From Burkholderiaceae bacterium (lineage in GTDB: Bacteria > Pseudomonadota > Gammaproteobacteria > Burkholderiales > Burkholderiaceae_C), in NCBI GenBank assembly GCA_016790575.1, contig JAEUOU010000023.1:62001-126000 (forward strand): a DNA stretch of 64,000 bases, given 5' to 3'. A program made the position numbers and the translations under genes. Positions 1 through 64,000 of this stretch are shown here, in pieces (the stretch's first letter is position 1; the number at the start of each line of letters is the position of its first letter). The notes below the pieces were generated by a model, which had not been told where the DNA came from, made no database searches, and worked only from the letters and a program-made list of their open reading frames with translations.

Positions 1-1
1 C

Positions 2-145
2 GAAACCCAGGAGGCGCGGTTGTTCAGCGAGGCGGAAATCCCGTGGGACGAGATCGCTTTCCGGACGGTGAAGGAAACCCTGGAGCGGTACTTTTCGGAC
101 CGCCGCCGCGGCCAGTTTGGCGTCCATACGGTTGACATTGCCTGA
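2..145 (+). CDS. NUDIX hydrolase, C-terminal fragment
   Basis: The window opens inside a plus-strand gene; 47 codons remain before a TGA. The visible tail has the pattern F-E-EIPWDEIAF-TV-TL-RYF followed by DRR-G-FGVH, which is the usual C-terminus of COG1051-like NUDIX hydrolases of betaproteobacteria (nucleoside diphosphate or ADP-ribose-type substrates). The NUDIX box itself lies upstream of the window, so the substrate cannot be judged. Family assignment rests on this tail only. Confidence 0.65.
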   Translation, partial: ETQEARLFSEAEIPWDEIAFRTVKETLERYFSDRRRGQFGVHTVDIA

Positions 146-251
146 GCCCCCAGAGCCTCTCGCGCCTGGACGGGGGGACACGCCCAGTCGCGCTGGCGAC
201 GGATTTGAAGGGGGAATACTCTAATCCGGCCGCACCGGCGCGAATCGGTGC

Positions 252-282
252 AGGGGACTGCTACCGTACGCGGTTGTCCCCT
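252..282. other. Hairpin in the leader of the first hydrolase gene
   Basis: AGGGGAC (252-258) and GTCCCCT (276-282) are perfect inverted arms, and inside them ACCG (263-266) pairs with CGGT (271-274) around a tacg loop. Together they give a long stem with one asymmetric bulge, 38 bases before the hydrolase start and 107 bases after the NUDIX stop. There is no clear U-tract, so it may be a weak terminator for the upstream gene or a structured 5' leader. Confidence 0.4.
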
Positions 283-320
283 TCTCTGATTCCGGGCTTT
301 GTGCCGTGGAACCGTAATTC

Positions 321-1178
321 ATGGCAAGCATTCGACCCCGATCCGCCGCTCCCGCCAAACCGAAACAACCGGCGCCTGCGCCGTCCGAAACCGATCACAA
401 GGATCAGCGCCATGACGGGCCGCCACCCAGTCCACTGCTTCTGGCCTTGGAACTGCGTGCCTTCTGGGAACTCGGACTGATTTTCCCGACCTGGCCCCTG
501 CTGCAGCGCGCGCCCGCGGGCGACGGACACAGCGTGATTGTTTTTCCCGGTCTGTCCGCAAGCGACGGCTCAACCATTCCGCTGCGCAACTACCTTTTGA
601 CCCGGGGATATCGCGTCAGTGGCTGGAACCAGGGCCACAACTTCGGCCCGCGCGCAGGTGTACTGGAAGCCGCGTCGCTGCAGATTCTGGAAACCTACCA
701 GGCGGCTGGCGAGCGAAAAGTCAGCCTGATCGGCTGGAGCCTGGGTGGCATCTATGCACGCGAGTTGGCAAAACTGCACCCGGAGCTGGTCCGCAGTGTG
801 ATCACGCTGGGTACCCCGTTCTCGGGCGCCCCGCAAAGCACCAACGCGTGGCGCCTGTTTCGGCTCACCAGCGGCCGGGATATCCGGACCGAGACGAATC
901 GTTTCGACTTGCCCACCGCACCGCCGGTGCCAACGACCAGCATTTTCTCGCGCTCGGATGGCATCGTGGCATGGCAAGGCAGCATCCAGAGACCCTGCAT
1001 CCAGCAGCCACAGACGGAAAACATCGAAGTCATCGCCAGCCACCTCGGCATCGGCATGAACCCCAGTTCCTTTTGGGCCGTCGCCGATCGGCTGGCACAG
1101 CCGGAGGGGGCGTGGCAGCCGTTCGACCGCAGGGCCGGCGCACTGCGAGGACTGATATTTCCGGACCCCGACCGGTGA
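321..1178 (+). CDS. alpha/beta-hydrolase, esterase/lipase-like
   Basis: 285 aa. Soluble alpha/beta-hydrolase with a nucleophile elbow GWSLGG (Ser140), a likely acid Asp213 in RSDGIV and a likely catalytic His241 in ASHLGIG, so all three triad residues are in place. The first 35 residues are Pro/Ala-rich and probably disordered; no signal peptide is evident. Substrate is not predictable; relatives are annotated as lipases or PGAP1-like esterases. It is followed by the bactofilin cluster, with only 26 bases to the next start, so co-transcription is likely. No strong Shine-Dalgarno precedes the ATG at 321, the first ATG in frame that keeps the whole fold. Confidence 0.75.
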   Translation: MASIRPRSAAPAKPKQPAPAPSETDHKDQRHDGPPPSPLLLALELRAFWELGLIFPTWPLLQRAPAGDGHSVIVFPGLSASDGSTIPLRNYLLTRGYRVSGWNQGHNFGPRAGVLEAASLQILETYQAAGERKVSLIGWSLGGIYARELAKLHPELVRSVITLGTPFSGAPQSTNAWRLFRLTSGRDIRTETNRFDLPTAPPVPTTSIFSRSDGIVAWQGSIQRPCIQQPQTENIEVIASHLGIGMNPSSFWAVADRLAQPEGAWQPFDRRAGALRGLIFPDPDR

Positions 1179-1204
1179 ACCGCCGCGCCTACAATGGCGC
1201 CCTG

Positions 1205-1525
1205 ATGGACGATACCGCCCGCTTCTTTACCAGCACCATCGTCGGTCCGCCGCGCAGTATGGTCATGGGCCGGCGGATCACTGCTGCCCGGATGGAAATC
1301 GCCGGTGTGGAAGTGGATCTGCGGCAGGGGACCCATCGGCTGGGTGACGCCTGGCGCGAGGATGTATTGATACTTCCTGCCGACGACCCCTGGCAGATCG
1401 GGCGGCCCCAGCCCCACAGAAACGGCTTGCAACGCTGGTTGCGCAGCCACTCCCTGTTCCTGGCTTTGTCGGGGTGGACCGGCCTGCTCGCCCTGGCCGG
1501 ATACCTGGTGGCGCGCCAGTTCTGA
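1205..1525 (+). CDS. Small single-span membrane protein of unknown function
   Basis: 106 aa, not recognised. The first 80 residues are polar and soluble-looking; residues about 83-103 form one hydrophobic span near the C-terminus, giving a tail-anchored topology. It lies directly upstream of three bactofilin-domain genes and 17 bases before the first of them. A role in anchoring or modulating a bactofilin scaffold at the membrane is inference from context only. Start chosen at the ATG after the preceding hydrolase stop. Confidence 0.55.
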   Translation: MDDTARFFTSTIVGPPRSMVMGRRITAARMEIAGVEVDLRQGTHRLGDAWREDVLILPADDPWQIGRPQPHRNGLQRWLRSHSLFLALSGWTGLLALAGYLVARQF

Positions 1526-1542
1526 GCTGAACGGACGAAACG

Positions 1543-2034
1543 ATGGGCCCCCAGGACACGCTGACCATAGATCCCATTGCGATGAATGTCGTCAGCCGCA
1601 TCGCGTCCGGCTGCCGAGTCGATGGCCACAATGTCTTCGAAGGTGGCCTGCTGGTTCAGGGCGAACTGGGCGGAAGCAGCGAAATCCGCGGTCGCCTGAT
1701 CGTATGGAAAGACGCGGTTGTGACCGGACGGATCCGAGTCCTGGGCGACCTGTACCTGTTCGGACAACTGGGTCAGTCCGATGCCGCCGCCGGAGAAACA
1801 GTTCTGCATTGCCATGGCACAGCCTGGGTCGCCAGTACCGGTGTTTCGACCGGTACCCTCCATGCCCAGCGCTTGCAACTCTACGAAGGGGCAGACCTTC
1901 AGGGGCCTTTCCATACCTTGCCGCGGTCCATGGCACTGCCAGTGCTTGATGATCGTCCCGCCGACACCCGCTCCGTGGCCTCGACCACACCCACAGCGCA
2001 TCCAAGAAGCCGCACGAACGCGCCCACATCATGA
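1543..2034 (+). CDS. Bactofilin-domain (polymer-forming) protein, divergent
   Basis: 163 aa. Residues about 15-130 have the short-period glycine/hydrophobic pattern of the bactofilin beta-helix (SRIASGCRVDG..., LLVQGELGG, GRLIVWKDAVVTGRI, LYEGADLQGPF). Bactofilins self-assemble without nucleotide into filaments that locate cell-wall or morphogenesis enzymes. This copy is the most divergent of the three here, with a longer insertion in mid-domain and a disordered Ser/Thr/Pro-rich tail. Its stop overlaps the next ORF's first possible ATG by 4 bases, so translational coupling is likely. Confidence 0.65.
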   Translation: MGPQDTLTIDPIAMNVVSRIASGCRVDGHNVFEGGLLVQGELGGSSEIRGRLIVWKDAVVTGRIRVLGDLYLFGQLGQSDAAAGETVLHCHGTAWVASTGVSTGTLHAQRLQLYEGADLQGPFHTLPRSMALPVLDDRPADTRSVASTTPTAHPRSRTNAPTS

Positions 2035-2045
2035 GGAAACCTGCG

Positions 2046-2618
2046 ATGAAGGAAACAGCCCCCGCCGCCCATGAAGCGGAGACACCGTTCGAGCCCTACC
2101 CTGCGGACGGATCGTCCGAGCCCTTTGGAGCTGACGCCACCCCCACCGAAGGCCTTGCTGTCGACCTGGGCTCAGCCATGCCGTCTGCGGTCGCCTCGCG
2201 GCTGCCGATGCTCAGTCCGCAGACTCAAGGCGTCGCCACCGAATCGTCGGACGACAGCGGGCGTCACAGCCGCATCGCCGCCGGAATTGCCTTCAAAGGC
2301 AACGCGACCCTTCAGGGTCCGATGAGCATCAGTGGCCGGTTCGAGGGCAACATCGCACAGGCCACAGGTTGCCAGGTCAGCGTCGTCATTGCCGAGGAAG
2401 GCGAAGTCCGGGGTGACATTCGGGCCGACAAGGTCTCCGTGATGGGGCTTGTCGATGGGCTGATCGATGCGGGCGCCGGACAGGTTTCCCTGCATGACGG
2501 GTCCAGCGTCAGCGGTCACGTGCGCTACGGCCGCATTCAGGTCAATGGTGCTGACCTGAATGCCACGCTGGAACGCGTCGGCGGGCCGTCGACGGGATCG
2601 CGCCGGAGCAGCAACTGA
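2046..2618 (+). CDS. Bactofilin family protein
   Basis: 190 aa. Residues about 1-75 are acidic and Pro-rich; residues about 80-180 form a canonical bactofilin core (SRIAAGIAFKGNATLQGPMSI.., ISGRFEGNI, EGEVRGDIRADKVSVMGLVDG, GSSVSGHVRYGRI). Start chosen at the ATG at 2046, because a GAGGA Shine-Dalgarno (2033-2037) sits 8 bases upstream; an alternative ATG at 2031 overlaps the preceding stop. It belongs to the bactofilin operon and is expected to form cytoplasmic, membrane-associated filaments. Confidence 0.8.
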   Translation: MKETAPAAHEAETPFEPYPADGSSEPFGADATPTEGLAVDLGSAMPSAVASRLPMLSPQTQGVATESSDDSGRHSRIAAGIAFKGNATLQGPMSISGRFEGNIAQATGCQVSVVIAEEGEVRGDIRADKVSVMGLVDGLIDAGAGQVSLHDGSSVSGHVRYGRIQVNGADLNATLERVGGPSTGSRRSSN

Positions 2619-2628
2619 CGGTTCGCCC

Positions 2629-3102
2629 GTGTTTCGCCGGACCAGCCCCCCGCCAGGCCCCGCCGGCCTGGTGCCAGACCCTGACGCTTTGCGCCAGGCC
2701 GCACTGCGAGCCAGTTGGGCCAGGGACCGGAAGGTTCGTCAGCGCCGTATCGCCTGGCGATGGCTTCTGTGGGCGCTGGCGCGATATGTCCTGCCGGCAA
2801 CTGGAGTCATCACTGTGATTGCCGTGGTGGTGCACCAGTTGGGATGGTGGCATGGTCCCGAATTGCCGCCATGGTTCCGGAAGGACCAGGCGCCGCAGCA
2901 ATCGCAACCGGCAACAACCGGTTCGAATGCGCTGCCGCCCTTGGCTCGCGATTCTTTTGGTACCATGCCTTTGAAAATCGATTCCCGGCTCGGCCCGGGC
3001 CCCGCCTCTGCCACAGTGCCCGATCGGGTATCTGCGACGGTGGCGGAAGAACCGGCCCGACTAAGAGCGGCACCGACCCTGCTGACGAACAAGGAACCCT
3101 GA
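2629..3102 (+). CDS. Single-span membrane protein within the bactofilin cluster
   Basis: 157 aa with a GTG start 10 bases after the preceding bactofilin stop. Residues 1-45 are basic, then one hydrophobic segment (about residues 46-72, rich in Trp, Leu and Val) and a Pro/Ala-rich C-terminal tail that would lie in the periplasm under the positive-inside rule. Not recognised as a named family. Its position between two bactofilin genes suggests it may act as a membrane partner. The reading frame is open further upstream, but the GTG fits the operon spacing best. Confidence 0.55.
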   Translation: MFRRTSPPPGPAGLVPDPDALRQAALRASWARDRKVRQRRIAWRWLLWALARYVLPATGVITVIAVVVHQLGWWHGPELPPWFRKDQAPQQSQPATTGSNALPPLARDSFGTMPLKIDSRLGPGPASATVPDRVSATVAEEPARLRAAPTLLTNKEP

Positions 3103-3104
3103 CG

Positions 3105-3515
3105 ATGTCCCGCAACGAACCCGCATCCACCCGCCTCGTCCCTGCCGACCGGCTGACCGCCATCAACAGCCTCCTGGCCGAGGGTGCCGTGTTTGAAGGA
3201 TCGTTCCATACCGCCAAAGACCAGGGCATCAAAGTCGATGGACTGCTCAAAGGCGGCATCAGCTTCGAGCAAGGGGGAACGATCCACGTCGGCGCGACCG
3301 GCCAGATTGAGAACACGACCCTCGAAGCCGATTACATCTTCATCGAAGGCAAAGTCACCGGTACCATCGTGGCGCGCAAAGCGCTTGAAATCGCCGGATC
3401 GGCCACCGTCATCGGGGACGCCAGCTACGACGAAAATCTGGACATCCACCCGCGGGCGCGGGTGCGCGGAAAAATCGAATACCGAGGCGATATCGAGGCG
3501 CCATCGGCCCGCTGA
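3105..3515 (+). CDS. Bactofilin family protein
   Basis: 136 aa, the typical size of a minimal bactofilin: a short polar N-terminus and one beta-helical core (FEGSFHTAKDQGIKVDGLLKG, GTIHVGATGQIENTTLEAD, GKVTGTIVARKALEIAGSA, ARVRGKIEY). Third and most canonical bactofilin of the cluster. An AAGGAA Shine-Dalgarno precedes the ATG. The transcript ends at the strong stem-loop 25 bases after the stop, so this is the last gene of the operon. Confidence 0.85.
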   Translation: MSRNEPASTRLVPADRLTAINSLLAEGAVFEGSFHTAKDQGIKVDGLLKGGISFEQGGTIHVGATGQIENTTLEADYIFIEGKVTGTIVARKALEIAGSATVIGDASYDENLDIHPRARVRGKIEYRGDIEAPSAR

Positions 3516-3539
3516 CCGGCGACGCTGCAGGCAGCCCAC

Positions 3540-3567
3540 AAAAAAAGCCCGTGAACGGGCTTTTTTT
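3540..3567. terminator. Bidirectional intrinsic terminator
   Basis: Stem GCCCG (3547-3551), loop tgaa, CGGGC (3556-3560), flanked by seven A on the left and seven T on the right. It therefore works as an intrinsic terminator in both directions, serving the bactofilin operon (plus) and ppa (minus), which converge here. Confidence 0.92.
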
Positions 3568-3605
3568 GCGTCCGACCGGACAGGCGGCCCCGTCCGAAGG
3601 GCCTT

Positions 3606-4148
3606 TTATCCCTCGGGATGAGCCTTCTTGTAATTGGCGATGCCTTCGATGATCTCCTGGTGGGCCGATTCCGGCCCTTCCCAGCCCAGCACCTTGACCC
3701 ACTTGCCTGGTTCCAGGTCCTTGTAGTGCTCAAAAAAGTGGGCAATGGTCCTCAGGCGGATCGGGCTCAGGTCCTCGGGCTTGAGCCAGCGCGTGTAGAG
3801 GGAAAGAATCTTGTTGATCGGCACGGCCAGTACTTTGCCGTCCAGTCCGGCCTCGTCTTCCATTTTTAGGATGCCGATGGCTCGGCAAGGCACCACCACG
3901 CCGGGAATCAGCGGCACCGGGGTCACCACCAGCACATCCACCGGATCGCCGTCACCCGAAATCGTCTTGGGAACATAGCCGTAGTTGGTCGGGTAGTGCA
4001 TGGCCGTGCTCATGAAGCGGTCGACAAAAATCGCCCCGGTCGCCTTGTCCACTTCGTACTTGACAGGATCGGCATTCATCGGAATTTCGATGATGACGTT
4101 GAAGGATTCGGGAGCGTTGTTGCCCGGGGTGACATTGTCTAGGGACAT
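3606..4148 (-). CDS. ppa: Inorganic pyrophosphatase, soluble family I
   Basis: 180 aa, full length for the bacterial hexameric enzyme. Hydrolyses pyrophosphate to two phosphates in the cytoplasm, pulling biosynthetic reactions forward. The metal-binding signature [10 protein letters not shown] is intact (Asp66, Asp68, Asp71 of this protein), as are YPTNYGYVP and the KxxEHYKxLE-type C-terminal helix. It is divergent from the membrane pyrophosphatase hppA, 231 bases away, and shares a terminator with the bactofilin operon at its 3' end. Confidence 0.97.
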
Positions 4149-4379
4149 GAGAAAACCTGTGAAGTTTGCGTTGGATCAGCGAACTGCTGCGAAGAGCCTA
4201 GGATTAACCCGCATTTTACTTTCACCGGCCTTTCTAGGCGCTTCCTGAGCAGTTTTTCACGGTAAATTCCCGGTGTTGGCCAATCAGCTCCCGGATCAGG
4301 AGCGAGGAAGCAACGCAGCGGGGGTTCCTCGACAGCGTTGAACCCCTTCCACGCGAAACAACGATTCGAGGAGTAAGAA

Positions 4380-6449
4380 ATGGCAGGCAACTCGGCGCTC
4401 ATTCTGGCGCTTGTCTGTGGACTCATTGCCGTGATCTACGGTTTCTGGGCCCGCGGTTGGATTCTTTCCCAGGACGCGGGCAATGCCCGTATGCAGGAGA
4501 TCGCAGCGGCCATCCAGGCCGGCGCAGCGGCTTACCTGGCCCGGCAATACAAGACGATCTCCGTGGTTGGCATCGTGCTGGCGGTGTTGATCGGCGTTTT
4601 CCTCGACGGCAAGACTGCCGTGGGCTTCGTCATCGGCGCGGTGCTCTCCGGGGCTTGCGGTTTCATCGGCATGAATGTCTCGGTGCGGGCCAACGTGCGC
4701 ACCGCGCAGGCCGCCACCCGCGGCATCGGCCCGGCGCTGGACGTCGCCTTCCGCGGCGGCGCCATCACCGGCATGCTGGTGGTGGGCCTGGGCCTGCTGG
4801 GCGTGGCCGGTTTCTTCTGGTTCCTGGTCGGCAACGGCAACCTGACGCCCGACCGCAAGCTCGCTGACCTGCTGAATCCGCTGATCGGCTTTGCCTTCGG
4901 CTCCTCGCTGATCTCGATCTTTGCCCGGCTGGGTGGTGGCATCTTCACCAAGGGCGCCGACGTCGGTGCCGACCTGGTGGGCAAGGTCGAAGCCGGCATT
5001 CCCGAGGACGACCCGCGCAATCCGGCCGTGATTGCCGACAACGTGGGTGACAACGTGGGCGACTGCGCCGGCATGGCCGCCGACCTGTTCGAGACCTACG
5101 CGGTGACCCTGATCGCCACCATGGTGCTGGGCGCGCTGCTGGTGGCCGCCGCCCCGATGAACGCGGTGCTGTATCCGCTGGCCCTGGGCGGCGTATCCAT
5201 CATCGCTTCCATCATCGGTTGCTTCTTCGTCAAGGCCTCGCCCGGCATGACCAACGTGATGCCGGCCCTGTACAAGGGTCTGGCGGTGGCCGGCGTGTTG
5301 TCGCTCATCGCCTTTTACGGTGTGACGCTCTGGATCATCCCCGACAACGCCGTCGCCGCCAGCGGCAGCCAGATGCGGCTGTTCGGCGCCTGCGCCGTCG
5401 GTCTGGTACTGACTGCCGCGCTGGTGTGGATCACCGAGTTCTACACCGGCACCCAGTATTCGCCGGTGCGCCACATCGCCCAGGCGTCCACCACCGGCCA
5501 CGGCACCAACATCATCGCCGGCCTGGGCGTGTCGATGCGCTCCACCGCCTGGCCCGTGCTGTTTGTCTGCCTGGCCATCATCGCCGCCTACGGACTGGCC
5601 GGCCTGTACGGCATTGCTGTGGCGGCCACCTCCATGCTCAGCATGGCCGGCATCGTGGTGGCGCTGGACGCCTACGGCCCGATCACCGACAACGCCGGCG
5701 GCATTGCCGAGATGTCGGAACTGCCCTCGAGCGTGCGCGACATCACCGACCCGCTGGACGCGGTGGGCAACACTACCAAGGCCGTCACCAAGGGCTACGC
5801 CATCGGCTCCGCCGGTCTCGCCGCGCTGGTGCTGTTCGCCGACTACACCCACAAGCTCGAGACCTACGGCAAGCAGATCAGCTTCGACCTGTCGGACCCG
5901 ATGGTGATCGTGGGCCTGTTCATCGGCGGCCTGATCCCCTACCTGTTCGGCGCGATGGCGATGGAGGCCGTGGGCCGCGCCGCCGGTTCCGTCGTGGTGG
6001 AAGTCCGCCGCCAGTTCCGCGAGATCAAGGGCATCATGGAAGGCACGGCCAAGCCCGAATACGGCGTCGCCGTGGACATGCTGACCAAGGCGGCGATCAA
6101 GGAGATGATGATCCCGTCGCTGCTGCCCGTGGTGGTGCCGATTCTGGTCGGCCTGATCCTCGGCCCCAAAGCGCTCGGCGGCATGCTGATGGGCACCATC
6201 GTGACCGGCCTGTTCGTGGCGATCTCGATGTGCACCGGCGGCGGTGCCTGGGACAACGCGAAGAAGTACATCGAGGACGGCAACCACGGCGGCAAGGGCA
6301 GCGAGGCCCACAAAGCCGCCGTGACCGGCGACACCGTGGGCGACCCCTACAAGGACACCGCCGGCCCGGCCGTCAACCCGCTGATCAAGATCATCAACAT
6401 CGTGGCGCTGCTGATCGTGCCGCTGGTGGTGAAGTTCCACGGCGGCTGA
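4380..6449 (+). CDS. hppA: K+-independent proton-pumping membrane pyrophosphatase
   Basis: 689 aa, about 16 transmembrane helices, normal length. Couples pyrophosphate hydrolysis to proton export across the inner membrane. The acidic catalytic loops are intact ([40 protein letters not shown]). At the position that separates subfamilies it reads [10 protein letters not shown], with Lys467; Lys here is the established mark of K+-independent H+-pumping enzymes, whereas K+-dependent ones have Ala. A GAGGAG Shine-Dalgarno lies 6 bases before the ATG. Ends in a strong terminator. Divergent neighbour is the soluble ppa. Confidence 0.97.
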
Positions 6450-6495
6450 GCCGCGCCAGGCGACCGGTTCGCATGGGGCGACCCGGCATGGCCCC

Positions 6496-6522
6496 AAAAG
6501 CCCGCTTCGGCGGGCTTTTTTT
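6496..6522 (+). terminator. Intrinsic terminator of hppA
   Basis: Stem GCCCGC (6500-6505), tetraloop ttcg, GCGGGC (6510-6515), then seven T. The UUCG-capped stem and full T-tract make a strong factor-independent terminator 50 bases after the hppA stop; the four A on the left could also support weak termination of the convergent TetR gene. Confidence 0.93.
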
Positions 6523-6562
6523 CGCCCTGGCCAGCGGAGGAAGGTCTGGTGACGAGGTCAGA

Positions 6563-7186
6563 TCAGGGGAGCATCCGGGGATCGCGCTCATCACCGGCGC
6601 TGTCGGCGGCGACCGCGCGAAGCAGGGCGGCGGCAGGCGCGGCCAATCGCTGCAGCTCGGCCAACTGGTCACGCTCGATGCAATGCAGAACCAACTCGTG
6701 AATGCCGCCAATCACCGCCAGGGCCATCGGTCGGCTCAGCGGCGCCGGGCGGCGGCGCGCATTGATCACCGAGAGCAGGAAATCGGCGATCCCGTCATTG
6801 GCCCGGCGCCGGGCAAGCAGGCCCTGCGGACCCAGGGCCAGGATCTCGATGAAGAGGGTCCGCAGCAATGTGGGGTTTTGCGCCAGACTGGCCAGGTAGG
6901 CCTCCAGCACCCGCTGCGCCTGGGCAGCCCAGTCCACCGCCGGGTCCAGCGAATCTTCCAGAACCCGCAGGCTGTGCCGGCTGGCGTTTTCGTACAAGGC
7001 AATCAGCGCTTCACTTTTGCTGTCAAAGTGTTCATAGAACGTGCGTCGCGATACGCCCGCCTCGCGCACGATGTCCGCGATGGTGGTTTCGGCATACCCC
7101 TTGCCGGCCACGCTGTGGGCGAGCCCCTCCAGCAAGCGCTTTCGATGCTCCGTACCGCGTGAACCGTCCGGACTCTCCATGGTCAT
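6563..7186 (-). CDS. TetR/AcrR-family transcriptional regulator
   Basis: 207 aa. The N-terminal helix-turn-helix follows the TetR pattern (GLAHSVAGKGYAETTIADI, then AGVSRRTFYEHF, then SKSEAL), and the all-helical ligand-binding half follows. The start was set at 7186 (MTMESPDG), which puts the helix-turn-helix at residues about 20-65 as is usual; the frame is open upstream. It is divergent from the metal-dependent hydrolase gene, whose promoter carries an 18-bp palindrome, so it most likely represses that gene. The ligand is unknown. Confidence 0.88.
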   Translation of the reverse strand: MTMESPDGSRGTEHRKRLLEGLAHSVAGKGYAETTIADIVREAGVSRRTFYEHFDSKSEALIALYENASRHSLRVLEDSLDPAVDWAAQAQRVLEAYLASLAQNPTLLRTLFIEILALGPQGLLARRRANDGIADFLLSVINARRRPAPLSRPMALAVIGGIHELVLHCIERDQLAELQRLAAPAAALLRAVAADSAGDERDPRMLP

Positions 7187-7271
7187 GGCGAACCATGCTA
7201 TCGGGCCGGGGAAGAAATTCGCATCCGGCAAGACCCTGAGACAGCCTTGCCCGAGCGACGCGGCATGCGGC

Positions 7272-7306
7272 TGGTACTTGACAGTACCAAACGGAAGCCG
7301 CACTAT
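7272..7306 (+). promoter_or_regulatory. Promoter with overlapping operator palindrome
   Basis: TGGTACTTGACAGTACCA (7272-7289) is a perfect inverted repeat with 6-bp arms whose 6-bp centre is exactly a consensus -35 box TTGACA (7278-7283). After a 17-base spacer comes CACTAT (7301-7306), a fair -10 box. This would drive the metal-dependent hydrolase at 7360. A repressor bound to the palindrome would cover the -35, and the divergent TetR is the obvious candidate. The sequence layout is seen; binding is inferred. Confidence 0.75.
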
Positions 7307-7359
7307 TGCCTCTTTGGACCGGCGACCTTCTGCGACGGCCAATTCGTGAGGATTTCGTC

Positions 7360-8184
7360 ATGACCGAACTGGTGGTGCGCCGATTGCTGATTGACCTCAA
7401 CACGCCGGTCGATCGCCATTGGTGCGGGGGCGACGCCTTCCGCAGCGCGTTTTTCGGCGCACTTTCGATGAGTTTTCCGATCGGCGAGCAGTTCTTCATC
7501 GACTCCGTGCGCGCCGCCCACAAGGCTTTGCCGCCTGAGCAGCGAGCCCGATTTACGGCCGAGGTGCAGGGCTTTGTCGGCCAGGAGGCCACGCACCGGC
7601 GCATCCACAGCCTGTTCAACGCCCAGATCGAAAAACATGGCCTGGTCAACGCATGGGAGCCCCGCGCCCGCCCGCGCATGGTGAAGGTGCTGTCCATGAA
7701 CCCGTTGCATGGCGTCGCCATCACCGCCGCCAACGAACATTTCACCGCCTTGTTTGCCGACTGGATGCTGACCCATCCCGAATGGCTGGACGGAAGCGAA
7801 CCGCGCCTTCGCACCCTGTGGCTGTGGCACGCCGCAGAAGAATCCGAGCATCGGTCGACCGCCTTCGACCTGTACCGGGCCCTGGGGGGCAACGAAGCCT
7901 GGCGCCGGCGCTGGATGCGCCTGGTGACCGTGTATTTCCTGGTCGACGCCGCGCGGCAGACCGTCAACAACCTGCAGCGTGACGGAACCCTGTGGCGCGG
8001 GTCCACCTGGCGAAGCGCAGCCTCTTTCCTGTTTGGTCCCAGGGGTCTGGTGCGCTGCACTTTCCGGCCGTGGCTGGCCTGGTTCCGCGCCGATTTCCAC
8101 CCCAGCCAGCATTCCGCCGAACGATCCGAGCGCTGGCTGCGCGAAAACGCCGCCAGCTACACACCGGTCGGACGCGCTGTCTGA
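7360..8184 (+). CDS. Predicted metal-dependent hydrolase, ferritin-like (COG3687)
   Basis: 274 aa. Helical protein with paired Glu/His motifs typical of a di-iron site: Glu76 and His79 in GQEATHRRIH, Glu126-His127 in NEHFTA, and Glu160/Glu161 with His164 in HAAEESEHR. These match the COG3687 predicted metal-dependent hydrolase family, common in proteobacteria near TetR regulators; biochemical function is not established. A GAGGA-like Shine-Dalgarno precedes the ATG at 7360. It faces a TetR gene across a promoter with an operator-like palindrome. Confidence 0.82.
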   Translation: MTELVVRRLLIDLNTPVDRHWCGGDAFRSAFFGALSMSFPIGEQFFIDSVRAAHKALPPEQRARFTAEVQGFVGQEATHRRIHSLFNAQIEKHGLVNAWEPRARPRMVKVLSMNPLHGVAITAANEHFTALFADWMLTHPEWLDGSEPRLRTLWLWHAAEESEHRSTAFDLYRALGGNEAWRRRWMRLVTVYFLVDAARQTVNNLQRDGTLWRGSTWRSAASFLFGPRGLVRCTFRPWLAWFRADFHPSQHSAERSERWLRENAASYTPVGRAV

Positions 8185-8193
8185 CCCCTGCGC

Positions 8194-8231
8194 CCGCGAC
8201 CGCCAAACCACCCGGGGGCTCAGGGTCGCGG
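8194..8231. terminator. Possible hairpin between convergent genes
   Basis: CCGCGACC (8194-8201) and GGTCGCGG (8224-8231) are perfect 8-bp inverted arms around a 22-base loop, located between the convergent stops of the metal-dependent hydrolase and the beta-propeller lipoprotein. There is no T-tract on either side, so a factor-independent terminator is not certain. Confidence 0.35.
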
Positions 8232-8238
8232 ATGAGCT

Positions 8239-10362
8239 TCAAGGCCACGGATGGGCGGCCAGGGCGCCACCGCTGAGGTAGTAGGAATGCCCAGCGGAAA
8301 CCAGGACGCGTTCAAGTGCCAGATCGAACTCGATCATGCGCTGGCTGTCAGAAGGACCCCCATCGAACACGGTCGACACCACCATCGGGCGGGCGACCAG
8401 ACTGCCGGTTGTGGTGTCTATGTCGTAGCGCAGCAAGCCCTGACGACTGAGGTTGATGCCGCCGCGCACGTTTTCGTACAGGCGAACCGGCAACGCCACC
8501 CGAGCCGAATTGCCCTCCTCGCGAATGGCAATCGCATGGCGGCTGAACGCCATCGCGTACTGGCTGCCACGCGCGCCCATCAGCTGTGACGATTCGATTC
8601 GCGGCTTCGCCGGGTCACGCACGTCGAACACGGCCACTTTCAGGCCTTGCTGGAAACCCCGGTCATCGGCGTCTTTTCCGACGCCCAGCAGTCGCCCGTT
8701 CGCCAGCGGGAAAAGGTAATCCGAGAACCCGGGCACGGCCAGTTCACCGGCGACTTTCGGGTCCGCCGGGTCCGACAGGTCCAGGACATACAGCGGATCG
8801 GTCAACCGAAAGGTCACCACGTAAGCGCGTGCCCCGGTGAAGTGGACCGCGTAAACCTGCTCGCCCGCATGGCCGATCGCGGCCGGACGCTTGCTGTTGG
8901 GCAAGGTCCCAATCGCCGCCAGCGCGCGTTTGCCGGCATCTTCACGCAGGACGGTCAACGTGGCTGGCGAGGCCTTCGCGGCCGTCGGCGCGGGCGCCGG
9001 AAGAGGAATGCCAACCCAGCCCGACTCACCCGTGAACGTGAGCACGCGCAGGTCGCCGTTGTACTCGCTCATGCGGTACGGGGCTTTCTCCCGGTCCCAT
9101 CCCAGGTGTCCGGCCACATCGCCCGAACCGCGGTAGTCGATGTTCTGTGCCTGAAGGGCGAATTTGTGAATATCCGTGCGCGCCTGCGGTGCCACCAGCG
9201 ACACCGTCGACTGCCCCCCGGTCCAATAGCTGCGGGAGCTGGCCAGGTACACGGCGGACGCCGACATGTAGATCGTCTCGGTGCCGCCGATGAAGCAGCG
9301 GCTTTTTCGCGGCGGCACCCCGAAACCACTCAGATCCCAGGCGGTGATCGTCGTGATCTGCAGGTTGAGCGCCTGATTGGCTGGCTGCAACAGGCAATCC
9401 GTTTCGGTGACCAGTGGCTGGGCCGGCGCATTGCCCACCCGCAGTTGCGGCAGCAGTGACGCCGCAGACAATGTTGCCAGCGTGCGCGACACCTGGTCCG
9501 GCGTGCTGCCCACCGGCACCCCGAAGTTGCTCAGGTTCGGCGCATGCGTCGTCACCGTGTACAAGGTGCTGCCGATCACCCGCGTGCCCACCAGCACGCC
9601 GTCCAGTTCGATACGTTCGGAAAGCACCGGAACGCCGCTGTCAGCCAGCGCAAAGACCCCCATGCCAAACACCGGCGGCCGGTACGGGTAGAGGAAATCC
9701 GTGGGCGGAAACGCATCGGACGCCACCGCATTGCCGCGGCTCAGCACCACCAGCCGGCGCGCAGACGACAGGACATGCATCCCGGTGTAGGCCCCGCCCG
9801 GTGTCATGGCCACGGTGGACAGGTTGTTGCGCGACACCGGCACCAGACCCCCGTCCGCTGCCACACGGAAGGTTTCCAGCGACGGCACGGTGGGGCTCGC
9901 GCCGACCTGCCGCTGCGGATGCAGCGCATACACCAGCGAACCGTTGCTCTTGAGCAGATCATCCTCCAGCACACCGGCTTCCTGTTGCGGCGCGCCGCCC
10001 AACGCCCCACCCCCCGCCTGCGGAGACGCGCTGAACACGAACTGGGAGCCCGACGAGACATCGCCGACCGGAACGTAGACCGTGCCATCGAGTCCGCCGG
10101 CAACACGCTTCTGGATCCGATCGACGAAAAACTTCGTCAGGTCGCCCGGCTGGGCGGGCACCAGAGCGGCCGTCGTGACAACAACCGGCGGTGGTTCGGG
10201 TGCAGGCGCACCCCCTGTGGTGCCCCCGCCGCCCCCGCAACCGGCCAGGCTCCCGACCGTCGCCACAGACGCCGCCCACAGCGCCAGCGCCCTCGGCCCG
10301 GTCGCCTGCGGTGTCCGGCTGCGCGGCGCGCCAACCGCGCGCCAGGTTGTCTTCCACCCCAT
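8239..10362 (-). CDS. Secreted beta-propeller lipoprotein (COG4880-like)
   Basis: 707 aa. Start placed at 10362, directly after a perfect Shine-Dalgarno. Residues about 1-45 form a lipoprotein signal with lipobox LAGC followed by a Gly-rich linker. The body matches the pattern of proteins with a C-terminal beta-propeller distantly related to WD40 (DDLLKSNGSLVYAL; repeated blades such as RAYVVTFRLTDPLYVLDL and LKVAVFDVRDPAKP). Such proteins are surface or periplasmic; function is unknown. It is divergent from the DUF6502-type gene across a perfect palindrome and convergent with the ferritin-like hydrolase. Confidence 0.8.
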   Translation of the reverse strand: MGWKTTWRAVGAPRSRTPQATGPRALALWAASVATVGSLAGCGGGGGTTGGAPAPEPPPVVVTTAALVPAQPGDLTKFFVDRIQKRVAGGLDGTVYVPVGDVSSGSQFVFSASPQAGGGALGGAPQQEAGVLEDDLLKSNGSLVYALHPQRQVGASPTVPSLETFRVAADGGLVPVSRNNLSTVAMTPGGAYTGMHVLSSARRLVVLSRGNAVASDAFPPTDFLYPYRPPVFGMGVFALADSGVPVLSERIELDGVLVGTRVIGSTLYTVTTHAPNLSNFGVPVGSTPDQVSRTLATLSAASLLPQLRVGNAPAQPLVTETDCLLQPANQALNLQITTITAWDLSGFGVPPRKSRCFIGGTETIYMSASAVYLASSRSYWTGGQSTVSLVAPQARTDIHKFALQAQNIDYRGSGDVAGHLGWDREKAPYRMSEYNGDLRVLTFTGESGWVGIPLPAPAPTAAKASPATLTVLREDAGKRALAAIGTLPNSKRPAAIGHAGEQVYAVHFTGARAYVVTFRLTDPLYVLDLSDPADPKVAGELAVPGFSDYLFPLANGRLLGVGKDADDRGFQQGLKVAVFDVRDPAKPRIESSQLMGARGSQYAMAFSRHAIAIREEGNSARVALPVRLYENVRGGINLSRQGLLRYDIDTTTGSLVARPMVVSTVFDGGPSDSQRMIEFDLALERVLVSAGHSYYLSGGALAAHPWP

Positions 10363-10374
10363 GATCACCTCCTT
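10363..10374 (-). promoter_or_regulatory. Perfect extended Shine-Dalgarno
   Basis: Read on the minus strand this is AAGGAGGTGATC immediately before the ATG of the beta-propeller lipoprotein. All 12 bases are complementary to the 3' end of 16S rRNA (GATCACCTCCTT). It fixes the start codon and predicts very efficient initiation. Confidence 0.9.
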
Positions 10375-10456
10375 GTGAAACCCAGAACCCATTGACCCGA
10401 ACCACGGGCCCCACCAGGGCGCACCGCAGAATCGTTCGTCCCCGGTCGCCTCAGTT

Positions 10457-10475
10457 TGTGGGATAATATCCCACA
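10457..10475. promoter_or_regulatory. Perfect 19-bp palindrome over a -10-like box
   Basis: TGTGGGATAATATCCCACA has two perfect 9-bp arms around a single central A. GATAAT (10462-10467) inside it resembles a -10 box; transcription would then start around 10474-10476, only a few bases before the ATG at 10479, giving an almost leaderless mRNA. The site lies between two divergent genes and could be an operator for both. No clear -35 is seen. Confidence 0.7.
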
Positions 10476-10478
10476 TTC

Positions 10479-11345
10479 ATGCAAACCGGTCAAGTTCCTG
10501 CCGCCGCCAAAACCGCCGATCCGGGTGGTACGCGACCCGCCATCGTGCTGGCCGCAGCGCTGCAACTGCTGCGTCCGCTGGTTCGCCTGCTCGTTCGCCA
10601 TGGCGTGGGCTACCCGGCTTTCGCCGCCGCACTCAAAGCCGTCTTCATGCAAGCTGCCGAGGACGAACTCGCCCGGGAGGGGAAAAAGCGCACCGACAGC
10701 GCCGTCAGCCTGCTCAGTGGGGTGCACCGGCGGGATCTGCGCACGCTGGCCCGCCCGGATACGGCCGCCCAGCGGCGCCATGACGCACCCATGAACATGG
10801 CCAGCCAGGTCGTGGCCCGCTGGCTTCAGGAATGCGGTGATTCCGACTCCGAAGGCTTGCCCGCCGCGCTGACCCGTGCCGAATTCGACCATCTGGTCAG
10901 CCGCATCAGCACCGACACCCGATCCCGCGCCGTGCTCGATGAACTGCAGCGCCTGGGCCTGATCTCTGTTTCGGCCGAAGCCGACCGGATCGAACTGCTG
11001 CAACCCGGCTTTGCCCCGCGCCAGGGCTTTGCTGAAATGGCCGCGCTGCTGCGCGACAACCTGCACGACCACCTGGGTGCGGCGGTCAGCAATATCGACG
11101 GGGGCGGCAACTACCTCGAACAGGCGATCTTTGTCGATCAGCTGACCGAGGCGTCCGCCCGGCACCTGCACCAGACATCGGCCCGTGCCTGGCGCACGGC
11201 ATTTCGGACCGTGATGCGCGAAGCCCAGGTGCGCTTCGACCACGACCAGATCCACGAACCCGCCCACGCCCGCGTTCATCGGGCCCGTTTTGGAGCGTAT
11301 TTTTATGCCACCGAAGAACCATCCCCGCCCCCACACAACCCGTGA
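10479..11345 (+). CDS. DUF6502-like protein of unknown function
   Basis: 288 aa, soluble, helical. The pattern LLRPLVRLLVRHGVGYPAF near the start, a central TDSAVSLLSGVHRRD, and a C-terminal segment ending in REAQVRFDHDQ resemble the DUF6502 family of betaproteobacteria; this is from memory and moderately sure. The middle SLLSGVHRRDLRTL with following helices could be a winged-helix-like DNA-binding fold, but that is a guess. The ATG is 3 bases after a perfect palindrome. The downstream lipoprotein gene overlaps its 3' end by 41 bases, so they form one operon. Confidence 0.65.
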   Translation: MQTGQVPAAAKTADPGGTRPAIVLAAALQLLRPLVRLLVRHGVGYPAFAAALKAVFMQAAEDELAREGKKRTDSAVSLLSGVHRRDLRTLARPDTAAQRRHDAPMNMASQVVARWLQECGDSDSEGLPAALTRAEFDHLVSRISTDTRSRAVLDELQRLGLISVSAEADRIELLQPGFAPRQGFAEMAALLRDNLHDHLGAAVSNIDGGGNYLEQAIFVDQLTEASARHLHQTSARAWRTAFRTVMREAQVRFDHDQIHEPAHARVHRARFGAYFYATEEPSPPPHNP

Positions 11346-11859
11346 CCCGCTGCTGCCACGCAGCCTCCAGCGGCTGGCCGGCATCGCCTTGGCGCTGGTG
11401 CTGGCCGCCTGCGGCCCGGGCACCGGCGGCACCGGCACCGGCCCGATCGCGGCCACGTCCCTGCCGGCGGGAACCAGCCTGTATTTCGGCGCCTCGCAGC
11501 CCGGTTTCTCGGCCTCGCCGTCGAACTGCATCGGCAGTCAGTGCCTGGTCCAGAGCCTCACCCTGGAGGCGCAGCGCATCGACTTGCGCGCCGGTTGCAT
11601 TCGCTTCATCCGCACTGACGCGTGGAGCATCGACGAGACCCAGCTGGCCATCGTCCGCGGGCAGATCGAAACCACCACCGCCGCGGGCGTGACCCGAACG
11701 GACGGCACCCTGCGCCTGCAATTTGACGGCCCCTGGCAATCCGCCCCGACCCTCAGTGTCACGCTGACCGACGACCAGGGGCGTGTGCTGGTCGGCCCGA
11801 CCGCGCTGAGCCGGCTGGGCACCACCGCGGCGCCCGCATCCGGTGTCTGTAACGCCTAG
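11305..11859 (+). CDS. Hypothetical lipoprotein
   Basis: 184 aa. The basic N-terminus, hydrophobic stretch ALALVLAACG and lipobox cysteine at about residue 36 mark a lipoprotein; a short Gly/Thr linker follows. The mature part is predicted beta-rich with four to six cysteines (for example NCIGSQC), suggesting disulfides in the periplasm. Not recognised. Its start lies inside the preceding DUF6502-like gene (41-base overlap), pointing to translational coupling. Confidence 0.65.
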   Translation: MPPKNHPRPHTTRDPLLPRSLQRLAGIALALVLAACGPGTGGTGTGPIAATSLPAGTSLYFGASQPGFSASPSNCIGSQCLVQSLTLEAQRIDLRAGCIRFIRTDAWSIDETQLAIVRGQIETTTAAGVTRTDGTLRLQFDGPWQSAPTLSVTLTDDQGRVLVGPTALSRLGTTAAPASGVCNA

Positions 11860-11915
11860 ACGCACGGGCGCCCGCGAGGCCCCCATGCGGCGAGCGACTG
11901 CCGCACAATGCGGCC

Positions 11916-13349
11916 ATGCAGCACAACTTCATTGCCAATGCCGCCGTGCCCGGCGCCAGCGGGCGGCTCATTGACGTCATCGACCCGTCCGACGGCCAGC
12001 CCTTCGAGCAGGTGCAGCGCAGCACCGAGCACGATATCGACCAGGCCGCCAGCGCCGCGCGGCAATGTCTGGAGGCACTGTGGCGCCACACCGGCGCGCA
12101 GGAGCGCGGACGCCTGCTGATGAGACTGTCCGCTGCCGTGGCGGACCATGCCGACGAACTGGCCGCCATCGAACAGCGCGATTGCGGCAAGCCCACCCGG
12201 CAGGCCCGCGCCGACGCGCTGGCGCTGGCCCGCTATTTCGAGTTCTACGCCGGCGCCTGCGACAAGCTGCACGGCCAGACCCTGCCCGGCACCCAGGACA
12301 CCAGCGTGTTCACCTGGCGCGAACCGCATGGCGTCACCGGCCACATCATTCCGTGGAACTACCCCCTGCAGATCTTCGGCCGCAGCGTGGGCGGCGCGCT
12401 GGCCGCCGGCAACTGCTGTGTGGTCAAACCCTCCGAAGATGCTTGCCTGTCGTTGCTGCGCGTCGCCCAGCTGGCGGCGGAAGCCGGCTTTCCGGCCGGC
12501 GCGCTGAACATCGTCACCGGCTACGGCCATGAAGTCGGCGACGCATTGGCCCGCCACCCCGGCATCGACCACATCAGCTTCACCGGCAGCCCGCGGGTGG
12601 GCACACTGATACAGCAGCGTGCCGCCGAGCGCCACTGCCCGGTCACGCTGGAGCTGGGCGGCAAAAGCCCGCAGATCGTTTTCGCCGACGCCGACCTCGA
12701 CGCCGCCGTCCCCGCCATCGTCAACGCCATCATCCAGAACGCCGGCCAGACCTGCAGCGCCGGCTCGCGGGTGCTCATCGACGAGCTGATCTACGACAAG
12801 CTGCTCGACCGCCTGGGCGCCGCCTTCGAGGCGCTGCGCGTCGGCCCGGCCGCGATGGACCTGGACCTCGGCCCGCTGATCCGCGCCAGCCAGCAGCAGC
12901 GGGTGTGGGACTTTCTCTCCGACGCGCAGGTCGCCGGCATCCCGCTGGTGGCGCAAGGCCGTGTCGTTGACTCCGCCCCCGAAACCGGCTTCTATCAGGC
13001 GCCCACGCTTCTGCGCGACGTGCCCCCTGAGCACCGCCTGGCGCAGGAAGAAATTTTTGGCCCCGTGCTGTGCGCCATGCCCTTTCGCGACGAGGACCAT
13101 GCCGTGGCGCTGGCCAACGCCACCCGCTACGGCCTGGTCGCCGGTGTGTGGACGCGCGACGGTGCGCGGCAGTTCCGCCTGGCGCGGCGCATCCGCGCCG
13201 GCCAGGTTTTTGTCAACAACTATGGTGCCGGCGGCGGCGTGGAACTGCCCTTCGGCGGCGTCAAGTCCAGCGGCCACGGCCGCGAAAAGGGCTTTGAAGC
13301 CCTGTACGGCTTCACCACCCTCAAGACCGTGGCCATCCGGCACGGCTGA
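11916..13349 (+). CDS. NAD(P)+-dependent aldehyde dehydrogenase
   Basis: 477 aa, standard length for the ALDH superfamily. Oxidises an aldehyde to the acid in the cytoplasm. Catalytic Cys280 is in GQTCSAGSR, general base Glu246 in LELGGKSPQ, and the cofactor-binding motifs IPWNYPL and FTGSPRVG are present. The specific substrate is not clear; it resembles betaine/gamma-aminobutyraldehyde-type members. The SDR gene 109 bases downstream is separated by repeat copy A, so the two may or may not share a transcript. Confidence 0.9.
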   Translation: MQHNFIANAAVPGASGRLIDVIDPSDGQPFEQVQRSTEHDIDQAASAARQCLEALWRHTGAQERGRLLMRLSAAVADHADELAAIEQRDCGKPTRQARADALALARYFEFYAGACDKLHGQTLPGTQDTSVFTWREPHGVTGHIIPWNYPLQIFGRSVGGALAAGNCCVVKPSEDACLSLLRVAQLAAEAGFPAGALNIVTGYGHEVGDALARHPGIDHISFTGSPRVGTLIQQRAAERHCPVTLELGGKSPQIVFADADLDAAVPAIVNAIIQNAGQTCSAGSRVLIDELIYDKLLDRLGAAFEALRVGPAAMDLDLGPLIRASQQQRVWDFLSDAQVAGIPLVAQGRVVDSAPETGFYQAPTLLRDVPPEHRLAQEEIFGPVLCAMPFRDEDHAVALANATRYGLVAGVWTRDGARQFRLARRIRAGQVFVNNYGAGGGVELPFGGVKSSGHGREKGFEALYGFTTLKTVAIRHG

Positions 13350-13369
13350 GGCACCCCCTGGGGCGATTT

Positions 13370-13440
13370 CGGGCCGATTTCAAGCGAAATCTGTCCATAC
13401 CCAGCGAAAAACGGTCGTTTTTAGCTATTGTTTTTATAGT
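13370..13440 (+). repeat. REP-like interspersed repeat, copy A
   Basis: Begins about 20 bases after the aldehyde dehydrogenase stop. Core TACCCAGCGAAAAACGGTC then GTTTTTAGCTATTG. The arms AGCgAAAAA and TTTTTaGCT pair around CGGTCG, giving a hairpin with one mismatch. Lies between the dehydrogenase and SDR genes. Confidence 0.8.
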
Positions 13441-13458
13441 CTTTCGGAGGCATTGACC

Positions 13459-14220
13459 ATGCGTTTGGCCCACAAATCCGTCATCGTGACCGGCGCTGGC
13501 AGCGGCATTGGCGCGGGAATTGCGCGCCGGCTGGCGTCCGAAGGGGCGCGGGTGATCGTCAACGACATTCATGCCGAGGCGGCCGGGCAGGTGGTGGACG
13601 AGATCCGCCGCGCCGGCGGCGATGCCGCGTTCTGCCGGGCGGACGTCACGCAGTCCGCCGACGTGCAGGCGCTGGTGGCGGCGGCGCTGGCCCGCCACGG
13701 GCGGCTGGATGTGATGGTCAACAACGCCGGCTGGACGCACCGCAACCGCCCGGCGCTGGAGGTCAGCGAGGCCGAATTCGACCGCTGCTACGCCGTCAAC
13801 GTCAAAAGCATCTACCTGGCCACCCTCCACGCCGTGCCGGCCTTCCGGGCGCATGGCGGCGGCTGCTTCATCAACATCGCCTCCACCGCCGGGGTGCGCC
13901 CGCGCCCGGGCCTGACCTGGTACAACGGCTCCAAAGGCGCGGTCATCACCACCAGCAAGTCGCTGGCGGCCGAACTGGGGCCGGAGAACATCCGCGTCAA
14001 CTGCATCAACCCGGTGTTCAACCCCACCACCGGCCTGGCGGCCGAATTCGCCGGCGGCGAGCTGACCGAGGATCGCCTGGCCAAATTCCGCGCCACCATT
14101 CCGCTGGGCCGCTTTTCCACGGCGCTGGATGTGGCCAATGCGGCCCTGTTCCTGGCCAGCGACGAGGCCGCCTTCATCAGCGGTGTGTGCATCGAGGTGG
14201 ACGGCGCGCGCTGCGTATAG
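13459..14220 (+). CDS. Short-chain dehydrogenase/reductase
   Basis: 253 aa, classical SDR. Rossmann nucleotide motif TGAGSGIG (residues 11-18), NNAG (88-91), and catalytic Ser142, Tyr155 and Lys159 (YNGSK) are all present; Asp36 after the second strand suggests NAD+ preference. GGAGG precedes the ATG by 8 bases. Lies after an aldehyde dehydrogenase, so an alcohol-to-acid oxidation route is possible but the substrate is unknown. A short GC hairpin follows the stop. Confidence 0.88.
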   Translation: MRLAHKSVIVTGAGSGIGAGIARRLASEGARVIVNDIHAEAAGQVVDEIRRAGGDAAFCRADVTQSADVQALVAAALARHGRLDVMVNNAGWTHRNRPALEVSEAEFDRCYAVNVKSIYLATLHAVPAFRAHGGGCFINIASTAGVRPRPGLTWYNGSKGAVITTSKSLAAELGPENIRVNCINPVFNPTTGLAAEFAGGELTEDRLAKFRATIPLGRFSTALDVANAALFLASDEAAFISGVCIEVDGARCV

Positions 14221-14231
14221 CGGGGCCGGCC

Positions 14232-14250
14232 GCAGGGCTTTGCGCCCTGC
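14232..14250 (+). terminator. GC-rich hairpin after the SDR gene
   Basis: GCAGGGC (14232-14238) and GCCCTGC (14244-14250) pair perfectly around a 5-base loop, 11 bases after the SDR stop. Only cctaaag follows, with no U-tract, so termination strength is doubtful. Confidence 0.4.
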
Positions 14251-14264
14251 CCTAAAGTGGCGCC

Positions 14265-14831
14265 ATGAACGCTGCACACCGCTTTTTCGCCCTGCCGCTG
14301 GCAGCCTGCCTGCTGGCGGCACCCGCTGGCGCACAAACGGCCAGTTTCTGCGCCGGGCTCGACAGTTACAAGGTCAACCCCATCATCGGCGGCACGCCGG
14401 TGGATCTGTGCCGGGTCGACGCCCGGGCCGTGCTGCTGGTCAACACCGCCAGCGCCTGTGGCTTCACGCCGCAGTACGAGGGGCTGGAAAAGCTGCACCG
14501 GCGCTACGGCACCCAGGGCTTGCGGGTCGTGGCCCTGCCCGCCAACGATTTCGGTGCCCAGGAGCGGGGCAACAACCAGCAGATTGCCGAGTTCTGCCAG
14601 ATCAACTATGGCGTGACCTTCACCGTGGGGGAAAAACTCACCACCCCGATCCGGGCAGACCGGCTCTACAGCCAGCTGATCCGCCGCACCGGGCAGGCGC
14701 CGCAATGGAACTTCCACAAGTACCTGATCACCGCGGACGGCGAGGTGCAGAGCTTCGATTCCGCCGTCACCCCCCAAAGCCGCCTGCTGGTGCAGGCGGT
14801 CGAAGCGGCGCTGAAGCCGGCGGCTCGCTGA
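14265..14831 (+). CDS. Exported glutathione peroxidase-family protein
   Basis: 188 aa. A cleavable signal peptide (residues 1-23, ending AGA-QT) precedes a thioredoxin-fold peroxidase domain. Peroxidatic Cys65 is in NTASACGFTPQYEGL, Gln99 in LPANDFGAQE, and Trp/Asn in the WNFHKYL motif, so the catalytic set is complete with Cys in place of selenocysteine. Predicted to reduce peroxides in the periplasm, probably with thioredoxin-like partners. Export is unusual, since most bacterial homologues are cytoplasmic. A TlpA-like protein is encoded 2 kb away. Confidence 0.85.
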   Translation: MNAAHRFFALPLAACLLAAPAGAQTASFCAGLDSYKVNPIIGGTPVDLCRVDARAVLLVNTASACGFTPQYEGLEKLHRRYGTQGLRVVALPANDFGAQERGNNQQIAEFCQINYGVTFTVGEKLTTPIRADRLYSQLIRRTGQAPQWNFHKYLITADGEVQSFDSAVTPQSRLLVQAVEAALKPAAR

Positions 14832-14850
14832 CCGGCCGCCAACCCCGTCC

Positions 14851-16593
14851 TCAGTGGACCGCCACGGAAGAACGGGGCGGTGAACCCGGGACGGGCCGCA
14901 TCCGCAGGTGCTCCAGCACGTGACCGGTCATGCCGCGGGCAAGCTCCTCCGCACCGAGGAACACGGTGCCCAGGTTCTCCCCCCGCAGCAATTGCGCCTC
15001 GGCTTCACTGCGGGTCCGCAGCACCACCACAATCGCCGGATTGAGTGTGCGGGCGGTCTGGACCATCTTGCGCACGTCCACCACATCGGGGATGGCGATG
15101 ACCAGCATGGCGGCATGGGCCACATGGGCCTGAACGAGCACCTCGGCCGTCATCGCGTCGCCACTCACCGCGGCGATGCCTTCGCGACGAAGGTCTTCCA
15201 CGCGTTCGCGGTTCTGTTCCACCACCACCAGGGGAATGTTGCGCTCGCGCAGGGCATCGGAAATCCGCCGTCCGACGCGGCCGTAGCCGACCAGCACCAC
15301 CTGCCCGCTGAGCACGCGTCGGTCGGTCGAGGTCGGCAGCTCCGCCAGGGGGTCGTCGCGCATTTCCAGGCGCCGGGCCAGTTCGGAGCGCGCCAGAATC
15401 CAGCGGCGCAGCGGCTCCACCGCCGAGAACAGGGCCGCGTTGGCGGCAATCGAGATCAGCGCGCCGGCCAGCACCAGGCTCTGGCCCTCCCGCGGGAGCA
15501 GGTCCAGCGCGACCCCCAGCCCGGCAAGGATGAAGGAGAACTCGCCGATCTGCGCCAGACTGGCGCCGACCGTGAGGGCCGTGTTGAGCGGATACCGGAA
15601 CAGCAGCACCAGCGCGACGGCCGCCACCGTTTTGCCGACCAGAATGATGGCCACCACCGCCAGCAGTTTGAGGGGCTGCTGCACGATCACCGCCGGATCG
15701 AACAACATGCCCACCGAGACAAAAAACAGCACCGCAAACGCATCGCGCAGCGGCAAGGACTCGTCCGCCGCGCGGTGGCTGAACTCGCTCTCGCGCATCA
15801 TCATGCCGGCGAAAAACGCCCCCAGCGCAAAAGACACATCGAACAGCTTGGCCGCGCCAAATGCCACGCCCACGGCTATGGCCACCACCCCCAGGGTGAA
15901 CAGTTCCTGCGAGCCGGTGCGCGCGATCCACCACAACAGCTTGGGCAGCAGCCGCCGGCCCACCACCAGCATCAGCACCACAAACGCGGTCACCTTGGCC
16001 AGGGTCCAGCCCACGGTGCCCCAGATCGAACCGGCATCGGCCACGGCGGCGGCATCGGTGTTCGCCTTGAGCAAGCCCGCCACCGCCGGCAGCAGCACCA
16101 GCACCATGACCATGACCAGGTCTTCCACCACCAGCCAGCCGACTGCAATCTGGCCGTTGACCGACTTGAGCAGGCCCTTGGCCTCCAGTGCCCGCAGCAG
16201 CACCACCGTGCTGGCGACCGAAAGACACAGCCCGAACACCACCCCCGAGCCCAGGTCCCAGCCCCAGGCCATGGCAACCACCGCGCCCAACAGCGTCGCC
16301 ACACCGATCTGCACGATGGCTCCGGGCACGGCAATTTTCTTGACCGCCATCAAGTCGGCCAGCGAGAAGTGCAGCCCCACGCCGAACATCAGCAACATCA
16401 CGCCGATTTCCGCCAGTTGCCCGGCCAGGCCCACATCCGCCACATAACCCGGCGTCGCCGGACTGACCACAATGCCCGCCAGCAGGTACCCCACCAGCGG
16501 CGGCAGCTTCAGCCGCGCCGCGCCCAGCCCGAACACCATCGCCAGGCCAAAAGCCGCGGCGATGGTACTGATCAGGCTGATGTCATGGGGCAT
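14851..16593 (-). CDS. Kef/YbaL-type cation:proton antiporter with RCK domain
   Basis: 580 aa. Residues about 1-390 hold twelve or so membrane helices of the CPA2 Na+/H+-exchanger family (GYLLAGIVVSP; GVMLLMFGVGLHFS; ASLAQIGEFSFI). Residues about 415-540 form a TrkA-N/RCK nucleotide-binding domain with GYGRVGRRISDALRERNIPLVVVEQN. Most like E. coli YbaL among Kef proteins. Probably exchanges K+ for H+ under nucleotide or thiol control. Start set at 16593 so that the first helix follows immediately. Convergent with the glutathione peroxidase gene. Confidence 0.9.
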   Translation of the reverse strand: MPHDISLISTIAAAFGLAMVFGLGAARLKLPPLVGYLLAGIVVSPATPGYVADVGLAGQLAEIGVMLLMFGVGLHFSLADLMAVKKIAVPGAIVQIGVATLLGAVVAMAWGWDLGSGVVFGLCLSVASTVVLLRALEAKGLLKSVNGQIAVGWLVVEDLVMVMVLVLLPAVAGLLKANTDAAAVADAGSIWGTVGWTLAKVTAFVVLMLVVGRRLLPKLLWWIARTGSQELFTLGVVAIAVGVAFGAAKLFDVSFALGAFFAGMMMRESEFSHRAADESLPLRDAFAVLFFVSVGMLFDPAVIVQQPLKLLAVVAIILVGKTVAAVALVLLFRYPLNTALTVGASLAQIGEFSFILAGLGVALDLLPREGQSLVLAGALISIAANAALFSAVEPLRRWILARSELARRLEMRDDPLAELPTSTDRRVLSGQVVLVGYGRVGRRISDALRERNIPLVVVEQNRERVEDLRREGIAAVSGDAMTAEVLVQAHVAHAAMLVIAIPDVVDVRKMVQTARTLNPAIVVVLRTRSEAEAQLLRGENLGTVFLGAEELARGMTGHVLEHLRMRPVPGSPPRSSVAVH

Positions 16594-16713
16594 GGGCGGG
16601 GGACCTCGGGAGTTGCACCGATCGTAGTGCGGCCTCGCCCCCGGCGCCGGGCCTCGCGGCGAATACACCGGCCGGAAGCCGGAAATGCGCCTGCCAATTG
16701 GCGATGCTTCGGA

Positions 16714-17250
16714 TCAGCCCAGCCAGCGCACGAGCTGCTCGACATCCTCGGCGAACATCTGGCCTTTTTCGGCCTGCAGTACCCGCCCGTCGCGGCCTCG
16801 CACCACGGTGATGGGCAGCCCGCGCGGCTTGGGCAGCACCCGCTGGAATTCGGGGGTCACCCACGCGGCGGGGAAGGTGTAGCCCTTTTTCTGCAGGTAG
16901 GCCGTGGCGTCCTCGGGCCTGCGGTCCACGGACAGCGCCAGCAGGCGCAGACCACGCGGTCGCGCCACGGTCCAGAGTTTTTGCATCTCCGGGCTTTGCA
17001 AGGCACAGAAGGGGCAGGTGCTGGCCCACCAGTACAGCACGGTGATCTGGCCGTCGGCCTGCGCGGGGACAAAAGTGCTGCCATCGACCAGCGTCACCGC
17101 CGGCAGGCGCAGGGGCGACCCCACGGCGGGCAAAGCCGGGGCAACCGCTTCGCTCGGTGGTGGTGACTGGGCCAGCACGGGCAACCCGTCTGCGGCGGTC
17201 GCCAGGCCGGCGGGCAGCGCCAGCATTAGCTGTCGTCTTCGGGCTTTCAT
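16714..17250 (-). CDS. TlpA-like periplasmic thiol-disulfide protein
   Basis: 178 aa. N-terminal signal (residues 1-28, basic MKARRRQ then a hydrophobic stretch ending LAQ). A thioredoxin-like AhpC/TSA-Redoxin domain follows, with WWASTCPFC (Cys79 and Cys82) as redox centre and a cis-proline in RGLPITVV. Family members reduce periplasmic disulfides or assist cytochrome maturation. An AAGGAG Shine-Dalgarno supports the start at 17250. Divergent from moaA. Confidence 0.85.
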
Positions 17251-17396
17251 GGGCTCTCCTTCCGGTCTCGGGTGCAGTGTCCCATGGTAGCGCGGACCGG
17301 CGGGATCGACCAAGGGCCTGGCGGTCGTTTGCCCGCGTCGCCGGCAGGGCTACGGCCGGACCATTGCGCCGGCAGTGGCCCGGCATAATGCCGCGC

Positions 17397-18533
17397 ATGT
17401 CCGAACGCGTCATTCCCCTGGTTGACCAGCGCGTCGCCGCCCTGACGGCGCCACGCCCGACGCAGCCCGTTCCCGCCACCGGTCTGCTGGGCGATGCGCT
17501 GGGCCGGCCGCTGCGCGACCTGCGCATCAGTGTCACCGACCGCTGCAACTTCCGCTGCAATTACTGCATGCCCAAGGAAGTGTTCGACAAGGACTACCCC
17601 TACCTGCCCCACAGCGCGCTGCTGACATTCGAAGAAATCACCCGCCTGGCGCGGCAGTTCATCGCCCACGGCGTGCAAAAAATCCGCCTGACCGGTGGCG
17701 AGCCCCTGCTGCGCAAGAACATCGAGGTGCTGATCGATCAGCTGGCAGCATTGCGCACGGTGGACGGGGAGCCGCTGGACATCACGCTCACCACCAACGG
17801 CTCGCTGCTGGCCCGCAAGGCCCGCGCGCTGAAGGACGCGGGCCTGCGCCGGGTCACCGTGAGCCTGGACGGGCTGGACGACGCGGTGTTCCGCCGCATG
17901 AACGACGTGGACTTTCCGGTGGCGGACGTGCTGGAGGGCATCGCCGCCGCGCGGGCCGCGGGTCTGGGCCCGGTGAAGGTCAACATGGTGGTCAAGCGGG
18001 GCACCAACGAGCATGAAATCCTGCCCATGGCGCGTCATTTCCGGGGCAGCGGTGTGGTGCTGCGGTTCATCGAATACATGGATGTCGGCGCCACCAACGG
18101 CTGGCGCATGGACGAGGTGCTGCCGAGTGCCGACGTGGTGCAAATCATCCGGACGGAACTGCCGCTGGTGCCGCTGGAGCACACGGCCACCGGCGAAACC
18201 GCCGAACGCTGGGGCTACGCCGGCGCCGACGGCCGGCACGACCCGGCCCTGGGCGAGATCGGTGTCATCAGCAGCGTGACCCAGGCTTTCTGCCGCGACT
18301 GCAACCGCGCCCGCCTGTCCACCGAGGGGCGCCTGTACCTGTGCCTGTTTGCCAGCAACGGCTACGACCTGCGCAGCCTGCTGCGCGGCGGCGCCGACGA
18401 CACGGCCATCGCCAGCGCCATCGGCGCCATCTGGCAGGGCCGCAGCGACCGCTACTCCGAACAGCGGGCCAGCCTGCCGCCCGACGCCGGCACCGGCGCC
18501 CGGCGGGTGGAAATGAGTTACATCGGCGGCTGA
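17397..18533 (+). CDS. moaA: GTP 3',8-cyclase MoaA
   Basis: 378 aa. Radical-SAM enzyme that makes the first intermediate of molybdenum cofactor synthesis from GTP. The N-terminal cluster motif CNFRCNYC (Cys50, Cys54, Cys57), the GGEPLLR motif, the C-terminal cluster [18 protein letters not shown] and the terminal Gly-Gly are all intact. ATG at 17388 (MPRMSERV) is an alternative start three codons upstream. First gene of a Moco run with an isochorismatase-like gene, mobA and moeA. Confidence 0.96.
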
Positions 18534-18628
18534 GCCGGTTGCGCAGGTCGCCCGACGGTGCCCAGCCCCCGGAGCCGCCGCGCATTGTTGGCCCCTCTGT
18601 CACCCTTTCACCCGTCCACGGACCTGTC

Positions 18629-19189
18629 ATGACAACTCCCGCCGTCCTGGTCATCGACGTGCAGCAAGCCCTGTGCGAGGGACCTGGCGCCGCGCACGAC
18701 GGTGCCGGCACCATCGCACGCATCAACGCGGTCACCGCCCGGGCCCGACAGGCCGGGGTGGCGGTGATCTTCATTCAGCACGAAGGCCGCGACGGCTATC
18801 TGGAACACGGCACACCCGGCTGGCAGCTGGCCGCGGGCCTGAGCGCCCTGCCGGGCGACCTGCGCCTGCGCAAAACCACACCCGACAGTTTTCACCACAC
18901 CGGGCTGCAGGAACTGCTGCAGGCGCGCGGCATCGACACCCTGGTGATCTGCGGCATGCACACCGAGTTCTGTGTCGACACCACCACCCGCCGCGCCATG
19001 GCGCTGGGCTACCCGGTGACGCTGGTGGCCGACGGCCACACCTCGGCCGGCAACCCCCACCTGAGCGCGCCGCAGGTGATTGCGCACCACAACGCCACCC
19101 TGAGCAACATCTCCAGCTTCGGCCCGCGCACCCGGGTGGTGCCGGCCGAGGCCATCGACTTTTCGCCACCGGAGTCCCCTGCCCCATGA
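18629..19189 (+). CDS. Isochorismatase-family cysteine hydrolase
   Basis: 186 aa. Complete catalytic triad of the family: Asp10 (VIDVQ), Lys82 (LRKTTPDSF) and Cys115 (HTEFCVD), with the non-prolyl cis-peptide region VICGM. Members hydrolyse isochorismate, nicotinamide or other amides; the substrate here is not predictable. Its stop overlaps the mobA start (ATGA), so it is translationally coupled into the molybdenum-cofactor operon, though no known Moco step needs it. Confidence 0.87.
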
Positions 19190-19802
19190 TTGAACCCTTT
19201 GACATCACCGCGCTGGTCCTGGCTGGCGGACGCGGCTCCCGCATGGGAGGCGTGGACAAAGGCCTGCAGAATTTCAACGGCGTGCCGCTGGCGCTGCACA
19301 CGCTGCTGCGGCTGCAGCAGCAGGCAGGCGGCCTGATCGGGCAGACGCTGATCAACGCCAACCGCAACCTGGCCGCTTACGAGGCCTTCGGCGCCCCGGT
19401 CTGGCCGGACGCGCTGGCCGACTACGCCGGGCCGCTGGCCGGCTTCCTGACCGGTCTGGAGCACAGCGAGACCCCGTGGCTGCTGACGGTGCCGTGCGAC
19501 ACCCCGCTCTTCCCGCTGGACCTCGCCGAACGCCTGGCCGAGGCGGCCACCCGCGAACACGCCGACATCGCCATGGCGGCCGCGCCGGAAGAAGACGGCA
19601 GCATGCGCCCGCAGCCGGTGTTCTGTCTGCTGCGCACCAGCTTGCTGGAAAGCCTGGTGCGCTTCACCCAGGCGGGGGGTCGCAAGATCGACCGCTGGAC
19701 CGGCGAACACCACACGGTGGTGGTGCCGTTTGACCGGCCCGGTGACGACCCCCGTGCCTTTTTCAACGCCAACACCCTGGCCGAACTGCGTTCGCTCGAA
19801 AC

Positions 19803-19806
<4 letters not shown>
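19186..19806 (+). CDS. mobA: Molybdenum cofactor guanylyltransferase MobA
   Basis: 206 aa. Transfers GMP from GTP to molybdopterin to make the MGD form used by DMSO-reductase-family enzymes. The nucleotidyltransferase signature [16 protein letters not shown] lies at residues 12-27, followed by ANRN and the metal-site PCDTP. Starts within the preceding stop (ATGA) and its own stop overlaps the moeA start by 4 bases: a tightly coupled operon. Confidence 0.95.
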
Positions 19807-21134
<1,328 letters not shown>

Positions 21135-21200
21135 TCGGCTTTTGGCCAAAATCAGCCCCTACCCAGCGCAAAAGCGTCCTTTTGCGCTATTTATTTTGAA
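21135..21200 (+). repeat. REP-like interspersed repeat, copy C
   Basis: Starts at the base after the moeA stop. AGCGCAAAA (21165-21173) and TTTTGCGCT (21180-21188) are perfect 9-bp arms around gcgtcc, the best hairpin of the family. A second palindrome TTTTGGCCAAAA overlaps its left end. Lies between the convergent ends of moeA and the PaaK-like gene. Confidence 0.85.
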
Positions 21201-21203
21201 CCT

Positions 21204-22679
21204 TCAGTCGGCGTGGGTGCACGGCGCTTCGGCCTGGACCCGCGCACCCGGGCCTGCCCCGGCCGCGGTGGCCATGCCCGACACCGCACCGCCCAGCACC
21301 CGGCAGACTTTGCCGCTGTGCCCGCGCGCCAGGGTGACGGCGCGCTCTTCATGGATCGGCAAACCCCGCAGACCCTGACTGGCGGCAAATGCCGCCAGCG
21401 CGCTGCGGCAGCGGGCGAAGGCGGCATCGGCGGCTTCGCCGCTCAAAGGCAGGCGCAGCGTCAGGCTGTGGTCGTCGCGCTGCGCCAGCTGGAAGTCGAA
21501 AACGCCGGCCTCCTCCTCCAGCACCGTGGTCAGGGCCATCGGCAGCAGGGTCACCGGTTCGCCGTGGCGGCCACGCAGCACCAGGGGCTCGTCGTCGCGT
21601 CCACGCACCTGGATGACCGGAAGCGGCGAACCGCAGCGACAGGGCTGGTCGGACAGCATGATCTGGTCACCCAGGTCGTAGCGGATCAGGGGCTGCACCG
21701 TGTTGGCCAGGTGGGTCAGCAAGACGCTGGCCGAGGCAGCCCCGGGCGGCACCGGCTGGTACTGTTCGTCCACCGGCTCCAGGATGACCCAGTCGGCGTT
21801 CAGGTGCAGCTGGCCGTGCGCGCATTCCCAACCCATGGCCAGAAACTCCGACGCACCATAACTGTTGCGCACATTGCAGCCCAGTTGCTGCTCGACGTGG
21901 CGTCGCATGCCGGGACTGAGGGTTTCACCGCCCGTCCAGACTTCGCGCGGGCGCACCCGCAGCCGCCCGGCGGCCGCCTCGTCGGCCAGCAAGGCCGCCG
22001 CCGTGGGGTACGTGGCCAGAACGGTCGGGTTCCAGGTATTGAGTGCGTCCACCAGGCGGGCGGTGGGCTCCAGCACGGAGAAACTGCGGGTGGCCCCCCC
22101 CATCCAGGGGTTCAGCGCGCAAAGCCGCTGCAACGACACGATACTGGCGAAGTGCCCGCCGATGGCGCCCACAAAGGCCATGCGCTCCGCCAGATACCAC
22201 GGGTCCATCCAGCGGCTGATCGGCCGGGGCGCGCTGCGGCGCAGCGATTCGAGGGCGTCATACACCGCCATGCATTCGGCGTCCTGCACAAACAGTCCGG
22301 GCTGGCCGCTGGTGCCTGAACTTTCCCAGACGATGTAGCGGCCGTCATAGGGCACAGCAATGTTCGCCGGTTCGGCCATGAACGCCGCCAGCGCGCTGCG
22401 ACGCAGGCGCGGATCAGTCACCCAGTCGTCAAACTCCGCCATCAGCTGGGCGCGGTGGGTGACTGGCAGCGCGGCCAGCGCGGCATCCGAGGCCAGGCCG
22501 CCGGGGGCGTGGTTCGCCACCAGCCGCCGGTACAGCCGCGAATCCCGCAGCGCCGCCGCAACGACGCGTTCCAGACGCCGCCGCTGCCGGTCCGCCACAG
22601 CCCGGGCGCCGCCCCGGTTGACCGCCGCGATGTCCAGCGACACCGCCGAAAGCCGCAGGGAGTCAAAAACCCGGCTCAT
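21204..22679 (-). CDS. PaaK-like adenylate-forming enzyme
   Basis: 491 aa. ANL-superfamily fold of the phenylacetate-CoA ligase/F390 synthetase type: P-loop SSGTSGQPG, YGASEFLAMGWEC, and RYDLGD are present, with a CRCGS zinc-type motif just after. Would activate a carboxylic acid with ATP, probably to a CoA thioester; substrate unknown. No CoA-pathway partners sit beside it. Start set at 22679 (MSRVFDSLRL). Divergent from phaC across repeat copy D, convergent with moeA. Confidence 0.8.
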   Translation of the reverse strand: MSRVFDSLRLSAVSLDIAAVNRGGARAVADRQRRRLERVVAAALRDSRLYRRLVANHAPGGLASDAALAALPVTHRAQLMAEFDDWVTDPRLRRSALAAFMAEPANIAVPYDGRYIVWESSGTSGQPGLFVQDAECMAVYDALESLRRSAPRPISRWMDPWYLAERMAFVGAIGGHFASIVSLQRLCALNPWMGGATRSFSVLEPTARLVDALNTWNPTVLATYPTAAALLADEAAAGRLRVRPREVWTGGETLSPGMRRHVEQQLGCNVRNSYGASEFLAMGWECAHGQLHLNADWVILEPVDEQYQPVPPGAASASVLLTHLANTVQPLIRYDLGDQIMLSDQPCRCGSPLPVIQVRGRDDEPLVLRGRHGEPVTLLPMALTTVLEEEAGVFDFQLAQRDDHSLTLRLPLSGEAADAAFARCRSALAAFAASQGLRGLPIHEERAVTLARGHSGKVCRVLGGAVSGMATAAGAGPGARVQAEAPCTHAD

Positions 22680-22827
22680 GCCAGCGCCCGCCCGGCGCGA
22701 AGCGCGCCAGCGCCCACACCCCCGCCGCGCGTGCCCGAGTGGCAAAACGCAAATTGCACCATGGGCCGACGATGCGGCGAGAGCACGGCGCTGTCAAGCG
22801 CGTTGGTCAAAAGGCTGCCGGAAAGCC

Positions 22828-22896
22828 GACAACTATCGAAAACATAGCCAAAAGCGACCTTTTTGCCGTGGGTACGGTGACTTTTCACGGAAAACC
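22828..22896 (-). repeat. REP-like interspersed repeat, copy D
   Basis: Minus-strand copy in the 293-base gap between the divergent PaaK-like gene and phaC. Core reads TACCCACGGCAAAAAGGTC then GCTTTTGGCTATG. It is the only copy lying in a divergent promoter region. Confidence 0.78.
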
Positions 22897-22972
22897 GGCG
22901 GCCCACGGCCCGTATGCAGCCTCTTGATGTGTGTCATGTCGATGTCACGGCCCAGCCCGGACAATGGCCGCC

Positions 22973-24742
22973 ATGAAAACGCCCGCCCCCCACCCCAGCC
23001 AGGACCCGCCACGCGCTGCCGAAACCGAGACCGAGCGGCTGGACCGCCTGCTCCATGCCGCTGCGGCGCCGCTGTTCGGCAGCCTGTCTCCCGTTTCGCT
23101 CAGCCTGGCGGCAGCCGACTGGGCCTGGCACCTGGGTGTTTCGCCCGGCCGGCAGATGGAACTGGCGGCGCTGGCGGCACGCCTGTGGCAGGACACACTG
23201 ACACAGCGCGACAGCGTGTCGGAAGGCGCGGGCGCCGCCGACGATGACCCGCGCTTTCGCCACGAGGCCTGGGCGCAGTGGCCCTTCAGCCAGATGCGGG
23301 CCGGCTTTCGCAACGCCGAAGCCTTCTGGCGCGAGGCTTCACGCGTACCGGGAATGACGGCGCATCACGCCAACATGACCGAGTTCTTCGCCCGGCAGTG
23401 GCTGGGGGTGATGGCGCCCGCCAACTGGCTGGCCACCAACCCCGTCGTACTGCGTGACGCCATTGAATCGGGCGGCGCGCACCTGGCGCAGGGCGCCCGA
23501 CACTGGCTGGCCGACGTGACCGGCGTCGCCGAACCGGACCAAGGTGCGACCGAGGCGAAGTACGTCGTGGGCCGCGACGTTGCGGTAACCCCCGGCGCCG
23601 TGGTCTACCGCAACCACCTGATCGAGCTGATCCGCTACGACCCGCAGACACCGCAGGTTCACCCCGAGCCGGTTCTGGTGATCCCGTCGTGGATCATGAA
23701 GTACTACATCCTGGACCTGTCCCCGCACAATTCGATGGTCCGCTACCTGGTCAGCCAGGGCCACACGGTGTACATGCTGTCATGGCGCAACCCGGATGCC
23801 AGCGACGCCGAGCTGACGCTGGACGACTACCTGCGCATGGGCGTACTGGACGCGCTGCAGGCGGTCGGCCAGCACAGCGGCCCCGGCACGGAGGTGCATG
23901 CGATGGGCTACTGCCTGGGCGGCACGCTGCTGGCCATTGCCGCCGCCGCCATCGCCCGCAAGGGGGGCGTGCGTGGCGCGCGAGCCCTGCCGCCGCTGGC
24001 CACCCTGACGCTGCTGGCTGCGCAGACCGATTTCTCCGAGCCGGGCGAACTGGGCCTGTTCATCGACGAAAGCCAGATCGGCTATCTGGACAACATCACG
24101 CGCGGTCAAGGTTACCTGTCCGGCAGCCAGATGGCCGGTTCGTTCCAGTTCCTGCACTCTCGCGACCTCGTCTGGACGCGCCGCATGCGTGAGTACCTGA
24201 TGGGCGAGCGCGAGCAACCCAACGACCTGATGGCCTGGAACGCCGACACGACACGCATGCCGGCACGCATGCACCACGAGTACCTGACCTCGCTGTACCT
24301 GCACAACGCGCTGGCCACCAGCACTTACCGGGTGGAGGGACGCACGGTGTCGCTGGGTGACATTCGCCAGCCGGTGTTCATGGTGGGAACGGAGCGGGAC
24401 CACATTTCGCCCTGGCGCTCGGTCTACAAGCTGCACCACCTGTGCGACGCCGAGATCACCTTCGCGCTGTGCAGTGGCGGCCACAACGCCGGCATCATCT
24501 CCGAGCCCGGGCACGCAAACCGCCGCTACCGCATGGCGACCCGCCCGGCCCACGGCGACTGGGTCGAGGCCGACGAGTGGGCGCGCAACGCGACGCCGTG
24601 TGAGGGCAGCTGGTGGACAGCCTGGCAGGCCTGGCTGGCCGCGCGATCCGGCCCCCGGCAGCCCGCCCGCCGCACAGCCCGCGCCGCGCGACTGAGCGAG
24701 GCGCCCGGCACGTACGTGCTGCAGCGCTACGCCGAAACCTGA
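22973..24742 (+). CDS. phaC: Class I poly(3-hydroxyalkanoate) synthase
   Basis: 589 aa, typical of class I PhaC. Polymerises 3-hydroxyacyl-CoA into PHA at granule surfaces. The lipase-like box is GYCLGG with nucleophile Cys314; Asp476 (TERDHISPW) and His504 (SGGHNAG) complete the triad. The phasing motif IPSWIMKYYILDLSP is conserved. An ATG nine bases upstream (22964) is an alternative start. Neither phaA, phaB, phaR nor a phasin gene is adjacent, so this is a stand-alone locus and may be a second synthase. Confidence 0.95.
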   Translation: MKTPAPHPSQDPPRAAETETERLDRLLHAAAAPLFGSLSPVSLSLAAADWAWHLGVSPGRQMELAALAARLWQDTLTQRDSVSEGAGAADDDPRFRHEAWAQWPFSQMRAGFRNAEAFWREASRVPGMTAHHANMTEFFARQWLGVMAPANWLATNPVVLRDAIESGGAHLAQGARHWLADVTGVAEPDQGATEAKYVVGRDVAVTPGAVVYRNHLIELIRYDPQTPQVHPEPVLVIPSWIMKYYILDLSPHNSMVRYLVSQGHTVYMLSWRNPDASDAELTLDDYLRMGVLDALQAVGQHSGPGTEVHAMGYCLGGTLLAIAAAAIARKGGVRGARALPPLATLTLLAAQTDFSEPGELGLFIDESQIGYLDNITRGQGYLSGSQMAGSFQFLHSRDLVWTRRMREYLMGEREQPNDLMAWNADTTRMPARMHHEYLTSLYLHNALATSTYRVEGRTVSLGDIRQPVFMVGTERDHISPWRSVYKLHHLCDAEITFALCSGGHNAGIISEPGHANRRYRMATRPAHGDWVEADEWARNATPCEGSWWTAWQAWLAARSGPRQPARRTARAARLSEAPGTYVLQRYAET

Positions 24743-24801
24743 CCAAACGCCCCCTGCGGGTCGGGCGGGGCTGCGGCCGTGGCGGTCGGCGCTGCTCCGC
24801 G

Positions 24802-27800
24802 TCAGTGCCCGGCGGCGCCGGTGGCCGCCGGTACACCTTCACCCGCTACCGGGGTTCGTATGGCGCCCGGCGTGCGTCGGCGGGCCAGCAAGGTGTACAT
24901 GGTGGGCACCACAAAGATGGTCAGCACCGTGCCCAGACTCATGCCACCGACAATGACCCACCCGATCTGGCGGCGGCTTTCGGCGCCGGCGCCGGTGGCC
25001 AGCGCCAGGGGAATGGCGCCGAGCACCATGGCGCCCGTGGTCATCAGAATGGGGCGAAGGCGCTGCACGGCGGACTGGCGGACGGCATCCAGCATGGCAT
25101 GGCCTTGCTCCCGCAACTGGTTGGCAAATTCCACGATCAGAATGCCGTGTTTGGTGATCAGCCCGACCAGGGTGATCAGCCCGATCTGGCTGAACACGTT
25201 GAGTGTGCCGCCCGTGAACTGCAGCGCCAGCAGCGCGCCGGCCATGGACAAGGGCACACTGAGCATGATCACCAGCGGATCCACGAAGCTCTCGAACTGC
25301 GCCGCCAGCACCAGGTAGATGAACAGCAAGGCCAGCACAAACACCATCGCCAGCGAGCCGGAGGCGTTGCGGAATTCGCGGCTGCTGCCATTGAGGTCGG
25401 TGGCATAGCCGCTCTTGAGCACTTTCTGCGCCGTGCTGTCCATGAACGCCAGCGCCTCACCGAGCGAATAGGTCGGCGCCAGGTTGGCCGTGATGGATGC
25501 CGAACGCCGTTGGCCGAAATGGTTGAGTTCGCGGGGAACCACCACTTCGCGGGTGCGCACCAGTGCCGAGAGCGGAATCATGGTGTCGTTGCGGCCACGG
25601 ACAAAGATTTTCTCGATGTCATCGGGGGTGTCGCGCCCGCTGGCGGTGGTCTGCACCACCACGTCGTACTGCTCGCCCTCTCGTTTGTAACGGGTCACGT
25701 TGCGTCCACCCAGCATGGTTTCGACCGAGCGGGCCACGGCCTCGACGCTGACGCCCAGGTCAGCGGCCTTCTCGCGGTCCACCTCCAGGCGGATTTCAGG
25801 CTTGTTCAGGCGCAGGTCGGTGTCCACCTGAACAAAGCCGGGGTTCTTGGCCAGTTCGTCCTGGAAGGCGCGGACCACCTGCGCCAGATTGGCATAACTT
25901 TCGCTGGTCATGATCACAAAGTTGACCGGCCGCTCCCGAAAACCCTGGCCCAGCGAGGGCGGCGTGATCGGGAAGGCCTGCACACCCGGCAGCCCGGCTA
26001 CCTTTGGGGTGATCTCGCGGGCAATGTCGAGCGTCGTGCGGGTGCGCTCCTCCCACGGCAAGGCCCGCAGGAACACGTTGCCTTGCGCCACCGAGGGGTT
26101 GCCGTTGACCACAAATACCCGGTCAAACTCGGCGTAGGACTGGCCGATTCGCTCAATGGCCTGCGCATACCGGTTGGTGTAGTCGAGGGTGGCACCGTCG
26201 GGGCCGTTGATCACAGTGAGGATCACCCCCCGGTCTTCCAGCGGCGCAAGCTCGCTTTTGATGCCGGACAGCAGGTGCCAGGTCAATACGCCACTGCCAA
26301 CCATGACCAGCACAACCAGCCAACGGGCGGCCAGCGCCCAGCCCAGCAGGCGGGCATATCCGCGTGTGACAGCCTGCAGGAAACGCTCGATGGTCCGGTC
26401 GAACCAGCCATGCTCGCTTTGGTGCCTGAGCAGCTTGGAGCACATCATGGGCGACAGGGTCAAGGCCACAAAACCGGACACGATCACCGAGCCGGCCAGT
26501 GCCAGCGCGAACTCGGTGAACAGCCGCCCCGTCCGCCCCGGCGTGAAGGCCAGCGGCGCATACACCGCCGCCAGCGTGAGCGTCATGGCCACCACGGCAA
26601 AGCCGATTTCCCGCGCTCCCTTGATGGCGGCGGCAAAGGGGCTCAGACCCTCTTCAATGTGTCGGTAGATGTTCTCCAGCACCACAATGGCGTCGTCCAC
26701 CACCAGGCCGATGGCCAGCACCAGCGCCAGCAGGGTCAGGGTGTTGATGGTGAACCCGGCCAGAGCCATCAGGGCAAACGTGCCGATCAGCGAGACCGGG
26801 ATGGTGACCAACGGAATGATCGATGCCCGGAAGGTGCGCAGGAAAAAGAAGATCACCAGCGCGACCAGCACCACGGCTTCGGCGATGGTCTGGTAGACCG
26901 CCTTGATCGAGCGGTCGATGAACACCGAGTTGTCATTGGCGACATCGACATCCACACCCGGCGGCAATTCGCGCTTGACCTTGTCCAGAAGCTGGCGCAC
27001 CCCGGCGGACAGCTCCAACGGGTTGGCCGTCGCCTGGCGGATCACCCCCAGCGAGACGGAGTCACGACCGTTGAGACGCACGCTGGTGCGTTCGGCGAGC
27101 GGCCCTTGCTGCACACGTGCGACATCACCGATGCGCACCGGCTGGCCGTTGACCGTGCGTATCACGACCTGGGCGAACTCCTGCGGGCGTTGCAGGTCCG
27201 TTGCGGCCGTCACGTTGAATTCGCGGTTGCGGCTTTCGATCCGGCCGGAGGGCACCTCCAGATTGCTGCGGCGCAGCGCGTCCTCCACATCCTGCACCGT
27301 CAGGCGGTAGGCCGCGAGGCGGTCGGGGTCCAGCCAGATGCGCATGGCGAACTTGCGCTCGCCGAAAACCCGCACATCGGCCGCGCCGGGCGCGGTCTGC
27401 AGCACCGGCTTGACCACGCGGTTGGCCATGTCGGACAGCTGCAGCGCACTGTGGGTATCGGAACTGAGCGCCAGCCAGATCACCGGAAAGGCGTCGGCCT
27501 CGACTTTGGCAATCACGGGCTCATCGATGCCCTGCGGCAGACGCTGACGCACGCGGCTGACTTTGTCACGCACATCGGCGGCTGCCGAGTCGGCATCGCG
27601 GGCGAGCGAGAAACGCACGGTAATCTGGCTCTGTTCCTGGCGGCTGATGGACGTGATCACGTCCACCCCCTCGATGCCGGCCAGCGAGTCCTCAAGGATC
27701 TTGGTCACCTGCGATTCGATGACTTCGCTGGAAGCACCGCCGAAGCGGGTTTCGACCGTGACCACCGGTTCGTCGATTTTCGGGTACTCGCGCACCGACA

Positions 27801-27894
27801 GGCGCGTGAAGGACACATAACCGATCAGCACGATCAGCAGCGACAACACGGTGGCGAACACCGGCCGGCGAATGGAGGTTTCTGCCAGTTGCAT
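24802..27894 (-). CDS. RND multidrug efflux permease (HAE1 family)
   Basis: 1030 aa, full length for an AcrB/MexF-type trimeric pump with 12 membrane helices and two large periplasmic loops. Proton-relay residues are in place: the TM4 pair in GLVVDDAIVVLENI and the TM10 Lys in TKHGILIVEFAN. Exports drugs or other amphiphiles using the proton gradient. Its start is 12 bases after the adaptor gene, so they form one operon. No outer-membrane factor or local regulator is adjacent. Confidence 0.95.
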   Translation of the reverse strand: MQLAETSIRRPVFATVLSLLIVLIGYVSFTRLSVREYPKIDEPVVTVETRFGGASSEVIESQVTKILEDSLAGIEGVDVITSISRQEQSQITVRFSLARDADSAAADVRDKVSRVRQRLPQGIDEPVIAKVEADAFPVIWLALSSDTHSALQLSDMANRVVKPVLQTAPGAADVRVFGERKFAMRIWLDPDRLAAYRLTVQDVEDALRRSNLEVPSGRIESRNREFNVTAATDLQRPQEFAQVVIRTVNGQPVRIGDVARVQQGPLAERTSVRLNGRDSVSLGVIRQATANPLELSAGVRQLLDKVKRELPPGVDVDVANDNSVFIDRSIKAVYQTIAEAVVLVALVIFFFLRTFRASIIPLVTIPVSLIGTFALMALAGFTINTLTLLALVLAIGLVVDDAIVVLENIYRHIEEGLSPFAAAIKGAREIGFAVVAMTLTLAAVYAPLAFTPGRTGRLFTEFALALAGSVIVSGFVALTLSPMMCSKLLRHQSEHGWFDRTIERFLQAVTRGYARLLGWALAARWLVVLVMVGSGVLTWHLLSGIKSELAPLEDRGVILTVINGPDGATLDYTNRYAQAIERIGQSYAEFDRVFVVNGNPSVAQGNVFLRALPWEERTRTTLDIAREITPKVAGLPGVQAFPITPPSLGQGFRERPVNFVIMTSESYANLAQVVRAFQDELAKNPGFVQVDTDLRLNKPEIRLEVDREKAADLGVSVEAVARSVETMLGGRNVTRYKREGEQYDVVVQTTASGRDTPDDIEKIFVRGRNDTMIPLSALVRTREVVVPRELNHFGQRRSASITANLAPTYSLGEALAFMDSTAQKVLKSGYATDLNGSSREFRNASGSLAMVFVLALLFIYLVLAAQFESFVDPLVIMLSVPLSMAGALLALQFTGGTLNVFSQIGLITLVGLITKHGILIVEFANQLREQGHAMLDAVRQSAVQRLRPILMTTGAMVLGAIPLALATGAGAESRRQIGWVIVGGMSLGTVLTIFVVPTMYTLLARRRTPGAIRTPVAGEGVPAATGAAGH

Positions 27895-27906
27895 GCGCGC
27901 TTCCCC

Positions 27907-29412
27907 TTACCGTGCGGCAGAACCGGTGCCGGCCGGTGGTGCCGCGGCTGCCGGAGGGACCGCCGCTGCGGAGGCAGGGGGCACGGGCACGCCAGGCGAG
28001 CCGCCAGCGGAAGAACCCGGCCCTGCCGCGGGAGTGGCACCACCGCCGGGACCCGCGCCAGCGCCTGGGGCCGGGGCTCCAGGGCGTCCCGCCTCGACGA
28101 TACGAACGGGGGTGCCGTCCCGCTGCAGGCGTTGCTGTCCGGCAACCACCACGGTTTCACCGGCTTTCACACCGTCGAGCAATTCCACTTTGCCCTGACG
28201 GCGTACCCCAAGGCGGACTTCCTGGCGCAATGAAACAGACTTGACTTCTGGCGGCAGGGCCGCCGTGGCGGTGCCTGGCACCGCCGAAGGCTCGACCACC
28301 TTGATGACAAACTGCCGCCCGCCCTGTGGCACGATGGCTTCTTCGGGCACCATGAGGGCGGCCTCGCGCACATCGAACACCGCCGTCACGCGGGCGAACA
28401 TGCCCGCTCGCAAGGGCCCGGTGCCACCGGAGCCCGAGCCGCGCGCGACCGGCCCACCGGAAAGCGCAACACGGCGCGCCGACGAAGCGGCAACGGCGGC
28501 CGGTAAGCCCGGCCCCGCAGCGGCCGTCGCACCACCCGGGCGAGCGGCCGCGCCGCCACCACCGGCCGCAACGATGGCCACGCCGCCGGTGTTGGGCAAG
28601 GTCGCGCGGACCGCCACCGAGCGACCATTGGCGTCCAGCAACGGGTCGATCGCCTCGACCCGGGCCTCGAATTGCCGGCCGGGGAAGGCATCCAGCTGCA
28701 ATTCCACCCGCTGGCCACGGCGCAGCCGGGTCTGGAAACGTTCGGGCAGGCGGAAATCGACCAGCATCGTGGACAGATCTTCCAGATTGACCAGGTCGGC
28801 ACCGTCCTTGACGTAGTCGCCGAGGTTGACCGAGCGAAGGCCCAGCACACCGTCAAACGGCGCAACGATGCGCATCCGTGCCAGGCGGGCGTCGGCCAGC
28901 GCCAGTTGGGCCTGGGCCACCTGCAGCGCCGCGGCACTTTCGTCAAGCACCCGTTGGGCAACGAAGTTCTGTGCCACCAGTTCCTGGTTCCGTTTGAAGT
29001 TGGCCTGGGCAATCGACACCTGCGCCTGCGCCTGGGACCGTTCGGCCTTCTGCAGCGTGTCGTCGAGCTGGACCAGCAACTGCCCGGCCTTGACCGCCGC
29101 GCCATCGGCAAAGCCCAGGCTCACCACCCGTCCGGCCACCTCGGGCCGCAGCATCACGCTCTGGCGGGACCGCAATGTGCCCACGGCCTGGGCATCGTCC
29201 TGCAGGCGGGTCGCTTCGACGCGGGCCACTTCGACACCAGCCGGTCGCGCCGCCGGGCCGCCCGGTGCGGACGCACCCGCACGGGCTGCTGCAGCGGGCG
29301 GCGCGCCGACTTCTTTGGGCACGACAGGGCGGGACTGGTACCACCAGGCAGCAACGGCGGCCGCTGCAATGCCAACGGCGGCAACGCCGGTATAAAGGAT
29401 TCTGGATGCCAT
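27907..29412 (-). CDS. RND efflux periplasmic adaptor (membrane fusion protein)
   Basis: 501 aa. One N-terminal membrane anchor (about residues 4-24), then lipoyl/hairpin halves (SVMLRPEVAGRVVSLGFADGAAVKAGQLL; coiled-coil AQVSIAQANFKRNQELV) and beta-barrel domain. Connects the pump to an outer-membrane channel. Odd features are a Gly/Ala/Pro-rich insertion in the barrel region (about residues 270-330) and a Pro/Ala/Gly-rich C-terminal tail of about 65 residues. Start at 29412 puts the anchor at the N-terminus; 29451 is possible. Confidence 0.9.
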   Translation of the reverse strand: MASRILYTGVAAVGIAAAAVAAWWYQSRPVVPKEVGAPPAAAARAGASAPGGPAARPAGVEVARVEATRLQDDAQAVGTLRSRQSVMLRPEVAGRVVSLGFADGAAVKAGQLLVQLDDTLQKAERSQAQAQVSIAQANFKRNQELVAQNFVAQRVLDESAAALQVAQAQLALADARLARMRIVAPFDGVLGLRSVNLGDYVKDGADLVNLEDLSTMLVDFRLPERFQTRLRRGQRVELQLDAFPGRQFEARVEAIDPLLDANGRSVAVRATLPNTGGVAIVAAGGGGAAARPGGATAAAGPGLPAAVAASSARRVALSGGPVARGSGSGGTGPLRAGMFARVTAVFDVREAALMVPEEAIVPQGGRQFVIKVVEPSAVPGTATAALPPEVKSVSLRQEVRLGVRRQGKVELLDGVKAGETVVVAGQQRLQRDGTPVRIVEAGRPGAPAPGAGAGPGGGATPAAGPGSSAGGSPGVPVPPASAAAVPPAAAAPPAGTGSAAR

Positions 29413-29527
29413 CGGACGGTGTCGCTGAAGCGAATGTCGAAAAGCGGCCAATGTAGCAGTTCAAACCGCACCGCGTGCGTCACACCCGCGTCGGCTTCGC
29501 GCGCGCGGCGCCGGCTTTACCCCGGCT

Positions 29528-29980
29528 TTACACGCGCTGTGCCCGGGCCTGGTCGACACCAAGGTTGGCCAACGCGTCGGCGCGCTCGTTGCCCGCGTTG
29601 CCGGCATGGCCTTTGACCCAGTGCCATTCGATCTGGTGGGGCCCGCTGTGGACCAGACCGTCCAGCACCTGCCACAGGTCCGCATTCTTCACGGGCTGTT
29701 TGGAAGCCGTACGCCAGCCTTTGGCTTTCCAGCCATGTATCCATTCCGTGATGCCTTTGCGCACGTACTCGCTGTCGAGATACAGGGACACCCGGCACGG
29801 CCGCTTGAGCGCTCGCAAGGACTCGATGACCGCCGTCAGCTCCATGCGGTTGTTGGTGGTTTCGGCTTCGCCGCCGAAAAGCTCGCGCCGCACCGCGCCA
29901 GACTGGAGCACCACACCCCAGCCGCCCGGGCCCGGATTGCCCTTGCAGGCGCCGTCGGTATGGATTTCAACGTGATTCAT
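29528..29980 (-). CDS. rnhA: Ribonuclease HI
   Basis: 150 aa, full length. Degrades the RNA strand of RNA-DNA hybrids. Catalytic carboxylates are present in the usual places: Asp in [14 protein letters not shown], Glu in NNRMELTAV, Asp in LYLDSEYV, Asp in ERADALA. Its start lies 14 bases inside the 3' end of the upstream methyltransferase gene, and repeat copy J sits immediately upstream of its start codon. Confidence 0.96.
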
Positions 29981-30794
29981 CGTCTTTTCGTTCTTTACCC
30001 GTTGCGGAAAGGTGATAGTTTGCTACAGAAACAGAAGCAGGCTGAACCACCGGCGCCGCCTTCCACGGATTCGCCAGCGGGCGCATACCCCGCACCCGCT
30101 TGCAGGCGACCACAAAATAGGCGGCGCCCAGGATGGGCCACCAGCGCGCGCCAGCCCGGTCCATCCAGGCCAGCCGCTGCAGCCAGCGCTCGGAGCGGAC
30201 CGCCGCCCGGTAGCAGCCGAAGCGCACCACCTCGACTTCAAATCCCAGCAGGCGCAGCCAGTCGCGAAGGCGCCAGTAGGCAATGAACTCGCCGGCATCG
30301 GGCAGGTACAGCGAACCGAATCCGAGGCGGCGGCACAGGTGGGCCCGTTGCTGGCGCAATCCCCACAGGCTGGCCGGATTGAGCCCGCTGATGACCACCC
30401 GCCCTTCCGGCACCAGGACGCGCTCGACCTCGCGAAGCGTGGAATGCGGGTCCAGGTTCAGTTCCAGCGCGTGCGGCAGGGACACCAGGTCAAGACTGTG
30501 TTCGGGAAATGGCAAGGCCGCGTGGTCACACAGCAAATCGAGGCCGGGGCCGCGTTCTGCTTCGTCCGCTGGCAGTCCGCAGCGGGGGGATTCCAGTGCA
30601 AGCCAGCGATGGGGCATGCGGTTGTTGCGCAAGGTATCGAGATCGTCCAGGCCCAATTGGAGCGCGTGATAGCCGAACAGATCCGCCACCGCCTGGTCGA
30701 ACTGATCCTGCTCCCATTCAAGCAGATAACGCCCCGACGGGGTCTGGAACCAGTCGTGCAGGCGAACAGGGGTTTCTATAATCTGGGCTTTCAT
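29967..30794 (-). CDS. Class I SAM-dependent methyltransferase (YafS-like)
   Basis: 275 aa. Methyltransferase_11-like fold: the conserved [22 protein letters not shown] segment and [10 protein letters not shown] are clear. The gloB/methyltransferase/rnhA order matches E. coli gloB-yafS-rnhA, so it is the YafS counterpart; its substrate is not established. The last 22 or so residues (about 254-275) are encoded by repeat copy J, replacing or extending the native C-terminus. Its ATG (30794) shares two bases with the divergent gloB ATG (30793). Confidence 0.85.
29984..30040 (+). repeat. REP-like interspersed repeat, copy J
   Basis: Core TACCCGTTGCGGAAAGGT then GATAGTTTGCTACA. Closest to copy I. 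It lies inside the 3' end of the methyltransferase gene, four bases upstream of the rnhA start on the opposite orientation of reading, so it codes for protein and also forms the rnhA upstream region. Confidence 0.65.
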
Positions 30795-31560
30795 GGACCT
30801 GACTGCACTACCCGCCTACTCCGACAACTACATCTGGCTCCTGCACGACGGTCACCGGGCGCTGGTGGTCGACCCCGGCGATGCGGAGCCGGTATTGCAG
30901 GCGCTTCATCGATGGCAACTGCAACTGGAGCAGATTCTAGTCACCCACCACCATCCCGATCACACCGGTGGCATCGACCGGCTGCGTCACGAAACCGGTG
31001 CCCTGGTGCGCGCGCCCGCTCGGGAGTCGGTTTCCCCGCCAGTCACGGGCCAGATCGGCGGTGACCGATTCGACGCGCTGGGCCTGCGCTGGGACGTCCT
31101 GGATGTACCCGGCCACACGGCGGGCCATGTGGCCTATTTCTGTGCCGACGTGGACGGTGCACCGGTGCTCTTTTGCGGCGACACCCTGTTCTCCGGCGGT
31201 TGCGGACGCCTGTTCGAAGGCACGGCGGCGCAGATGCTGTCGTCGCTGGACCGCCTGGCGGCGCTGCCGGATGCAACCCAGGTCTGCTGCGCGCACGAGT
31301 ACACCCTGTCGAACCTGCGTTTCGCGCGGGTCGTCGAGCCGCACAATGCCGATCTGGAAGCGTATCAGAAGCGGTGCGAGGCACTGCGAGCGACCGGCCA
31401 ACCGACCCTGCCGGCTCGGCTGTCGGTCGAGCGGGCAATCAATCCGTTCTTGCGCAGCCGCGAGCCATCGGTCCGGCACGCACTGGCCGGCCAGTGTGAC
31501 ACCGGCGACGATATCGCCGCCTTCGCCGCGCTGCGCGAATGGAAGAACCGTTTCCAATGA
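30793..31560 (+). CDS. gloB: Hydroxyacylglutathione hydrolase (glyoxalase II)
   Basis: 255 aa. Hydrolyses S-lactoylglutathione to lactate and glutathione, completing methylglyoxal detoxification. Canonical N-terminus (LPAYSDNYIWLL), metal motif THHHPDHTGG, and later HTAGHVAY, CGDTLFSGGCGRLFEG and CAHEYTLSN are all intact. The product is D-lactate, a possible source for oxidation, though the lut operon here is some 20 kb away. Its stop overlaps the mltD start (ATGA). Confidence 0.96.
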   Translation: MDLTALPAYSDNYIWLLHDGHRALVVDPGDAEPVLQALHRWQLQLEQILVTHHHPDHTGGIDRLRHETGALVRAPARESVSPPVTGQIGGDRFDALGLRWDVLDVPGHTAGHVAYFCADVDGAPVLFCGDTLFSGGCGRLFEGTAAQMLSSLDRLAALPDATQVCCAHEYTLSNLRFARVVEPHNADLEAYQKRCEALRATGQPTLPARLSVERAINPFLRSREPSVRHALAGQCDTGDDIAAFAALREWKNRFQ

Positions 31561-33158
31561 AGACTATCGCTTGTTTTCTGCTTCTGGGCGCAAGCCTGCT
31601 GGCGGGCTGTGCCGCACCGATGGGCAGCGTGCGGGCGAACGTGAACACGGCCGCTTCAAGCGACGCCATGCCATCCCCGGCCGTGATGCCGGCCGACCCG
31701 AAACCGACGCCCACCACCGCCCCGGTGTCCGCGCCAACGCCCGGGCCCTCCCGTTTTTCCCTGTCTGCGCCCTACCTGGCACCGCCGGGGTCTGCCGCCG
31801 ACATGCGGCCGATTGAAGCCGTCGCGCTGCGTGCATCGGCCGTGGCGGCGCTAGAGCCTCCGGCCGACATCTGGGACCGCATTCGGCGGGGATTTGCCAT
31901 GCCGGATCTGGAGACCGACCTCGCCCAGGACCGCACCGAGTGGTACGTCAGTCGCCCGGACTACATGCAGCGCATGGCGGAACGTTCGCGCAAGTACCTG
32001 TTTCACATCGTCGAAGAGCTGGAGCGGCGCAACATGCCCAGCGAGCTGGCCTTGTTGCCCTTCATCGAGTCGGCCTTCAACCCCCAGGCGGTCTCCCATG
32101 CGAAAGCCGCCGGCATGTGGCAGTTCATGCCGGCGACGGGGCGGGATTTCGACCTGAAGCAGAACATGTTCCGGGACGATCGGCGCGATGTGCTCGAATC
32201 GACGCGTGCCGCACTCGACTATCTGCAAAAGCTCTACCGCCTGTTCGGCGACTGGCACCTTGCGCTCGCCGCCTACAACTGGGGCGAAGGCAGCGTGATG
32301 CGTGCCATGGCACGCAACCGTTCGGCGGGTATGGGCTTGCGCTACACGGAACTGCGTATGCCGGACGAAACACGCTATTACGTCCCCAAGCTGCAGGCCG
32401 TCAAGAACATCGTCGCCCGTCCGGACTACTACCGCACACGGCTGCCGGACATTCCGAACCACCCGTTCTTCGACACGGTCGATATCACCCGCGATATCGA
32501 TGTGGCGCTGGCTGCGCGGCTCGCCGAAGTCGCGGTCGATGACTTCCGGGCGCTCAACCCGTCGGTCAACCGACCGGTGATCCTGGCAGCCGGCACACCC
32601 CAGGTCCTGCTGCCGTGGGACAACGCAGCGGTATTCAAGCAAAACCTGGCCCAGCACGGCAATGCCCGACTGGCCAGCTGGACCGCCTGGCAGGCGCCCG
32701 TCAACATGACCGTCGCCGAAGCCGCACGTCGCGTGGGTACCAGCGAAGCCCAGTTGCGGGAGGTGAACGGCATACCGCCAAGGATGCTCATCAAGGCTGG
32801 TTCAGCCCTGGTGGTCCCCCGCAAAGAGTCGCAAGAACAGGACGTTGCCAGCCATGTTGCCGATAACGGCCAGCTCGCGCTCGCACCGGAAGTGGTCCTG
32901 CGGCGAAGCACCGTGAAGGCCCGCAAAGGTGAAACCGTCGCCAGCCTGGCGGCGCGGCTGCGGTTGAGTGCCACCAGCGTCGCTGAATGGAACCGCAGCA
33001 GCCCGTCCGCAGCGCTCAAGGCAGGCCAGGCCGTGGTCGTCTATCTGCCGGTTCCGGCGCGGGCTGCCGCACGTGGCCCCGCGGGTGCCCGCAAGGCAGC
33101 GCCTGCGCCGACCCGACGGCCCCCCGCGCGCCCCACCCCAGCGCGCCCGCGTCGCTGA
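31557..33158 (+). CDS. mltD: Membrane-bound lytic murein transglycosylase D
   Basis: 533 aa. Lipoprotein signal with lipobox LAGC at about residue 20. Residues about 155-260 are a lysozyme-like SLT domain with catalytic Glu171 in FIESAFNPQAVSHAKAAGMW and the AAYNWGEG motif. Two LysM-type regions (about residues 375-425 and 450-500) bind glycan, then a basic Pro/Arg-rich tail. Cleaves peptidoglycan strands to 1,6-anhydromuropeptides at the outer-membrane inner face. Translationally coupled to gloB, the same pairing as in E. coli. Confidence 0.93.
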   Translation: MKTIACFLLLGASLLAGCAAPMGSVRANVNTAASSDAMPSPAVMPADPKPTPTTAPVSAPTPGPSRFSLSAPYLAPPGSAADMRPIEAVALRASAVAALEPPADIWDRIRRGFAMPDLETDLAQDRTEWYVSRPDYMQRMAERSRKYLFHIVEELERRNMPSELALLPFIESAFNPQAVSHAKAAGMWQFMPATGRDFDLKQNMFRDDRRDVLESTRAALDYLQKLYRLFGDWHLALAAYNWGEGSVMRAMARNRSAGMGLRYTELRMPDETRYYVPKLQAVKNIVARPDYYRTRLPDIPNHPFFDTVDITRDIDVALAARLAEVAVDDFRALNPSVNRPVILAAGTPQVLLPWDNAAVFKQNLAQHGNARLASWTAWQAPVNMTVAEAARRVGTSEAQLREVNGIPPRMLIKAGSALVVPRKESQEQDVASHVADNGQLALAPEVVLRRSTVKARKGETVASLAARLRLSATSVAEWNRSSPSAALKAGQAVVVYLPVPARAAARGPAGARKAAPAPTRRPPARPTPARPRR

Positions 33159-33244
33159 GCGACGCATCGCTGCAGGGCGCCCGGGGTGCCCTGCAGCGGT
33201 GTGCGTCGCGGCCGCTGCCCGGCGGCGGCAGCTGGGGTTGGCCC

Positions 33245-34303
33245 TCAGAGCCGGAATTGCTCGCGCGCCCGCAACGCAAAACTCCCCGACCATGTCTGCG
33301 ACAGGTCGATACGGCCGAGACGGACCTCGGGATCATTGGCGGCCAGGTGCCGCAATGCAGTCCAGGCGCCGTCCTCGGCCAGAACACCGTCGGTGGAGAA
33401 GCCTTCCTGGTTCTTTGCCAGTGCTGCAAGGTAGACCGCCCGATCCCCCAGGAACATGCGCTCGGGCAAGGTTCGCACCAGATCCCGGGGTCCCGCCGTC
33501 TGCAGCCAGCGAAGGGCGTGGACCACCGCGTTGGCCAGGGCCTGGGCATGACGGGGGTTGCGCTGGAGAAACGCCGACGTGGCATACAGGCACAGGCCGG
33601 GCATGGGTCCGCCGAAAAGTTCGGCCGTTCCCCGCAAGGTGCGGGTATCGGACAGCACCCGCACTTCGGAGCGCTGCTCCAGCTGGGTCATGGCCGGATC
33701 CCCATTGCACCAGGCATCGAGTTGCCCGCTTCGCACGCCATGCAACCCGGTCACTGCGTCGGCAACCGCCTGCCATTGAACCTCGTTCGGGCGCAGTCCG
33801 GCCCGACTCAACACCTGGCGGGCGACCAGCTCGGACGTGGTGCCCGCACCGCCGTAACCGACGAGTTGGCCCCGAAAATCTGTCAGAGCACGCAAGGTGG
33901 CGTGCTTGCGGGTTGAGATGCCAAAGACCACCTTCGGCACCCGGGCCAACATCACAAACGCCACACCGGGTTTGCCGCGCGCCTGCAACCGCATCGTCTG
34001 CTCGTACGGACCACAGACCAGCTCGGTCCCGCCCGAAAGGAAGGCCTGCTGGGACTGCGCTTCGTCCAAGGATTCGACGAAATCGACGTCCAGCCCTTCC
34101 TGGCCAAAGAATCCCCGGTGTAACGCCACGCTCAGTGGCAGATTGGCCAGCGACAGGCCCCCGGCAACGGTCACAGTGACCCGGTTGCGCTCGGCGCCGG
34201 TCTGGCTGCGGACCATCGGCGCGCCCACAACGGCCAGGCCCGCACCCGTCCAGCGGAGAAAACGCCTTCGCTCCGGCATCCACAGCGCTTGAGCCACCCT
34301 CAC
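33245..34303 (-). CDS. NMT1/SsuA-type ABC substrate-binding protein, orphan
   Basis: 352 aa. N-terminal RRRFLRWTGAG followed by a hydrophobic stretch looks like a Tat or strong Sec signal. The mature part follows the NMT1/THI5-like periplasmic binding fold (SLANLPLSVALHRGFFGQEGLDVDFVE; GYGGAGTTSELVARQVLSRAGL). Members bind nitrate, taurine, sulfonates or thiamine precursors. No permease or ATPase gene lies nearby. The GTG at 34303 was chosen because AAGAGGT ends 5 bases upstream; ATG at 34279 lacks a Shine-Dalgarno. Confidence 0.8.
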   Translation of the reverse strand: MRVAQALWMPERRRFLRWTGAGLAVVGAPMVRSQTGAERNRVTVTVAGGLSLANLPLSVALHRGFFGQEGLDVDFVESLDEAQSQQAFLSGGTELVCGPYEQTMRLQARGKPGVAFVMLARVPKVVFGISTRKHATLRALTDFRGQLVGYGGAGTTSELVARQVLSRAGLRPNEVQWQAVADAVTGLHGVRSGQLDAWCNGDPAMTQLEQRSEVRVLSDTRTLRGTAELFGGPMPGLCLYATSAFLQRNPRHAQALANAVVHALRWLQTAGPRDLVRTLPERMFLGDRAVYLAALAKNQEGFSTDGVLAEDGAWTALRHLAANDPEVRLGRIDLSQTWSGSFALRAREQFRL

Positions 34304-34429
34304 CCTCACCTCTTGAAAACTGTTCTTGTGACAGTCCCGAGCTTAGGCGCAGTTCGGGTGGCAGACCATCGGTAGCTACCCCGTTCGGGTTTTCACGACT
34401 CACCGGGGAAACCCCGATGACGAAACGGT

Positions 34430-34855
34430 TCAGCGAAATCCGGCAAACAGGATCGCGATATTGGCCCCCAGACCAACCATCCAGGCAATCGAGCGAAAGG
34501 TCGCCAGGTCACCCACGTACATCAGGATGTAGAACAACCGCGCCACGATGAAAATGAACGCCAGCAAATCCACCCGCAACTGGGGAGCGCCCATCTGGTG
34601 GGCGATGATGACAGCGCCGATGAAGAACGGCAGGGCCTCGAAACTGTTGGCCTGCGCCGCGTTCGCCCGGGCCCGCCAGTCGGTCTGTCGGGCAAGCCAC
34701 GCCCTCGGGTTGTGGTTGTCGTAGCCACCATCACGCCGGGCCTTCCTGAACATGCCCCATTTGGCAATGCCGGCGCAGGCCAGAGGCAGCAGCGCGGCCA
34801 CGAGGACACACCAATAGGCCACGGAAAAACGAACCAGCGACAGGGAGGTATTCAT
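34430..34855 (-). CDS. MAPEG family membrane protein
   Basis: 141 aa, four predicted membrane helices. The motif RANAAQANSFEALPFFIGAV with the preceding RARA/NHNPR region fits the MAPEG family (membrane-associated proteins in eicosanoid and glutathione metabolism). Bacterial members are inner-membrane proteins with possible glutathione transferase or peroxidase activity, mostly uncharacterised. Stands alone between the binding protein and recR. Confidence 0.85.
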   Translation of the reverse strand: MNTSLSLVRFSVAYWCVLVAALLPLACAGIAKWGMFRKARRDGGYDNHNPRAWLARQTDWRARANAAQANSFEALPFFIGAVIIAHQMGAPQLRVDLLAFIFIVARLFYILMYVGDLATFRSIAWMVGLGANIAILFAGFR

Positions 34856-34918
34856 GGGTGTTTCCTTTTCCGCCGGTTTGCCGGCAAACGGGGTGCGGAG
34901 AGCACGGGGGAGAAAAAC

Positions 34919-35515
34919 TCAGGTCTGACGACGATCGACCATGGCGTGGGCAATCGTTCCAAGGTCGACATATTCAAGCTCGCTCCCGGCCGGCACGCCG
35001 CGTGCCAGGCGCGTAACCTGCAGGCCCCGGCGGCGCAGCGCCTCGCCCAGAACGTGGGCGGTCGCCTCGCCTTCGGCAGTGAAATTGGTTGCCAGGATCA
35101 CCTCCTGCACCACGCCGTCGGCAGCCCGTTCCAAGAGGCGGGCCAGTCCGATCTCACGCGGGCCGATCCCGTCCAGCGGACTCAGCCGCCCCATCAGAAC
35201 AAAATACAGCCCGCGGTACGCGGCAGTCCGTTCCACGGCGGCCTGATCGGCCGGCGTCTCGACCACACACAGCTTGCTGTGGTCACGCGCCGGGTCCATG
35301 CAGGTGCGGCAGATCTCCGATTCCGTCAGCGTGTAGCAGCGACTGCAGTGGCGCACGTTGGCCTGCGCCTCGTTGAGGCTGTTTGCCAGCAAGCGCATGC
35401 CCTCGCGGTCATGCTGCAACAGGTGAAACGCCATCCGTGCCGCCGAGCGTGCGCCCACGCCGGGCAGCCTGCGCAGCGCCTGCACCAGCAACTCCAGTGA
35501 TCGGGTATCCGACAA
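34919..35515 (-). CDS. recR: Recombination mediator protein RecR
   Basis: 198 aa, full length. Helps load RecA at gaps with RecFO. N-terminal helix-hairpin-helix ([20 protein letters not shown]), Cys4 zinc finger ([16 protein letters not shown]) and Toprim domain (VVETPAD..., [17 protein letters not shown]) in the usual order. Third gene of the dnaX-ybaB-recR set, a conserved bacterial operon; 51 bases downstream of ybaB. Confidence 0.97.
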
Positions 35516-35566
35516 AGGGTCAGCGACCGATAAGTGACAAGGCCTCCGATACGCGAGCGACGCGCA

Positions 35567-35899
35567 TCAGAAAGGAAACTTCATGCCAGCAGGCAGGCCG
35601 GGCATGCCGGCTGTGAGTTTCCCCATGCGCTCTTGCGCCGTGTCATCCGCCTTGCGCACGGCCGCGTTGAAGGCCGCCGCGACCAGGTCTTCCAGCATTT
35701 CCTTGTCATCAGCCAGCAGGCTCGGATCGATCGTGACACGCTTGACGTCATGTTTGCACGTCATCAGAACCTTGACCAGACCGGCACCGGATTCGCCCTC
35801 GACTTCGACAAAAGCGAGTTCATCCTGTGCTTTCTTGAGGTTGTCCTGCATGGCCTGCGCCTGCTTCATCAGACCGGCGAGTTGTCCCTTGTTGAACAT
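35567..35899 (-). CDS. ybaB: YbaB/EbfC nucleoid-associated protein
   Basis: 110 aa. Short alpha/beta DNA-binding protein that acts as a dimer; family signature [20 protein letters not shown] and the [20 protein letters not shown] strand region are present. An AAGGAAA Shine-Dalgarno supports the start at 35899. Between dnaX and recR as in most bacteria. Confidence 0.95.
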
Positions 35900-35971
35900 G
35901 AACGAATTTCCTTCGCAATGGAGGTTGGTGATGGCGCCCACCCCGACAATGGAGCGAGCGCCGGATAGAAA

Positions 35972-37771
35972 TCAGCTGCGGTCCGGTCCCGCCTTGATGC
36001 TGCCGGGCACAATTTTCGCCCCAAACTCGCGCATCATCTCCTGAACGAACGGGTCGGCCTGAATCAGTTCCTGAGCGGCACGCTGGCGGCGCGCCAGTTC
36101 CATCGCCAGCCGCCGCGCCGGAGAGTCGCTGACCTGACCGATTTCCACGGTCAGGCTGACCGGGTGGCCGGCCGCGTGCAATGCGGCCTGCAGCCGCTCG
36201 CGGGTGCTGGCCTGATTGAGCGATTCACGCTCTACCCGCAGCACCCAGCGGTCGCCGTCGCGACCCACCAGTTGGGACTGCAGGGCTAACTCCCGCACCA
36301 GCGCACTGATGGCGTCGCGATCCATCAAGGTCCGCACCGTCGCCTGCCAGAGGTCACCCGCATCATCCGTGAAGGGCATGGACCTCGACGGCGTTTCGGC
36401 ACGTGGTGCGTCATCGGCACCCGCCTCAGGCGCACCGAGGCCTGCAAGCGCTGTGCGCGGCCCTGGCCGGGGCTGTTCACGCACCGGAATCGATACGATT
36501 TTTGTAGCAACAGAAGACCTTTCTGCGCCGGGTATCGGGCTATTTTTATCGTTTTCCGGTACTTCGCCACGGCTGACGGTGGTTTCACCTGCCGGTCCCG
36601 GCATCGACGGCACTCCGGCCGCCTCAGGTGCTGGCTTCAGGCTTTTTTTTTCCACCCCGGTCCCTGCGGTCGCCGGCTTGAAGGCCAGCAGACGCAGCAA
36701 GACCATGGTCAGGGCGCTGTATTCATCGGGCGCGAGCCCCAGTTCGGCACGCCCGTGCAGACACAGGCTGTACAGCAACTGGGTTTCATCAGCGGGCATC
36801 AATGCGGCCAGACGAGCCACCTCTGCCGCCTCGGGGTCCGGATCGGACAGGTCAGGGCCGGCGCCACTTTGGGCTACGGCCATGCGCTGCAGCAGCGTGA
36901 CCATGTCCTCCAGCGTGCTCGCCGCATTCAGCCCGTGTTCGCGCAAGAGGTCCACCGTCTCGACAAGCACCCGCCCCTGCCCCAGTGCCGAGGCTTCGAT
37001 CAGGCGCAGCACATGGCCGCGGTCGGCGCTGCCCAGCATCTGCCGAATGACCGGCAGCTCGATGCGGCCGGCACCGAACGCAATCGCCTGGTCGGTGAGG
37101 CTCAGCGCATCCCGCATCGAGCCGCGCGCGGCGCGGGCCAGCAGATGCAGCGAGGCCGCATCGGCCGGCACGTTTTCGCGAGCCAACACCTGCTGCAGAT
37201 GCTCACGCACGGTATCAGGGGCCATCGGGCGCAGGTTGAACTGAAGGCAGCGGGACAACACGGTCACCGGCACCTTCTGCGGATCGGTCGTCGCCAGCAC
37301 GAACTTGAGATACTCGGGCGGCTCCTCCAGCGTCTTGAGCATGGCGTTGAAGGCATGGTTGGTCAGCATGTGCACTTCGTCGATCATGAAGACCTTGAAG
37401 CGACCCTGGACCGGCTTGTAGACGGCCTGCTCCAGGAGCTGCTGCACCTCATCGACGCCGCGGTTGGACGCGGCGTCCAGTTCGGTGTAGTCGACAAACC
37501 GGCCGGCGTCGATGGCCTGACACGCCGGACAGACCCCGCAGGGCTCCGCCGTAATGCCGCCTTGGCCATCCGCACCCTGGCAGTTGAGCGACTTGGCCAG
37601 AATCCTCGCTACCGTGGTCTTGCCCACCCCCCGCGTACCGGTAAACAGGTAGGCATGGTGCAGACGCTGCCGCTGCAGCGCGTTGACCAGTGCCTGGACC
37701 ACGTGGCCCTGCCCCACCATCTCGGCGAAATTGCGCGGACGGTACTTACGGGCGAGCACAAGATAGGACAT
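35972..37771 (-). CDS. dnaX: DNA polymerase III subunit tau (and probably gamma)
   Basis: 599 aa as full-length tau. Clamp-loader AAA+ ATPase: Walker A GTRGVGKTT, a Cys4 zinc module, DEVHMLTNHAFNAMLKTLEEPP (Walker B region), and the SRC sensor LSRCLQFNLRP; domain III ends near residue 365. At codons 374-377 there is an A9 run with nearby stops in both alternative frames, well placed to yield gamma of about 377-382 aa. The Pro-rich linker (about residues 375-465) carries repeat copy H in frame. The C-terminal part matches tau polymerase-binding domains. Confidence 0.95.
   Translation of the reverse strand: MSYLVLARKYRPRNFAEMVGQGHVVQALVNALQRQRLHHAYLFTGTRGVGKTTVARILAKSLNCQGADGQGGITAEPCGVCPACQAIDAGRFVDYTELDAASNRGVDEVQQLLEQAVYKPVQGRFKVFMIDEVHMLTNHAFNAMLKTLEEPPEYLKFVLATTDPQKVPVTVLSRCLQFNLRPMAPDTVREHLQQVLARENVPADAASLHLLARAARGSMRDALSLTDQAIAFGAGRIELPVIRQMLGSADRGHVLRLIEASALGQGRVLVETVDLLREHGLNAASTLEDMVTLLQRMAVAQSGAGPDLSDPDPEAAEVARLAALMPADETQLLYSLCLHGRAELGLAPDEYSALTMVLLRLLAFKPATAGTGVEKKSLKPAPEAAGVPSMPGPAGETTVSRGEVPENDKNSPIPGAERSSVATKIVSIPVREQPRPGPRTALAGLGAPEAGADDAPRAETPSRSMPFTDDAGDLWQATVRTLMDRDAISALVRELALQSQLVGRDGDRWVLRVERESLNQASTRERLQAALHAAGHPVSLTVEIGQVSDSPARRLAMELARRQRAAQELIQADPFVQEMMREFGAKIVPGSIKAGPDRS
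36492..36562 (-). repeat. REP-like interspersed repeat, copy H, inside dnaX
   Basis: Minus-strand core TACCCGGCGCAGAAAGGTC then TTCTGTTGCTAC, closest to copy G. CAGAA and TTCTG pair around aggtc. It encodes about 22 residues of the tau linker, in a frame different from the one copy B uses in moeA. Confidence 0.75.
36643..36651 (-). other. A9 slippery run in dnaX
   Basis: On the coding strand G-AAAAAAAAA-GC spans codons Glu374, Lys375, Lys376 and Ser377. A -1 shift reads Lys-Pro-Glu-Ala-Ser-Thr then TGA; a +1 shift reads Ala then TGA. Either product would stop just after domain III, as gamma does. Thermus dnaX uses transcriptional slippage at an A9 run, and E. coli dnaX uses -1 ribosomal frameshifting. 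Confidence 0.75.
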
Positions 37772-37853
37772 GACCGGATTCTAAGTCGCCCCCCCTCATC
37801 ACCCGGTCGGGGTCAACCCCGCGGCGAAATAGGGCGTTGTCTCCAAAACATCG

Positions 37854-37881
37854 AAAAAACCGGGCCGGCGAAAGGTCCGGT
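37854..37881 (-). terminator. Intrinsic terminator or attenuator in the dnaX leader
   Basis: On the minus strand ACCGGACC (37881-37874), a 7-base loop, GGCCCGGT (37866-37859) and a run of U (37859-37854) make a terminator pointing towards dnaX, 83 bases before its start. No minus-strand gene lies upstream for over 3 kb, so it would act on the dnaX leader itself or on antisense transcripts. Confidence 0.55.
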
Positions 37882-37946
37882 AAGGTTTTATTGGGTATGC
37901 TGCGACGCACCAACCGGGAATCACACTGCTTCAAAGCCAAACAGCC

Positions 37947-38189
37947 ATGCTGCAACGTGTCCACTGTCTGCCGATCGGATGTTCCGACGAACTGCTCGCC
38001 TTCGCCAGTCCGGAAGTTATCCGTCTTGTCAATGCGCTGGAGGGCTGTTGCCACCCCAAGCGCGAACGGCTGCTGGCGCGCCTGGCCCTGGACCCTCGCG
38101 ATGAGGAGCTTGCCAAAGCCCGATACGACGTTCTGGAGCTGCTGACGCTTTCCTTCGGACCGGCCGAAGCCCGTCGTCGCCTACAATAG
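37947..38189 (+). CDS. Small hypothetical protein upstream of the SRP RNA
   Basis: 80 aa, not recognised. Soluble, with two predicted helical blocks (ELLAFASPEVIRLVNALEG; DEELAKARYDVLELLTLSFG) and three cysteines in the first 35 residues. Its stop codon overlaps the -10 box of the 4.5S RNA gene. The helical periodicity and normal codon use suggest a real gene, but no family evidence supports it. Confidence 0.5.
   Translation: MLQRVHCLPIGCSDELLAFASPEVIRLVNALEGCCHPKRERLLARLALDPRDEELAKARYDVLELLTLSFGPAEARRRLQ
38182..38187 (+). promoter_or_regulatory. -10 box of the 4.5S RNA gene
   Basis: TACAAT lies 7 bases before the predicted first base of the SRP RNA (38195) and overlaps the last codons and stop of the small upstream ORF. 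No good -35 box is visible at the expected distance. Confidence 0.6.
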
Positions 38190-38194
38190 AACCC

Positions 38195-38288
38195 GACGGG
38201 CCTTCCCGCATGGTGAAGCGGCCAACCGGGTCAGGTGGGGAACCAAGCAGCCCTAACTGTGGAGTCAGTGCCGGGGTCAAGGCTCGTC
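38195..38288 (+). ncRNA. ffs: Signal recognition particle RNA (4.5S RNA)
   Basis: The conserved SRP domain IV core is present as GTCAGGTGGGGAACCAAGC followed by AGCC, and the ends pair perfectly: GACGGGCCTT (38195-38204) with AAGGCTCGTC (38279-38288, one G-U pair). Length of about 94 bases fits the bacterial short form. It binds Ffh to target membrane proteins co-translationally. Location beside dnaX is a common arrangement. End positions are set by the terminal helix. Confidence 0.92.
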
Positions 38289-38387
38289 ACCCCTTTCAGA
38301 CCTTCAGGTCATGCGCATTGGGCTTTCGGGACCCGTGCCGTAACGCAGGCTGAACGCCAATTCCCCTTCTTGCATCCCCGGAAATGT

Positions 38388-38399
38388 GACTGATCAGTC
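38388..38399. promoter_or_regulatory. Operator-like palindrome upstream of the MBL gene
   Basis: GACTGATCAGTC is a perfect 12-bp palindrome; with one mismatch it extends to TGTGACTGATCAGTCGCA (38385-38402). Further inverted repeats follow: GGTGCACC (38416-38423) and GGTGA/TCACC (38426-38430, 38437-38441). They fill the 70 bases before the start of the metallo-beta-lactamase-fold gene. TetR-family operators often look like this, but no regulator gene is adjacent. Confidence 0.5.
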
Positions 38400-38457
38400 G
38401 CAACTTGGGCGACCTGGTGCACCATGGTGACCCTTATCACCTTCACCGGAGTTGCAC

Positions 38458-39429
38458 ATGATTCGACGACGCGACCTGCTTGTAGGCGGCTCTGCTGCCA
38501 CTGCCGCCTATCTGGCGGGCTCATTTCTGCCACTGGTAGCCCAAAACGCGCCCAACTTCGGCGCCCCTTCCGTCGTGCAGGTCGGATTTCGCCGGCAAAA
38601 GCTCGGCGACATCGAAATCATTGCACTCAATGACGGTGTTCTTCGCCGCCCGCTGGCGGCGGAGTTCGTGCGCAATGCCCCACTGGCCACCGTGCAGGAG
38701 CTGTTGCGCTCCCAGAACATGCCGGTCGAATACATCGACATTCCGTTCACTGCCTTCCTGGTCGTCGCAGGCGGGCGCCGCATCCTGATGGATACCGGCT
38801 TTGCCGACAACGGACCAGCCACGACCGGACGTCTGCTGGCCAACCTGCAGGCCGCCGGACTGCGCGCAGAAGACATCGATACGGTCCTCATCAGCCATTA
38901 CCACGGCGACCACATCAACGGACTGCGTAACCGGGCCGGCCAACTGGTCTTCCCCAAAGCCCGCATTCTGGTCCCGTCCATGGAACACGGATGGTGGATG
39001 GACGATGCCCGTATGGCCGCCGCGCCCGATGCCATGAAGGGCGCATTCCAGGCGGTCCGACGCGTTTTCGGTGGCCTGGGTGCCGATGTGCTGTCGACGT
39101 TCGAAGCCGGCGCGGAGCTGGCGCCGGGGGTGCGCAGCATGGCGGCCTATGGCCACACGCCCGGACATACCCTGTTCACCGTGCACAGCGGCAACGAGAA
39201 GTTTGCCTATGTCGCCGACATCACCAATGTGCCCCAGCTGTTTGCGCGCAATCCGGACTGGGCCGTTCAGTTCGACATGGATGCCGATGCCGCGCGTGAA
39301 TCGCGCCGCAAAGTGTTCGACATGGTGGTCCGCGACAACATGGTCACCGGGGGCTACCACTTCCCCTTCCCGGCTTTCGGCAAGGTCGAAAAGCTGGGTG
39401 CCGGCTTCGACTTCAAGCCGGTCGCCTGA
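38458..39429 (+). CDS. Tat-exported metallo-beta-lactamase-fold hydrolase
   Basis: 323 aa. Twin-arginine-like N-terminus MIRRRDLLVGGSAA followed by a hydrophobic stretch predicts export folded. The MBL core has zinc motif SHYHGDHINGL, HTPGHTLF and a later Asp in VADITN; the final His (GGYHFPFP) is present. Similar to exported MBL-fold hydrolases annotated near quorum-quenching lactonases; substrate unknown. GGAG precedes the ATG by 7 bases. The promoter region is rich in palindromes. Confidence 0.87.
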   Translation: MIRRRDLLVGGSAATAAYLAGSFLPLVAQNAPNFGAPSVVQVGFRRQKLGDIEIIALNDGVLRRPLAAEFVRNAPLATVQELLRSQNMPVEYIDIPFTAFLVVAGGRRILMDTGFADNGPATTGRLLANLQAAGLRAEDIDTVLISHYHGDHINGLRNRAGQLVFPKARILVPSMEHGWWMDDARMAAAPDAMKGAFQAVRRVFGGLGADVLSTFEAGAELAPGVRSMAAYGHTPGHTLFTVHSGNEKFAYVADITNVPQLFARNPDWAVQFDMDADAARESRRKVFDMVVRDNMVTGGYHFPFPAFGKVEKLGAGFDFKPVA

Positions 39430-39444
39430 CCCAGGCGAGCAAGA

Positions 39445-39945
39445 ATGCTGCCTGCATCGTCCGATCGGTTGCCTGTGCCTCGGTTCTGGTTGATGAAATC
39501 CGAGCCGGAGGACTGCTCGGTCGACGATGCTCTGGCGGCGCCGCAAGCGACGGTGCCGTGGACCGGGGTACGCAACTACCAGGCCCGCAACTTCCTGCGG
39601 GACGCCATGCAAGTGGGTGATGGAGTCCTGTTTTACCACTCCGGGTGCGCCCAGCCGGGCATTGTCGGGCTGGCACGCATCGCTTCGGAAGTGCTGCCAG
39701 ACCCCACCCAGTTCGATCCGGCCTCACCGTATCATGATCCCGCCGCCAGGCCCGAGGCCCCCCGCTGGTTGCTGCGTGAAGTGCAAGTTATCCGGCGAAC
39801 GCGGCTTCTGTCCCTGACCGAGATGCGGGCCGACCCCGCCCTGGTCGACCTGCCGGTGTTGCGCCGCGGCAACCGCCTGTCGATCACCCCCGTGACCGCA
39901 GCCCAGTGGCACCACATCGTCAGCATTGTGGACGCCCCCCGCTGA
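39445..39945 (+). CDS. EVE domain-containing protein
   Basis: 166 aa. Whole protein is a PUA-like EVE domain: FWLMKSEPED near the start, WTGVRNYQARNFLRD, GDGVLFYHSGC, GIVGLARI and a final ITPVTAAQWHHI. EVE domains bind modified bases in RNA or DNA; the bacterial stand-alone form is poorly characterised. The ATG at 39445 was used; GTG at 39475 (MPRFWLMK) would give the more typical N-terminus. Sixteen bases after the MBL stop, so possibly co-transcribed. Confidence 0.9.
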   Translation: MLPASSDRLPVPRFWLMKSEPEDCSVDDALAAPQATVPWTGVRNYQARNFLRDAMQVGDGVLFYHSGCAQPGIVGLARIASEVLPDPTQFDPASPYHDPAARPEAPRWLLREVQVIRRTRLLSLTEMRADPALVDLPVLRRGNRLSITPVTAAQWHHIVSIVDAPR

Positions 39946-39994
39946 CGGTGGTCAGCGTGCGATACTTGTTTCGCACTTCGCAGGGGATTGTCGT

Positions 39995-41212
39995 ATGGAG
40001 TTCCTGAAATGGGTCGGCGTGGCTGTTGGCGCCGCTGTCGGTGGTTACTACGGCCAGCAGCTGATCGGATGGTGGGCCGGTGGCGCCGCGGGCTTCGTCG
40101 GAGTAGCCATTTTTCTGAGCTTGTTGCTCAAAGGTCAGTGGCTCATGTCCATCCTTGCCTTCGTTGCGGGCTTTTGGGCGCTGTTTTCCCTGATCGGAGA
40201 AGCTCCGCCGGCCGCAAAGACGCCGTTGTCCCCCGCGTCCCAGGCCGCCACACCCGGCTCCGCACAACGTGCGGCCCAGGAAAGCTTACCCGCCGTCGCG
40301 CCGGCCTCACGCGCTGTGCGCAGCGACGAACCCAGCCCGCGGCCCACGGCCCTGCCCGAATCGGTCACCCGCGACGGCGCCATTCGGGACTGCCCACAGT
40401 GCCCCGAACTGGTGAATATTCCACCTGGGAGCTTCCAGATGGGCAGCACGCCCGGCAAGGCCATTGCGGGTCGCACCGTGGATGCCCGTGAAGGCCCGGT
40501 TCACCGGGTATCGGTAGCGTCCTTTGCGGCCGGCCGACACGCCGTGACACGGGCTGAGTTCTCGGCATTTGTGCAGCGCACCGGGCACAAGACCGATGCC
40601 GAGCGGGACGGCGGCTGTTTTGTCTGGTCCAGCGGCGAGTGGGCGCTGCGCGCGGGCACCTCCTGGAGAAACAGCCTGTTGAAGCAGGCCGACAACCATC
40701 CCGTTGTCTGTGTCAGCTGGGACGACGCCCAGGCCTATGTGAAATGGCTCAGCCAGGAAACGCGCCGGAACTACCGGCTGCTCAGCGAAGCAGAGCGGGA
40801 ATATGTGGCCCGCGCGGCAACCACAACCCTGTTCTGGTGGGGCGACGAGCTCACACCGGACAAAGCCAACTACCAGACAAGTGCGCCGGATTTCCAGGGC
40901 AGCGCCAAAGGTCCGTGGCGGCAATCGACGACACCGGTCCATCAATTTGATCCGAACCCGTTCGGCCTGTACCAGGTCCACGGCAACGTCTGGGAGTGGG
41001 TTCAGGACTGCCACCATGACTCTTACCAGGGCGCGCCGGCAAACGGCAGCGCCTGGACGGAGAAATGCGCGTCGCCCGCCCGTGTCTTGCGCGGCGGCGC
41101 CTGGGTGGGAGACCCTGCCGATCTGCGCGCCAGCAGCCGGCTATGGCTTTCGCCGGCGATGCGTTTGCAGGCGGCCGGCTTTCGGGTCGCCCGCGACCTC
41201 ACCAAGCCGTAA
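39995..41212 (+). CDS. SUMF1/formylglycine-generating-enzyme-type protein with membrane N-terminus
   Basis: 405 aa. Residues about 5-65 hold two or three hydrophobic spans with a Gly-rich start (GVAVGAAVGGYYGQQL), then a Pro/Ala linker to about 150. The rest is a SUMF1/FGE-sulfatase domain: VNIPPGSFQMGS, VCVSWDDAQAYVKWLS, YRLLSEAEREYVARA, YQVHGNVWEWVQDC, RVLRGGAW and GFRVAR. Whether it converts a cysteine to formylglycine or is a non-catalytic paralogue is not clear; no sulfatase is nearby. Repeat copy E starts at its stop codon. Confidence 0.85.
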   Translation: MEFLKWVGVAVGAAVGGYYGQQLIGWWAGGAAGFVGVAIFLSLLLKGQWLMSILAFVAGFWALFSLIGEAPPAAKTPLSPASQAATPGSAQRAAQESLPAVAPASRAVRSDEPSPRPTALPESVTRDGAIRDCPQCPELVNIPPGSFQMGSTPGKAIAGRTVDAREGPVHRVSVASFAAGRHAVTRAEFSAFVQRTGHKTDAERDGGCFVWSSGEWALRAGTSWRNSLLKQADNHPVVCVSWDDAQAYVKWLSQETRRNYRLLSEAEREYVARAATTTLFWWGDELTPDKANYQTSAPDFQGSAKGPWRQSTTPVHQFDPNPFGLYQVHGNVWEWVQDCHHDSYQGAPANGSAWTEKCASPARVLRGGAWVGDPADLRASSRLWLSPAMRLQAAGFRVARDLTKP

Positions 41213-41272
41213 TTCGGGCAAAAATCGCCCGTACCCAGCGTGAAAAGTTCGCTTTAAGCTATCTTTTTCATA
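41212..41272 (+). repeat. REP-like interspersed repeat, copy E
   Basis: Starts at the stop codon of the SUMF1-type gene and ends 16 bases before the convergent histidine kinase stop. TTCGGGCAAAAATCGCCCG precedes the core TACCCAGCGTGAAAAGTTC and GCTTTAAGCTATC. GGGC and GCCC form an extra small hairpin. Confidence 0.82.
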
Positions 41273-41287
41273 TCGTGGCAGGTCGGC

Positions 41288-44251
41288 TCAGAGGGTTCCA
41301 CCGAGCCGCTCGACCGCCTGGCGCAGTGCGTTTTGGGCTTCGGCCGCCACAACACGCAAGCTGTCAGCCGCCACAGGGGCCACCTGCCCGGCGCGCGCCT
41401 GCTCTTCGATCTGCTCGCAACATGCCGCCAGTGCGGCGAGGCCGATGTTTTCGGCCGCACCGCGCAGCCGGTGCGCCGCCGACGCAAGGGCCGGCGCATC
41501 ACCCGCCTGGGCGCTCAGAACAATGGCGTCGACACGCTCGGTCACGGTCTGCAGAAAGTCTGACGCCAGGTCACGGCGGACCGTCCCCAGGGCGTCATCG
41601 ATCTCGCCCAGCAGCCGCCAGCGCCCGGCATCCATGGCCGGTCGCGGCGACGTCACGGCGTCGTGCGGCGCGGCCGAGGGTGACGAACCCGCGGTCGGGC
41701 CGTGCCTCTCCAGAACGCGGGCCAGCAATGGCAATTCCAGAGGTTTGGACAGGAACTCGACCAGACCTGCGTCGCGCGCACGATCCAGGTCCTCGCCCAG
41801 GGTCGATGCCGACATGCTGATCAGCACCGGTGCCCGCGTAGTCCATCGGGCGGCGATGGCCCGCGCCGTGGCAAACCCGTCCATCTCGGGCATGTGGCTG
41901 TCAATCAGTGCAATGGCGTACGGACGTCCGTCCTCGAAAGCACGCTCCAGCGCCAACAAAGCCTCGGCCCCACCGGGCACCCCGGTATGCGAGTAGCCCA
42001 GGCGCTCCAGCATGGCGGCCGCGACCTTGAGATTGATCGGGTTGTCATCGACCACCAGAACCCGCACCGCATGGTGCCTCTGGCGCGGCACCTGCGGCTC
42101 GGGTGTCGGCACGCCCGCCGGATCGGCGGGCACGGCATTGACGGTGAACCGGAATGTCGAGCCGCGCCCCGGCTCGCTGGCCACCGTAATCCCGCCGCCC
42201 ATCCGTGTGACCAGGTGGCGACAGATCATCAGACCCAGGCCGGTGCCGCCATAGACCCGGGTTGTGGAGGTATCCCCCTGGGCGAAGGGCTGAAAAAGGC
42301 CCGCAATGCGCTCTGGCTTGATGCCCACTCCCGTATCGGTCACTTCCCATCGCAGCTGGGGCGTGCCACCGACCGGTGACAGGGCCGGGTCGACCCGCAA
42401 TGTCACGCCACCGATCGCGGTGAACTTGATGGCGTTGGACAACAAATTGAGCAGCACCTGGCGCAGGCGGGTCACGTCGCCCCGGATCGCCACCGGAACG
42501 TCCGGCGCGACCTGGATATCGACGCTCAGGCCTTTTTCCTGCGCTTTCAGGCGGATCATGTCCACTGCCTGGCCGATGGTGGCACGCACGTCCAGAGGCT
42601 CGTCTTCCAGGGTCAATTTGCCGGATTCGATCTTGGAGAAATCCAGAATGTCGTCCACCACCGCCAGCAACTGGTCGCTGGAAACCCGCAGGACGCCGAT
42701 CAGGTCCCGCTGCTGGGTCGTCAGTGCCGATTCCGCCAGCAGCTGGCTCATGCCGACCACGCCGTGCAAGGGGGTACGGATTTCGTGGCTCATGACCGCC
42801 AGGAAACCGGCCTTGGCTTTGACAGCAGCCAGCGCTTCCTCGCGGGACGCGGCCAGTTCGGCCGTGCGCTCCTGCACCCGGCGCTCCAGTGACAGGGCTG
42901 CGTCCTGCAGGGCTTCGTTTTTCTCCTGCACCTCGACCCGATAGGCGGCCAGACGTACGGCACTGTCGTGCATCACCTGCGACAGGTGGTGAACTTCACG
43001 AAAAGGCGTATACAACTGCACCGCAGGCACATGGCCGGACCCCAGGCGCTCGGCCGATGAATTGAGCAGGCGAAAGCCCCGCGACAGACGGGCGGCCACC
43101 CAGATCGCCAGCAAGGTTGACACCAGAATCAGGGCAGCCATGGCGGCATAGGCCCATTGACGGGCCTGGATCACCTGGCGGGTGAAATCGCTCTCCGGCG
43201 CCACCACGACCAACTGCCAGGCCAGCCCATAGCGATCGCCGAACGGCCGCTGCAAGGCAATCAGACGGCCGCTGTCCAGCCCCAACGAGCTGCGCCAATC
43301 CCCTTCGCCGCCCATCCGCATCATGCCGGGCACCCGGACGTTCACGCGCGGGTCAGCGACACGAACAAACCCCTCGTAGGCTGCGCGGACCAGCGGATTG
43401 GTACTCTCCTGCGGACGGATTCGTTTGTATCTGTCGCCCTCCAGACGGTCGAGCGGCTCATCGAGGGAGGTCGCCACCATCAGCCCCTGGGCGTCGACCA
43501 GGAAGGTCACCGCGTTGTCGCTGACGCGGGTGCTGCGGATCAGGTCGGTCAGCCGGGCCAGACTCATGTCCACCGCCATCACGCCCAACAGGGTTTTCTG
43601 GTCTTCGGCGTAGATGGGATGGGCCAGGGTGAGGTCAAACTGCTTCTTGACGGCGGACCGGTAAACGTCGGTAAACACCCGTTGCCCCGTACGGGTCGCC
43701 AGACCGTACCAGGGCCGCTGTCGTGGATCGTAGATTCGGTCTTCCACCTTGATCAACTGGCTGCGGTCGCCGGGCGCGGCGATCCGGTAGTGGCGGCGCC
43801 CGGTGTCTCCGGGGCGGATGGTGCGTACGACCGTTGCGTCCCCTTCGCGCTCGACGCCCAGAAAGGTCCCGTCCTGTGTGCCGAAATACAGGTACGGGAC
43901 ATTGATCGACTGGCGCGTGAGCGCGTAGGCCATGTTCTCGAACAGCGCGTGGTTGCGCAGCCAGTTGCGGGTGCGTTCGGCCTCGGTGCCTTCGGTCGTC
44001 ACCGGGGGAACCAGCGCATTCACGATGGTGTGGGATTCGCCCAGATGGGCCATGGCACCCACCTCCACCCGGTGCGCCGCCTGGCCCATCGCGTTCTCCG
44101 CCAGGGTTTCGATGGCCCGCGAGCTGTTGGACGACAGCAGCCAGGACACCAGAACGGCGGGCATCAGCGTGGCCAGCACCAGTGCCGCAACAACCGCCGG
44201 CCCCAGCGGAATGCGCCGGGCCAGCCCAATTTTGAGTGCTCTGGCATTCAT
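41288..44251 (-). CDS. Hybrid sensor histidine kinase with Cache, REC and HPt domains
   Basis: 987 aa. Membrane helix at about residues 12-40, a large periplasmic dCache-like sensor (about 45-350, with DPRQRPWY and YLYFGTQDG motifs), second helix about 365-390, HAMP-like/coiled coil, HisKA with His489 (SHEIRTPLHG), HATPase_c (NLLSNAIKFT; DTGVGI; GGTGLGL), REC with Asp784 (IDSHMPEMDG) and C-terminal HPt with His927 (AHRLRGAAENIG). This is a full phosphorelay in one chain. It is 24 bases downstream of the REC-cyclase gene, so the two are an operon and a likely pair. Confidence 0.95.
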   Translation of the reverse strand: MNARALKIGLARRIPLGPAVVAALVLATLMPAVLVSWLLSSNSSRAIETLAENAMGQAAHRVEVGAMAHLGESHTIVNALVPPVTTEGTEAERTRNWLRNHALFENMAYALTRQSINVPYLYFGTQDGTFLGVEREGDATVVRTIRPGDTGRRHYRIAAPGDRSQLIKVEDRIYDPRQRPWYGLATRTGQRVFTDVYRSAVKKQFDLTLAHPIYAEDQKTLLGVMAVDMSLARLTDLIRSTRVSDNAVTFLVDAQGLMVATSLDEPLDRLEGDRYKRIRPQESTNPLVRAAYEGFVRVADPRVNVRVPGMMRMGGEGDWRSSLGLDSGRLIALQRPFGDRYGLAWQLVVVAPESDFTRQVIQARQWAYAAMAALILVSTLLAIWVAARLSRGFRLLNSSAERLGSGHVPAVQLYTPFREVHHLSQVMHDSAVRLAAYRVEVQEKNEALQDAALSLERRVQERTAELAASREEALAAVKAKAGFLAVMSHEIRTPLHGVVGMSQLLAESALTTQQRDLIGVLRVSSDQLLAVVDDILDFSKIESGKLTLEDEPLDVRATIGQAVDMIRLKAQEKGLSVDIQVAPDVPVAIRGDVTRLRQVLLNLLSNAIKFTAIGGVTLRVDPALSPVGGTPQLRWEVTDTGVGIKPERIAGLFQPFAQGDTSTTRVYGGTGLGLMICRHLVTRMGGGITVASEPGRGSTFRFTVNAVPADPAGVPTPEPQVPRQRHHAVRVLVVDDNPINLKVAAAMLERLGYSHTGVPGGAEALLALERAFEDGRPYAIALIDSHMPEMDGFATARAIAARWTTRAPVLISMSASTLGEDLDRARDAGLVEFLSKPLELPLLARVLERHGPTAGSSPSAAPHDAVTSPRPAMDAGRWRLLGEIDDALGTVRRDLASDFLQTVTERVDAIVLSAQAGDAPALASAAHRLRGAAENIGLAALAACCEQIEEQARAGQVAPVAADSLRVVAAEAQNALRQAVERLGGTL

Positions 44252-44275
44252 TCCCGGCCCCACGACACTGGCATT

Positions 44276-45391
44276 TCAGGTGCCATGGGGTTCCACCGAG
44301 CAGACATCCATCGGCCCGGTCCGGTTGGGCAGCGTCAGAAGATACCGCGCGCAGGGCCGCAACGCACCGGTAACCTGTCGCAACAACGGAATCGACACGG
44401 TGACATTGCCCAGCGCCGGGTTGGCGTTACGCTGCATCGCCAGCACGTCAACGACCACTTCACCCACCGGAATCAGCTGGGGATTCCCCCCCAGGTATCC
44501 CTGCAGCTTCATCATCGCGACGGGGCCGCCATGAAGCGCCACATCGACATCGAAAGACGGCAGGTTGCGACCGGGAAAGGTCCGCTGAACAAAATCCGCC
44601 ATGCCGGATGCCGACTTCTGCAGGCCAAAGGCTGCCTTGATCGCCCGCAGCGCGTGGGGCGCGGTTGCCGAGGGCTCGGGATCGGCGAAGACCGCCAGCA
44701 CCCCTTCGCCGACAAACTGCAGCACACTGGCGCCGAACAGATGGACGGTATCGCCGCTTTGCTCGTAAAAGCGGGTCAGCAATTGGGCCATTTCGGCGGG
44801 ATCGAGCTGGGCAAGCCAGGCACGGCAATCGCGGATGTCGGCAAAAAGCACGGTCGCTTCGTCATATTGCGAACTGACATCAGATTCGGAGTGACCCGGC
44901 CAGCGCTCGCTGAGCTCGCGGGCGAGACGCTTTTCATAGCGGTCTTGGAGGTCCCAGGAGTGTTCCTCCAGCGCTTCCGACAAGGCTGTCTTGACGTGCA
45001 AGGCCTGCGCCGCCTGGCGCATCGACTGGCGGTTGAGCTGGGCGGCCACGGCGTCCAGCACCTCACGGGGGCGAAGGGGTTTGGTGATGTAGTCGTCAGC
45101 CCCCAGTGTCATGCCCTGGCGCATCGCACGACGCTCCTGCAGCGAGGTCAGCAGGATGAAAGGCGTCAGGCCCACCCCGGCATGCTCGCGCACCCGGGTC
45201 AGCAATTCGAAACCGGTCATGCCCGGCATGTCCACGTCGCTGATCACCACATCCGGTTGGTGTTCGACCAACTGCGTCCAGGCGCTGGCACCATCGGTTG
45301 CCGTCAACACCTTGTACCCTTTGGTCTGCAAGGCCACGCTCAGCAACCTGAGCGTTCCCGCGTCGTCTTCTGCCACAAGTATCCGAGCCAT
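44276..45391 (-). CDS. Response regulator with degenerate class III cyclase domain
   Basis: 371 aa. Residues 1-120 are a REC domain with phosphoacceptor Asp52 (SDVDMPGMTG) and Lys in TKPLRP. A helical linker leads to a class III nucleotidyl cyclase-like domain (about 170-345). The first metal Asp is kept in LFADIRD, but the second is replaced (GEG instead of GDG), and the transition-state Asn/Arg of the VNxAxR motif are absent (VVVDVLAMQRNA). Activity is therefore doubtful; it may signal by binding. Same operon as the hybrid kinase. Confidence 0.85.
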   Translation of the reverse strand: MARILVAEDDAGTLRLLSVALQTKGYKVLTATDGASAWTQLVEHQPDVVISDVDMPGMTGFELLTRVREHAGVGLTPFILLTSLQERRAMRQGMTLGADDYITKPLRPREVLDAVAAQLNRQSMRQAAQALHVKTALSEALEEHSWDLQDRYEKRLARELSERWPGHSESDVSSQYDEATVLFADIRDCRAWLAQLDPAEMAQLLTRFYEQSGDTVHLFGASVLQFVGEGVLAVFADPEPSATAPHALRAIKAAFGLQKSASGMADFVQRTFPGRNLPSFDVDVALHGGPVAMMKLQGYLGGNPQLIPVGEVVVDVLAMQRNANPALGNVTVSIPLLRQVTGALRPCARYLLTLPNRTGPMDVCSVEPHGT

Positions 45392-45631
45392 CTTGATTCT
45401 TTTATACGAAAGTATTCCATACTACGAGCATTGCCCCGCCCAGATTGGCGCCGCGGCGACAAAACCAGGCCGTTCAGCCCCTGCGCTGTGACATGCGACC
45501 GTTCTCCGTGGCGGTCGGCAACACATTTCATGTCGTCCGGCCACACGCCGGACGCGCCCTGACCACCGGCCGGACCGTCACGGTACAGTCGGAGCCGCCT
45601 ACAACGGACCCGTCACCCGCGCCGCATTGCC

Positions 45632-46543
45632 ATGAAACCCGCAGAAACGTTCTCGATCACCGCCGATGACGGTCACCGGTTTGAAGCGTCCCTGCACGCC
45701 ACGGCCGACCCGACCGCTCCGGTTCTGCTTTTCCTGCCGGCGCTGGGCACGCCCAGCCGGGTGTATCGCGGCTTCGCCACCGCATTGGCCGCCCAGGGCG
45801 TGCAGGTATGTATCACCGACTGGCGTGGCATGGCCAGCAGCAGCGTGCGGGCATCCCGCGGACACAACCACGGCTATCAGACCTTGGTCGAAACCGATGT
45901 GACCGCGCTGCTTGCGCAGCTCGCCCGGCGGGTTCCCCAGGCGGCGCTGTGGGTCGGCGGCCACAGCCTGGGCGGACAGCTTGCGACCTTGCTGGCGGCC
46001 CGCCAGTCTCCACCCGTGCGGGGCCTGGTCCTGGTGGCCAGCGGCAGCGTCTATCGACGGTGTTATTCGCCGAGCTTACAGATCGGCATCCGTTTTCTGG
46101 GCCTGATGGCGGCAATCACCGGCGCGCTGATCGGGTATTTTCCCGGGCGGCGGTTCGGTTTCGGCGGCCGGGAAGCACGGGGCGTGATGGACGACTGGCT
46201 TCACGTCGCCCGCACCGGACGCTACGAGCCCGCCGGCTCCACTTTCGACTACGAAACCGCATTGCGCCGTCTGACCCTGCCGGTGCTGGCGCTGAACTTC
46301 CGCCGCGACACCTGGGCACCCGAAGCCGCGGCGCGGCATCTGCTGGACAAGCTGGCCGCCGCGGACCGGCATCCCTGGATCTGGGGCGATGCCGAAACGG
46401 ACGGGCAGCCGCTGGACCATTTCTCCTGGGCCCGCAAACCCGATCTGGTGGCCGCGCCGGTCGCGCAGTGGATATACCAGCACAGCACCGCTCACTCGCG
46501 GGAAAGCGCCCCGAATAGCTATGTTATTTATAGCTATAAGTGA
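45632..46543 (+). CDS. alpha/beta-hydrolase, C-terminus from a repeat
   Basis: 303 aa. Serine hydrolase with LFLPALG oxyanion segment, GHSLGG elbow (Ser112) and a likely acid/His pair near the end (FRRDTWAP; PLDHFSWA). COG4757-like predicted hydrolase; substrate unknown. The final 12 residues (SAPNSYVIYSYK) and the stop codon come from repeat copy F, which reads through the native end. No membrane signal is evident. Confidence 0.82.
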   Translation: MKPAETFSITADDGHRFEASLHATADPTAPVLLFLPALGTPSRVYRGFATALAAQGVQVCITDWRGMASSSVRASRGHNHGYQTLVETDVTALLAQLARRVPQAALWVGGHSLGGQLATLLAARQSPPVRGLVLVASGSVYRRCYSPSLQIGIRFLGLMAAITGALIGYFPGRRFGFGGREARGVMDDWLHVARTGRYEPAGSTFDYETALRRLTLPVLALNFRRDTWAPEAAARHLLDKLAAADRHPWIWGDAETDGQPLDHFSWARKPDLVAAPVAQWIYQHSTAHSRESAPNSYVIYSYK

Positions 46544-46585
46544 CCTTTTTACGCTGGGTATTGCCCGAAAATGCCCGAAAAGCGT
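46514..46585 (-). repeat. REP-like interspersed repeat, copy F
   Basis: Minus-strand core TACCCAGCGTAAAAAGGTC then ACTTATAGCTATAA. ATAGCTAT occurs twice on its left edge (46515-46522 and 46530-46537), each self-complementary. On the right the unit CGGGCA with preceding TTTT is doubled. It supplies the last codons and stop of the hydrolase gene. Confidence 0.82.
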
Positions 46586-46864
46586 TGCTGCGGGCGTTTG
46601 CGGGGGGTCAGCTGCGGCTGCAATGTCGCAAAAGGGCCTTCTCCAACTCCAGCAGCACCAGCACTGCCACACCAGCCAGGGCACATAACAACACCTGGTC
46701 GGGCCGCAGCGCACGGGTGTCGAACCAGTTCTGCATGAACGGCGCATAGGTCACACGGCCGACACCACCCGGTCGCGCGAGCCGGAAAACATGGCGATGG
46801 CACAAAGAGCAGCATGCGGCGCCGTGGGTCCGGGGCCTTCCTGCCCGATCGCCCGAGGCAGGTG
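46544..46864. other. Intergenic region with repeat F and an ATPase remnant
   Basis: This 321-base gap between two hydrolase genes holds the right part of repeat copy F, then a minus-strand segment resembling the C-terminus of a P-type ATPase, then about 90 bases with no recognised signal. I see no intact gene here. Confidence 0.6.
46608..46775 (-). pseudogene. Remnant of a cation-transporting P-type ATPase C-terminus
   Basis: About 50 minus-strand codons read VTYAPFMQNWFDTRALRPDQ, then a hydrophobic helix and LLELEKALLRH before a stop. This is the characteristic end of PMA1/Cation_ATPase_C-type pumps (the last helix, with vyvPflqrlF.. and EleKallRr). Upstream, the frame runs into unrelated sequence and no ATPase body is present, so it appears to be a leftover tail after deletion. 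Confidence 0.5.
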
Positions 46865-47785
46865 CTACGGCGCGACACCCGCACCGTATCGGGCCACCCA
46901 GGTTTCAATCCATCGCCGGACCTCGACGGGCTGCTCGGTCACCGGCCAGTGGTGGCAATTTATCGTCTCGACGTGGCACCGTTGCAATTGCCCCAAGCGT
47001 CGCTTGACGGCCGTCTCGTCCTGAAAGTCGGCAAAGGCGGAGCGCAGTACCAGCACCGGCGCGGCAATCGCTGCCAGTGAGGCAATCGGTCGAAAAATCT
47101 CGACCCAATCCTGAAGGTAGTTGGCCAGGGGAATATGTCGCAAATCTTCCCGCGCGGCGCTGTAGCGCCGAACAAAGGCGTCCCGCGCGGCCGGATCGGA
47201 CAGTGCGGCACGCGCTTGCCGGTCCAGGTGCTCCAGATCGAGCGCCACCAGCCGGCGCCGATACAGGCCCAGGGCATTCAAGCCGCGGACCGCACGCGCC
47301 GCTGCATCAAAAACCGGACCGGCCCGGACGTAATGGCGCTTTCCCGCGACAACGGCCTCCCGGAATACCGGATCGACCAGCCCCATGGCAGCCACGCGCT
47401 GCGGCGCCACGGCCGCAAACTGCATGGCAACCGTTGCGCCCAGGCTGTGTCCGACCAGAACGGCTTGCCGCGCCTGTTCGACGTCCAGCAATTGCCGCAA
47501 GTCTTCGCACCAGTCCGACAGGACAAATCGCCGCCGGGTCATCGATTCGCCATGCCCCCGCAAATCGACCCGGATCAGGTTGTGGCGTTCGACCAAGCGG
47601 GTAACGCGGACCAGTTCAGCCCAGCGCGACATATTGCTGGCCAGGCCATGGATGAACACCACCGGAATGCCAGGCTGGGCGTTCGGGGTGGGACGGACCC
47701 GGTAGACCACCTCCCCATCCGGCCGGGGCAGCACCTTGCGCACTTCGGATGGGATGGGCGAGACCGGTGCCGGCGATCGGATCAT
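46865..47785 (-). CDS. alpha/beta-hydrolase
   Basis: 306 aa. Textbook hydrolase core: VFIHGLASNMSRW oxyanion loop, VDLRGHGES, GHSLGA elbow (Ser114), and a late His in INCHHWPVTEQP. Cytoplasmic, no signal peptide. Close to the 2-hydroxymuconate-semialdehyde or haloperoxidase-like subgroups; substrate unknown. It is divergent from serC with 208 bases between. Confidence 0.85.
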   Translation of the reverse strand: MIRSPAPVSPIPSEVRKVLPRPDGEVVYRVRPTPNAQPGIPVVFIHGLASNMSRWAELVRVTRLVERHNLIRVDLRGHGESMTRRRFVLSDWCEDLRQLLDVEQARQAVLVGHSLGATVAMQFAAVAPQRVAAMGLVDPVFREAVVAGKRHYVRAGPVFDAAARAVRGLNALGLYRRRLVALDLEHLDRQARAALSDPAARDAFVRRYSAAREDLRHIPLANYLQDWVEIFRPIASLAAIAAPVLVLRSAFADFQDETAVKRRLGQLQRCHVETINCHHWPVTEQPVEVRRWIETWVARYGAGVAP

Positions 47786-47993
47786 GGAGCAATCTCGACA
47801 AATCGGAATATCAGGATCACGGATTCAGCCCGCAGAGAAAACCGCAAGATACCTCACGCCACGGAATTCAGAAGACCCGGCGGTCTCGGGGTCGCTGCCA
47901 AAAAACCCCGTTGCTAGAATCAGCCGCTGATCCGGACGCGGCACGCGCCCCCCTTTCTCCCCTCCGATTCCCAGCCTCCACGGACCCCTCCCC

Positions 47994-49109
47994 ATGCAAC
48001 CCACGGTCAAACCCCGCAACCCCAATTTTTCCTCCGGCCCCTGCGCCAAGCGCCCCGGCTACGACGTGGCTGCCCTGCAGCTTGACGTGCTGGGCCGCTC
48101 GCACCGCTCGGCGCTGGGCAAGAAGGCACTGGGCCTGGCCTGCACCGAAACGGCGCGCCTGCTGGGTCTGCCCGAAGGCTACCGCGTGGCCGTGGTGCCG
48201 GCCTCCGACACCGGCGCGGTGGAAATGGCCATGTGGTCGCTGCTGGGCCCGCGCGGCGTGGACGTGCTGGCCTGGGAGTCGTTCGGCTCCGGCTGGGTGA
48301 CCGACATCGTCAAGCAGCTCAAGCTGCCCAACGTGACCAAGCGCGAAGCCGGCTACGGCGAGATCGTCGACCTGTCCACGGTCAACTTCGACAACGACGT
48401 GGTGTTCACCTGGAACGGCACCACCTCGGGCGTCAAGGTGCCGAACGGCGACTGGATTCCGGCCGACCGCGCCGGTCTGACGATCTGCGACGCCACCTCG
48501 GCCGTGTTTGCCATGGCGCTGCCCTGGGACAAGCTCGACGTGGTCACCTACTCCTGGCAGAAGGTGCTGGGCGGCGAAGGCGCGCACGGCATGCTGATCC
48601 TGAGCCCGCGCGCGGTGCAGCGGCTGGAAAGCTACAGCCCGCCCTGGCCCCTGCCCAAGATCTTCCGCATGACCTCCGGCGGCAAGCTGACCGAGGGCCT
48701 GTTCAAGGGCGAGACCATCAACACCCCGTCGATGCTGTGCGTGGCCGACTACCTGGACGCGCTGGCCTGGGTGGAACGCCTGGGCGGCGTGCAGGCGACG
48801 ATCGCCCGCAGCGAGGCCAACCTGAAGGTGATCGAAGACTTTGTGGCCGCCAACGACTGGATCGATTTCCTGGCCACGGACCCGGCCACGCGCTCCAACA
48901 CCAGCGTTTGCCTGAGCCTGAAGCTGTCCGAAGACCAGGTGAAGAAGGTGGTCAAGCTCCTGGAGGCCGAAGGCGTGGCCTATGACATCGGCGCCTACAA
49001 GGACGCGCCGGCCGGCATCCGCATCTGGTGTGGCGCCACGGTCGAATCGGCCGACCTGCAGGCCCTGATGCCCTGGCTGGCCTGGGCCTATCAGACCGTC
49101 AGCGCCTGA
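47994..49109 (+). CDS. serC: Phosphoserine aminotransferase, Methanosarcina/alphaproteobacterial type
   Basis: 371 aa. Converts 3-phosphohydroxypyruvate and glutamate to phosphoserine using PLP. The pattern [48 protein letters not shown] and PLP-Lys in [15 protein letters not shown]-type context is that of the second SerC type, seen mainly in alphaproteobacteria and Methanosarcina rather than the E. coli type. Codon use is strongly biased, suggesting high expression. serA follows 80 bases downstream. Confidence 0.9.
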
Positions 49110-49189
49110 CCCCCGGCAGGCACCCCGCCTGCCCCGACTGCGGGCCGTATCCCGCGCCAAACGCCCCCCAAACCCGACGGAGCCGCGCC

Positions 49190-50362
49190 ATGTACAAGGT
49201 CAGAACCTACAACCAGATCTCCGTCAAGGGCCTGGAGCGGTTTCCCCGCCAGTCCTATGAAGTGGGCAGCGATATCGGCCACCCCGATGCCTTCCTGCTG
49301 CGCAGCCAGAAGCTGCAGGGCGTGGAAGTGCCCGCATCGCTGGTGGCGGCCGCGCGCGCCGGCGCCGGCGTCAACAACATCCCGGTGGCCGACTACAGCA
49401 AACAGGGCATCGTGGTGTTCAACACGCCGGGCGCCAACGCCAACGCGGTGAAGGAACTCGTCATGGCCGGCATGCTGCTGGCCACCCGAGGCATCCTGCC
49501 GGGCATGGCCTATGTGCAGTCGCTCACGCACCTGACGGACGCAGCCGAGATGTCGGCGCTGCTGGAGAAGGAGAAGGCGCCCTTTGCCGGCGGCGAGATC
49601 AAGGGCAAGACCCTGGGCATCGTCGGCCTGGGCGCGATCGGCTCGATGGTGGCCGAGATGGCGCTGGCCATGGGCATGAAGGTGGTCGGTTTCGACCCGG
49701 CGCTGTCCATCGACGCGGCCTGGCGCCTGTCCAATGAAGTCACGCGCATGGAGAACCTGGCCACGCTGCTGGCGCGCTCGGACTACGTTTCGCTGCACGT
49801 GCCCGCCATGGACGCCACGCGCCACCTGATCAGCGCCGATGCGCTGGCCGGCATCAAGCCCGGCGCCGTGCTGCTGAACTTTGCGCGCGAAACGATTGTC
49901 GACTCGGCCGCGGTACAGCGCAGCCTGGACGCCGGCCGGCTGGGCCGCTACGTCTGCGACTTCCCCGAGCCCGCGATGCTGGGCCACGCCAAGGTGATCG
50001 CGATGCCGCACATCGGCGCCAGCACCGAGGAGTCGGAGGAAAACTGCGCCGTGATGGCCGCCAACCAGCTGATGGACTATCTGGAGCACGGCAACATTAC
50101 CAATTCGGTCAACTTCCCGGCCGTGCGCATGGAGCGCACCCCGGGCGCCACGCGCATCACGTTCTCCAACGACAACGTCGCCGGCGTGCTGGGCCAGGTG
50201 CTGTCGGTGCTGGCCGAGCGCCAGGTCAACGTGATCGACATGATGAACAAGAGCCGCGGTGAACTGGCCTACAACGTCATCGACATCGACGGTGTCGCCG
50301 ACCCGGGTGTCATCGCCACCATTGAGCGCCTGGCGCATGTGATTCGCGTGCGGGTGGTCTGA
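49190..50362 (+). CDS. serA: D-3-phosphoglycerate dehydrogenase with ACT domain
   Basis: 390 aa. First step of serine synthesis. NAD-binding GLGAIGSMVAEMALAMGMKVVGFDP, catalytic NFARETIVD (Arg) and MPHIGASTEES (His) are present; the C-terminal about 75 residues form an ACT domain (GVLGQVLSVLAERQVNVIDM), likely for serine feedback. The intervening domain of long SerA forms is absent. GGAG precedes the ATG. Pairs with serC; serB is not here. Confidence 0.93.
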   Translation: MYKVRTYNQISVKGLERFPRQSYEVGSDIGHPDAFLLRSQKLQGVEVPASLVAAARAGAGVNNIPVADYSKQGIVVFNTPGANANAVKELVMAGMLLATRGILPGMAYVQSLTHLTDAAEMSALLEKEKAPFAGGEIKGKTLGIVGLGAIGSMVAEMALAMGMKVVGFDPALSIDAAWRLSNEVTRMENLATLLARSDYVSLHVPAMDATRHLISADALAGIKPGAVLLNFARETIVDSAAVQRSLDAGRLGRYVCDFPEPAMLGHAKVIAMPHIGASTEESEENCAVMAANQLMDYLEHGNITNSVNFPAVRMERTPGATRITFSNDNVAGVLGQVLSVLAERQVNVIDMMNKSRGELAYNVIDIDGVADPGVIATIERLAHVIRVRVV

Positions 50363-50425
50363 GCAGTTCGGCGAAAATCGATCGGCCAGGCGCCGGCCGG
50401 AAAACACGCGAACAAGGGGGAGGAA

Positions 50426-52246
50426 ATGAACCGGACTCTCGTTCAACTGTTCCGTGCCGGTCTGCTGGCGTGGTGCGCCGCGGCGATTCCCGTTTCGGCG
50501 GCCACCGGCTTCGCACCCGATCCGACGTTTGGTACCGCAGGCGTGATGCGTGTGCCGTCCGCTCCCGACATGACGGGTCCCCACTACCTCGTCGATGTTC
50601 AGGCCGATGGGGATGGCGCGTTGCTGATCGCGCGGCGGGTCTTACTCCAGCCGATCCCCGCGCCCTCCGCCACGAGTTCGATCAGAGTCCCGAGCTCACA
50701 GATTGATCTGGTCCGGGTCTCGCATCGCGGCGTTTTCGACACTGCTTACGGAAACCGTGGCCGAACCGTACTGGAAGACGGCTATTTCCGGGCTGCGGCA
50801 TCTCGTATCAGCGTGCGGCCCGACGGGTCGGCGGCATTTCTGTCCCACATCTGCATGGGCTCGGCAGGGTTGATTTGCGATGCCAAGGCCGGTACCGTGG
50901 CTGCCAACGGGACCATCCTCCAACTCGCCACATCGACATTGCCCTTCTCGGCCAACGGCGGCCATTGGCCGGGTTCCGTCGCCGCTGCCGCCGACGGTGG
51001 CTTCCATGTCGGGGGCGCACAACGGGTGGGCACGGGACTGCCGGCGGGCAACGCCAACCTCGTCAGGTTCCGAGCCGACGGAACCGTTGAAGAGCGGTTC
51101 GGAACATGGGGAACCGTTTCCCGACCGTTGCGCAGTTCTCAACCGTGCAACGAACAGGTCTGTGGCGCGAACCAGATTGCGGTTCAACTGGACGGCTCGA
51201 TTTTCTTCTCGGCCGTCGTCGGCGGGGGACTGATGATCTACAAGATGGACACTTGGGGTCTCAGGGACGACTCGTTCGGCGAAAAGGGCCAGGTCCTGCT
51301 ACCGATACCCATAGACGAGACCCGAAGCACCTTGTCGCAGGTGATCGTGCTGGCGCTGCCCGATGACTCAGTCGTCATCGCGACCCTGTCCCGCCTGCGC
51401 TGGACCGCAGCCAATCCCGATTCATATGTCTACGAGGGCACGCTGACCCGGTTGGATGCACGGGGAAGGCTGCAGCAGGCTTATCCCCTGGAGGGCAACG
51501 GCATCGCCGAAATCCGACTGCTCCCTTTGCGCGACAGCAGCGTTCTGGTCGTGGGGACCGGCGGCCCCCAGGTGTCGATGTTTCGAATGACGCCAAGCGG
51601 CGCATTGACAAGCCGACTCGGCAACATCGACCTGAACGAGACCCGGATTACCGGCAGCGCGACCGTATTCTTCGACCGGGCCGATCGGCTTGTGACGGTG
51701 GAGCCGGATACGGCCGACCCACGGGAATGGGTCGTTCGCCGTTTTCTGCCCGCAACCGAGCCCGTGCCGCAGCCGGTGACGGAGTTCTTCAACACGGCGC
51801 TGAGGCACTATTTCATCACCGCCGGGCCGGGCGAGGTGCAGTCCATCGAAACCGGCGGCGCCGGCCCCGGCTGGACCCGGACCTTCAGGGACTTCAAGGC
51901 CTACCTGCCGGAAACCGGAATTCCAGGGGGCGCAATGCCCGTCTGCCGGTACTATGGCACTCCGGGTGCGGGGCCGAACTCCCACTTCTACTCCATCGAC
52001 AGCGCCGAGTGCGCCGAGGTGTCGCGCGACCCGGGTTGGACCTATGAGGGAATTGCCTTCTACCTGTTTCCGCCGACCCTCTCCGGCACCTGCCGCGCGG
52101 GTACGCGACCGGTCTACCGGGTCTACAACCGCCGATTCGCTCAGAACGATTCGAATCACCGCTACACGACCGATCCGGTCCTGTACGCGCACATGATCAA
52201 CGAGGGCTGGGCGGCGGAGGGGGTCAAGCTGTGCGCTCCGTCGTGA
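50426..52246 (+). CDS. Secreted propeller-like protein with C-terminal DUF5648 domain
   Basis: 606 aa. Signal peptide residues 1-25 (ending VSAATG). Residues about 30-440 contain repeated delta-60/NHL-like segments (FAPDPTFGTAGVMRV; DTAYGNRGRTVL; EERFGTWGTV; DDSFGEKGQVLL), suggesting a beta-propeller. Residues about 450-606 match DUF5648, with its recurring HYF/HFY units (NTALRHYFITAGP; GPNSHFYSIDSAEC; NHRYTTDPVLY). GGGGGAGGAA is a strong Shine-Dalgarno. Probably surface-exposed or exported; function unknown. Confidence 0.75.
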   Translation: MNRTLVQLFRAGLLAWCAAAIPVSAATGFAPDPTFGTAGVMRVPSAPDMTGPHYLVDVQADGDGALLIARRVLLQPIPAPSATSSIRVPSSQIDLVRVSHRGVFDTAYGNRGRTVLEDGYFRAAASRISVRPDGSAAFLSHICMGSAGLICDAKAGTVAANGTILQLATSTLPFSANGGHWPGSVAAAADGGFHVGGAQRVGTGLPAGNANLVRFRADGTVEERFGTWGTVSRPLRSSQPCNEQVCGANQIAVQLDGSIFFSAVVGGGLMIYKMDTWGLRDDSFGEKGQVLLPIPIDETRSTLSQVIVLALPDDSVVIATLSRLRWTAANPDSYVYEGTLTRLDARGRLQQAYPLEGNGIAEIRLLPLRDSSVLVVGTGGPQVSMFRMTPSGALTSRLGNIDLNETRITGSATVFFDRADRLVTVEPDTADPREWVVRRFLPATEPVPQPVTEFFNTALRHYFITAGPGEVQSIETGGAGPGWTRTFRDFKAYLPETGIPGGAMPVCRYYGTPGAGPNSHFYSIDSAECAEVSRDPGWTYEGIAFYLFPPTLSGTCRAGTRPVYRVYNRRFAQNDSNHRYTTDPVLYAHMINEGWAAEGVKLCAPS

Positions 52247-52407
52247 CGCCGGAAATCTGGACGTCGCGTCTGACCGGCAGATTGCGCCTCGGGAGCGGCA
52301 CTCACAGCCGATGAGAGGTGGAGACACCACCATCGCCAAGCGATCCCGGACAGGACCGGGCAACGCCGACACGGCGTTTCGCCTTGGCAAGTCAGGGTCG
52401 GGCCGTC

Positions 52408-53841
52408 CTACGGCTTGCGCTCTTTCAGCAGGTCGCGCAGGCGCTTGGGCGCGGGGACCAGCGGGGTGCGGCTACGCGTCCAGGCGCCCTGCTCGCTCGG
52501 CGAAAGCGCCCGGCCGCGGCTCATGAACCAGGAGGCCAGCTTGTACAGCCCGCTGCGGCTGTACACCTGCGCCCAGGCGCCCCACACCGCGCTTGCGGCC
52601 GCGGTGCGCCCGGCGCCACTGCCGCGCAGCGTCGCCTCTTCGCTCTGCGGCCTGGCCTGCGATTCATTGCGCAGGCGCACCAGGATATCGGTGATCGGGA
52701 TCTTCACCGGGCACACTTCCACGCAGGCGCCGCACAGCGTCGAGGCAAAGGCCAGCGGATACGTGGCGTCCAGGCCCAGCATGTGCGGTGAAATGATCGC
52801 ACCGATCGGCCCGGGATAGGTCGTGCCGTAGGCGTGCCCGCCGATGCGGGCATACACCGGGCAGTGGTTCATGCAGGCGCCGCAGCGGATGCATTTGAGC
52901 GTCTCGCGCAGCTCCCCGTCGACATAGGCTTGCGTGCGCCCGTTGTCCAGCAGGATCAGGTGCACCTCTTCCGGGCCGTCCTTTTCGCCGGGCTTGCGTG
53001 GACCGCTGATCAGGTTGAGATAGGTGGTCATCGCCTGCCCCGTGGCCGAGCGCGACAGCAGGCTGAACAGCGGGGGAACGTGTTCGAGCTTCTCCACCAC
53101 CTTCTCGATGCCGGTGATGGCGATGTGGACACGGGGCACGGTGGTGCACATGCGGCCGTTGCCTTCGTTTTCGACCAGGCACAGGCTGCCCGTTTCAGCG
53201 ACCGCGAAGTTCACCCCTGACAGGCCGATATCGGCATCGGCGAACTTGCGCCGCAACACCTTGCGGCCAATGCGGATCAGCGCATCGACGTCCTCGGTGT
53301 AGGCCACGCCGGGGATTTCCCGGGCAAACAGCTCGGCAATCTCCTGCCTGGTCTTGTGGATCGCCGGCATGATGATGTGCGACGGGGCTTCACCGGCGAG
53401 CTGCACGATGTACTCGCCCATGTCCGACTCCAGCGCCTCCAGGCCAGCGGCTTCCATCGCGTGGTTGAAACCCACTTCCTCGCTGACCATCGACTTGCCC
53501 TTGATGATGCGCTTCGCATTGACCCGTCTGGCAATGTCCAGGGCAATCGCGTTGGCCTCGCCGGGGTCCTGCGCCCAGTGCACCTGAATGCCATTGGCGG
53601 TGAGCCGGGCCTCCAGTTGCTCCAGCAGGCGCGGCAGATTGGCCAGGCTGTAGCGGCGAATCTGCGAGCCCAGTTCGCGCAGGCCCTGCAGCTCGTCCTG
53701 ATCGGGAAACTGAGCGCGCCGCTTGGCCTGCAGGAAGTCCATCGCGCCGCGGAAGTTCTTGCGCTGCGCCGGGTCGTTGAGCACGCCACGGCTGCGCTCC
53801 TTGAAATCGTCCATCGGATGGATCTTGATGACCTGGTTCAT
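52408..53841 (-). CDS. lutB: Lactate utilization iron-sulfur protein LutB
   Basis: 477 aa. Member of the LutABC L-lactate dehydrogenase complex, which oxidises lactate to pyruvate. Two ferredoxin-type clusters are visible: CIRCGACMNHCPVY and CGACVEVCPVKIP; the N-terminal LUD domain includes KGKSMVSEEVGFN and ETGSLCLVENEGNGR. Distal gene of the operon; its ATG overlaps the stop of a 21-codon micro-ORF that carries its Shine-Dalgarno (GGAGG). Gene order A-C-B is a variant of the common A-B-C. Confidence 0.95.
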   Translation of the reverse strand: MNQVIKIHPMDDFKERSRGVLNDPAQRKNFRGAMDFLQAKRRAQFPDQDELQGLRELGSQIRRYSLANLPRLLEQLEARLTANGIQVHWAQDPGEANAIALDIARRVNAKRIIKGKSMVSEEVGFNHAMEAAGLEALESDMGEYIVQLAGEAPSHIIMPAIHKTRQEIAELFAREIPGVAYTEDVDALIRIGRKVLRRKFADADIGLSGVNFAVAETGSLCLVENEGNGRMCTTVPRVHIAITGIEKVVEKLEHVPPLFSLLSRSATGQAMTTYLNLISGPRKPGEKDGPEEVHLILLDNGRTQAYVDGELRETLKCIRCGACMNHCPVYARIGGHAYGTTYPGPIGAIISPHMLGLDATYPLAFASTLCGACVEVCPVKIPITDILVRLRNESQARPQSEEATLRGSGAGRTAAASAVWGAWAQVYSRSGLYKLASWFMSRGRALSPSEQGAWTRSRTPLVPAPKRLRDLLKERKP

Positions 53842-53903
53842 TGGAAAACCTCCGTGCTGCGCACTGCGGTGCTATTCCCCTTGGGAGCGGCCCGGCGGCT
53901 CAT
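53838..53903 (-). CDS. 21-codon micro-ORF between lutC and lutB
   Basis: Encodes MSRRAAPKG...AVRSTEVFQ (21 aa). Its ATG overlaps the lutC stop and its TGA overlaps the lutB start, both as ATGA. GGAGAAG lies before its start, and GGAGG inside the Thr-Glu-Val codons serves lutB. The same design and 12 of 21 residues recur in the micro-ORF between lutA and lutC. It may be a coupling leader rather than a functional peptide. Confidence 0.45.
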   Translation of the reverse strand: MSRRAAPKGNSTAVRSTEVFQ

Positions 53904-54622
53904 TCCGCTTCTCCCGGGTTGGCGGGCTCTGCGTGGCGCAACAGCAGGACCAGTTCCCGCGGCCCGTGTGCGCCAAAGGCCAGCGTCTGCTGGATGTCGG
54001 CTGTCTTGGACGGGCCGCTGATCAGCAAGGCATTGGTCGGCAGACCCTGCGCCCAGCCCTCCGCGGTGATCGCCGAAAAAAAGTCGGCATGGATGGTGGC
54101 CACGTCCAGCAACACGAAGTGCACCGAGGGCACCAGCGACATCATGCGCGGCTCGGCGGGCGTGGGCCACAGCACCAGGGCGCCGGTTTCGGCAATCGCG
54201 CTTTTCGCCAGGGTGAGCGCGGCATCCACGTCGTCAAACAGCACGTCGCGCCAGCCGTCGATGGACTCGCTGTAGCGCTTGAGGATCAAGTGGGCGGGCT
54301 CAAGCGCCTCCAGTTGAGCGCCATGCGGGGTGTCCGATCCGATCAGCAGGTTGCGCAGCCCTTTGGCCGCGGCCAGGCGCAACAGCAGATCGGGCCATCC
54401 GTCGGCGGTGGTGTCGTGCACCTCCGTCTTCATGGCCTGCATCGCGTTGCGCAGGCGGCTCACGCGCTGCGCGGTGTCCTCCTGCCGCTGGCGCGCGTCA
54501 AACCAGGCCTTGACATCGGGCAAGGGCACCGGCTGGGGCGTGGCGGCGGCACGCAGTCGCGCCAGGATGCTGGCGCGGGCGCTGCCGTCAGGCGCAGGGG
54601 TGGAGTTCAAGCGGCTGTTCAT
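53900..54622 (-). CDS. lutC: Lactate utilization protein LutC
   Basis: 240 aa. LUD-domain protein of the LutABC lactate oxidation complex: GWRDVLFDDVDAALTLAKSAIAETGALVLWP and PRMMSLVPSVHFVLLD fit the YkgG/LutC family, and GPSKTADIQQTLAFGAHGPREL is the conserved C-terminal motif. Lies between lutA and lutB with micro-ORFs on both sides, so translation of the three genes is linked by four ATGA overlaps. Confidence 0.93.
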   Translation of the reverse strand: MNSRLNSTPAPDGSARASILARLRAAATPQPVPLPDVKAWFDARQRQEDTAQRVSRLRNAMQAMKTEVHDTTADGWPDLLLRLAAAKGLRNLLIGSDTPHGAQLEALEPAHLILKRYSESIDGWRDVLFDDVDAALTLAKSAIAETGALVLWPTPAEPRMMSLVPSVHFVLLDVATIHADFFSAITAEGWAQGLPTNALLISGPSKTADIQQTLAFGAHGPRELVLLLRHAEPANPGEAE

Positions 54623-54684
54623 TGCGTGACCTCTGTGCGCCGCACCGCGGCCTTGCCGGTCTGGGGAGCGTCCAGGCGACTCAT
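54619..54684 (-). CDS. 21-codon micro-ORF between lutA and lutC
   Basis: Encodes MSRLDAPQT...AVRRTEVTQ (21 aa). Starts in the lutA stop and ends in the lutC start (ATGA at each end). GGAGAAG precedes it and AGAGGT inside it is the lutC Shine-Dalgarno. Identical in length to the lutC-lutB micro-ORF, with 45 of 66 bases and 12 of 21 residues the same, and five codon differences that are synonymous. Confidence 0.45.
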   Translation of the reverse strand: MSRLDAPQTGKAAVRRTEVTQ

Positions 54685-55499
54685 GCGACTTCTCCGGTGT
54701 TCGATTGCGCCGTGGTTCGGCGGTACAAAAAGCTCGCCAGGTGTTCGCCTTGCAGCGTGGGCGCGGTCACACCGGCCAGTTCGTCCTGCCTGGCGGCGCG
54801 GCCGGTGATGTTGAGCAGACAGCCGCAATCGGCGCTGACCACACGCTCGGCGCCCGTGTCGCGGATGGCGGCCACCTTGTCGTTGACGATGGCCTCGGAG
54901 ATATCGGGGTAGCGCATGGCGAAGGTGCCGCCGAAGCCGCAGCATTCCTCGATGCGCGCCTGCTCGACCACCCGGACCTGTGCCAGGCTGTCGAGCAGCG
55001 CAGCGCTGGTCTCGTGCGCGCCCATCTGCCGGCGGGCATGGCACGAGGTGTGCAAGGCGATGGTGCACGGCGCGCCCAGGTCGGGATGGCTGAAATTGAC
55101 CACATGCACCAGAAACTCGCTGAGTTCATAGACCCGCTCGGACAGCGCGACGGCCTGGGCGTGCAGCACCGGGTCGTCGGCAAACAGGTGCGGATAATGA
55201 TTGCGGATCATGCCGCCGCAGGAGCCCGAAGGAATCACCACCGGCCACGGCTCGGTGAAAAGGTTCAACTGTTGCAGCGCCACGGCGCGCGCCTCGTCGG
55301 GAAAACCGCTGCTGTATGCCGGCTGCCCGCAGCAGGTTTGCTGCTCGGGAAAATGCACACGGATGCCCTCGCGCTCCAGCAGGCGCACGGTGTCCAGTCC
55401 GGCCTCCGGCGTGAACTGGTCGATCAGGCAGGTAGCGAACAAATACACGTCCGAGGGCCGGGACGGGTAAACGCGCGCCTGGTGCGTCGCTGTGGTCAT
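54681..55499 (-). CDS. lutA: Lactate utilization iron-sulfur protein LutA
   Basis: 272 aa. CCG-domain protein of the LutABC complex. Two cysteine-rich CCG motifs are visible (TCCGQPAY with an upstream FATCLID, and ECCGFGGTFA with an upstream HTSCHARR), which ligate Fe-S clusters in heterodisulfide-reductase-like proteins. First gene of the operon; AAGGAGA precedes the ATG. Upstream are 381 bases with no visible regulator gene or clear LutR/LldR operator. Confidence 0.95.
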   Translation of the reverse strand: MTTATHQARVYPSRPSDVYLFATCLIDQFTPEAGLDTVRLLEREGIRVHFPEQQTCCGQPAYSSGFPDEARAVALQQLNLFTEPWPVVIPSGSCGGMIRNHYPHLFADDPVLHAQAVALSERVYELSEFLVHVVNFSHPDLGAPCTIALHTSCHARRQMGAHETSAALLDSLAQVRVVEQARIEECCGFGGTFAMRYPDISEAIVNDKVAAIRDTGAERVVSADCGCLLNITGRAARQDELAGVTAPTLQGEHLASFLYRRTTAQSNTGEVA

Positions 55500-55880
55500 C
55501 TCGTGTCTCCTTGACTTGAAAATTGGGAAATCACGCTCGGGGGGACACGGACTCGCGCCGCGCCAGGCGTCGGACCTTCAACACCGGTCTTCGCCCACCG
55601 AACTGAAAACGACGATACCAGTTCGCCGACACCCGCGAAAGCGGCATGCAGACGATTTCACGCCGGAAAAGCACTTTTCAAAACCGCCAGGCAGGCCTAC
55701 CCGCCCAACCGCCCGCTCGCCTGGCGGTTGCCGGCGCCCAAAAACGGGACTTCGGTGGCTCCATGACGAGGGCCGGTGGCACATGTCGACGGGGACCTCC
55801 CGGCGAGGAAACCCCTGCCCGCCTAGAATAATCGCCACCCTCAACGCGGCAACGCCGCATCAACCCGACAGGTTCTTACC
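55500..55880. other. Intergenic region between divergent lutA and GST genes
   Basis: 381 bases. On the lutA side I find only its Shine-Dalgarno (AAGGAGA). On the GST side TAGAAT (55824-55829) is a possible -10 box about 50 bases before the GTG, without a convincing -35. No ORF, repeat copy or perfect palindrome was recognised in the rest. Confidence 0.5.
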
Positions 55881-56501
55881 GTGCCCCAGATCAAGCTCAG
55901 TTACTTCGACTTCCACGGCGGCCGCGGCGAGCCGGTTCGCCTCGCTCTGCACCTCGGTGGCATTGCCTTCGAGGACAACCGCCTGTCCTACCCGGCGTTC
56001 GGTGACTTTCGCAAAACCACGCCCTTCGGTCAGGCACCGACGCTGGAGGTCGATGGTGTGATGGTCACGCAAAGCGACGCCATGCTGCGTTACGCGGGCA
56101 GGCTCGGCGGCCTGTACCCGAACGATCCGTTCCAGGCGCTCCTGTGCGACGAGGTCAGTTACGTGGTGGAGGAAGCCGGCGTCAAGCTGGGGCCCACCTT
56201 CCGTTTGACCGGTGAGGCCCAGAAGGAGGCGCGTCTGGCCCTGGTCAACGGCTCCATGCCGGTGTACCTGGCCTGGTTGCAAAAGCAGTTGCTCGCGCAC
56301 GGCGGCGAGTACTTTGCCGACAACCGGCTCACTGTCGCGGACCTCAAGGTGTTCGTCGACGTGCGCGGGCTCAACTCGGGCCGGCTGGACCATGTCCCGA
56401 CGGACCTGGTGGAGAAAGTGGCGCCGGCGTTGAACGCCCACATGCGGCGTGTCGCCAGCACACCGGCGGTAGCCGCGTACTACGCAAAGTTCGGACTCTG
56501 A
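55881..56501 (+). CDS. Glutathione S-transferase, sigma-like
   Basis: 206 aa with a GTG start. N-terminal thioredoxin-like domain (LSYFDFHGGRGEPVRLALHLGG, with the catalytic Tyr near residue 8) and G-site motif GQAPTLEVDG..TQSDAMLRYAGR, then an all-helical domain with NRLTVADLKVF. Resembles the sigma/prostaglandin-D-synthase-type GSTs. Conjugates glutathione to electrophiles in the cytoplasm; natural substrate unknown. Convergent with the DTW gene, only 3 bases between stops. Confidence 0.88.
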   Translation: MPQIKLSYFDFHGGRGEPVRLALHLGGIAFEDNRLSYPAFGDFRKTTPFGQAPTLEVDGVMVTQSDAMLRYAGRLGGLYPNDPFQALLCDEVSYVVEEAGVKLGPTFRLTGEAQKEARLALVNGSMPVYLAWLQKQLLAHGGEYFADNRLTVADLKVFVDVRGLNSGRLDHVPTDLVEKVAPALNAHMRRVASTPAVAAYYAKFGL

Positions 56502-56504
56502 CGC

Positions 56505-57236
56505 TCAGCGGCCCGTGATCCCGCGCAGCCACTGGTGCGCCGCGCTGTCCCGGTCCAATGGCGGGCCGCGTTTGGCGCTGAGGTAGTGGGCGCTGAACAC
56601 GTTCAGCCAGGCCCCCAGCACCTCGGCGGCGGCGCCTTCCCCGGCCAGCGACAGACACGCGGCGGCGACCTCGGCGGTGCACAGGTGGTGGCCGTGGACC
56701 GATCGGCGCAGCCGGTAGCTGGAAGCCTCGGCCGGTTGCAGGCTCAGCACAGGCAGCGCATCCAGGTACGGGCTCTTGCGAAACATCTTGCGCGCCTCCG
56801 ACCAAGTCCCGTCCAGAAGCACGAACAGCGGCCGCCGGCCGCTGGCTGCGGTTTCTTCGGGCCTTGGTAGCCGCGTCACAACGCGTCCCGGCCCGGCATA
56901 TTCGGCCGGGAAAACCAGCCAGGGTTGCCACTGCGGGTCGGCCAGCAGCGCCAGCAAGGACGGATCCACCGCGGTCCGTGCCCAGCCGAACGCATGGGTG
57001 TCTGTCACCACATCAGCTACCAGCCAGCCGGTATTGCTGGGCTTGAGTGCCTCCGTGTCGCCCATGATCAGGCAAACCCCGGCGTTCACCGGCACCGACG
57101 GGCGCAGCCCACACACACAGTGGGTTTCCACCAGCCGGCAACCCGGGCAGCGCCCTGCCCCCGAGCCACGCGCCAGGAAAGGCTTGTCGCTGGCAGCCAG
57201 ACGTACCGCGCGCAGGCGGGCAACTGCGTGGTTCAT
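56505..57236 (-). CDS. tapT: DTW-domain tRNA-uridine aminocarboxypropyltransferase
   Basis: 243 aa. DTW-domain protein: N-terminal zinc-type cysteines (RCPGCRLVETHCVC), then LLDGTWSEARKMFRKSPYL, in which DGTW corresponds to the family DTW motif, and YRLRRSVHGHHLCTAEVAA. Family members (TapT/YfiP) transfer the aminocarboxypropyl group of SAM to uridine 47 of tRNA, making acp3U. The family call is firm; which subgroup is less certain. Repeat copy G lies about 110 bases upstream. Confidence 0.85.
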   Translation of the reverse strand: MNHAVARLRAVRLAASDKPFLARGSGAGRCPGCRLVETHCVCGLRPSVPVNAGVCLIMGDTEALKPSNTGWLVADVVTDTHAFGWARTAVDPSLLALLADPQWQPWLVFPAEYAGPGRVVTRLPRPEETAASGRRPLFVLLDGTWSEARKMFRKSPYLDALPVLSLQPAEASSYRLRRSVHGHHLCTAEVAAACLSLAGEGAAAEVLGAWLNVFSAHYLSAKRGPPLDRDSAAHQWLRGITGR

Positions 57237-57344
57237 GCCGCCCGCCGGGAGTCATACGAGTCAATGCCCATGCCCCAACTGTAGGCGAAGCTCCCTAGAG
57301 AGGATGCTGCCTCTGGCCCGGTGACCCGAATCGCCCCCGAAAAC

Positions 57345-57410
57345 CATCAATATTCATAGCAACACAGGACCTTTCTACGTTGGGAATTGGCCAATTTGCT
57401 CGCAAAAACG
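57345..57410 (-). repeat. REP-like interspersed repeat, copy G
   Basis: Minus-strand core TTCCCAACGTAGAAAGGTC then CTGTGTTGCTATGA, the only copy with TTCCC instead of TACCC. ATTGGCCAAT, a perfect palindrome, sits at its upstream edge. Lies in the divergent gap between the DTW gene and the 57467 ORF. Confidence 0.75.
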
Positions 57411-57455
57411 ACGCCCGGAACGTTGTAAGAAAACGGTCAGGCACCGTTTCTATGC

Positions 57456-57464
57456 TGCACTGCA
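57456..57464. promoter_or_regulatory. TGCA-type inverted repeat before the 57467 ORF
   Basis: TGCACTGCA (TGCA-c-TGCA) lies within GCTGCACTGCAAC, ending 2 bases before the chosen ATG. PhaR of PHA-storing bacteria binds TGC/GCA-rich palindromes of this kind, and phaC is in this window, but the match is short and binding is speculation. Confidence 0.3.
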
Positions 57465-57466
57465 AC

Positions 57467-57790
57467 ATGACCACCTCGGACACCAACCAACTGGCGCTGG
57501 AAGACCTTCTGGCTGACCTGCACCATGCGCGCCGGAACCAGGATCTGGGCCGACTTGCCCTGCTGGCCTATTGCGAGGTGCGTCGTTGGGCACGGCAGGC
57601 CGGCAAGGGGGATATCGCCGACTGGGCGACGCGAATGTTCACCGAGAGACCCTGCGCCAGCCGCGACGAGTTCCTCACAAAAATCGACACCCTGATCGCC
57701 GCGCTCCAACGCCATCTCCAGCCCCGCGTGGCGCCCTGTACCCCGACGGATGTCCCGCCCGTGCCGCCCTGCCCGCAAATGCCGCGCTGA
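57467..57790 (+). CDS. Small hypothetical protein
   Basis: 107 aa, not recognised. Helical, with a central block ARRNQDLGRLALLAYCEVRRWARQ and a helix DEFLTKIDTLIAALQRHL; the last 20 residues are Pro/Cys-rich. Resembles neither phasins nor known regulators. ATG at 57452 (MLHCNMTTSD) is an alternative start; no clear Shine-Dalgarno precedes either. Confidence 0.55.
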   Translation: MTTSDTNQLALEDLLADLHHARRNQDLGRLALLAYCEVRRWARQAGKGDIADWATRMFTERPCASRDEFLTKIDTLIAALQRHLQPRVAPCTPTDVPPVPPCPQMPR

Positions 57791-57993
57791 CTGGTATCGA
57801 TCGGGCGGTGAACGAGCGGGCATGGTCATGAAACCGTGAGCGGTGGGGACGTTGAACCTCCCCCGCGCCAAGGTGATTCAGTTTGCCTGCGGCAGGGGAG
57901 AAAGCCGTTGCGTCAACGCTGAATACCGCCCGACATTGACCCAAGAAGCAGAGCGACCCATTCGATGGAACAACGCGATGAAGGCCTGAAAAG

Positions 57994-58590
57994 TTACCTG
58001 TCGGTATCGGGAAAAGCGAAATCCTGATCGTCCAGTTGAATACCCATCGTTTCGTACCAGTCGCGGCCCAATTCGTCCACTTCTGTTGTGGGGCAAGGCA
58101 GATTGGCAATCAGTTTGCCCTTATGTTCAACGGCCACACCTTGCAGCGCCAAAGGCCGACCTTTCGGCCCCCAGCGCCCGATTCCGGTGTACACCACATA
58201 GGCGTAAGCCCCTTTCTTGAAGCGCAACCAACTGCCAGCACCGCCTGCGTAAGTGGCCGTCTCACCCGTTGCAGTCAACCGCGGCGGCGTCGCCTTTTCG
58301 GGCAAGGTCATCTCGGGCTGTTGGCCACCAGCGAGCGGGCCAAACCGGTAGTACAGCGCACCCTTGTGGGCCGACGCATCCGGACTGGCACACACGGATA
58401 CGGTTTTTTTCCCGGGATGACAGGTGAAAACGTTGATCTCCTGCGCGGTACACCATGACTTGGTCAACCTGGCAGTTGGCGCGGCCTGTGCGGCCGCCGT
58501 GCCTGGCACCGCACACAGGGCAAGGACGATAGATACCCACATCGCGGGCAGCGCAGGGCGTGAAGTGGGCCAATGGGCGTGTCGGGTCAT
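57994..58590 (-). CDS. Hypothetical exported protein
   Basis: 198 aa, not recognised. Signal peptide residues 1-35 (PALPAMWVSIVLALCAVPGTAAA). The mature part has TKSWCTAQEINVFTCHPGKKTVSVCAS, suggesting a disulfide-bearing beta domain, and a C-terminal acidic segment ending in DTDR. Start set at 58590 to place the signal at the N-terminus. Last of three tandem minus-strand genes for exported proteins of unknown function. Confidence 0.6.
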   Translation of the reverse strand: MTRHAHWPTSRPALPAMWVSIVLALCAVPGTAAAQAAPTARLTKSWCTAQEINVFTCHPGKKTVSVCASPDASAHKGALYYRFGPLAGGQQPEMTLPEKATPPRLTATGETATYAGGAGSWLRFKKGAYAYVVYTGIGRWGPKGRPLALQGVAVEHKGKLIANLPCPTTEVDELGRDWYETMGIQLDDQDFAFPDTDR

Positions 58591-58642
58591 TGCTGGGCGC
58601 AGGGTTGCGTCGAGGTAAGCGACTGTGCGCGGGGTTTCCGTT

Positions 58643-59275
58643 TCATTTGAGCACCGACAGCAGCTTGCGCATCGCAGCATGCTGCCCCGCCAGAGGCACG
58701 GTCAATTCAAGGCGGGTTTTGGCGTCACGGGCATCCTGAATGCTGATGGTCATGGACTGCGTGGTGTGGTCTGCCAGGCTTTCAAGCACGCGGCGTTCTG
58801 TGCTGGATTTCAGTCGACTCAGCGCCATCACGCCAAATGTGAAATCGTTGGTATCGGTGAAGCTGCCGCTCACGGCAAACGCGGTGTTCAAGGTCGCTTT
58901 GCCCGCCGACATGAGGCCAACGGTCATCAATTTGCGATTACCCGATATGGCGTCCGGGCCATCAAAAGCATTGAAATCGAAACCCCTGAGCTCGTCTGTG
59001 CCGCGTACCGTCACGTCCCAGCCCAAGGTGCCATGGATGTCTTTCCTGACCGTGGGAAAGGCAGAAAACCTCACGCTTACTTGTGTGGATTTGCCCAGCA
59101 GCATGACCCGGGTGCTGTAGGTCAATGTATGACCGTCGTTGACCGATGCCGCAGTCCAAGTGCCTGTTGCAGGCGGTGTTTGCGCCCGACCGCACAGGGG
59201 GAAGCTGAAAATTGACATCAAGAGCAGCGCAAGCGCGTGGCGCCGGTCTGCGCGTAGCGAAACATGGGAGGTCAT
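58643..59275 (-). CDS. Hypothetical exported protein
   Basis: 210 aa, not recognised. Basic N-terminus then hydrophobic HALALLLMSIFSFPLCGRAQ looks like a signal peptide. The rest is predicted beta-rich (TWTAASVNDGHTLTYSTRVMLL; TLGWDVTVRGTDELRGFDF) with a helical end. 52 bases upstream of the next exported-protein gene, so likely co-transcribed. Confidence 0.6.
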   Translation of the reverse strand: MTSHVSLRADRRHALALLLMSIFSFPLCGRAQTPPATGTWTAASVNDGHTLTYSTRVMLLGKSTQVSVRFSAFPTVRKDIHGTLGWDVTVRGTDELRGFDFNAFDGPDAISGNRKLMTVGLMSAGKATLNTAFAVSGSFTDTNDFTFGVMALSRLKSSTERRVLESLADHTTQSMTISIQDARDAKTRLELTVPLAGQHAAMRKLLSVLK

Positions 59276-59380
59276 GCTAGGGCCTCTGAACGGAATGTCG
59301 AATCACTGTCATCGGCAGGAGTGTGGCCTGTCCCGCTGGATTCACACAGGTAGTGGCTGCCAGTCGAGCTGCGGCCAGCG

Positions 59381-60226
59381 TTACCGCTTGACCGCGTTGG
59401 GCGCCATGCCTGCCGGCACTGCGCGCGTGACCAGCGCAACCGTGTCTTTCCTGGTGCAACCGATGTTGCCCTGACAAGCAGCCGCCATCACAGTCGCCGT
59501 GGTGTAGGAGAGGGTCATCTGGCGGTTCAGCAACTTTTCGGGTGCCTCGCACAGGCGAAAGTCTGCCATTTCCTGGTGAACTCTGCCAGCTGCATCGACC
59601 AGCTCGATGTGGCAGGCGGTATCACCGGTGTTCACGTTGATCACGGTTCCCTGGGCCAGCTTGCGCTGGCTGCCCACAGCTACCGTGGGTGAAGGTGGCG
59701 CGAGAGTCGCTTTGCGCAAAGCTGCTGCCATGGTCTGTGCGATGGCCGCTTCGGCTTGTGCGAACCGGTCCCCGGGCGGCAAGGGTGTCTTGGTCATGCC
59801 AGCCAGCATGTGCACCAGCCGGTCTTGCTCGAAGTACAAGCGGTGTTCGTTGCGAGTCTTGACCTGCCCGCTGGCCGTGTAGCCCTGGGTGGTGCGCAGG
59901 GCAAAAACCAGCGCTCCATCGCTATCAAAGTACAGATCGGTCAACACGTTGCCTGAATCGTCTGGATCCGTTACCGCGAGTTTCCGCACCTGGCCCTTAT
60001 CAACCGATGCGACCACCTCACTGACGTACTCGACTCCTGGCACCCGCGCAAGAAAACGCTGCGCGGACATGCGCTCGACGCCCTGGTTCACCTCTGTGTA
60101 CACGGCGCGTGCCCGAGCCATCGGATCGGGCGGTGCGGCCCCTGCGGGCATAGCCAGTGTGCACGCGAGCAGAAGGTAACGCCAATGGGCGCGGCAGGCG
60201 GGTGTGGAGGCGAAAGAAGCGGGCAT
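59381..60226 (-). CDS. Hypothetical exported protein
   Basis: 281 aa, not recognised. Signal peptide residues about 1-31 (HWRYLLLACTLAMPAGAA). The mature protein carries a mid-region with DPDDSGNVLTDLYFDSDGALVFALR and four cysteines in the C-terminal half (TACHIEL; RLCEAPEK; AACQGNIGC). First of three tandem genes for unknown exported proteins. Start at 60226 rather than 60262 because it leaves a normal signal peptide. Confidence 0.6.
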   Translation of the reverse strand: MPASFASTPACRAHWRYLLLACTLAMPAGAAPPDPMARARAVYTEVNQGVERMSAQRFLARVPGVEYVSEVVASVDKGQVRKLAVTDPDDSGNVLTDLYFDSDGALVFALRTTQGYTASGQVKTRNEHRLYFEQDRLVHMLAGMTKTPLPPGDRFAQAEAAIAQTMAAALRKATLAPPSPTVAVGSQRKLAQGTVINVNTGDTACHIELVDAAGRVHQEMADFRLCEAPEKLLNRQMTLSYTTATVMAAACQGNIGCTRKDTVALVTRAVPAGMAPNAVKR

Positions 60227-60565
60227 GAAGGCTCCAATTGGTGTTCCCAGCGGGTTGCGCAAGCGACTGACGCCGGTAGGAAATCCACCCGACCGTGGTT
60301 AATTATGGCCCAGGTTTGGGGCAACGAAAGCCAGCTCACCGGGCTTGAATGAGTGCTTGTTCATTGCCAAGCGCCGATGCTGTCAACCACACGCGGGACG
60401 GCTGGCGTGAAGGGCAGGCTGCGCCCTTGGGTCAGACACCCTGGCGCCCCACCGATTGACGCAGATCAGTGCGAACCCAGTCCAGAGGCCTAAATCGAAC
60501 TGGGGCGCAGGTCCCGTGTCACTGCCGGTCGGCGGTGTGCACTGATACCACAAAAGGAAGTATTC
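60227..60565. other. Intergenic region before the lipoprotein gene
   Basis: 339 bases between divergent genes for an exported protein (minus) and a lipoprotein (plus). On the minus strand CATAAT near 60300 could be a -10 box; AAAGGAAG (about 60551-60558) is the lipoprotein Shine-Dalgarno. I see no ORF, repeat copy or palindrome of note in the remainder. Confidence 0.45.
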
Positions 60566-61222
60566 ATGAACATCAAGTTCACCACGCATGTCAGTGCAGC
60601 GTTGCTGACATCGGCCGCTCTTTTGCTGACCGCTGGCTGCGCGAGCACTCCACCGACGGCACAGAAGATGGTGATCAGCCCTGCTGGCACCGTCACCACC
60701 TACCACCGCAAGAGCTCGGGCAGCCTGGGCAGCTTTGACGGCCAGGTCGTCTGGACCCATGCAAGCTCCACCTGGGATGGAAAACCCGTCATCGCGTTCG
60801 GCGCACCGCAAGCGGGGGTAAGCCTGCACGATCCTGTTCATTTCGGCCAGCTGGCAACGCTCAACGCGAAGGGGCAGCCGGTGATGTCTTTCGACCCGCC
60901 GATCGACTACCCCTGGCCGCTTCAGGTGGGCAAGACGTGGGCAACGCAACACACGGTGACGCTGTACCCCTCAGGCAACCAAGTGCCTGTGAAGATCGAA
61001 GGCAAGGTGGAGTCCTGGGGCGATGTGACGGTGCCAGCCGGTACTTTCAAAGCCTTCAAGCTGGTCTGGAGCGTGAACCAGAGCGAACTGGAAACCCGCT
61101 GGTTGAATCCCGCCGAGGGCTTGGCGACGATCAAACGCCATGTGGAGCGTTCCGCCGCGCACCCGCAGGGTGCCGGTGTGCTGGACGCCGAGTTGCTCTC
61201 GCGTGTTGTACCGGCGCGGTGA
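60566..61222 (+). CDS. Hypothetical lipoprotein
   Basis: 218 aa. Lipoprotein signal with lipobox LTAGC at about residue 25, then a Thr/Pro linker. The mature domain is beta-rich (GTVTTYHRKSSGS; GKPVIAFGAPQAG; PWPLQVGKTWATQHTV; WGDVTVPAGTFKAFKLVW), a layout seen in small envelope proteins with a DUF3108-like or similar barrel; no firm family. AAAGGAAG precedes the ATG. Repeat copy I lies about 100 bases after its stop. Confidence 0.65.
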   Translation: MNIKFTTHVSAALLTSAALLLTAGCASTPPTAQKMVISPAGTVTTYHRKSSGSLGSFDGQVVWTHASSTWDGKPVIAFGAPQAGVSLHDPVHFGQLATLNAKGQPVMSFDPPIDYPWPLQVGKTWATQHTVTLYPSGNQVPVKIEGKVESWGDVTVPAGTFKAFKLVWSVNQSELETRWLNPAEGLATIKRHVERSAAHPQGAGVLDAELLSRVVPAR

Positions 61223-61318
61223 AGAGGCAAACTTCGCAAGCGATCCTCCGGCTAGCGCCCCGGCAGCACCCGGCGTCAAGGCCGGGGCCGGGGCTTGGGC
61301 CGAAAGCGCCGGCGAACG

Positions 61319-61382
61319 CTATTACAAATGTAGCAAACAATCACCTTCCGACGATGGGTAGTGGCCGAAAGTGGCCAAAAAC
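61319..61382 (-). repeat. REP-like interspersed repeat, copy I
   Basis: Minus-strand core TACCCATCGTCGGAAGGTG then ATTGTTTGCTACA, closest to copy J. Just upstream of the core the unit TT-GGCCAC is repeated in tandem (TTGGCCAC-TTTC-GGCCAC). Lies between the convergent lipoprotein and YeeE-type genes. Confidence 0.72.
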
Positions 61383-61483
61383 ATCAGGAAAGTCCGCGTC
61401 AGCCGGCCGTCGGCAAGACCACGGGAATTCGGGTGCCGGGCGGCGTTCCAGCGACACCAGAAACCGGCAGGGAGCGACGAACG

Positions 61484-62584
61484 TCAGGGCGCCTTGACCG
61501 AGACGGCCAGCTCTGTGGCGGTGGAGGTCCCGCCCTCCGGTCGGTCCATCAGCCAGTCGGTCAGACCGGCTCCCAGCCACATCCCGACCAGGGTCAACCA
61601 CGCGGTGACCGCAAAAATGGCGCCTCCGGTGACGCCCGCGCCGACGGCACACCCCCCGGCCATCATCGAGCCGAAGCCCATCAGCACCGCACCGACGATG
61701 TACCGCCGCATGCTGTAGCCATCCTTGAATCCTTCCAGTTTCAGATCCCGGCCCACCACGGCGCCGAGAAACGAGCCCGCAAAGACGCCCGGCAGCAGGC
61801 CGAAATCGAAGCCGACTTTCGGGGCGGGTGACGACAGCACCCGCATCAGCCATTCCGCCGACGGGCCGCTGAAGGTCAGGCCCTGAATCTGCACGGCTTC
61901 GAACGACTGGGTGGAGACCAGGTAGCTGAAAGTCCAGGCCGCCGCCACCATCAGGCCGGTGCCAATGCCGCCCACCCACATCCACAAACCCCGGCTCGGG
62001 CTGCGCAGCGAAAAAACCAGCGCCGCCGCAAACCAGACCAGGCCCGACAGCAGGCCGCCCCAGGGGCCGATGCCGGTGAGTGCCAGCAGGTCCCGGGACG
62101 GCCCGCCGTCGACGGTCCACCAGCTGCTGATTGCGAGGCGCAACGGCGCCAGCGCACCCGACAGCGACGCTTGCGCGGCCACGGCAAAGATCAGTCCGGA
62201 CAGCAGGGCACGCAGGTTGCCATTGGCCGACAGCACCAGCAGGCGGCTGGCGCAGCCGCGCGTCATGATCATGCCCGCGCCGAACAGCAAGCCGCCGATC
62301 AGGGCGCCCGACAGGCTGCCACGCGAGGACAGCTGGCGGGCGCTGCTGATGTCCAGCGCCTGCACCAGCACCAGCAGCTGCACCACCACCACGGCGGTCG
62401 AAAACGCCAGCAGCCAGACGGAGAGTTTTTCACCGAACGAGCGATGCCAGAACTCGATGACCGCGGCACGCAGGCAAAAGCGTGAACGCTGGGCAAAAAA
62501 TCCGAACAGCATGCCGATCACGGCGCCGCCCACAGCCAGCACGTTGCCGTCACCGAAGCGCTCCAGAAGGGTTGCCAGGTTCAT
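61484..62584 (-). CDS. YeeE/YedE-family sulfur transporter (TsuA-like)
   Basis: 366 aa, about nine or more membrane helices. Two pseudo-symmetric halves carry the conserved cysteine motifs: QRSRFCLRA near residue 37, TRGCASRLL in the first half, and AGGCAVGAGV in the second. In the characterised thiosulfate importer of this family such cysteines relay the substrate. Likely imports thiosulfate or a related sulfur species. GAGGAAG precedes the ATG. A broken MBL-fold gene lies upstream. Confidence 0.88.
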   Translation of the reverse strand: MNLATLLERFGDGNVLAVGGAVIGMLFGFFAQRSRFCLRAAVIEFWHRSFGEKLSVWLLAFSTAVVVVQLLVLVQALDISSARQLSSRGSLSGALIGGLLFGAGMIMTRGCASRLLVLSANGNLRALLSGLIFAVAAQASLSGALAPLRLAISSWWTVDGGPSRDLLALTGIGPWGGLLSGLVWFAAALVFSLRSPSRGLWMWVGGIGTGLMVAAAWTFSYLVSTQSFEAVQIQGLTFSGPSAEWLMRVLSSPAPKVGFDFGLLPGVFAGSFLGAVVGRDLKLEGFKDGYSMRRYIVGAVLMGFGSMMAGGCAVGAGVTGGAIFAVTAWLTLVGMWLGAGLTDWLMDRPEGGTSTATELAVSVKAP

Positions 62585-63021
62585 GGGCTTCCTCGATACA
62601 TCCGTTGTAACTTATGTGAATGCTAGTCTGTACCGGGGTGTCGCAGGTTGATGACGGTCAAGATGCAGACCGTGCTGCTGGGTGAGGGTGCCGGCCGACC
62701 GCTGGATCGACCCCGCGACCTCCCTCAGCGTCGGCAGCGTTCGGTTCGACCCGCAGCCGGTCGGTCCGTCGCACACGCCGGAAGACCTGGTCGTCCACCT
62801 GCCGGGCCAGAGGATTCTGTTTGCGGGAAACCTGGTGTTTCGCAGCCGCATCCCATTCGTCGCCCGCGCCGCCATGCCAATGGATTCGCCCGGCGTGGGG
62901 TACGTGTGGATGGTCTTGTCGATGTCCACGGCGTCGGTCAAAGCTTTCTGCCTGACCAGGTGAACAAGCTACTGGCCTCGCGCATTTGCCCGCGCCAGGC
63001 ACGCAGGAACGGGTTGGAGGC
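62585..63021. other. Intergenic region holding a broken MBL gene
   Basis: 437 bases between the YeeE-type gene and the SbmA-type gene. The middle (62682-62880) codes for part of a metallo-beta-lactamase-fold protein; the rest has no intact ORF or recognised signal apart from the YeeE Shine-Dalgarno. Confidence 0.6.
62682..62880 (+). pseudogene. MBL-fold hydrolase fragment (SoxH/quinoprotein-relay type)
   Basis: About 65 codons read PADRWIDPATSLSVGSV, GPSHTPEDLVVHLPGQ and ILFAGNLVFRSRIPFVARA. This is the central part of MBL proteins that accompany sulfur oxidation and quinoprotein systems (normally ...GPAHTPGDLVVWLP..LFAGDLVF.GRIPFV). The zinc-binding HxHxDH part upstream is missing, the usual Asp of FAGDLVF is Asn, and after Ala the frame leaves the family, so the gene is truncated at both ends. 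Confidence 0.6.
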
Positions 63022-64000
63022 TCAGCCGGCGCCCAAGACCGGCGGGACCTCTGGCGCGTCGGCAATTGCCCGTTCAAACGCCCACAGGCGCTTGAAGACC
63101 GAGATCAGCTCAACGATGGTTTCCCAACTGTTGACCAGGTACTGGAACGAGTTTTCAACCTTGTCGAATGCATTGGAGATTTGCTGGAAGATGCCCAGCG
63201 TGATGACGCCCGCCACCAGCGTAGGGCCCAACGCGATGAGCGGGATCAAGACGCTGAATTGCAGGTAAGACCACTTGGCCACGTCGAAGTACAGGTAGTT
63301 GAAATACAAGCGAAAGTGATTGGTCCGCAAGGCACCCCACAGCTCGCGCAGCTTGGGCGGGTGGGCGCGGCTGGCATCATCCTCGCCCAGCACCAGTTCC
63401 TTGCGGTAGGCCGCCTCGGTGAGTTGGTTGTTGAATTCCAGCCCCGGCAAACGGATGCCCGCCAGCATCAGCAGCGTGGTACCACCAATGGCCGAGAGTA
63501 ACGCCACGTACACCAGTCCCTGGTCCACCTGGCCCAACAGAGGCAGCTCGGTCACCTTGGCCGATAGACCCCAGAGAATGGGCAAGAACGCAACGAGCGT
63601 CATGACTGAGCGCATGAAGCTCACCCCCAGACCCTGCATGATGCGGGAAAACATGGCGGTGTCTTCCTGCACGCGCTGAGACGCCCCTTCAATATGACGC
63701 ACCTTGTGCCACTGGCTCTCGTAAAACTCGGTCATGGCGGTGCGCCAGCGAAAAATCCAGTGCTTGGTGAAGAAGCCGACAAACACCGCGACCACGATGG
63801 CCACCACGGCAATCCTGCCAAACGACCAGAGGAACCCATTGAACTCGGACAAACTGGTCGAGCCGGGTTGGGACAGGATTTTCTGCAGGTAGTCATAAAA
63901 CCCGCCATACCAATCGTTGATCTGGACGGATACCTGCACCTGGTACCAGACAGCAAACAGGATCAGCACCACACCGGGCCAGGCCCACAAGGCCCATTTT
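63022..64000 (-). CDS. SbmA/BacA-family peptide transporter, N-terminus beyond the window
   Basis: At least 325 codons, open to the window edge. Membrane protein of the SbmA/BacA family: VSVQINDWYGGFYDYLQ, FTKHWIFRWRTAMTEFYESQW, RHIEGASQRVQEDTAMFSR, GVSFMRSVMTLVAFLPIL and a final helix with LVNSWETIVELISVFKRL. These proteins import peptides such as antimicrobial peptides and bleomycin using the proton gradient and have no ATPase domain; none follows here. About 60-80 N-terminal residues are missing. Confidence 0.9.
   Translation of the reverse strand, partial: KWALWAWPGVVLILFAVWYQVQVSVQINDWYGGFYDYLQKILSQPGSTSLSEFNGFLWSFGRIAVVAIVVAVFVGFFTKHWIFRWRTAMTEFYESQWHKVRHIEGASQRVQEDTAMFSRIMQGLGVSFMRSVMTLVAFLPILWGLSAKVTELPLLGQVDQGLVYVALLSAIGGTTLLMLAGIRLPGLEFNNQLTEAAYRKELVLGEDDASRAHPPKLRELWGALRTNHFRLYFNYLYFDVAKWSYLQFSVLIPLIALGPTLVAGVITLGIFQQISNAFDKVENSFQYLVNSWETIVELISVFKRLWAFERAIADAPEVPPVLGAG

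What the first reader, a model, noticed from the sequence alone, without database searches (positions are those of the whole stretch)
13370..61382. Ten-copy interspersed REP-like element
Ten sites (A 13370, B 20709, C 21135, D 22828, J 29984, H 36492, E 41212, F 46514, G 57345, I 61319) align without gaps over about 33 bp: TACCC, then -CG-, AAAGGTC, TTT and GCTAT/C, preceded by a GGCC/GGGC-containing flank. In several copies AGCG-AAAA pairs with TTTT-GCT around GGTCG; copy C has perfect 9-bp arms. Copies fall into at least three groups (A-F, G-H, I-J), occur on both strands and mostly hug gene 3' ends. About one per 6 kb. None of the annotated features explains it.
Basis: seen in the sequence. 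Interest (0 to 1): 0.75.

Follow-up and report, generated by a model that had tools for sequence, protein, structure and literature searches.

The report
Giant dialect-forming genome-wide DNA signal
The ten repeats are copies of a 66-letter DNA signal scattered every few thousand letters through this bacterium's genome; its relatives carry the same signal in their own "dialects", and it looks like an unusually long tag for recognising and taking up DNA of their own kind.

Summary
The repeat is real and larger than reported. The ten copies score 45-87 bits on a genome-trained profile; 133 copies lie in 864 kb, none in the reversed control. It is a 66-bp, direction-bearing element with A/T tracts at helical spacing. 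It is not a REP: no conserved hairpin, hardly any sign of recent copying, no clear RAYT link. Related Comamonadaceae-type genera carry the same layout with genus-specific middles ("dialects"). At shared positions in moeA, nadE and a methyltransferase gene, 12 of 13 copies match their own genome's dialect group. Copies prefer permissive places and are spaced more evenly than chance. In MnmE a copy arose in place by codon changes. Best reading (inferred): an uptake-signal-like sequence, far longer than DUS/USS. Acidovorax and Verminephrobacter show sequence-selective natural transformation, and I saw no signal named for it (PMC4212676, passages). Fragments in two relatives were printed in 2017 as unexplained motif pairs (PMC5217627). 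Uptake was not tested.

The parts
13378..13443 (+). copy A (82 bits), intergenic, between two + genes
20712..20777 (+). copy B (73 bits), in frame inside moeA; residues 305-326 are absent from the moeA of two relatives (G002, G027)
21140..21205 (+). copy C (63 bits), at the 3' end of moeA, convergent gap
22829..22894 (-). copy D (58 bits), intergenic
29976..30041 (+). copy J (45 bits), antisense over the 3' end of a methyltransferase-like gene (29967-30794, -), beside the ORF at 29528-29980(-), which I read as rnhA (recalled, not searched); copies at the same place in G025, G015, G012
36489..36554 (-). copy H (61 bits), in frame inside dnaX (about residue 416); 17 of 80 named dnaX loci carry one mapping to own residue 418
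41212..41277 (+). copy E (68 bits), convergent gap
46515..46580 (-). copy F (87 bits, best in the window), convergent gap
57341..57406 (-). copy G (64 bits), intergenic
61315..61380 (-). copy I (61 bits), convergent gap
19803..21134 (+). moeA, host gene of copy B
   Evidence: PRK10680 over cut-off
35972..37771 (-). dnaX, host gene of copy H
   Evidence: TIGR02397 over cut-off

Best explanation
A genome-wide, DNA-level recognition signal of a Comamonadaceae-type Burkholderiales lineage, most likely an uptake signal for natural transformation: a surface receptor of the type IV pilus/competence machinery would prefer DNA holding the 66-bp motif, so that recombination with taken-up relatives' DNA creates, repairs and homogenises copies (molecular drive). 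SHOWN by sequence: one gapless 66-bp layout; genus-specific dialects; copies at the same gene positions mostly follow each genome's dialect group; placement in permissive sites; over-even spacing; birth in place at one site and a whole 22-codon difference at another; no conserved hairpin. INFERRED: that a protein reads it as DNA, that the protein is an uptake receptor, and that drive (not selection on each copy) keeps it. The phased A/T tracts suggest several contacts along one face of bent or stiff DNA, as proposed for USS.
For: Abundance with zero control. A/T content has a 10.5-bp period in own and G025. The tract at -11..-8 is AAAA in 46 and TTTT in 30 of 133 copies; neighbouring columns of such tracts give the strongest covariation (78 copies). 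Dialects: leave-one-out, 247 of 249 copies from five genomes go to their own dialect group. Shared sites: moeA 5 of 5, methyltransferase 3 of 3, nadE 4 of 5 match their genome's group. Spacing: dispersion index 0.62 in 86 10-kb bins against 0.97+-0.15 for slot-matched placement, P=0.0013. No orientation rule shared by four genomes. In-place origin: in MnmE 8 of 30 loci use codons fitting the motif in an aligned conserved segment (22-49 bits; other 22 at most 9.6); nadE carries it in linkers of the same length as in four element-less loci. Experiments by others (PMC4212676, passages): A. temperans was transformed only by same-species DNA; in V. eiseniae salmon DNA lowered transformation about 10-fold with no further drop up to 1500:1; type IV pilus mutants fell from 1e-2 to about 1e-7 or less. 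Similar habits reported for DUS/USS: dialects (PMC3630211), permissive core-genome sites and origin by recombination for DUS (PMC2397512), point-mutation origin and stiff AT tracts for USS (PMC7811141).
Against: 66 bp and 41-62 bits (over 72-75 columns, five genomes with enough copies) is far beyond DUS or USS. Density (1 per 6.5 kb own, 1 per 2.9 kb G015) is below the ~1,000-bp spacing that PMC7811141 gives for USS. Few half-matching sites: 8 hits between -2 and 18 bits against 133 above, less continuum than gradual birth predicts. No receptor or competence gene was looked for in this genome. The longest element-free gap (29.6 kb) holds core genes (IF3, ThrS, PheST, UvrC), not an island. One nadE copy (G015) fits the other dialect group better. 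The own genome alone does lean in tandem gaps (25 with, 11 against the genes), unexplained by uptake. Selection for a chromosome-organising protein would leave much the same pattern.
Confidence: 0.5

Rival explanations
1. Binding site of an intracellular sequence-specific DNA-organising protein (a nucleoid or domain-boundary factor, or gyrase-like wrapping) that needs a site every few kilobases; sites are kept by selection and follow the protein when its specificity shifts.
For: Even spacing, helical phasing, preference for convergent gaps, individually conserved cores.
Against: A dialect change at hundreds of sites by selection on each is costly (inference); no such protein is known to me for this family; no binder was looked for.
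Confidence: 0.25
2. An old mobile element (REP, MITE or RPE-like) that spread by insertion and is now fossil, with conserved cores left as transposase sites.
For: Whole 22-codon difference in moeA between genera; protein end at copy J missing in three genera; few intermediate scores; a slight excess of nearest-neighbour similarity (0.682 against 0.647+-0.002 over all columns); in G010 a copy lies about 95 bp before a PF01797 match.
Against: No conserved hairpin; spacers near saturation while the best core columns keep one base in 95-98% of copies; MnmE copy without any indel; shared sites changing dialect; no PF01797 match in G025. Terminal inverted repeats and target duplications were not tested systematically.
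Confidence: 0.15
3. Transcription terminator or 3'-end RNA element.
For: Enriched between convergent genes; some dialects hold a GCGCTT/AAGCGC inverted repeat; own tandem gaps 25:11 with the genes.
Against: Tandem-gap orientation is not shared: ++/-- 7/11 in G015, 5/8 in G010, 0/3 in G025; hairpin not conserved in own copies; copies deep inside genes in both directions (15 sense, 17 antisense of 133); no Rfam match at the element.
Confidence: 0.05

Closest known systems
DNA uptake sequences (DUS) of Neisseriaceae
   Same: Hundreds to thousands of copies, lineage dialects, permissive sites in core genome, origin partly as sequence facing gaps in relatives (PMC3630211 passages, PMC2397512 sections 9 and 11)
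   Different: DUS are 10-12 bp; this is 66 bp with 41-62 bits; receptor and uptake effect not shown here
Uptake signal sequences (USS) of Pasteurellaceae
   Same: Core with stiff A/T tracts, origin by point mutation, slightly different motifs by lineage (PMC7811141 passages)
   Different: USS core is 9 bp with tracts on one side (recalled); here several cores with tracts between and on both sides
GCTTAT(N)5AAGCG (Acidovorax ebreus) and ATAGCT(N)22CAAAAG (Polaromonas naphthalenivorans) motif pairs, PMC5217627 Table 7
   Same: The first fits the middle of the GCGCTT/AAGCGC dialect; 44 of its 107 intergenic copies lie between convergent genes
   Different: Reported as unexplained pairs; no 66-bp element, dialects, shared sites or mechanism in the section read. 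The second pair was not fitted to the layout
REP elements with RAYT
   Same: Interspersed, gene-end-rich
   Different: No conserved hairpin, no clear RAYT link
BRE, beta-proteobacterial repeat element (PMC3110155)
   Same: Dispersed in Bordetella and Comamonadaceae, sometimes in coding sequence
   Different: About 90 bp, GC-rich (69% in Bordetella), at most 29 copies in their table, some tandem arrays; sequences not compared directly

Membership tests
REP/RAYT system | Conserved imperfect palindrome able to form a hairpin | tested here: not met
   78 copies mean z -0.4 on both strands; 9 stem pairs and 5 second-stem pairs at shuffled level in 133 copies
REP/RAYT system | RAYT gene flanked by copies | tested here: inconclusive
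   PF01797: own 1 hit over cut-off (155-aa ORF; no copy in the 12-kb L198) and 1 below it (nearest copies about 5 kb away, L197); G025 none. G010: one copy about 95 bp before the match; G004 and G015: a weak copy (34, 37 bits) downstream; G003 none near. Copies lie every 3-6 kb, so nearness by chance is common
DUS/USS | Strong over-representation as a chromosomal motif | tested here: met
   136 and 253 pattern matches, control 0; 133 copies in 864 kb; 534 14-mer matches with at most 1 mismatch in G015, control 0
DUS/USS | Lineage dialects of one motif | tested here: met
DUS/USS | Permissive sites, regular spacing (spacing recalled as a DUS/USS trait) | tested here: met
DUS/USS | Rare in foreign DNA | tested here: inconclusive
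   0 in three 50-kb plasmid stretches, but these were chosen away from the one or two matches each record has; phages 1 of 50,697 records with one dialect query; low-density own DNA includes core genes
DUS/USS | Motif raises DNA uptake through a cognate pilin receptor | not testable with these tools
   only indirect: selective uptake in Acidovorax and Verminephrobacter (PMC4212676 passages)
DUS/USS | Short motif (10-12 bp, or about 30 bp with tracts; lengths partly recalled) | tested here: not met
   66 bp, 62 bits in own genome; so not filed as a member, only as working like one
Intrinsic terminator | GC hairpin then T run, oriented with transcription | tested here: not met
   no hairpin; orientation not shared across genomes
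Rfam RNA families | Match over gathering score | tested here: not met
   none at the element in the window or in 140 kb of relatives

The most novel reading that the evidence does not exclude
A third, independently evolved DNA-uptake language: a 66-bp, multi-contact signal in Comamonadaceae whose hundreds of copies changed dialect together at shared gene positions, forming a genetic-exchange barrier between genera.
Probability: 0.45. Interest if true: 0.92.

Novelty: new variant of a known kind. Interest (0 to 1): 0.8.

Why it matters
If true, it would supply a candidate signal behind the species-selective transformation seen in Acidovorax and Verminephrobacter, extend uptake languages beyond the two families named in PMC4212676, and provide a natural case of hundreds of dispersed sites evolving in concert. 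Dialects could also trace DNA origin: a class 1 integron cassette between dfrA12 and aadA2 carries a Comamonadaceae-dialect copy.

Tried and rejected
REP/RAYT, terminator, MITE: see rivals. A strong orientation rule appeared in the first sample (tandem gaps 16:1) but fell to 25:11 with more sequence and was absent in three relatives; dropped. Own-dialect patterns find nothing outside the genome (0 of 59 other genomes; 0 in named contigs, which may leave the own genome out); this only meant that dialects differ. One family pattern had the wrong spacing and told nothing. Motif iteration on palindromic dialects mixed strands and was redone with overlap removal; G003, G012 and G014 gave too few copies for a profile and were left out of the dialect statistics. 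Replichore bias could not be judged because the listing is truncated. Foreign-island depletion is not claimed: density is 0.89 and 0.30 per 10 kb in the two lowest GC classes and 2.14 in the highest, but the biggest gap is core genes, and the plasmid stretches were not a blind choice. Gene calls are from a home-made finder, so 'near gene start' positions (15 of 133) are unsure. My notebook says 14 nadE loci and 9 same-family genera; the outputs show 13 of 29 and 8 of 20, used here. One search failed on an assertion and was redone.
Full report
Observation. The ten sites are there. A profile trained iteratively on 464 kb of the own genome finds 78 copies (24.9-88 bits), one further hit at 8-10 bits and none between; the ten window sites score 45-87. 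In 864 kb there are 133 copies above 18 bits and 8 hits from -2 to 18, against none above -2 in the reversed sequence. Whole-genome pattern counts are 136 (exact) and 253 (at most 1 mismatch), control 0.

Anatomy. Relative to the T of TACCC (position 0) the consensus is TTT (-20), A/T tract (-11..-8), GCC (-5..-3), TACCCAGCG (0-8), AAAA (11-14), GGTC (15-18), T-rich (21-25), GCTAT (26-30), A/T tract (33-35), AG (40-41); total information over 75 columns is 62 bits. A/T content has a 10.5-bp period in own and G025; in G010, G015 and G004 it is not the leading period. The -11 tract is AAAA (46) or TTTT (30 of 133), switching as a block. Spacer positions are near background: low-information columns have mean pair identity 0.315, nearest neighbour 0.563 against 0.538+-0.004 with shuffled columns; over all columns 0.682 against 0.647, so a slight relatedness remains. 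The best core columns keep one base in 95-98% of copies. The copies therefore look old at neutral positions. Own-genome BLAST of the 19.9-kb stretch with copies A, B, C, D and J gives, among other copies, at best 90% over 59 bases.

No hairpin. No Rfam family matches at the element in the window or in 140 kb of relatives.

Kinship. DnaX places the genome among Comamonadaceae-type Burkholderiales (80 named hits kept, 61-69%: Ramlibacter, Rhodoferax, Hydrogenophaga, Variovorax, uncultured beta-proteobacteria). Own-dialect patterns hit 0 of 59 other genomes, yet the five relatives sampled first carry the same layout with other letters in the middle, G003 only sparsely (9 in 114 kb). Example, G015...GCGCTTG..C...AAGCGC.AGCA GCTAT.AAA.... 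With the dialect profiles (threshold 22), 31 hits fall in 8 of 20 same-family genera (378 kb; many of these stretches lie around genes used in earlier searches, so not blind; one 2.6-kb stretch read as N), and 1 weak hit, in a 44% GC genome, in 345 kb of 20 genomes of other families; no reversed control was run there. In eight genomes with control, densities are 0.5-3.5 per 10 kb, reversed control 0. Of 80 named dnaX loci (gene plus up to 2 kb each side), 26 have at least one copy above 25 bits; 17 loci have one mapping to own residue 418, where own copy H sits (about 416).

Shared sites and dialects. moeA: 38 of 40 genomes have a match; in G002 and G027 the protein aligns 1-304 and 327-442/443 with adjacent bases, so own moeA has 22 extra codons at copy B. 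G025, G010, G015, G004 and G012 have an element of their own type in the same linker. The exact border is uncertain because the linker varies in length, so independent insertion at moeA alone is not excluded. Copy J: also in G025, G015 and G012; G010, G003 and G014 lack it and their proteins align only to residue 245 of 275. nadE: of 40 genomes 30 loci were examined; 13 of 29 others have a copy near residue 255; own and eight others have it in linkers of the same length as in four element-less loci. Leave-one-out scoring puts 12 of 13 of the scored copies (moeA 5, J 3, nadE 5) in their own genome's dialect group, the exception being G015 nadE (35.0 against 24.9 bits), and 247 of 249 of all copies. 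Within the group G010/G015/G004 the moeA copies are more alike (0.64-0.73) than paralogs (0.51-0.58), i.e. descent; between groups 0.33-0.47, about the level of random pairs (0.37-0.40). The simplest account is old shared sites whose letters change together with the rest of the genome.

Birth in place. At MnmE residue 215 (30 loci examined of 40 genomes), 8 loci encode the conserved EEEIDFL..AD..GQL-type segment with codons such as CAG CTA TCG AAA TTG CAG CAA, giving 22-49 bits; the other 22 score 9.6 or less, mostly with CTG/CTC there, and the eight have no gap at the site. Own, G025 (24 bits) and G012 instead have an antisense copy at residue 350. The residue-215 copy is not an insertion.

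Placement and spacing. Own: convergent gaps 3.4 copies per kb, tandem 0.9, divergent 0.4; 32 of 133 deep in genes, 17 antisense and 15 sense; tandem gaps 25 with and 11 against the genes, but 7/11, 5/8 and 0/3 in G015, G010 and G025. 10-kb counts are under-dispersed (index 0.62; slot-matched null 0.97+-0.15, P=0.0013; 0.45 in 69 bins with GC at least 0.62, Poisson P=2.6e-5). Three 50-kb stretches of Comamonadaceae plasmids have none, but each record was picked from a match list and the stretch lies away from its one or two matches, so this is weak.

Interpretation. Location, spacing, dialects, concerted change, mixed modes of birth and phased A/T tracts together resemble DUS and USS (PMC3630211 passages; PMC2397512 outline and sections 9 and 11; PMC7811141 passages; PMC2346458 abstract only). 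Independently, PMC4212676 (passages read) reports selective natural transformation in V. eiseniae and Acidovorax; the words 'motif' and 'repeat' do not occur in its main text, and I saw no uptake sequence of its own named. I therefore propose an uptake-signal-like function; it is inferred. I do not file it as a DUS/USS because the length differs greatly and uptake was not tested.

Print. Searches in open PMC (listings of the top rows only) showed the element only as two unexplained motif pairs in PMC5217627 (section 13 read); Rhodoferax ferrireducens had the most pairs (140) there. Six 13-base dialect strings occur in no held paper. BRE (PMC3110155, section 14 read) is a GC-rich 90-bp repeat and appears different.

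Noticed in passing
L200:786-852 (NZ_MZ513635.1, between dfrA12 and aadA2): The DUF1010 ORF of a class 1 integron array (cassette name gcuF recalled) overlaps a full 66-bp Comamonadaceae-dialect copy (68 bits). 1,752 of 72,556 plasmid records match the query, mostly enteric hosts; most of the 30 listed rows lie under DUF1010. It points to a Comamonadaceae origin of the cassette.
   Followed up: partly
G010:C4:435-1393 and G010:C12:521-1651: Pfam DUF1010 (PF06231) occurs as repeated units at two contig ends (15 matches in G010 in all, 7 in G004), cassette-array-like; the family may in part be translated element.
   Followed up: no
L178:18749 (G000:C39 about 144749): One copy of the foreign GCGCTT/AAGCGC dialect (76 bits) in the own genome, a possible imported segment.
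   Followed up: no
G000:C11:30774-60424: 29.6-kb element-free, low-GC (0.593) block with core genes (IF3, ThrS, PheST, UvrC): possible recombinational import or assembly mixture.
   Followed up: partly
L014:8523 and L014:9869: Two copies with nearly identical 3' halves and flanks 1.3 kb apart, a local duplication.
   Followed up: no
window 38195-38291 (+): Bacterial small SRP RNA upstream of dnaX on the opposite strand.
   Followed up: no
L042, L047, L053, L070: Named dnaX genes (three Rhodoferax, one uncultured beta-proteobacterium) that hold two copies exactly 147 bp apart.
   Followed up: no
L144:17527-17610 (-): Proteo-phage-1 RNA in relative G010.
   Followed up: no
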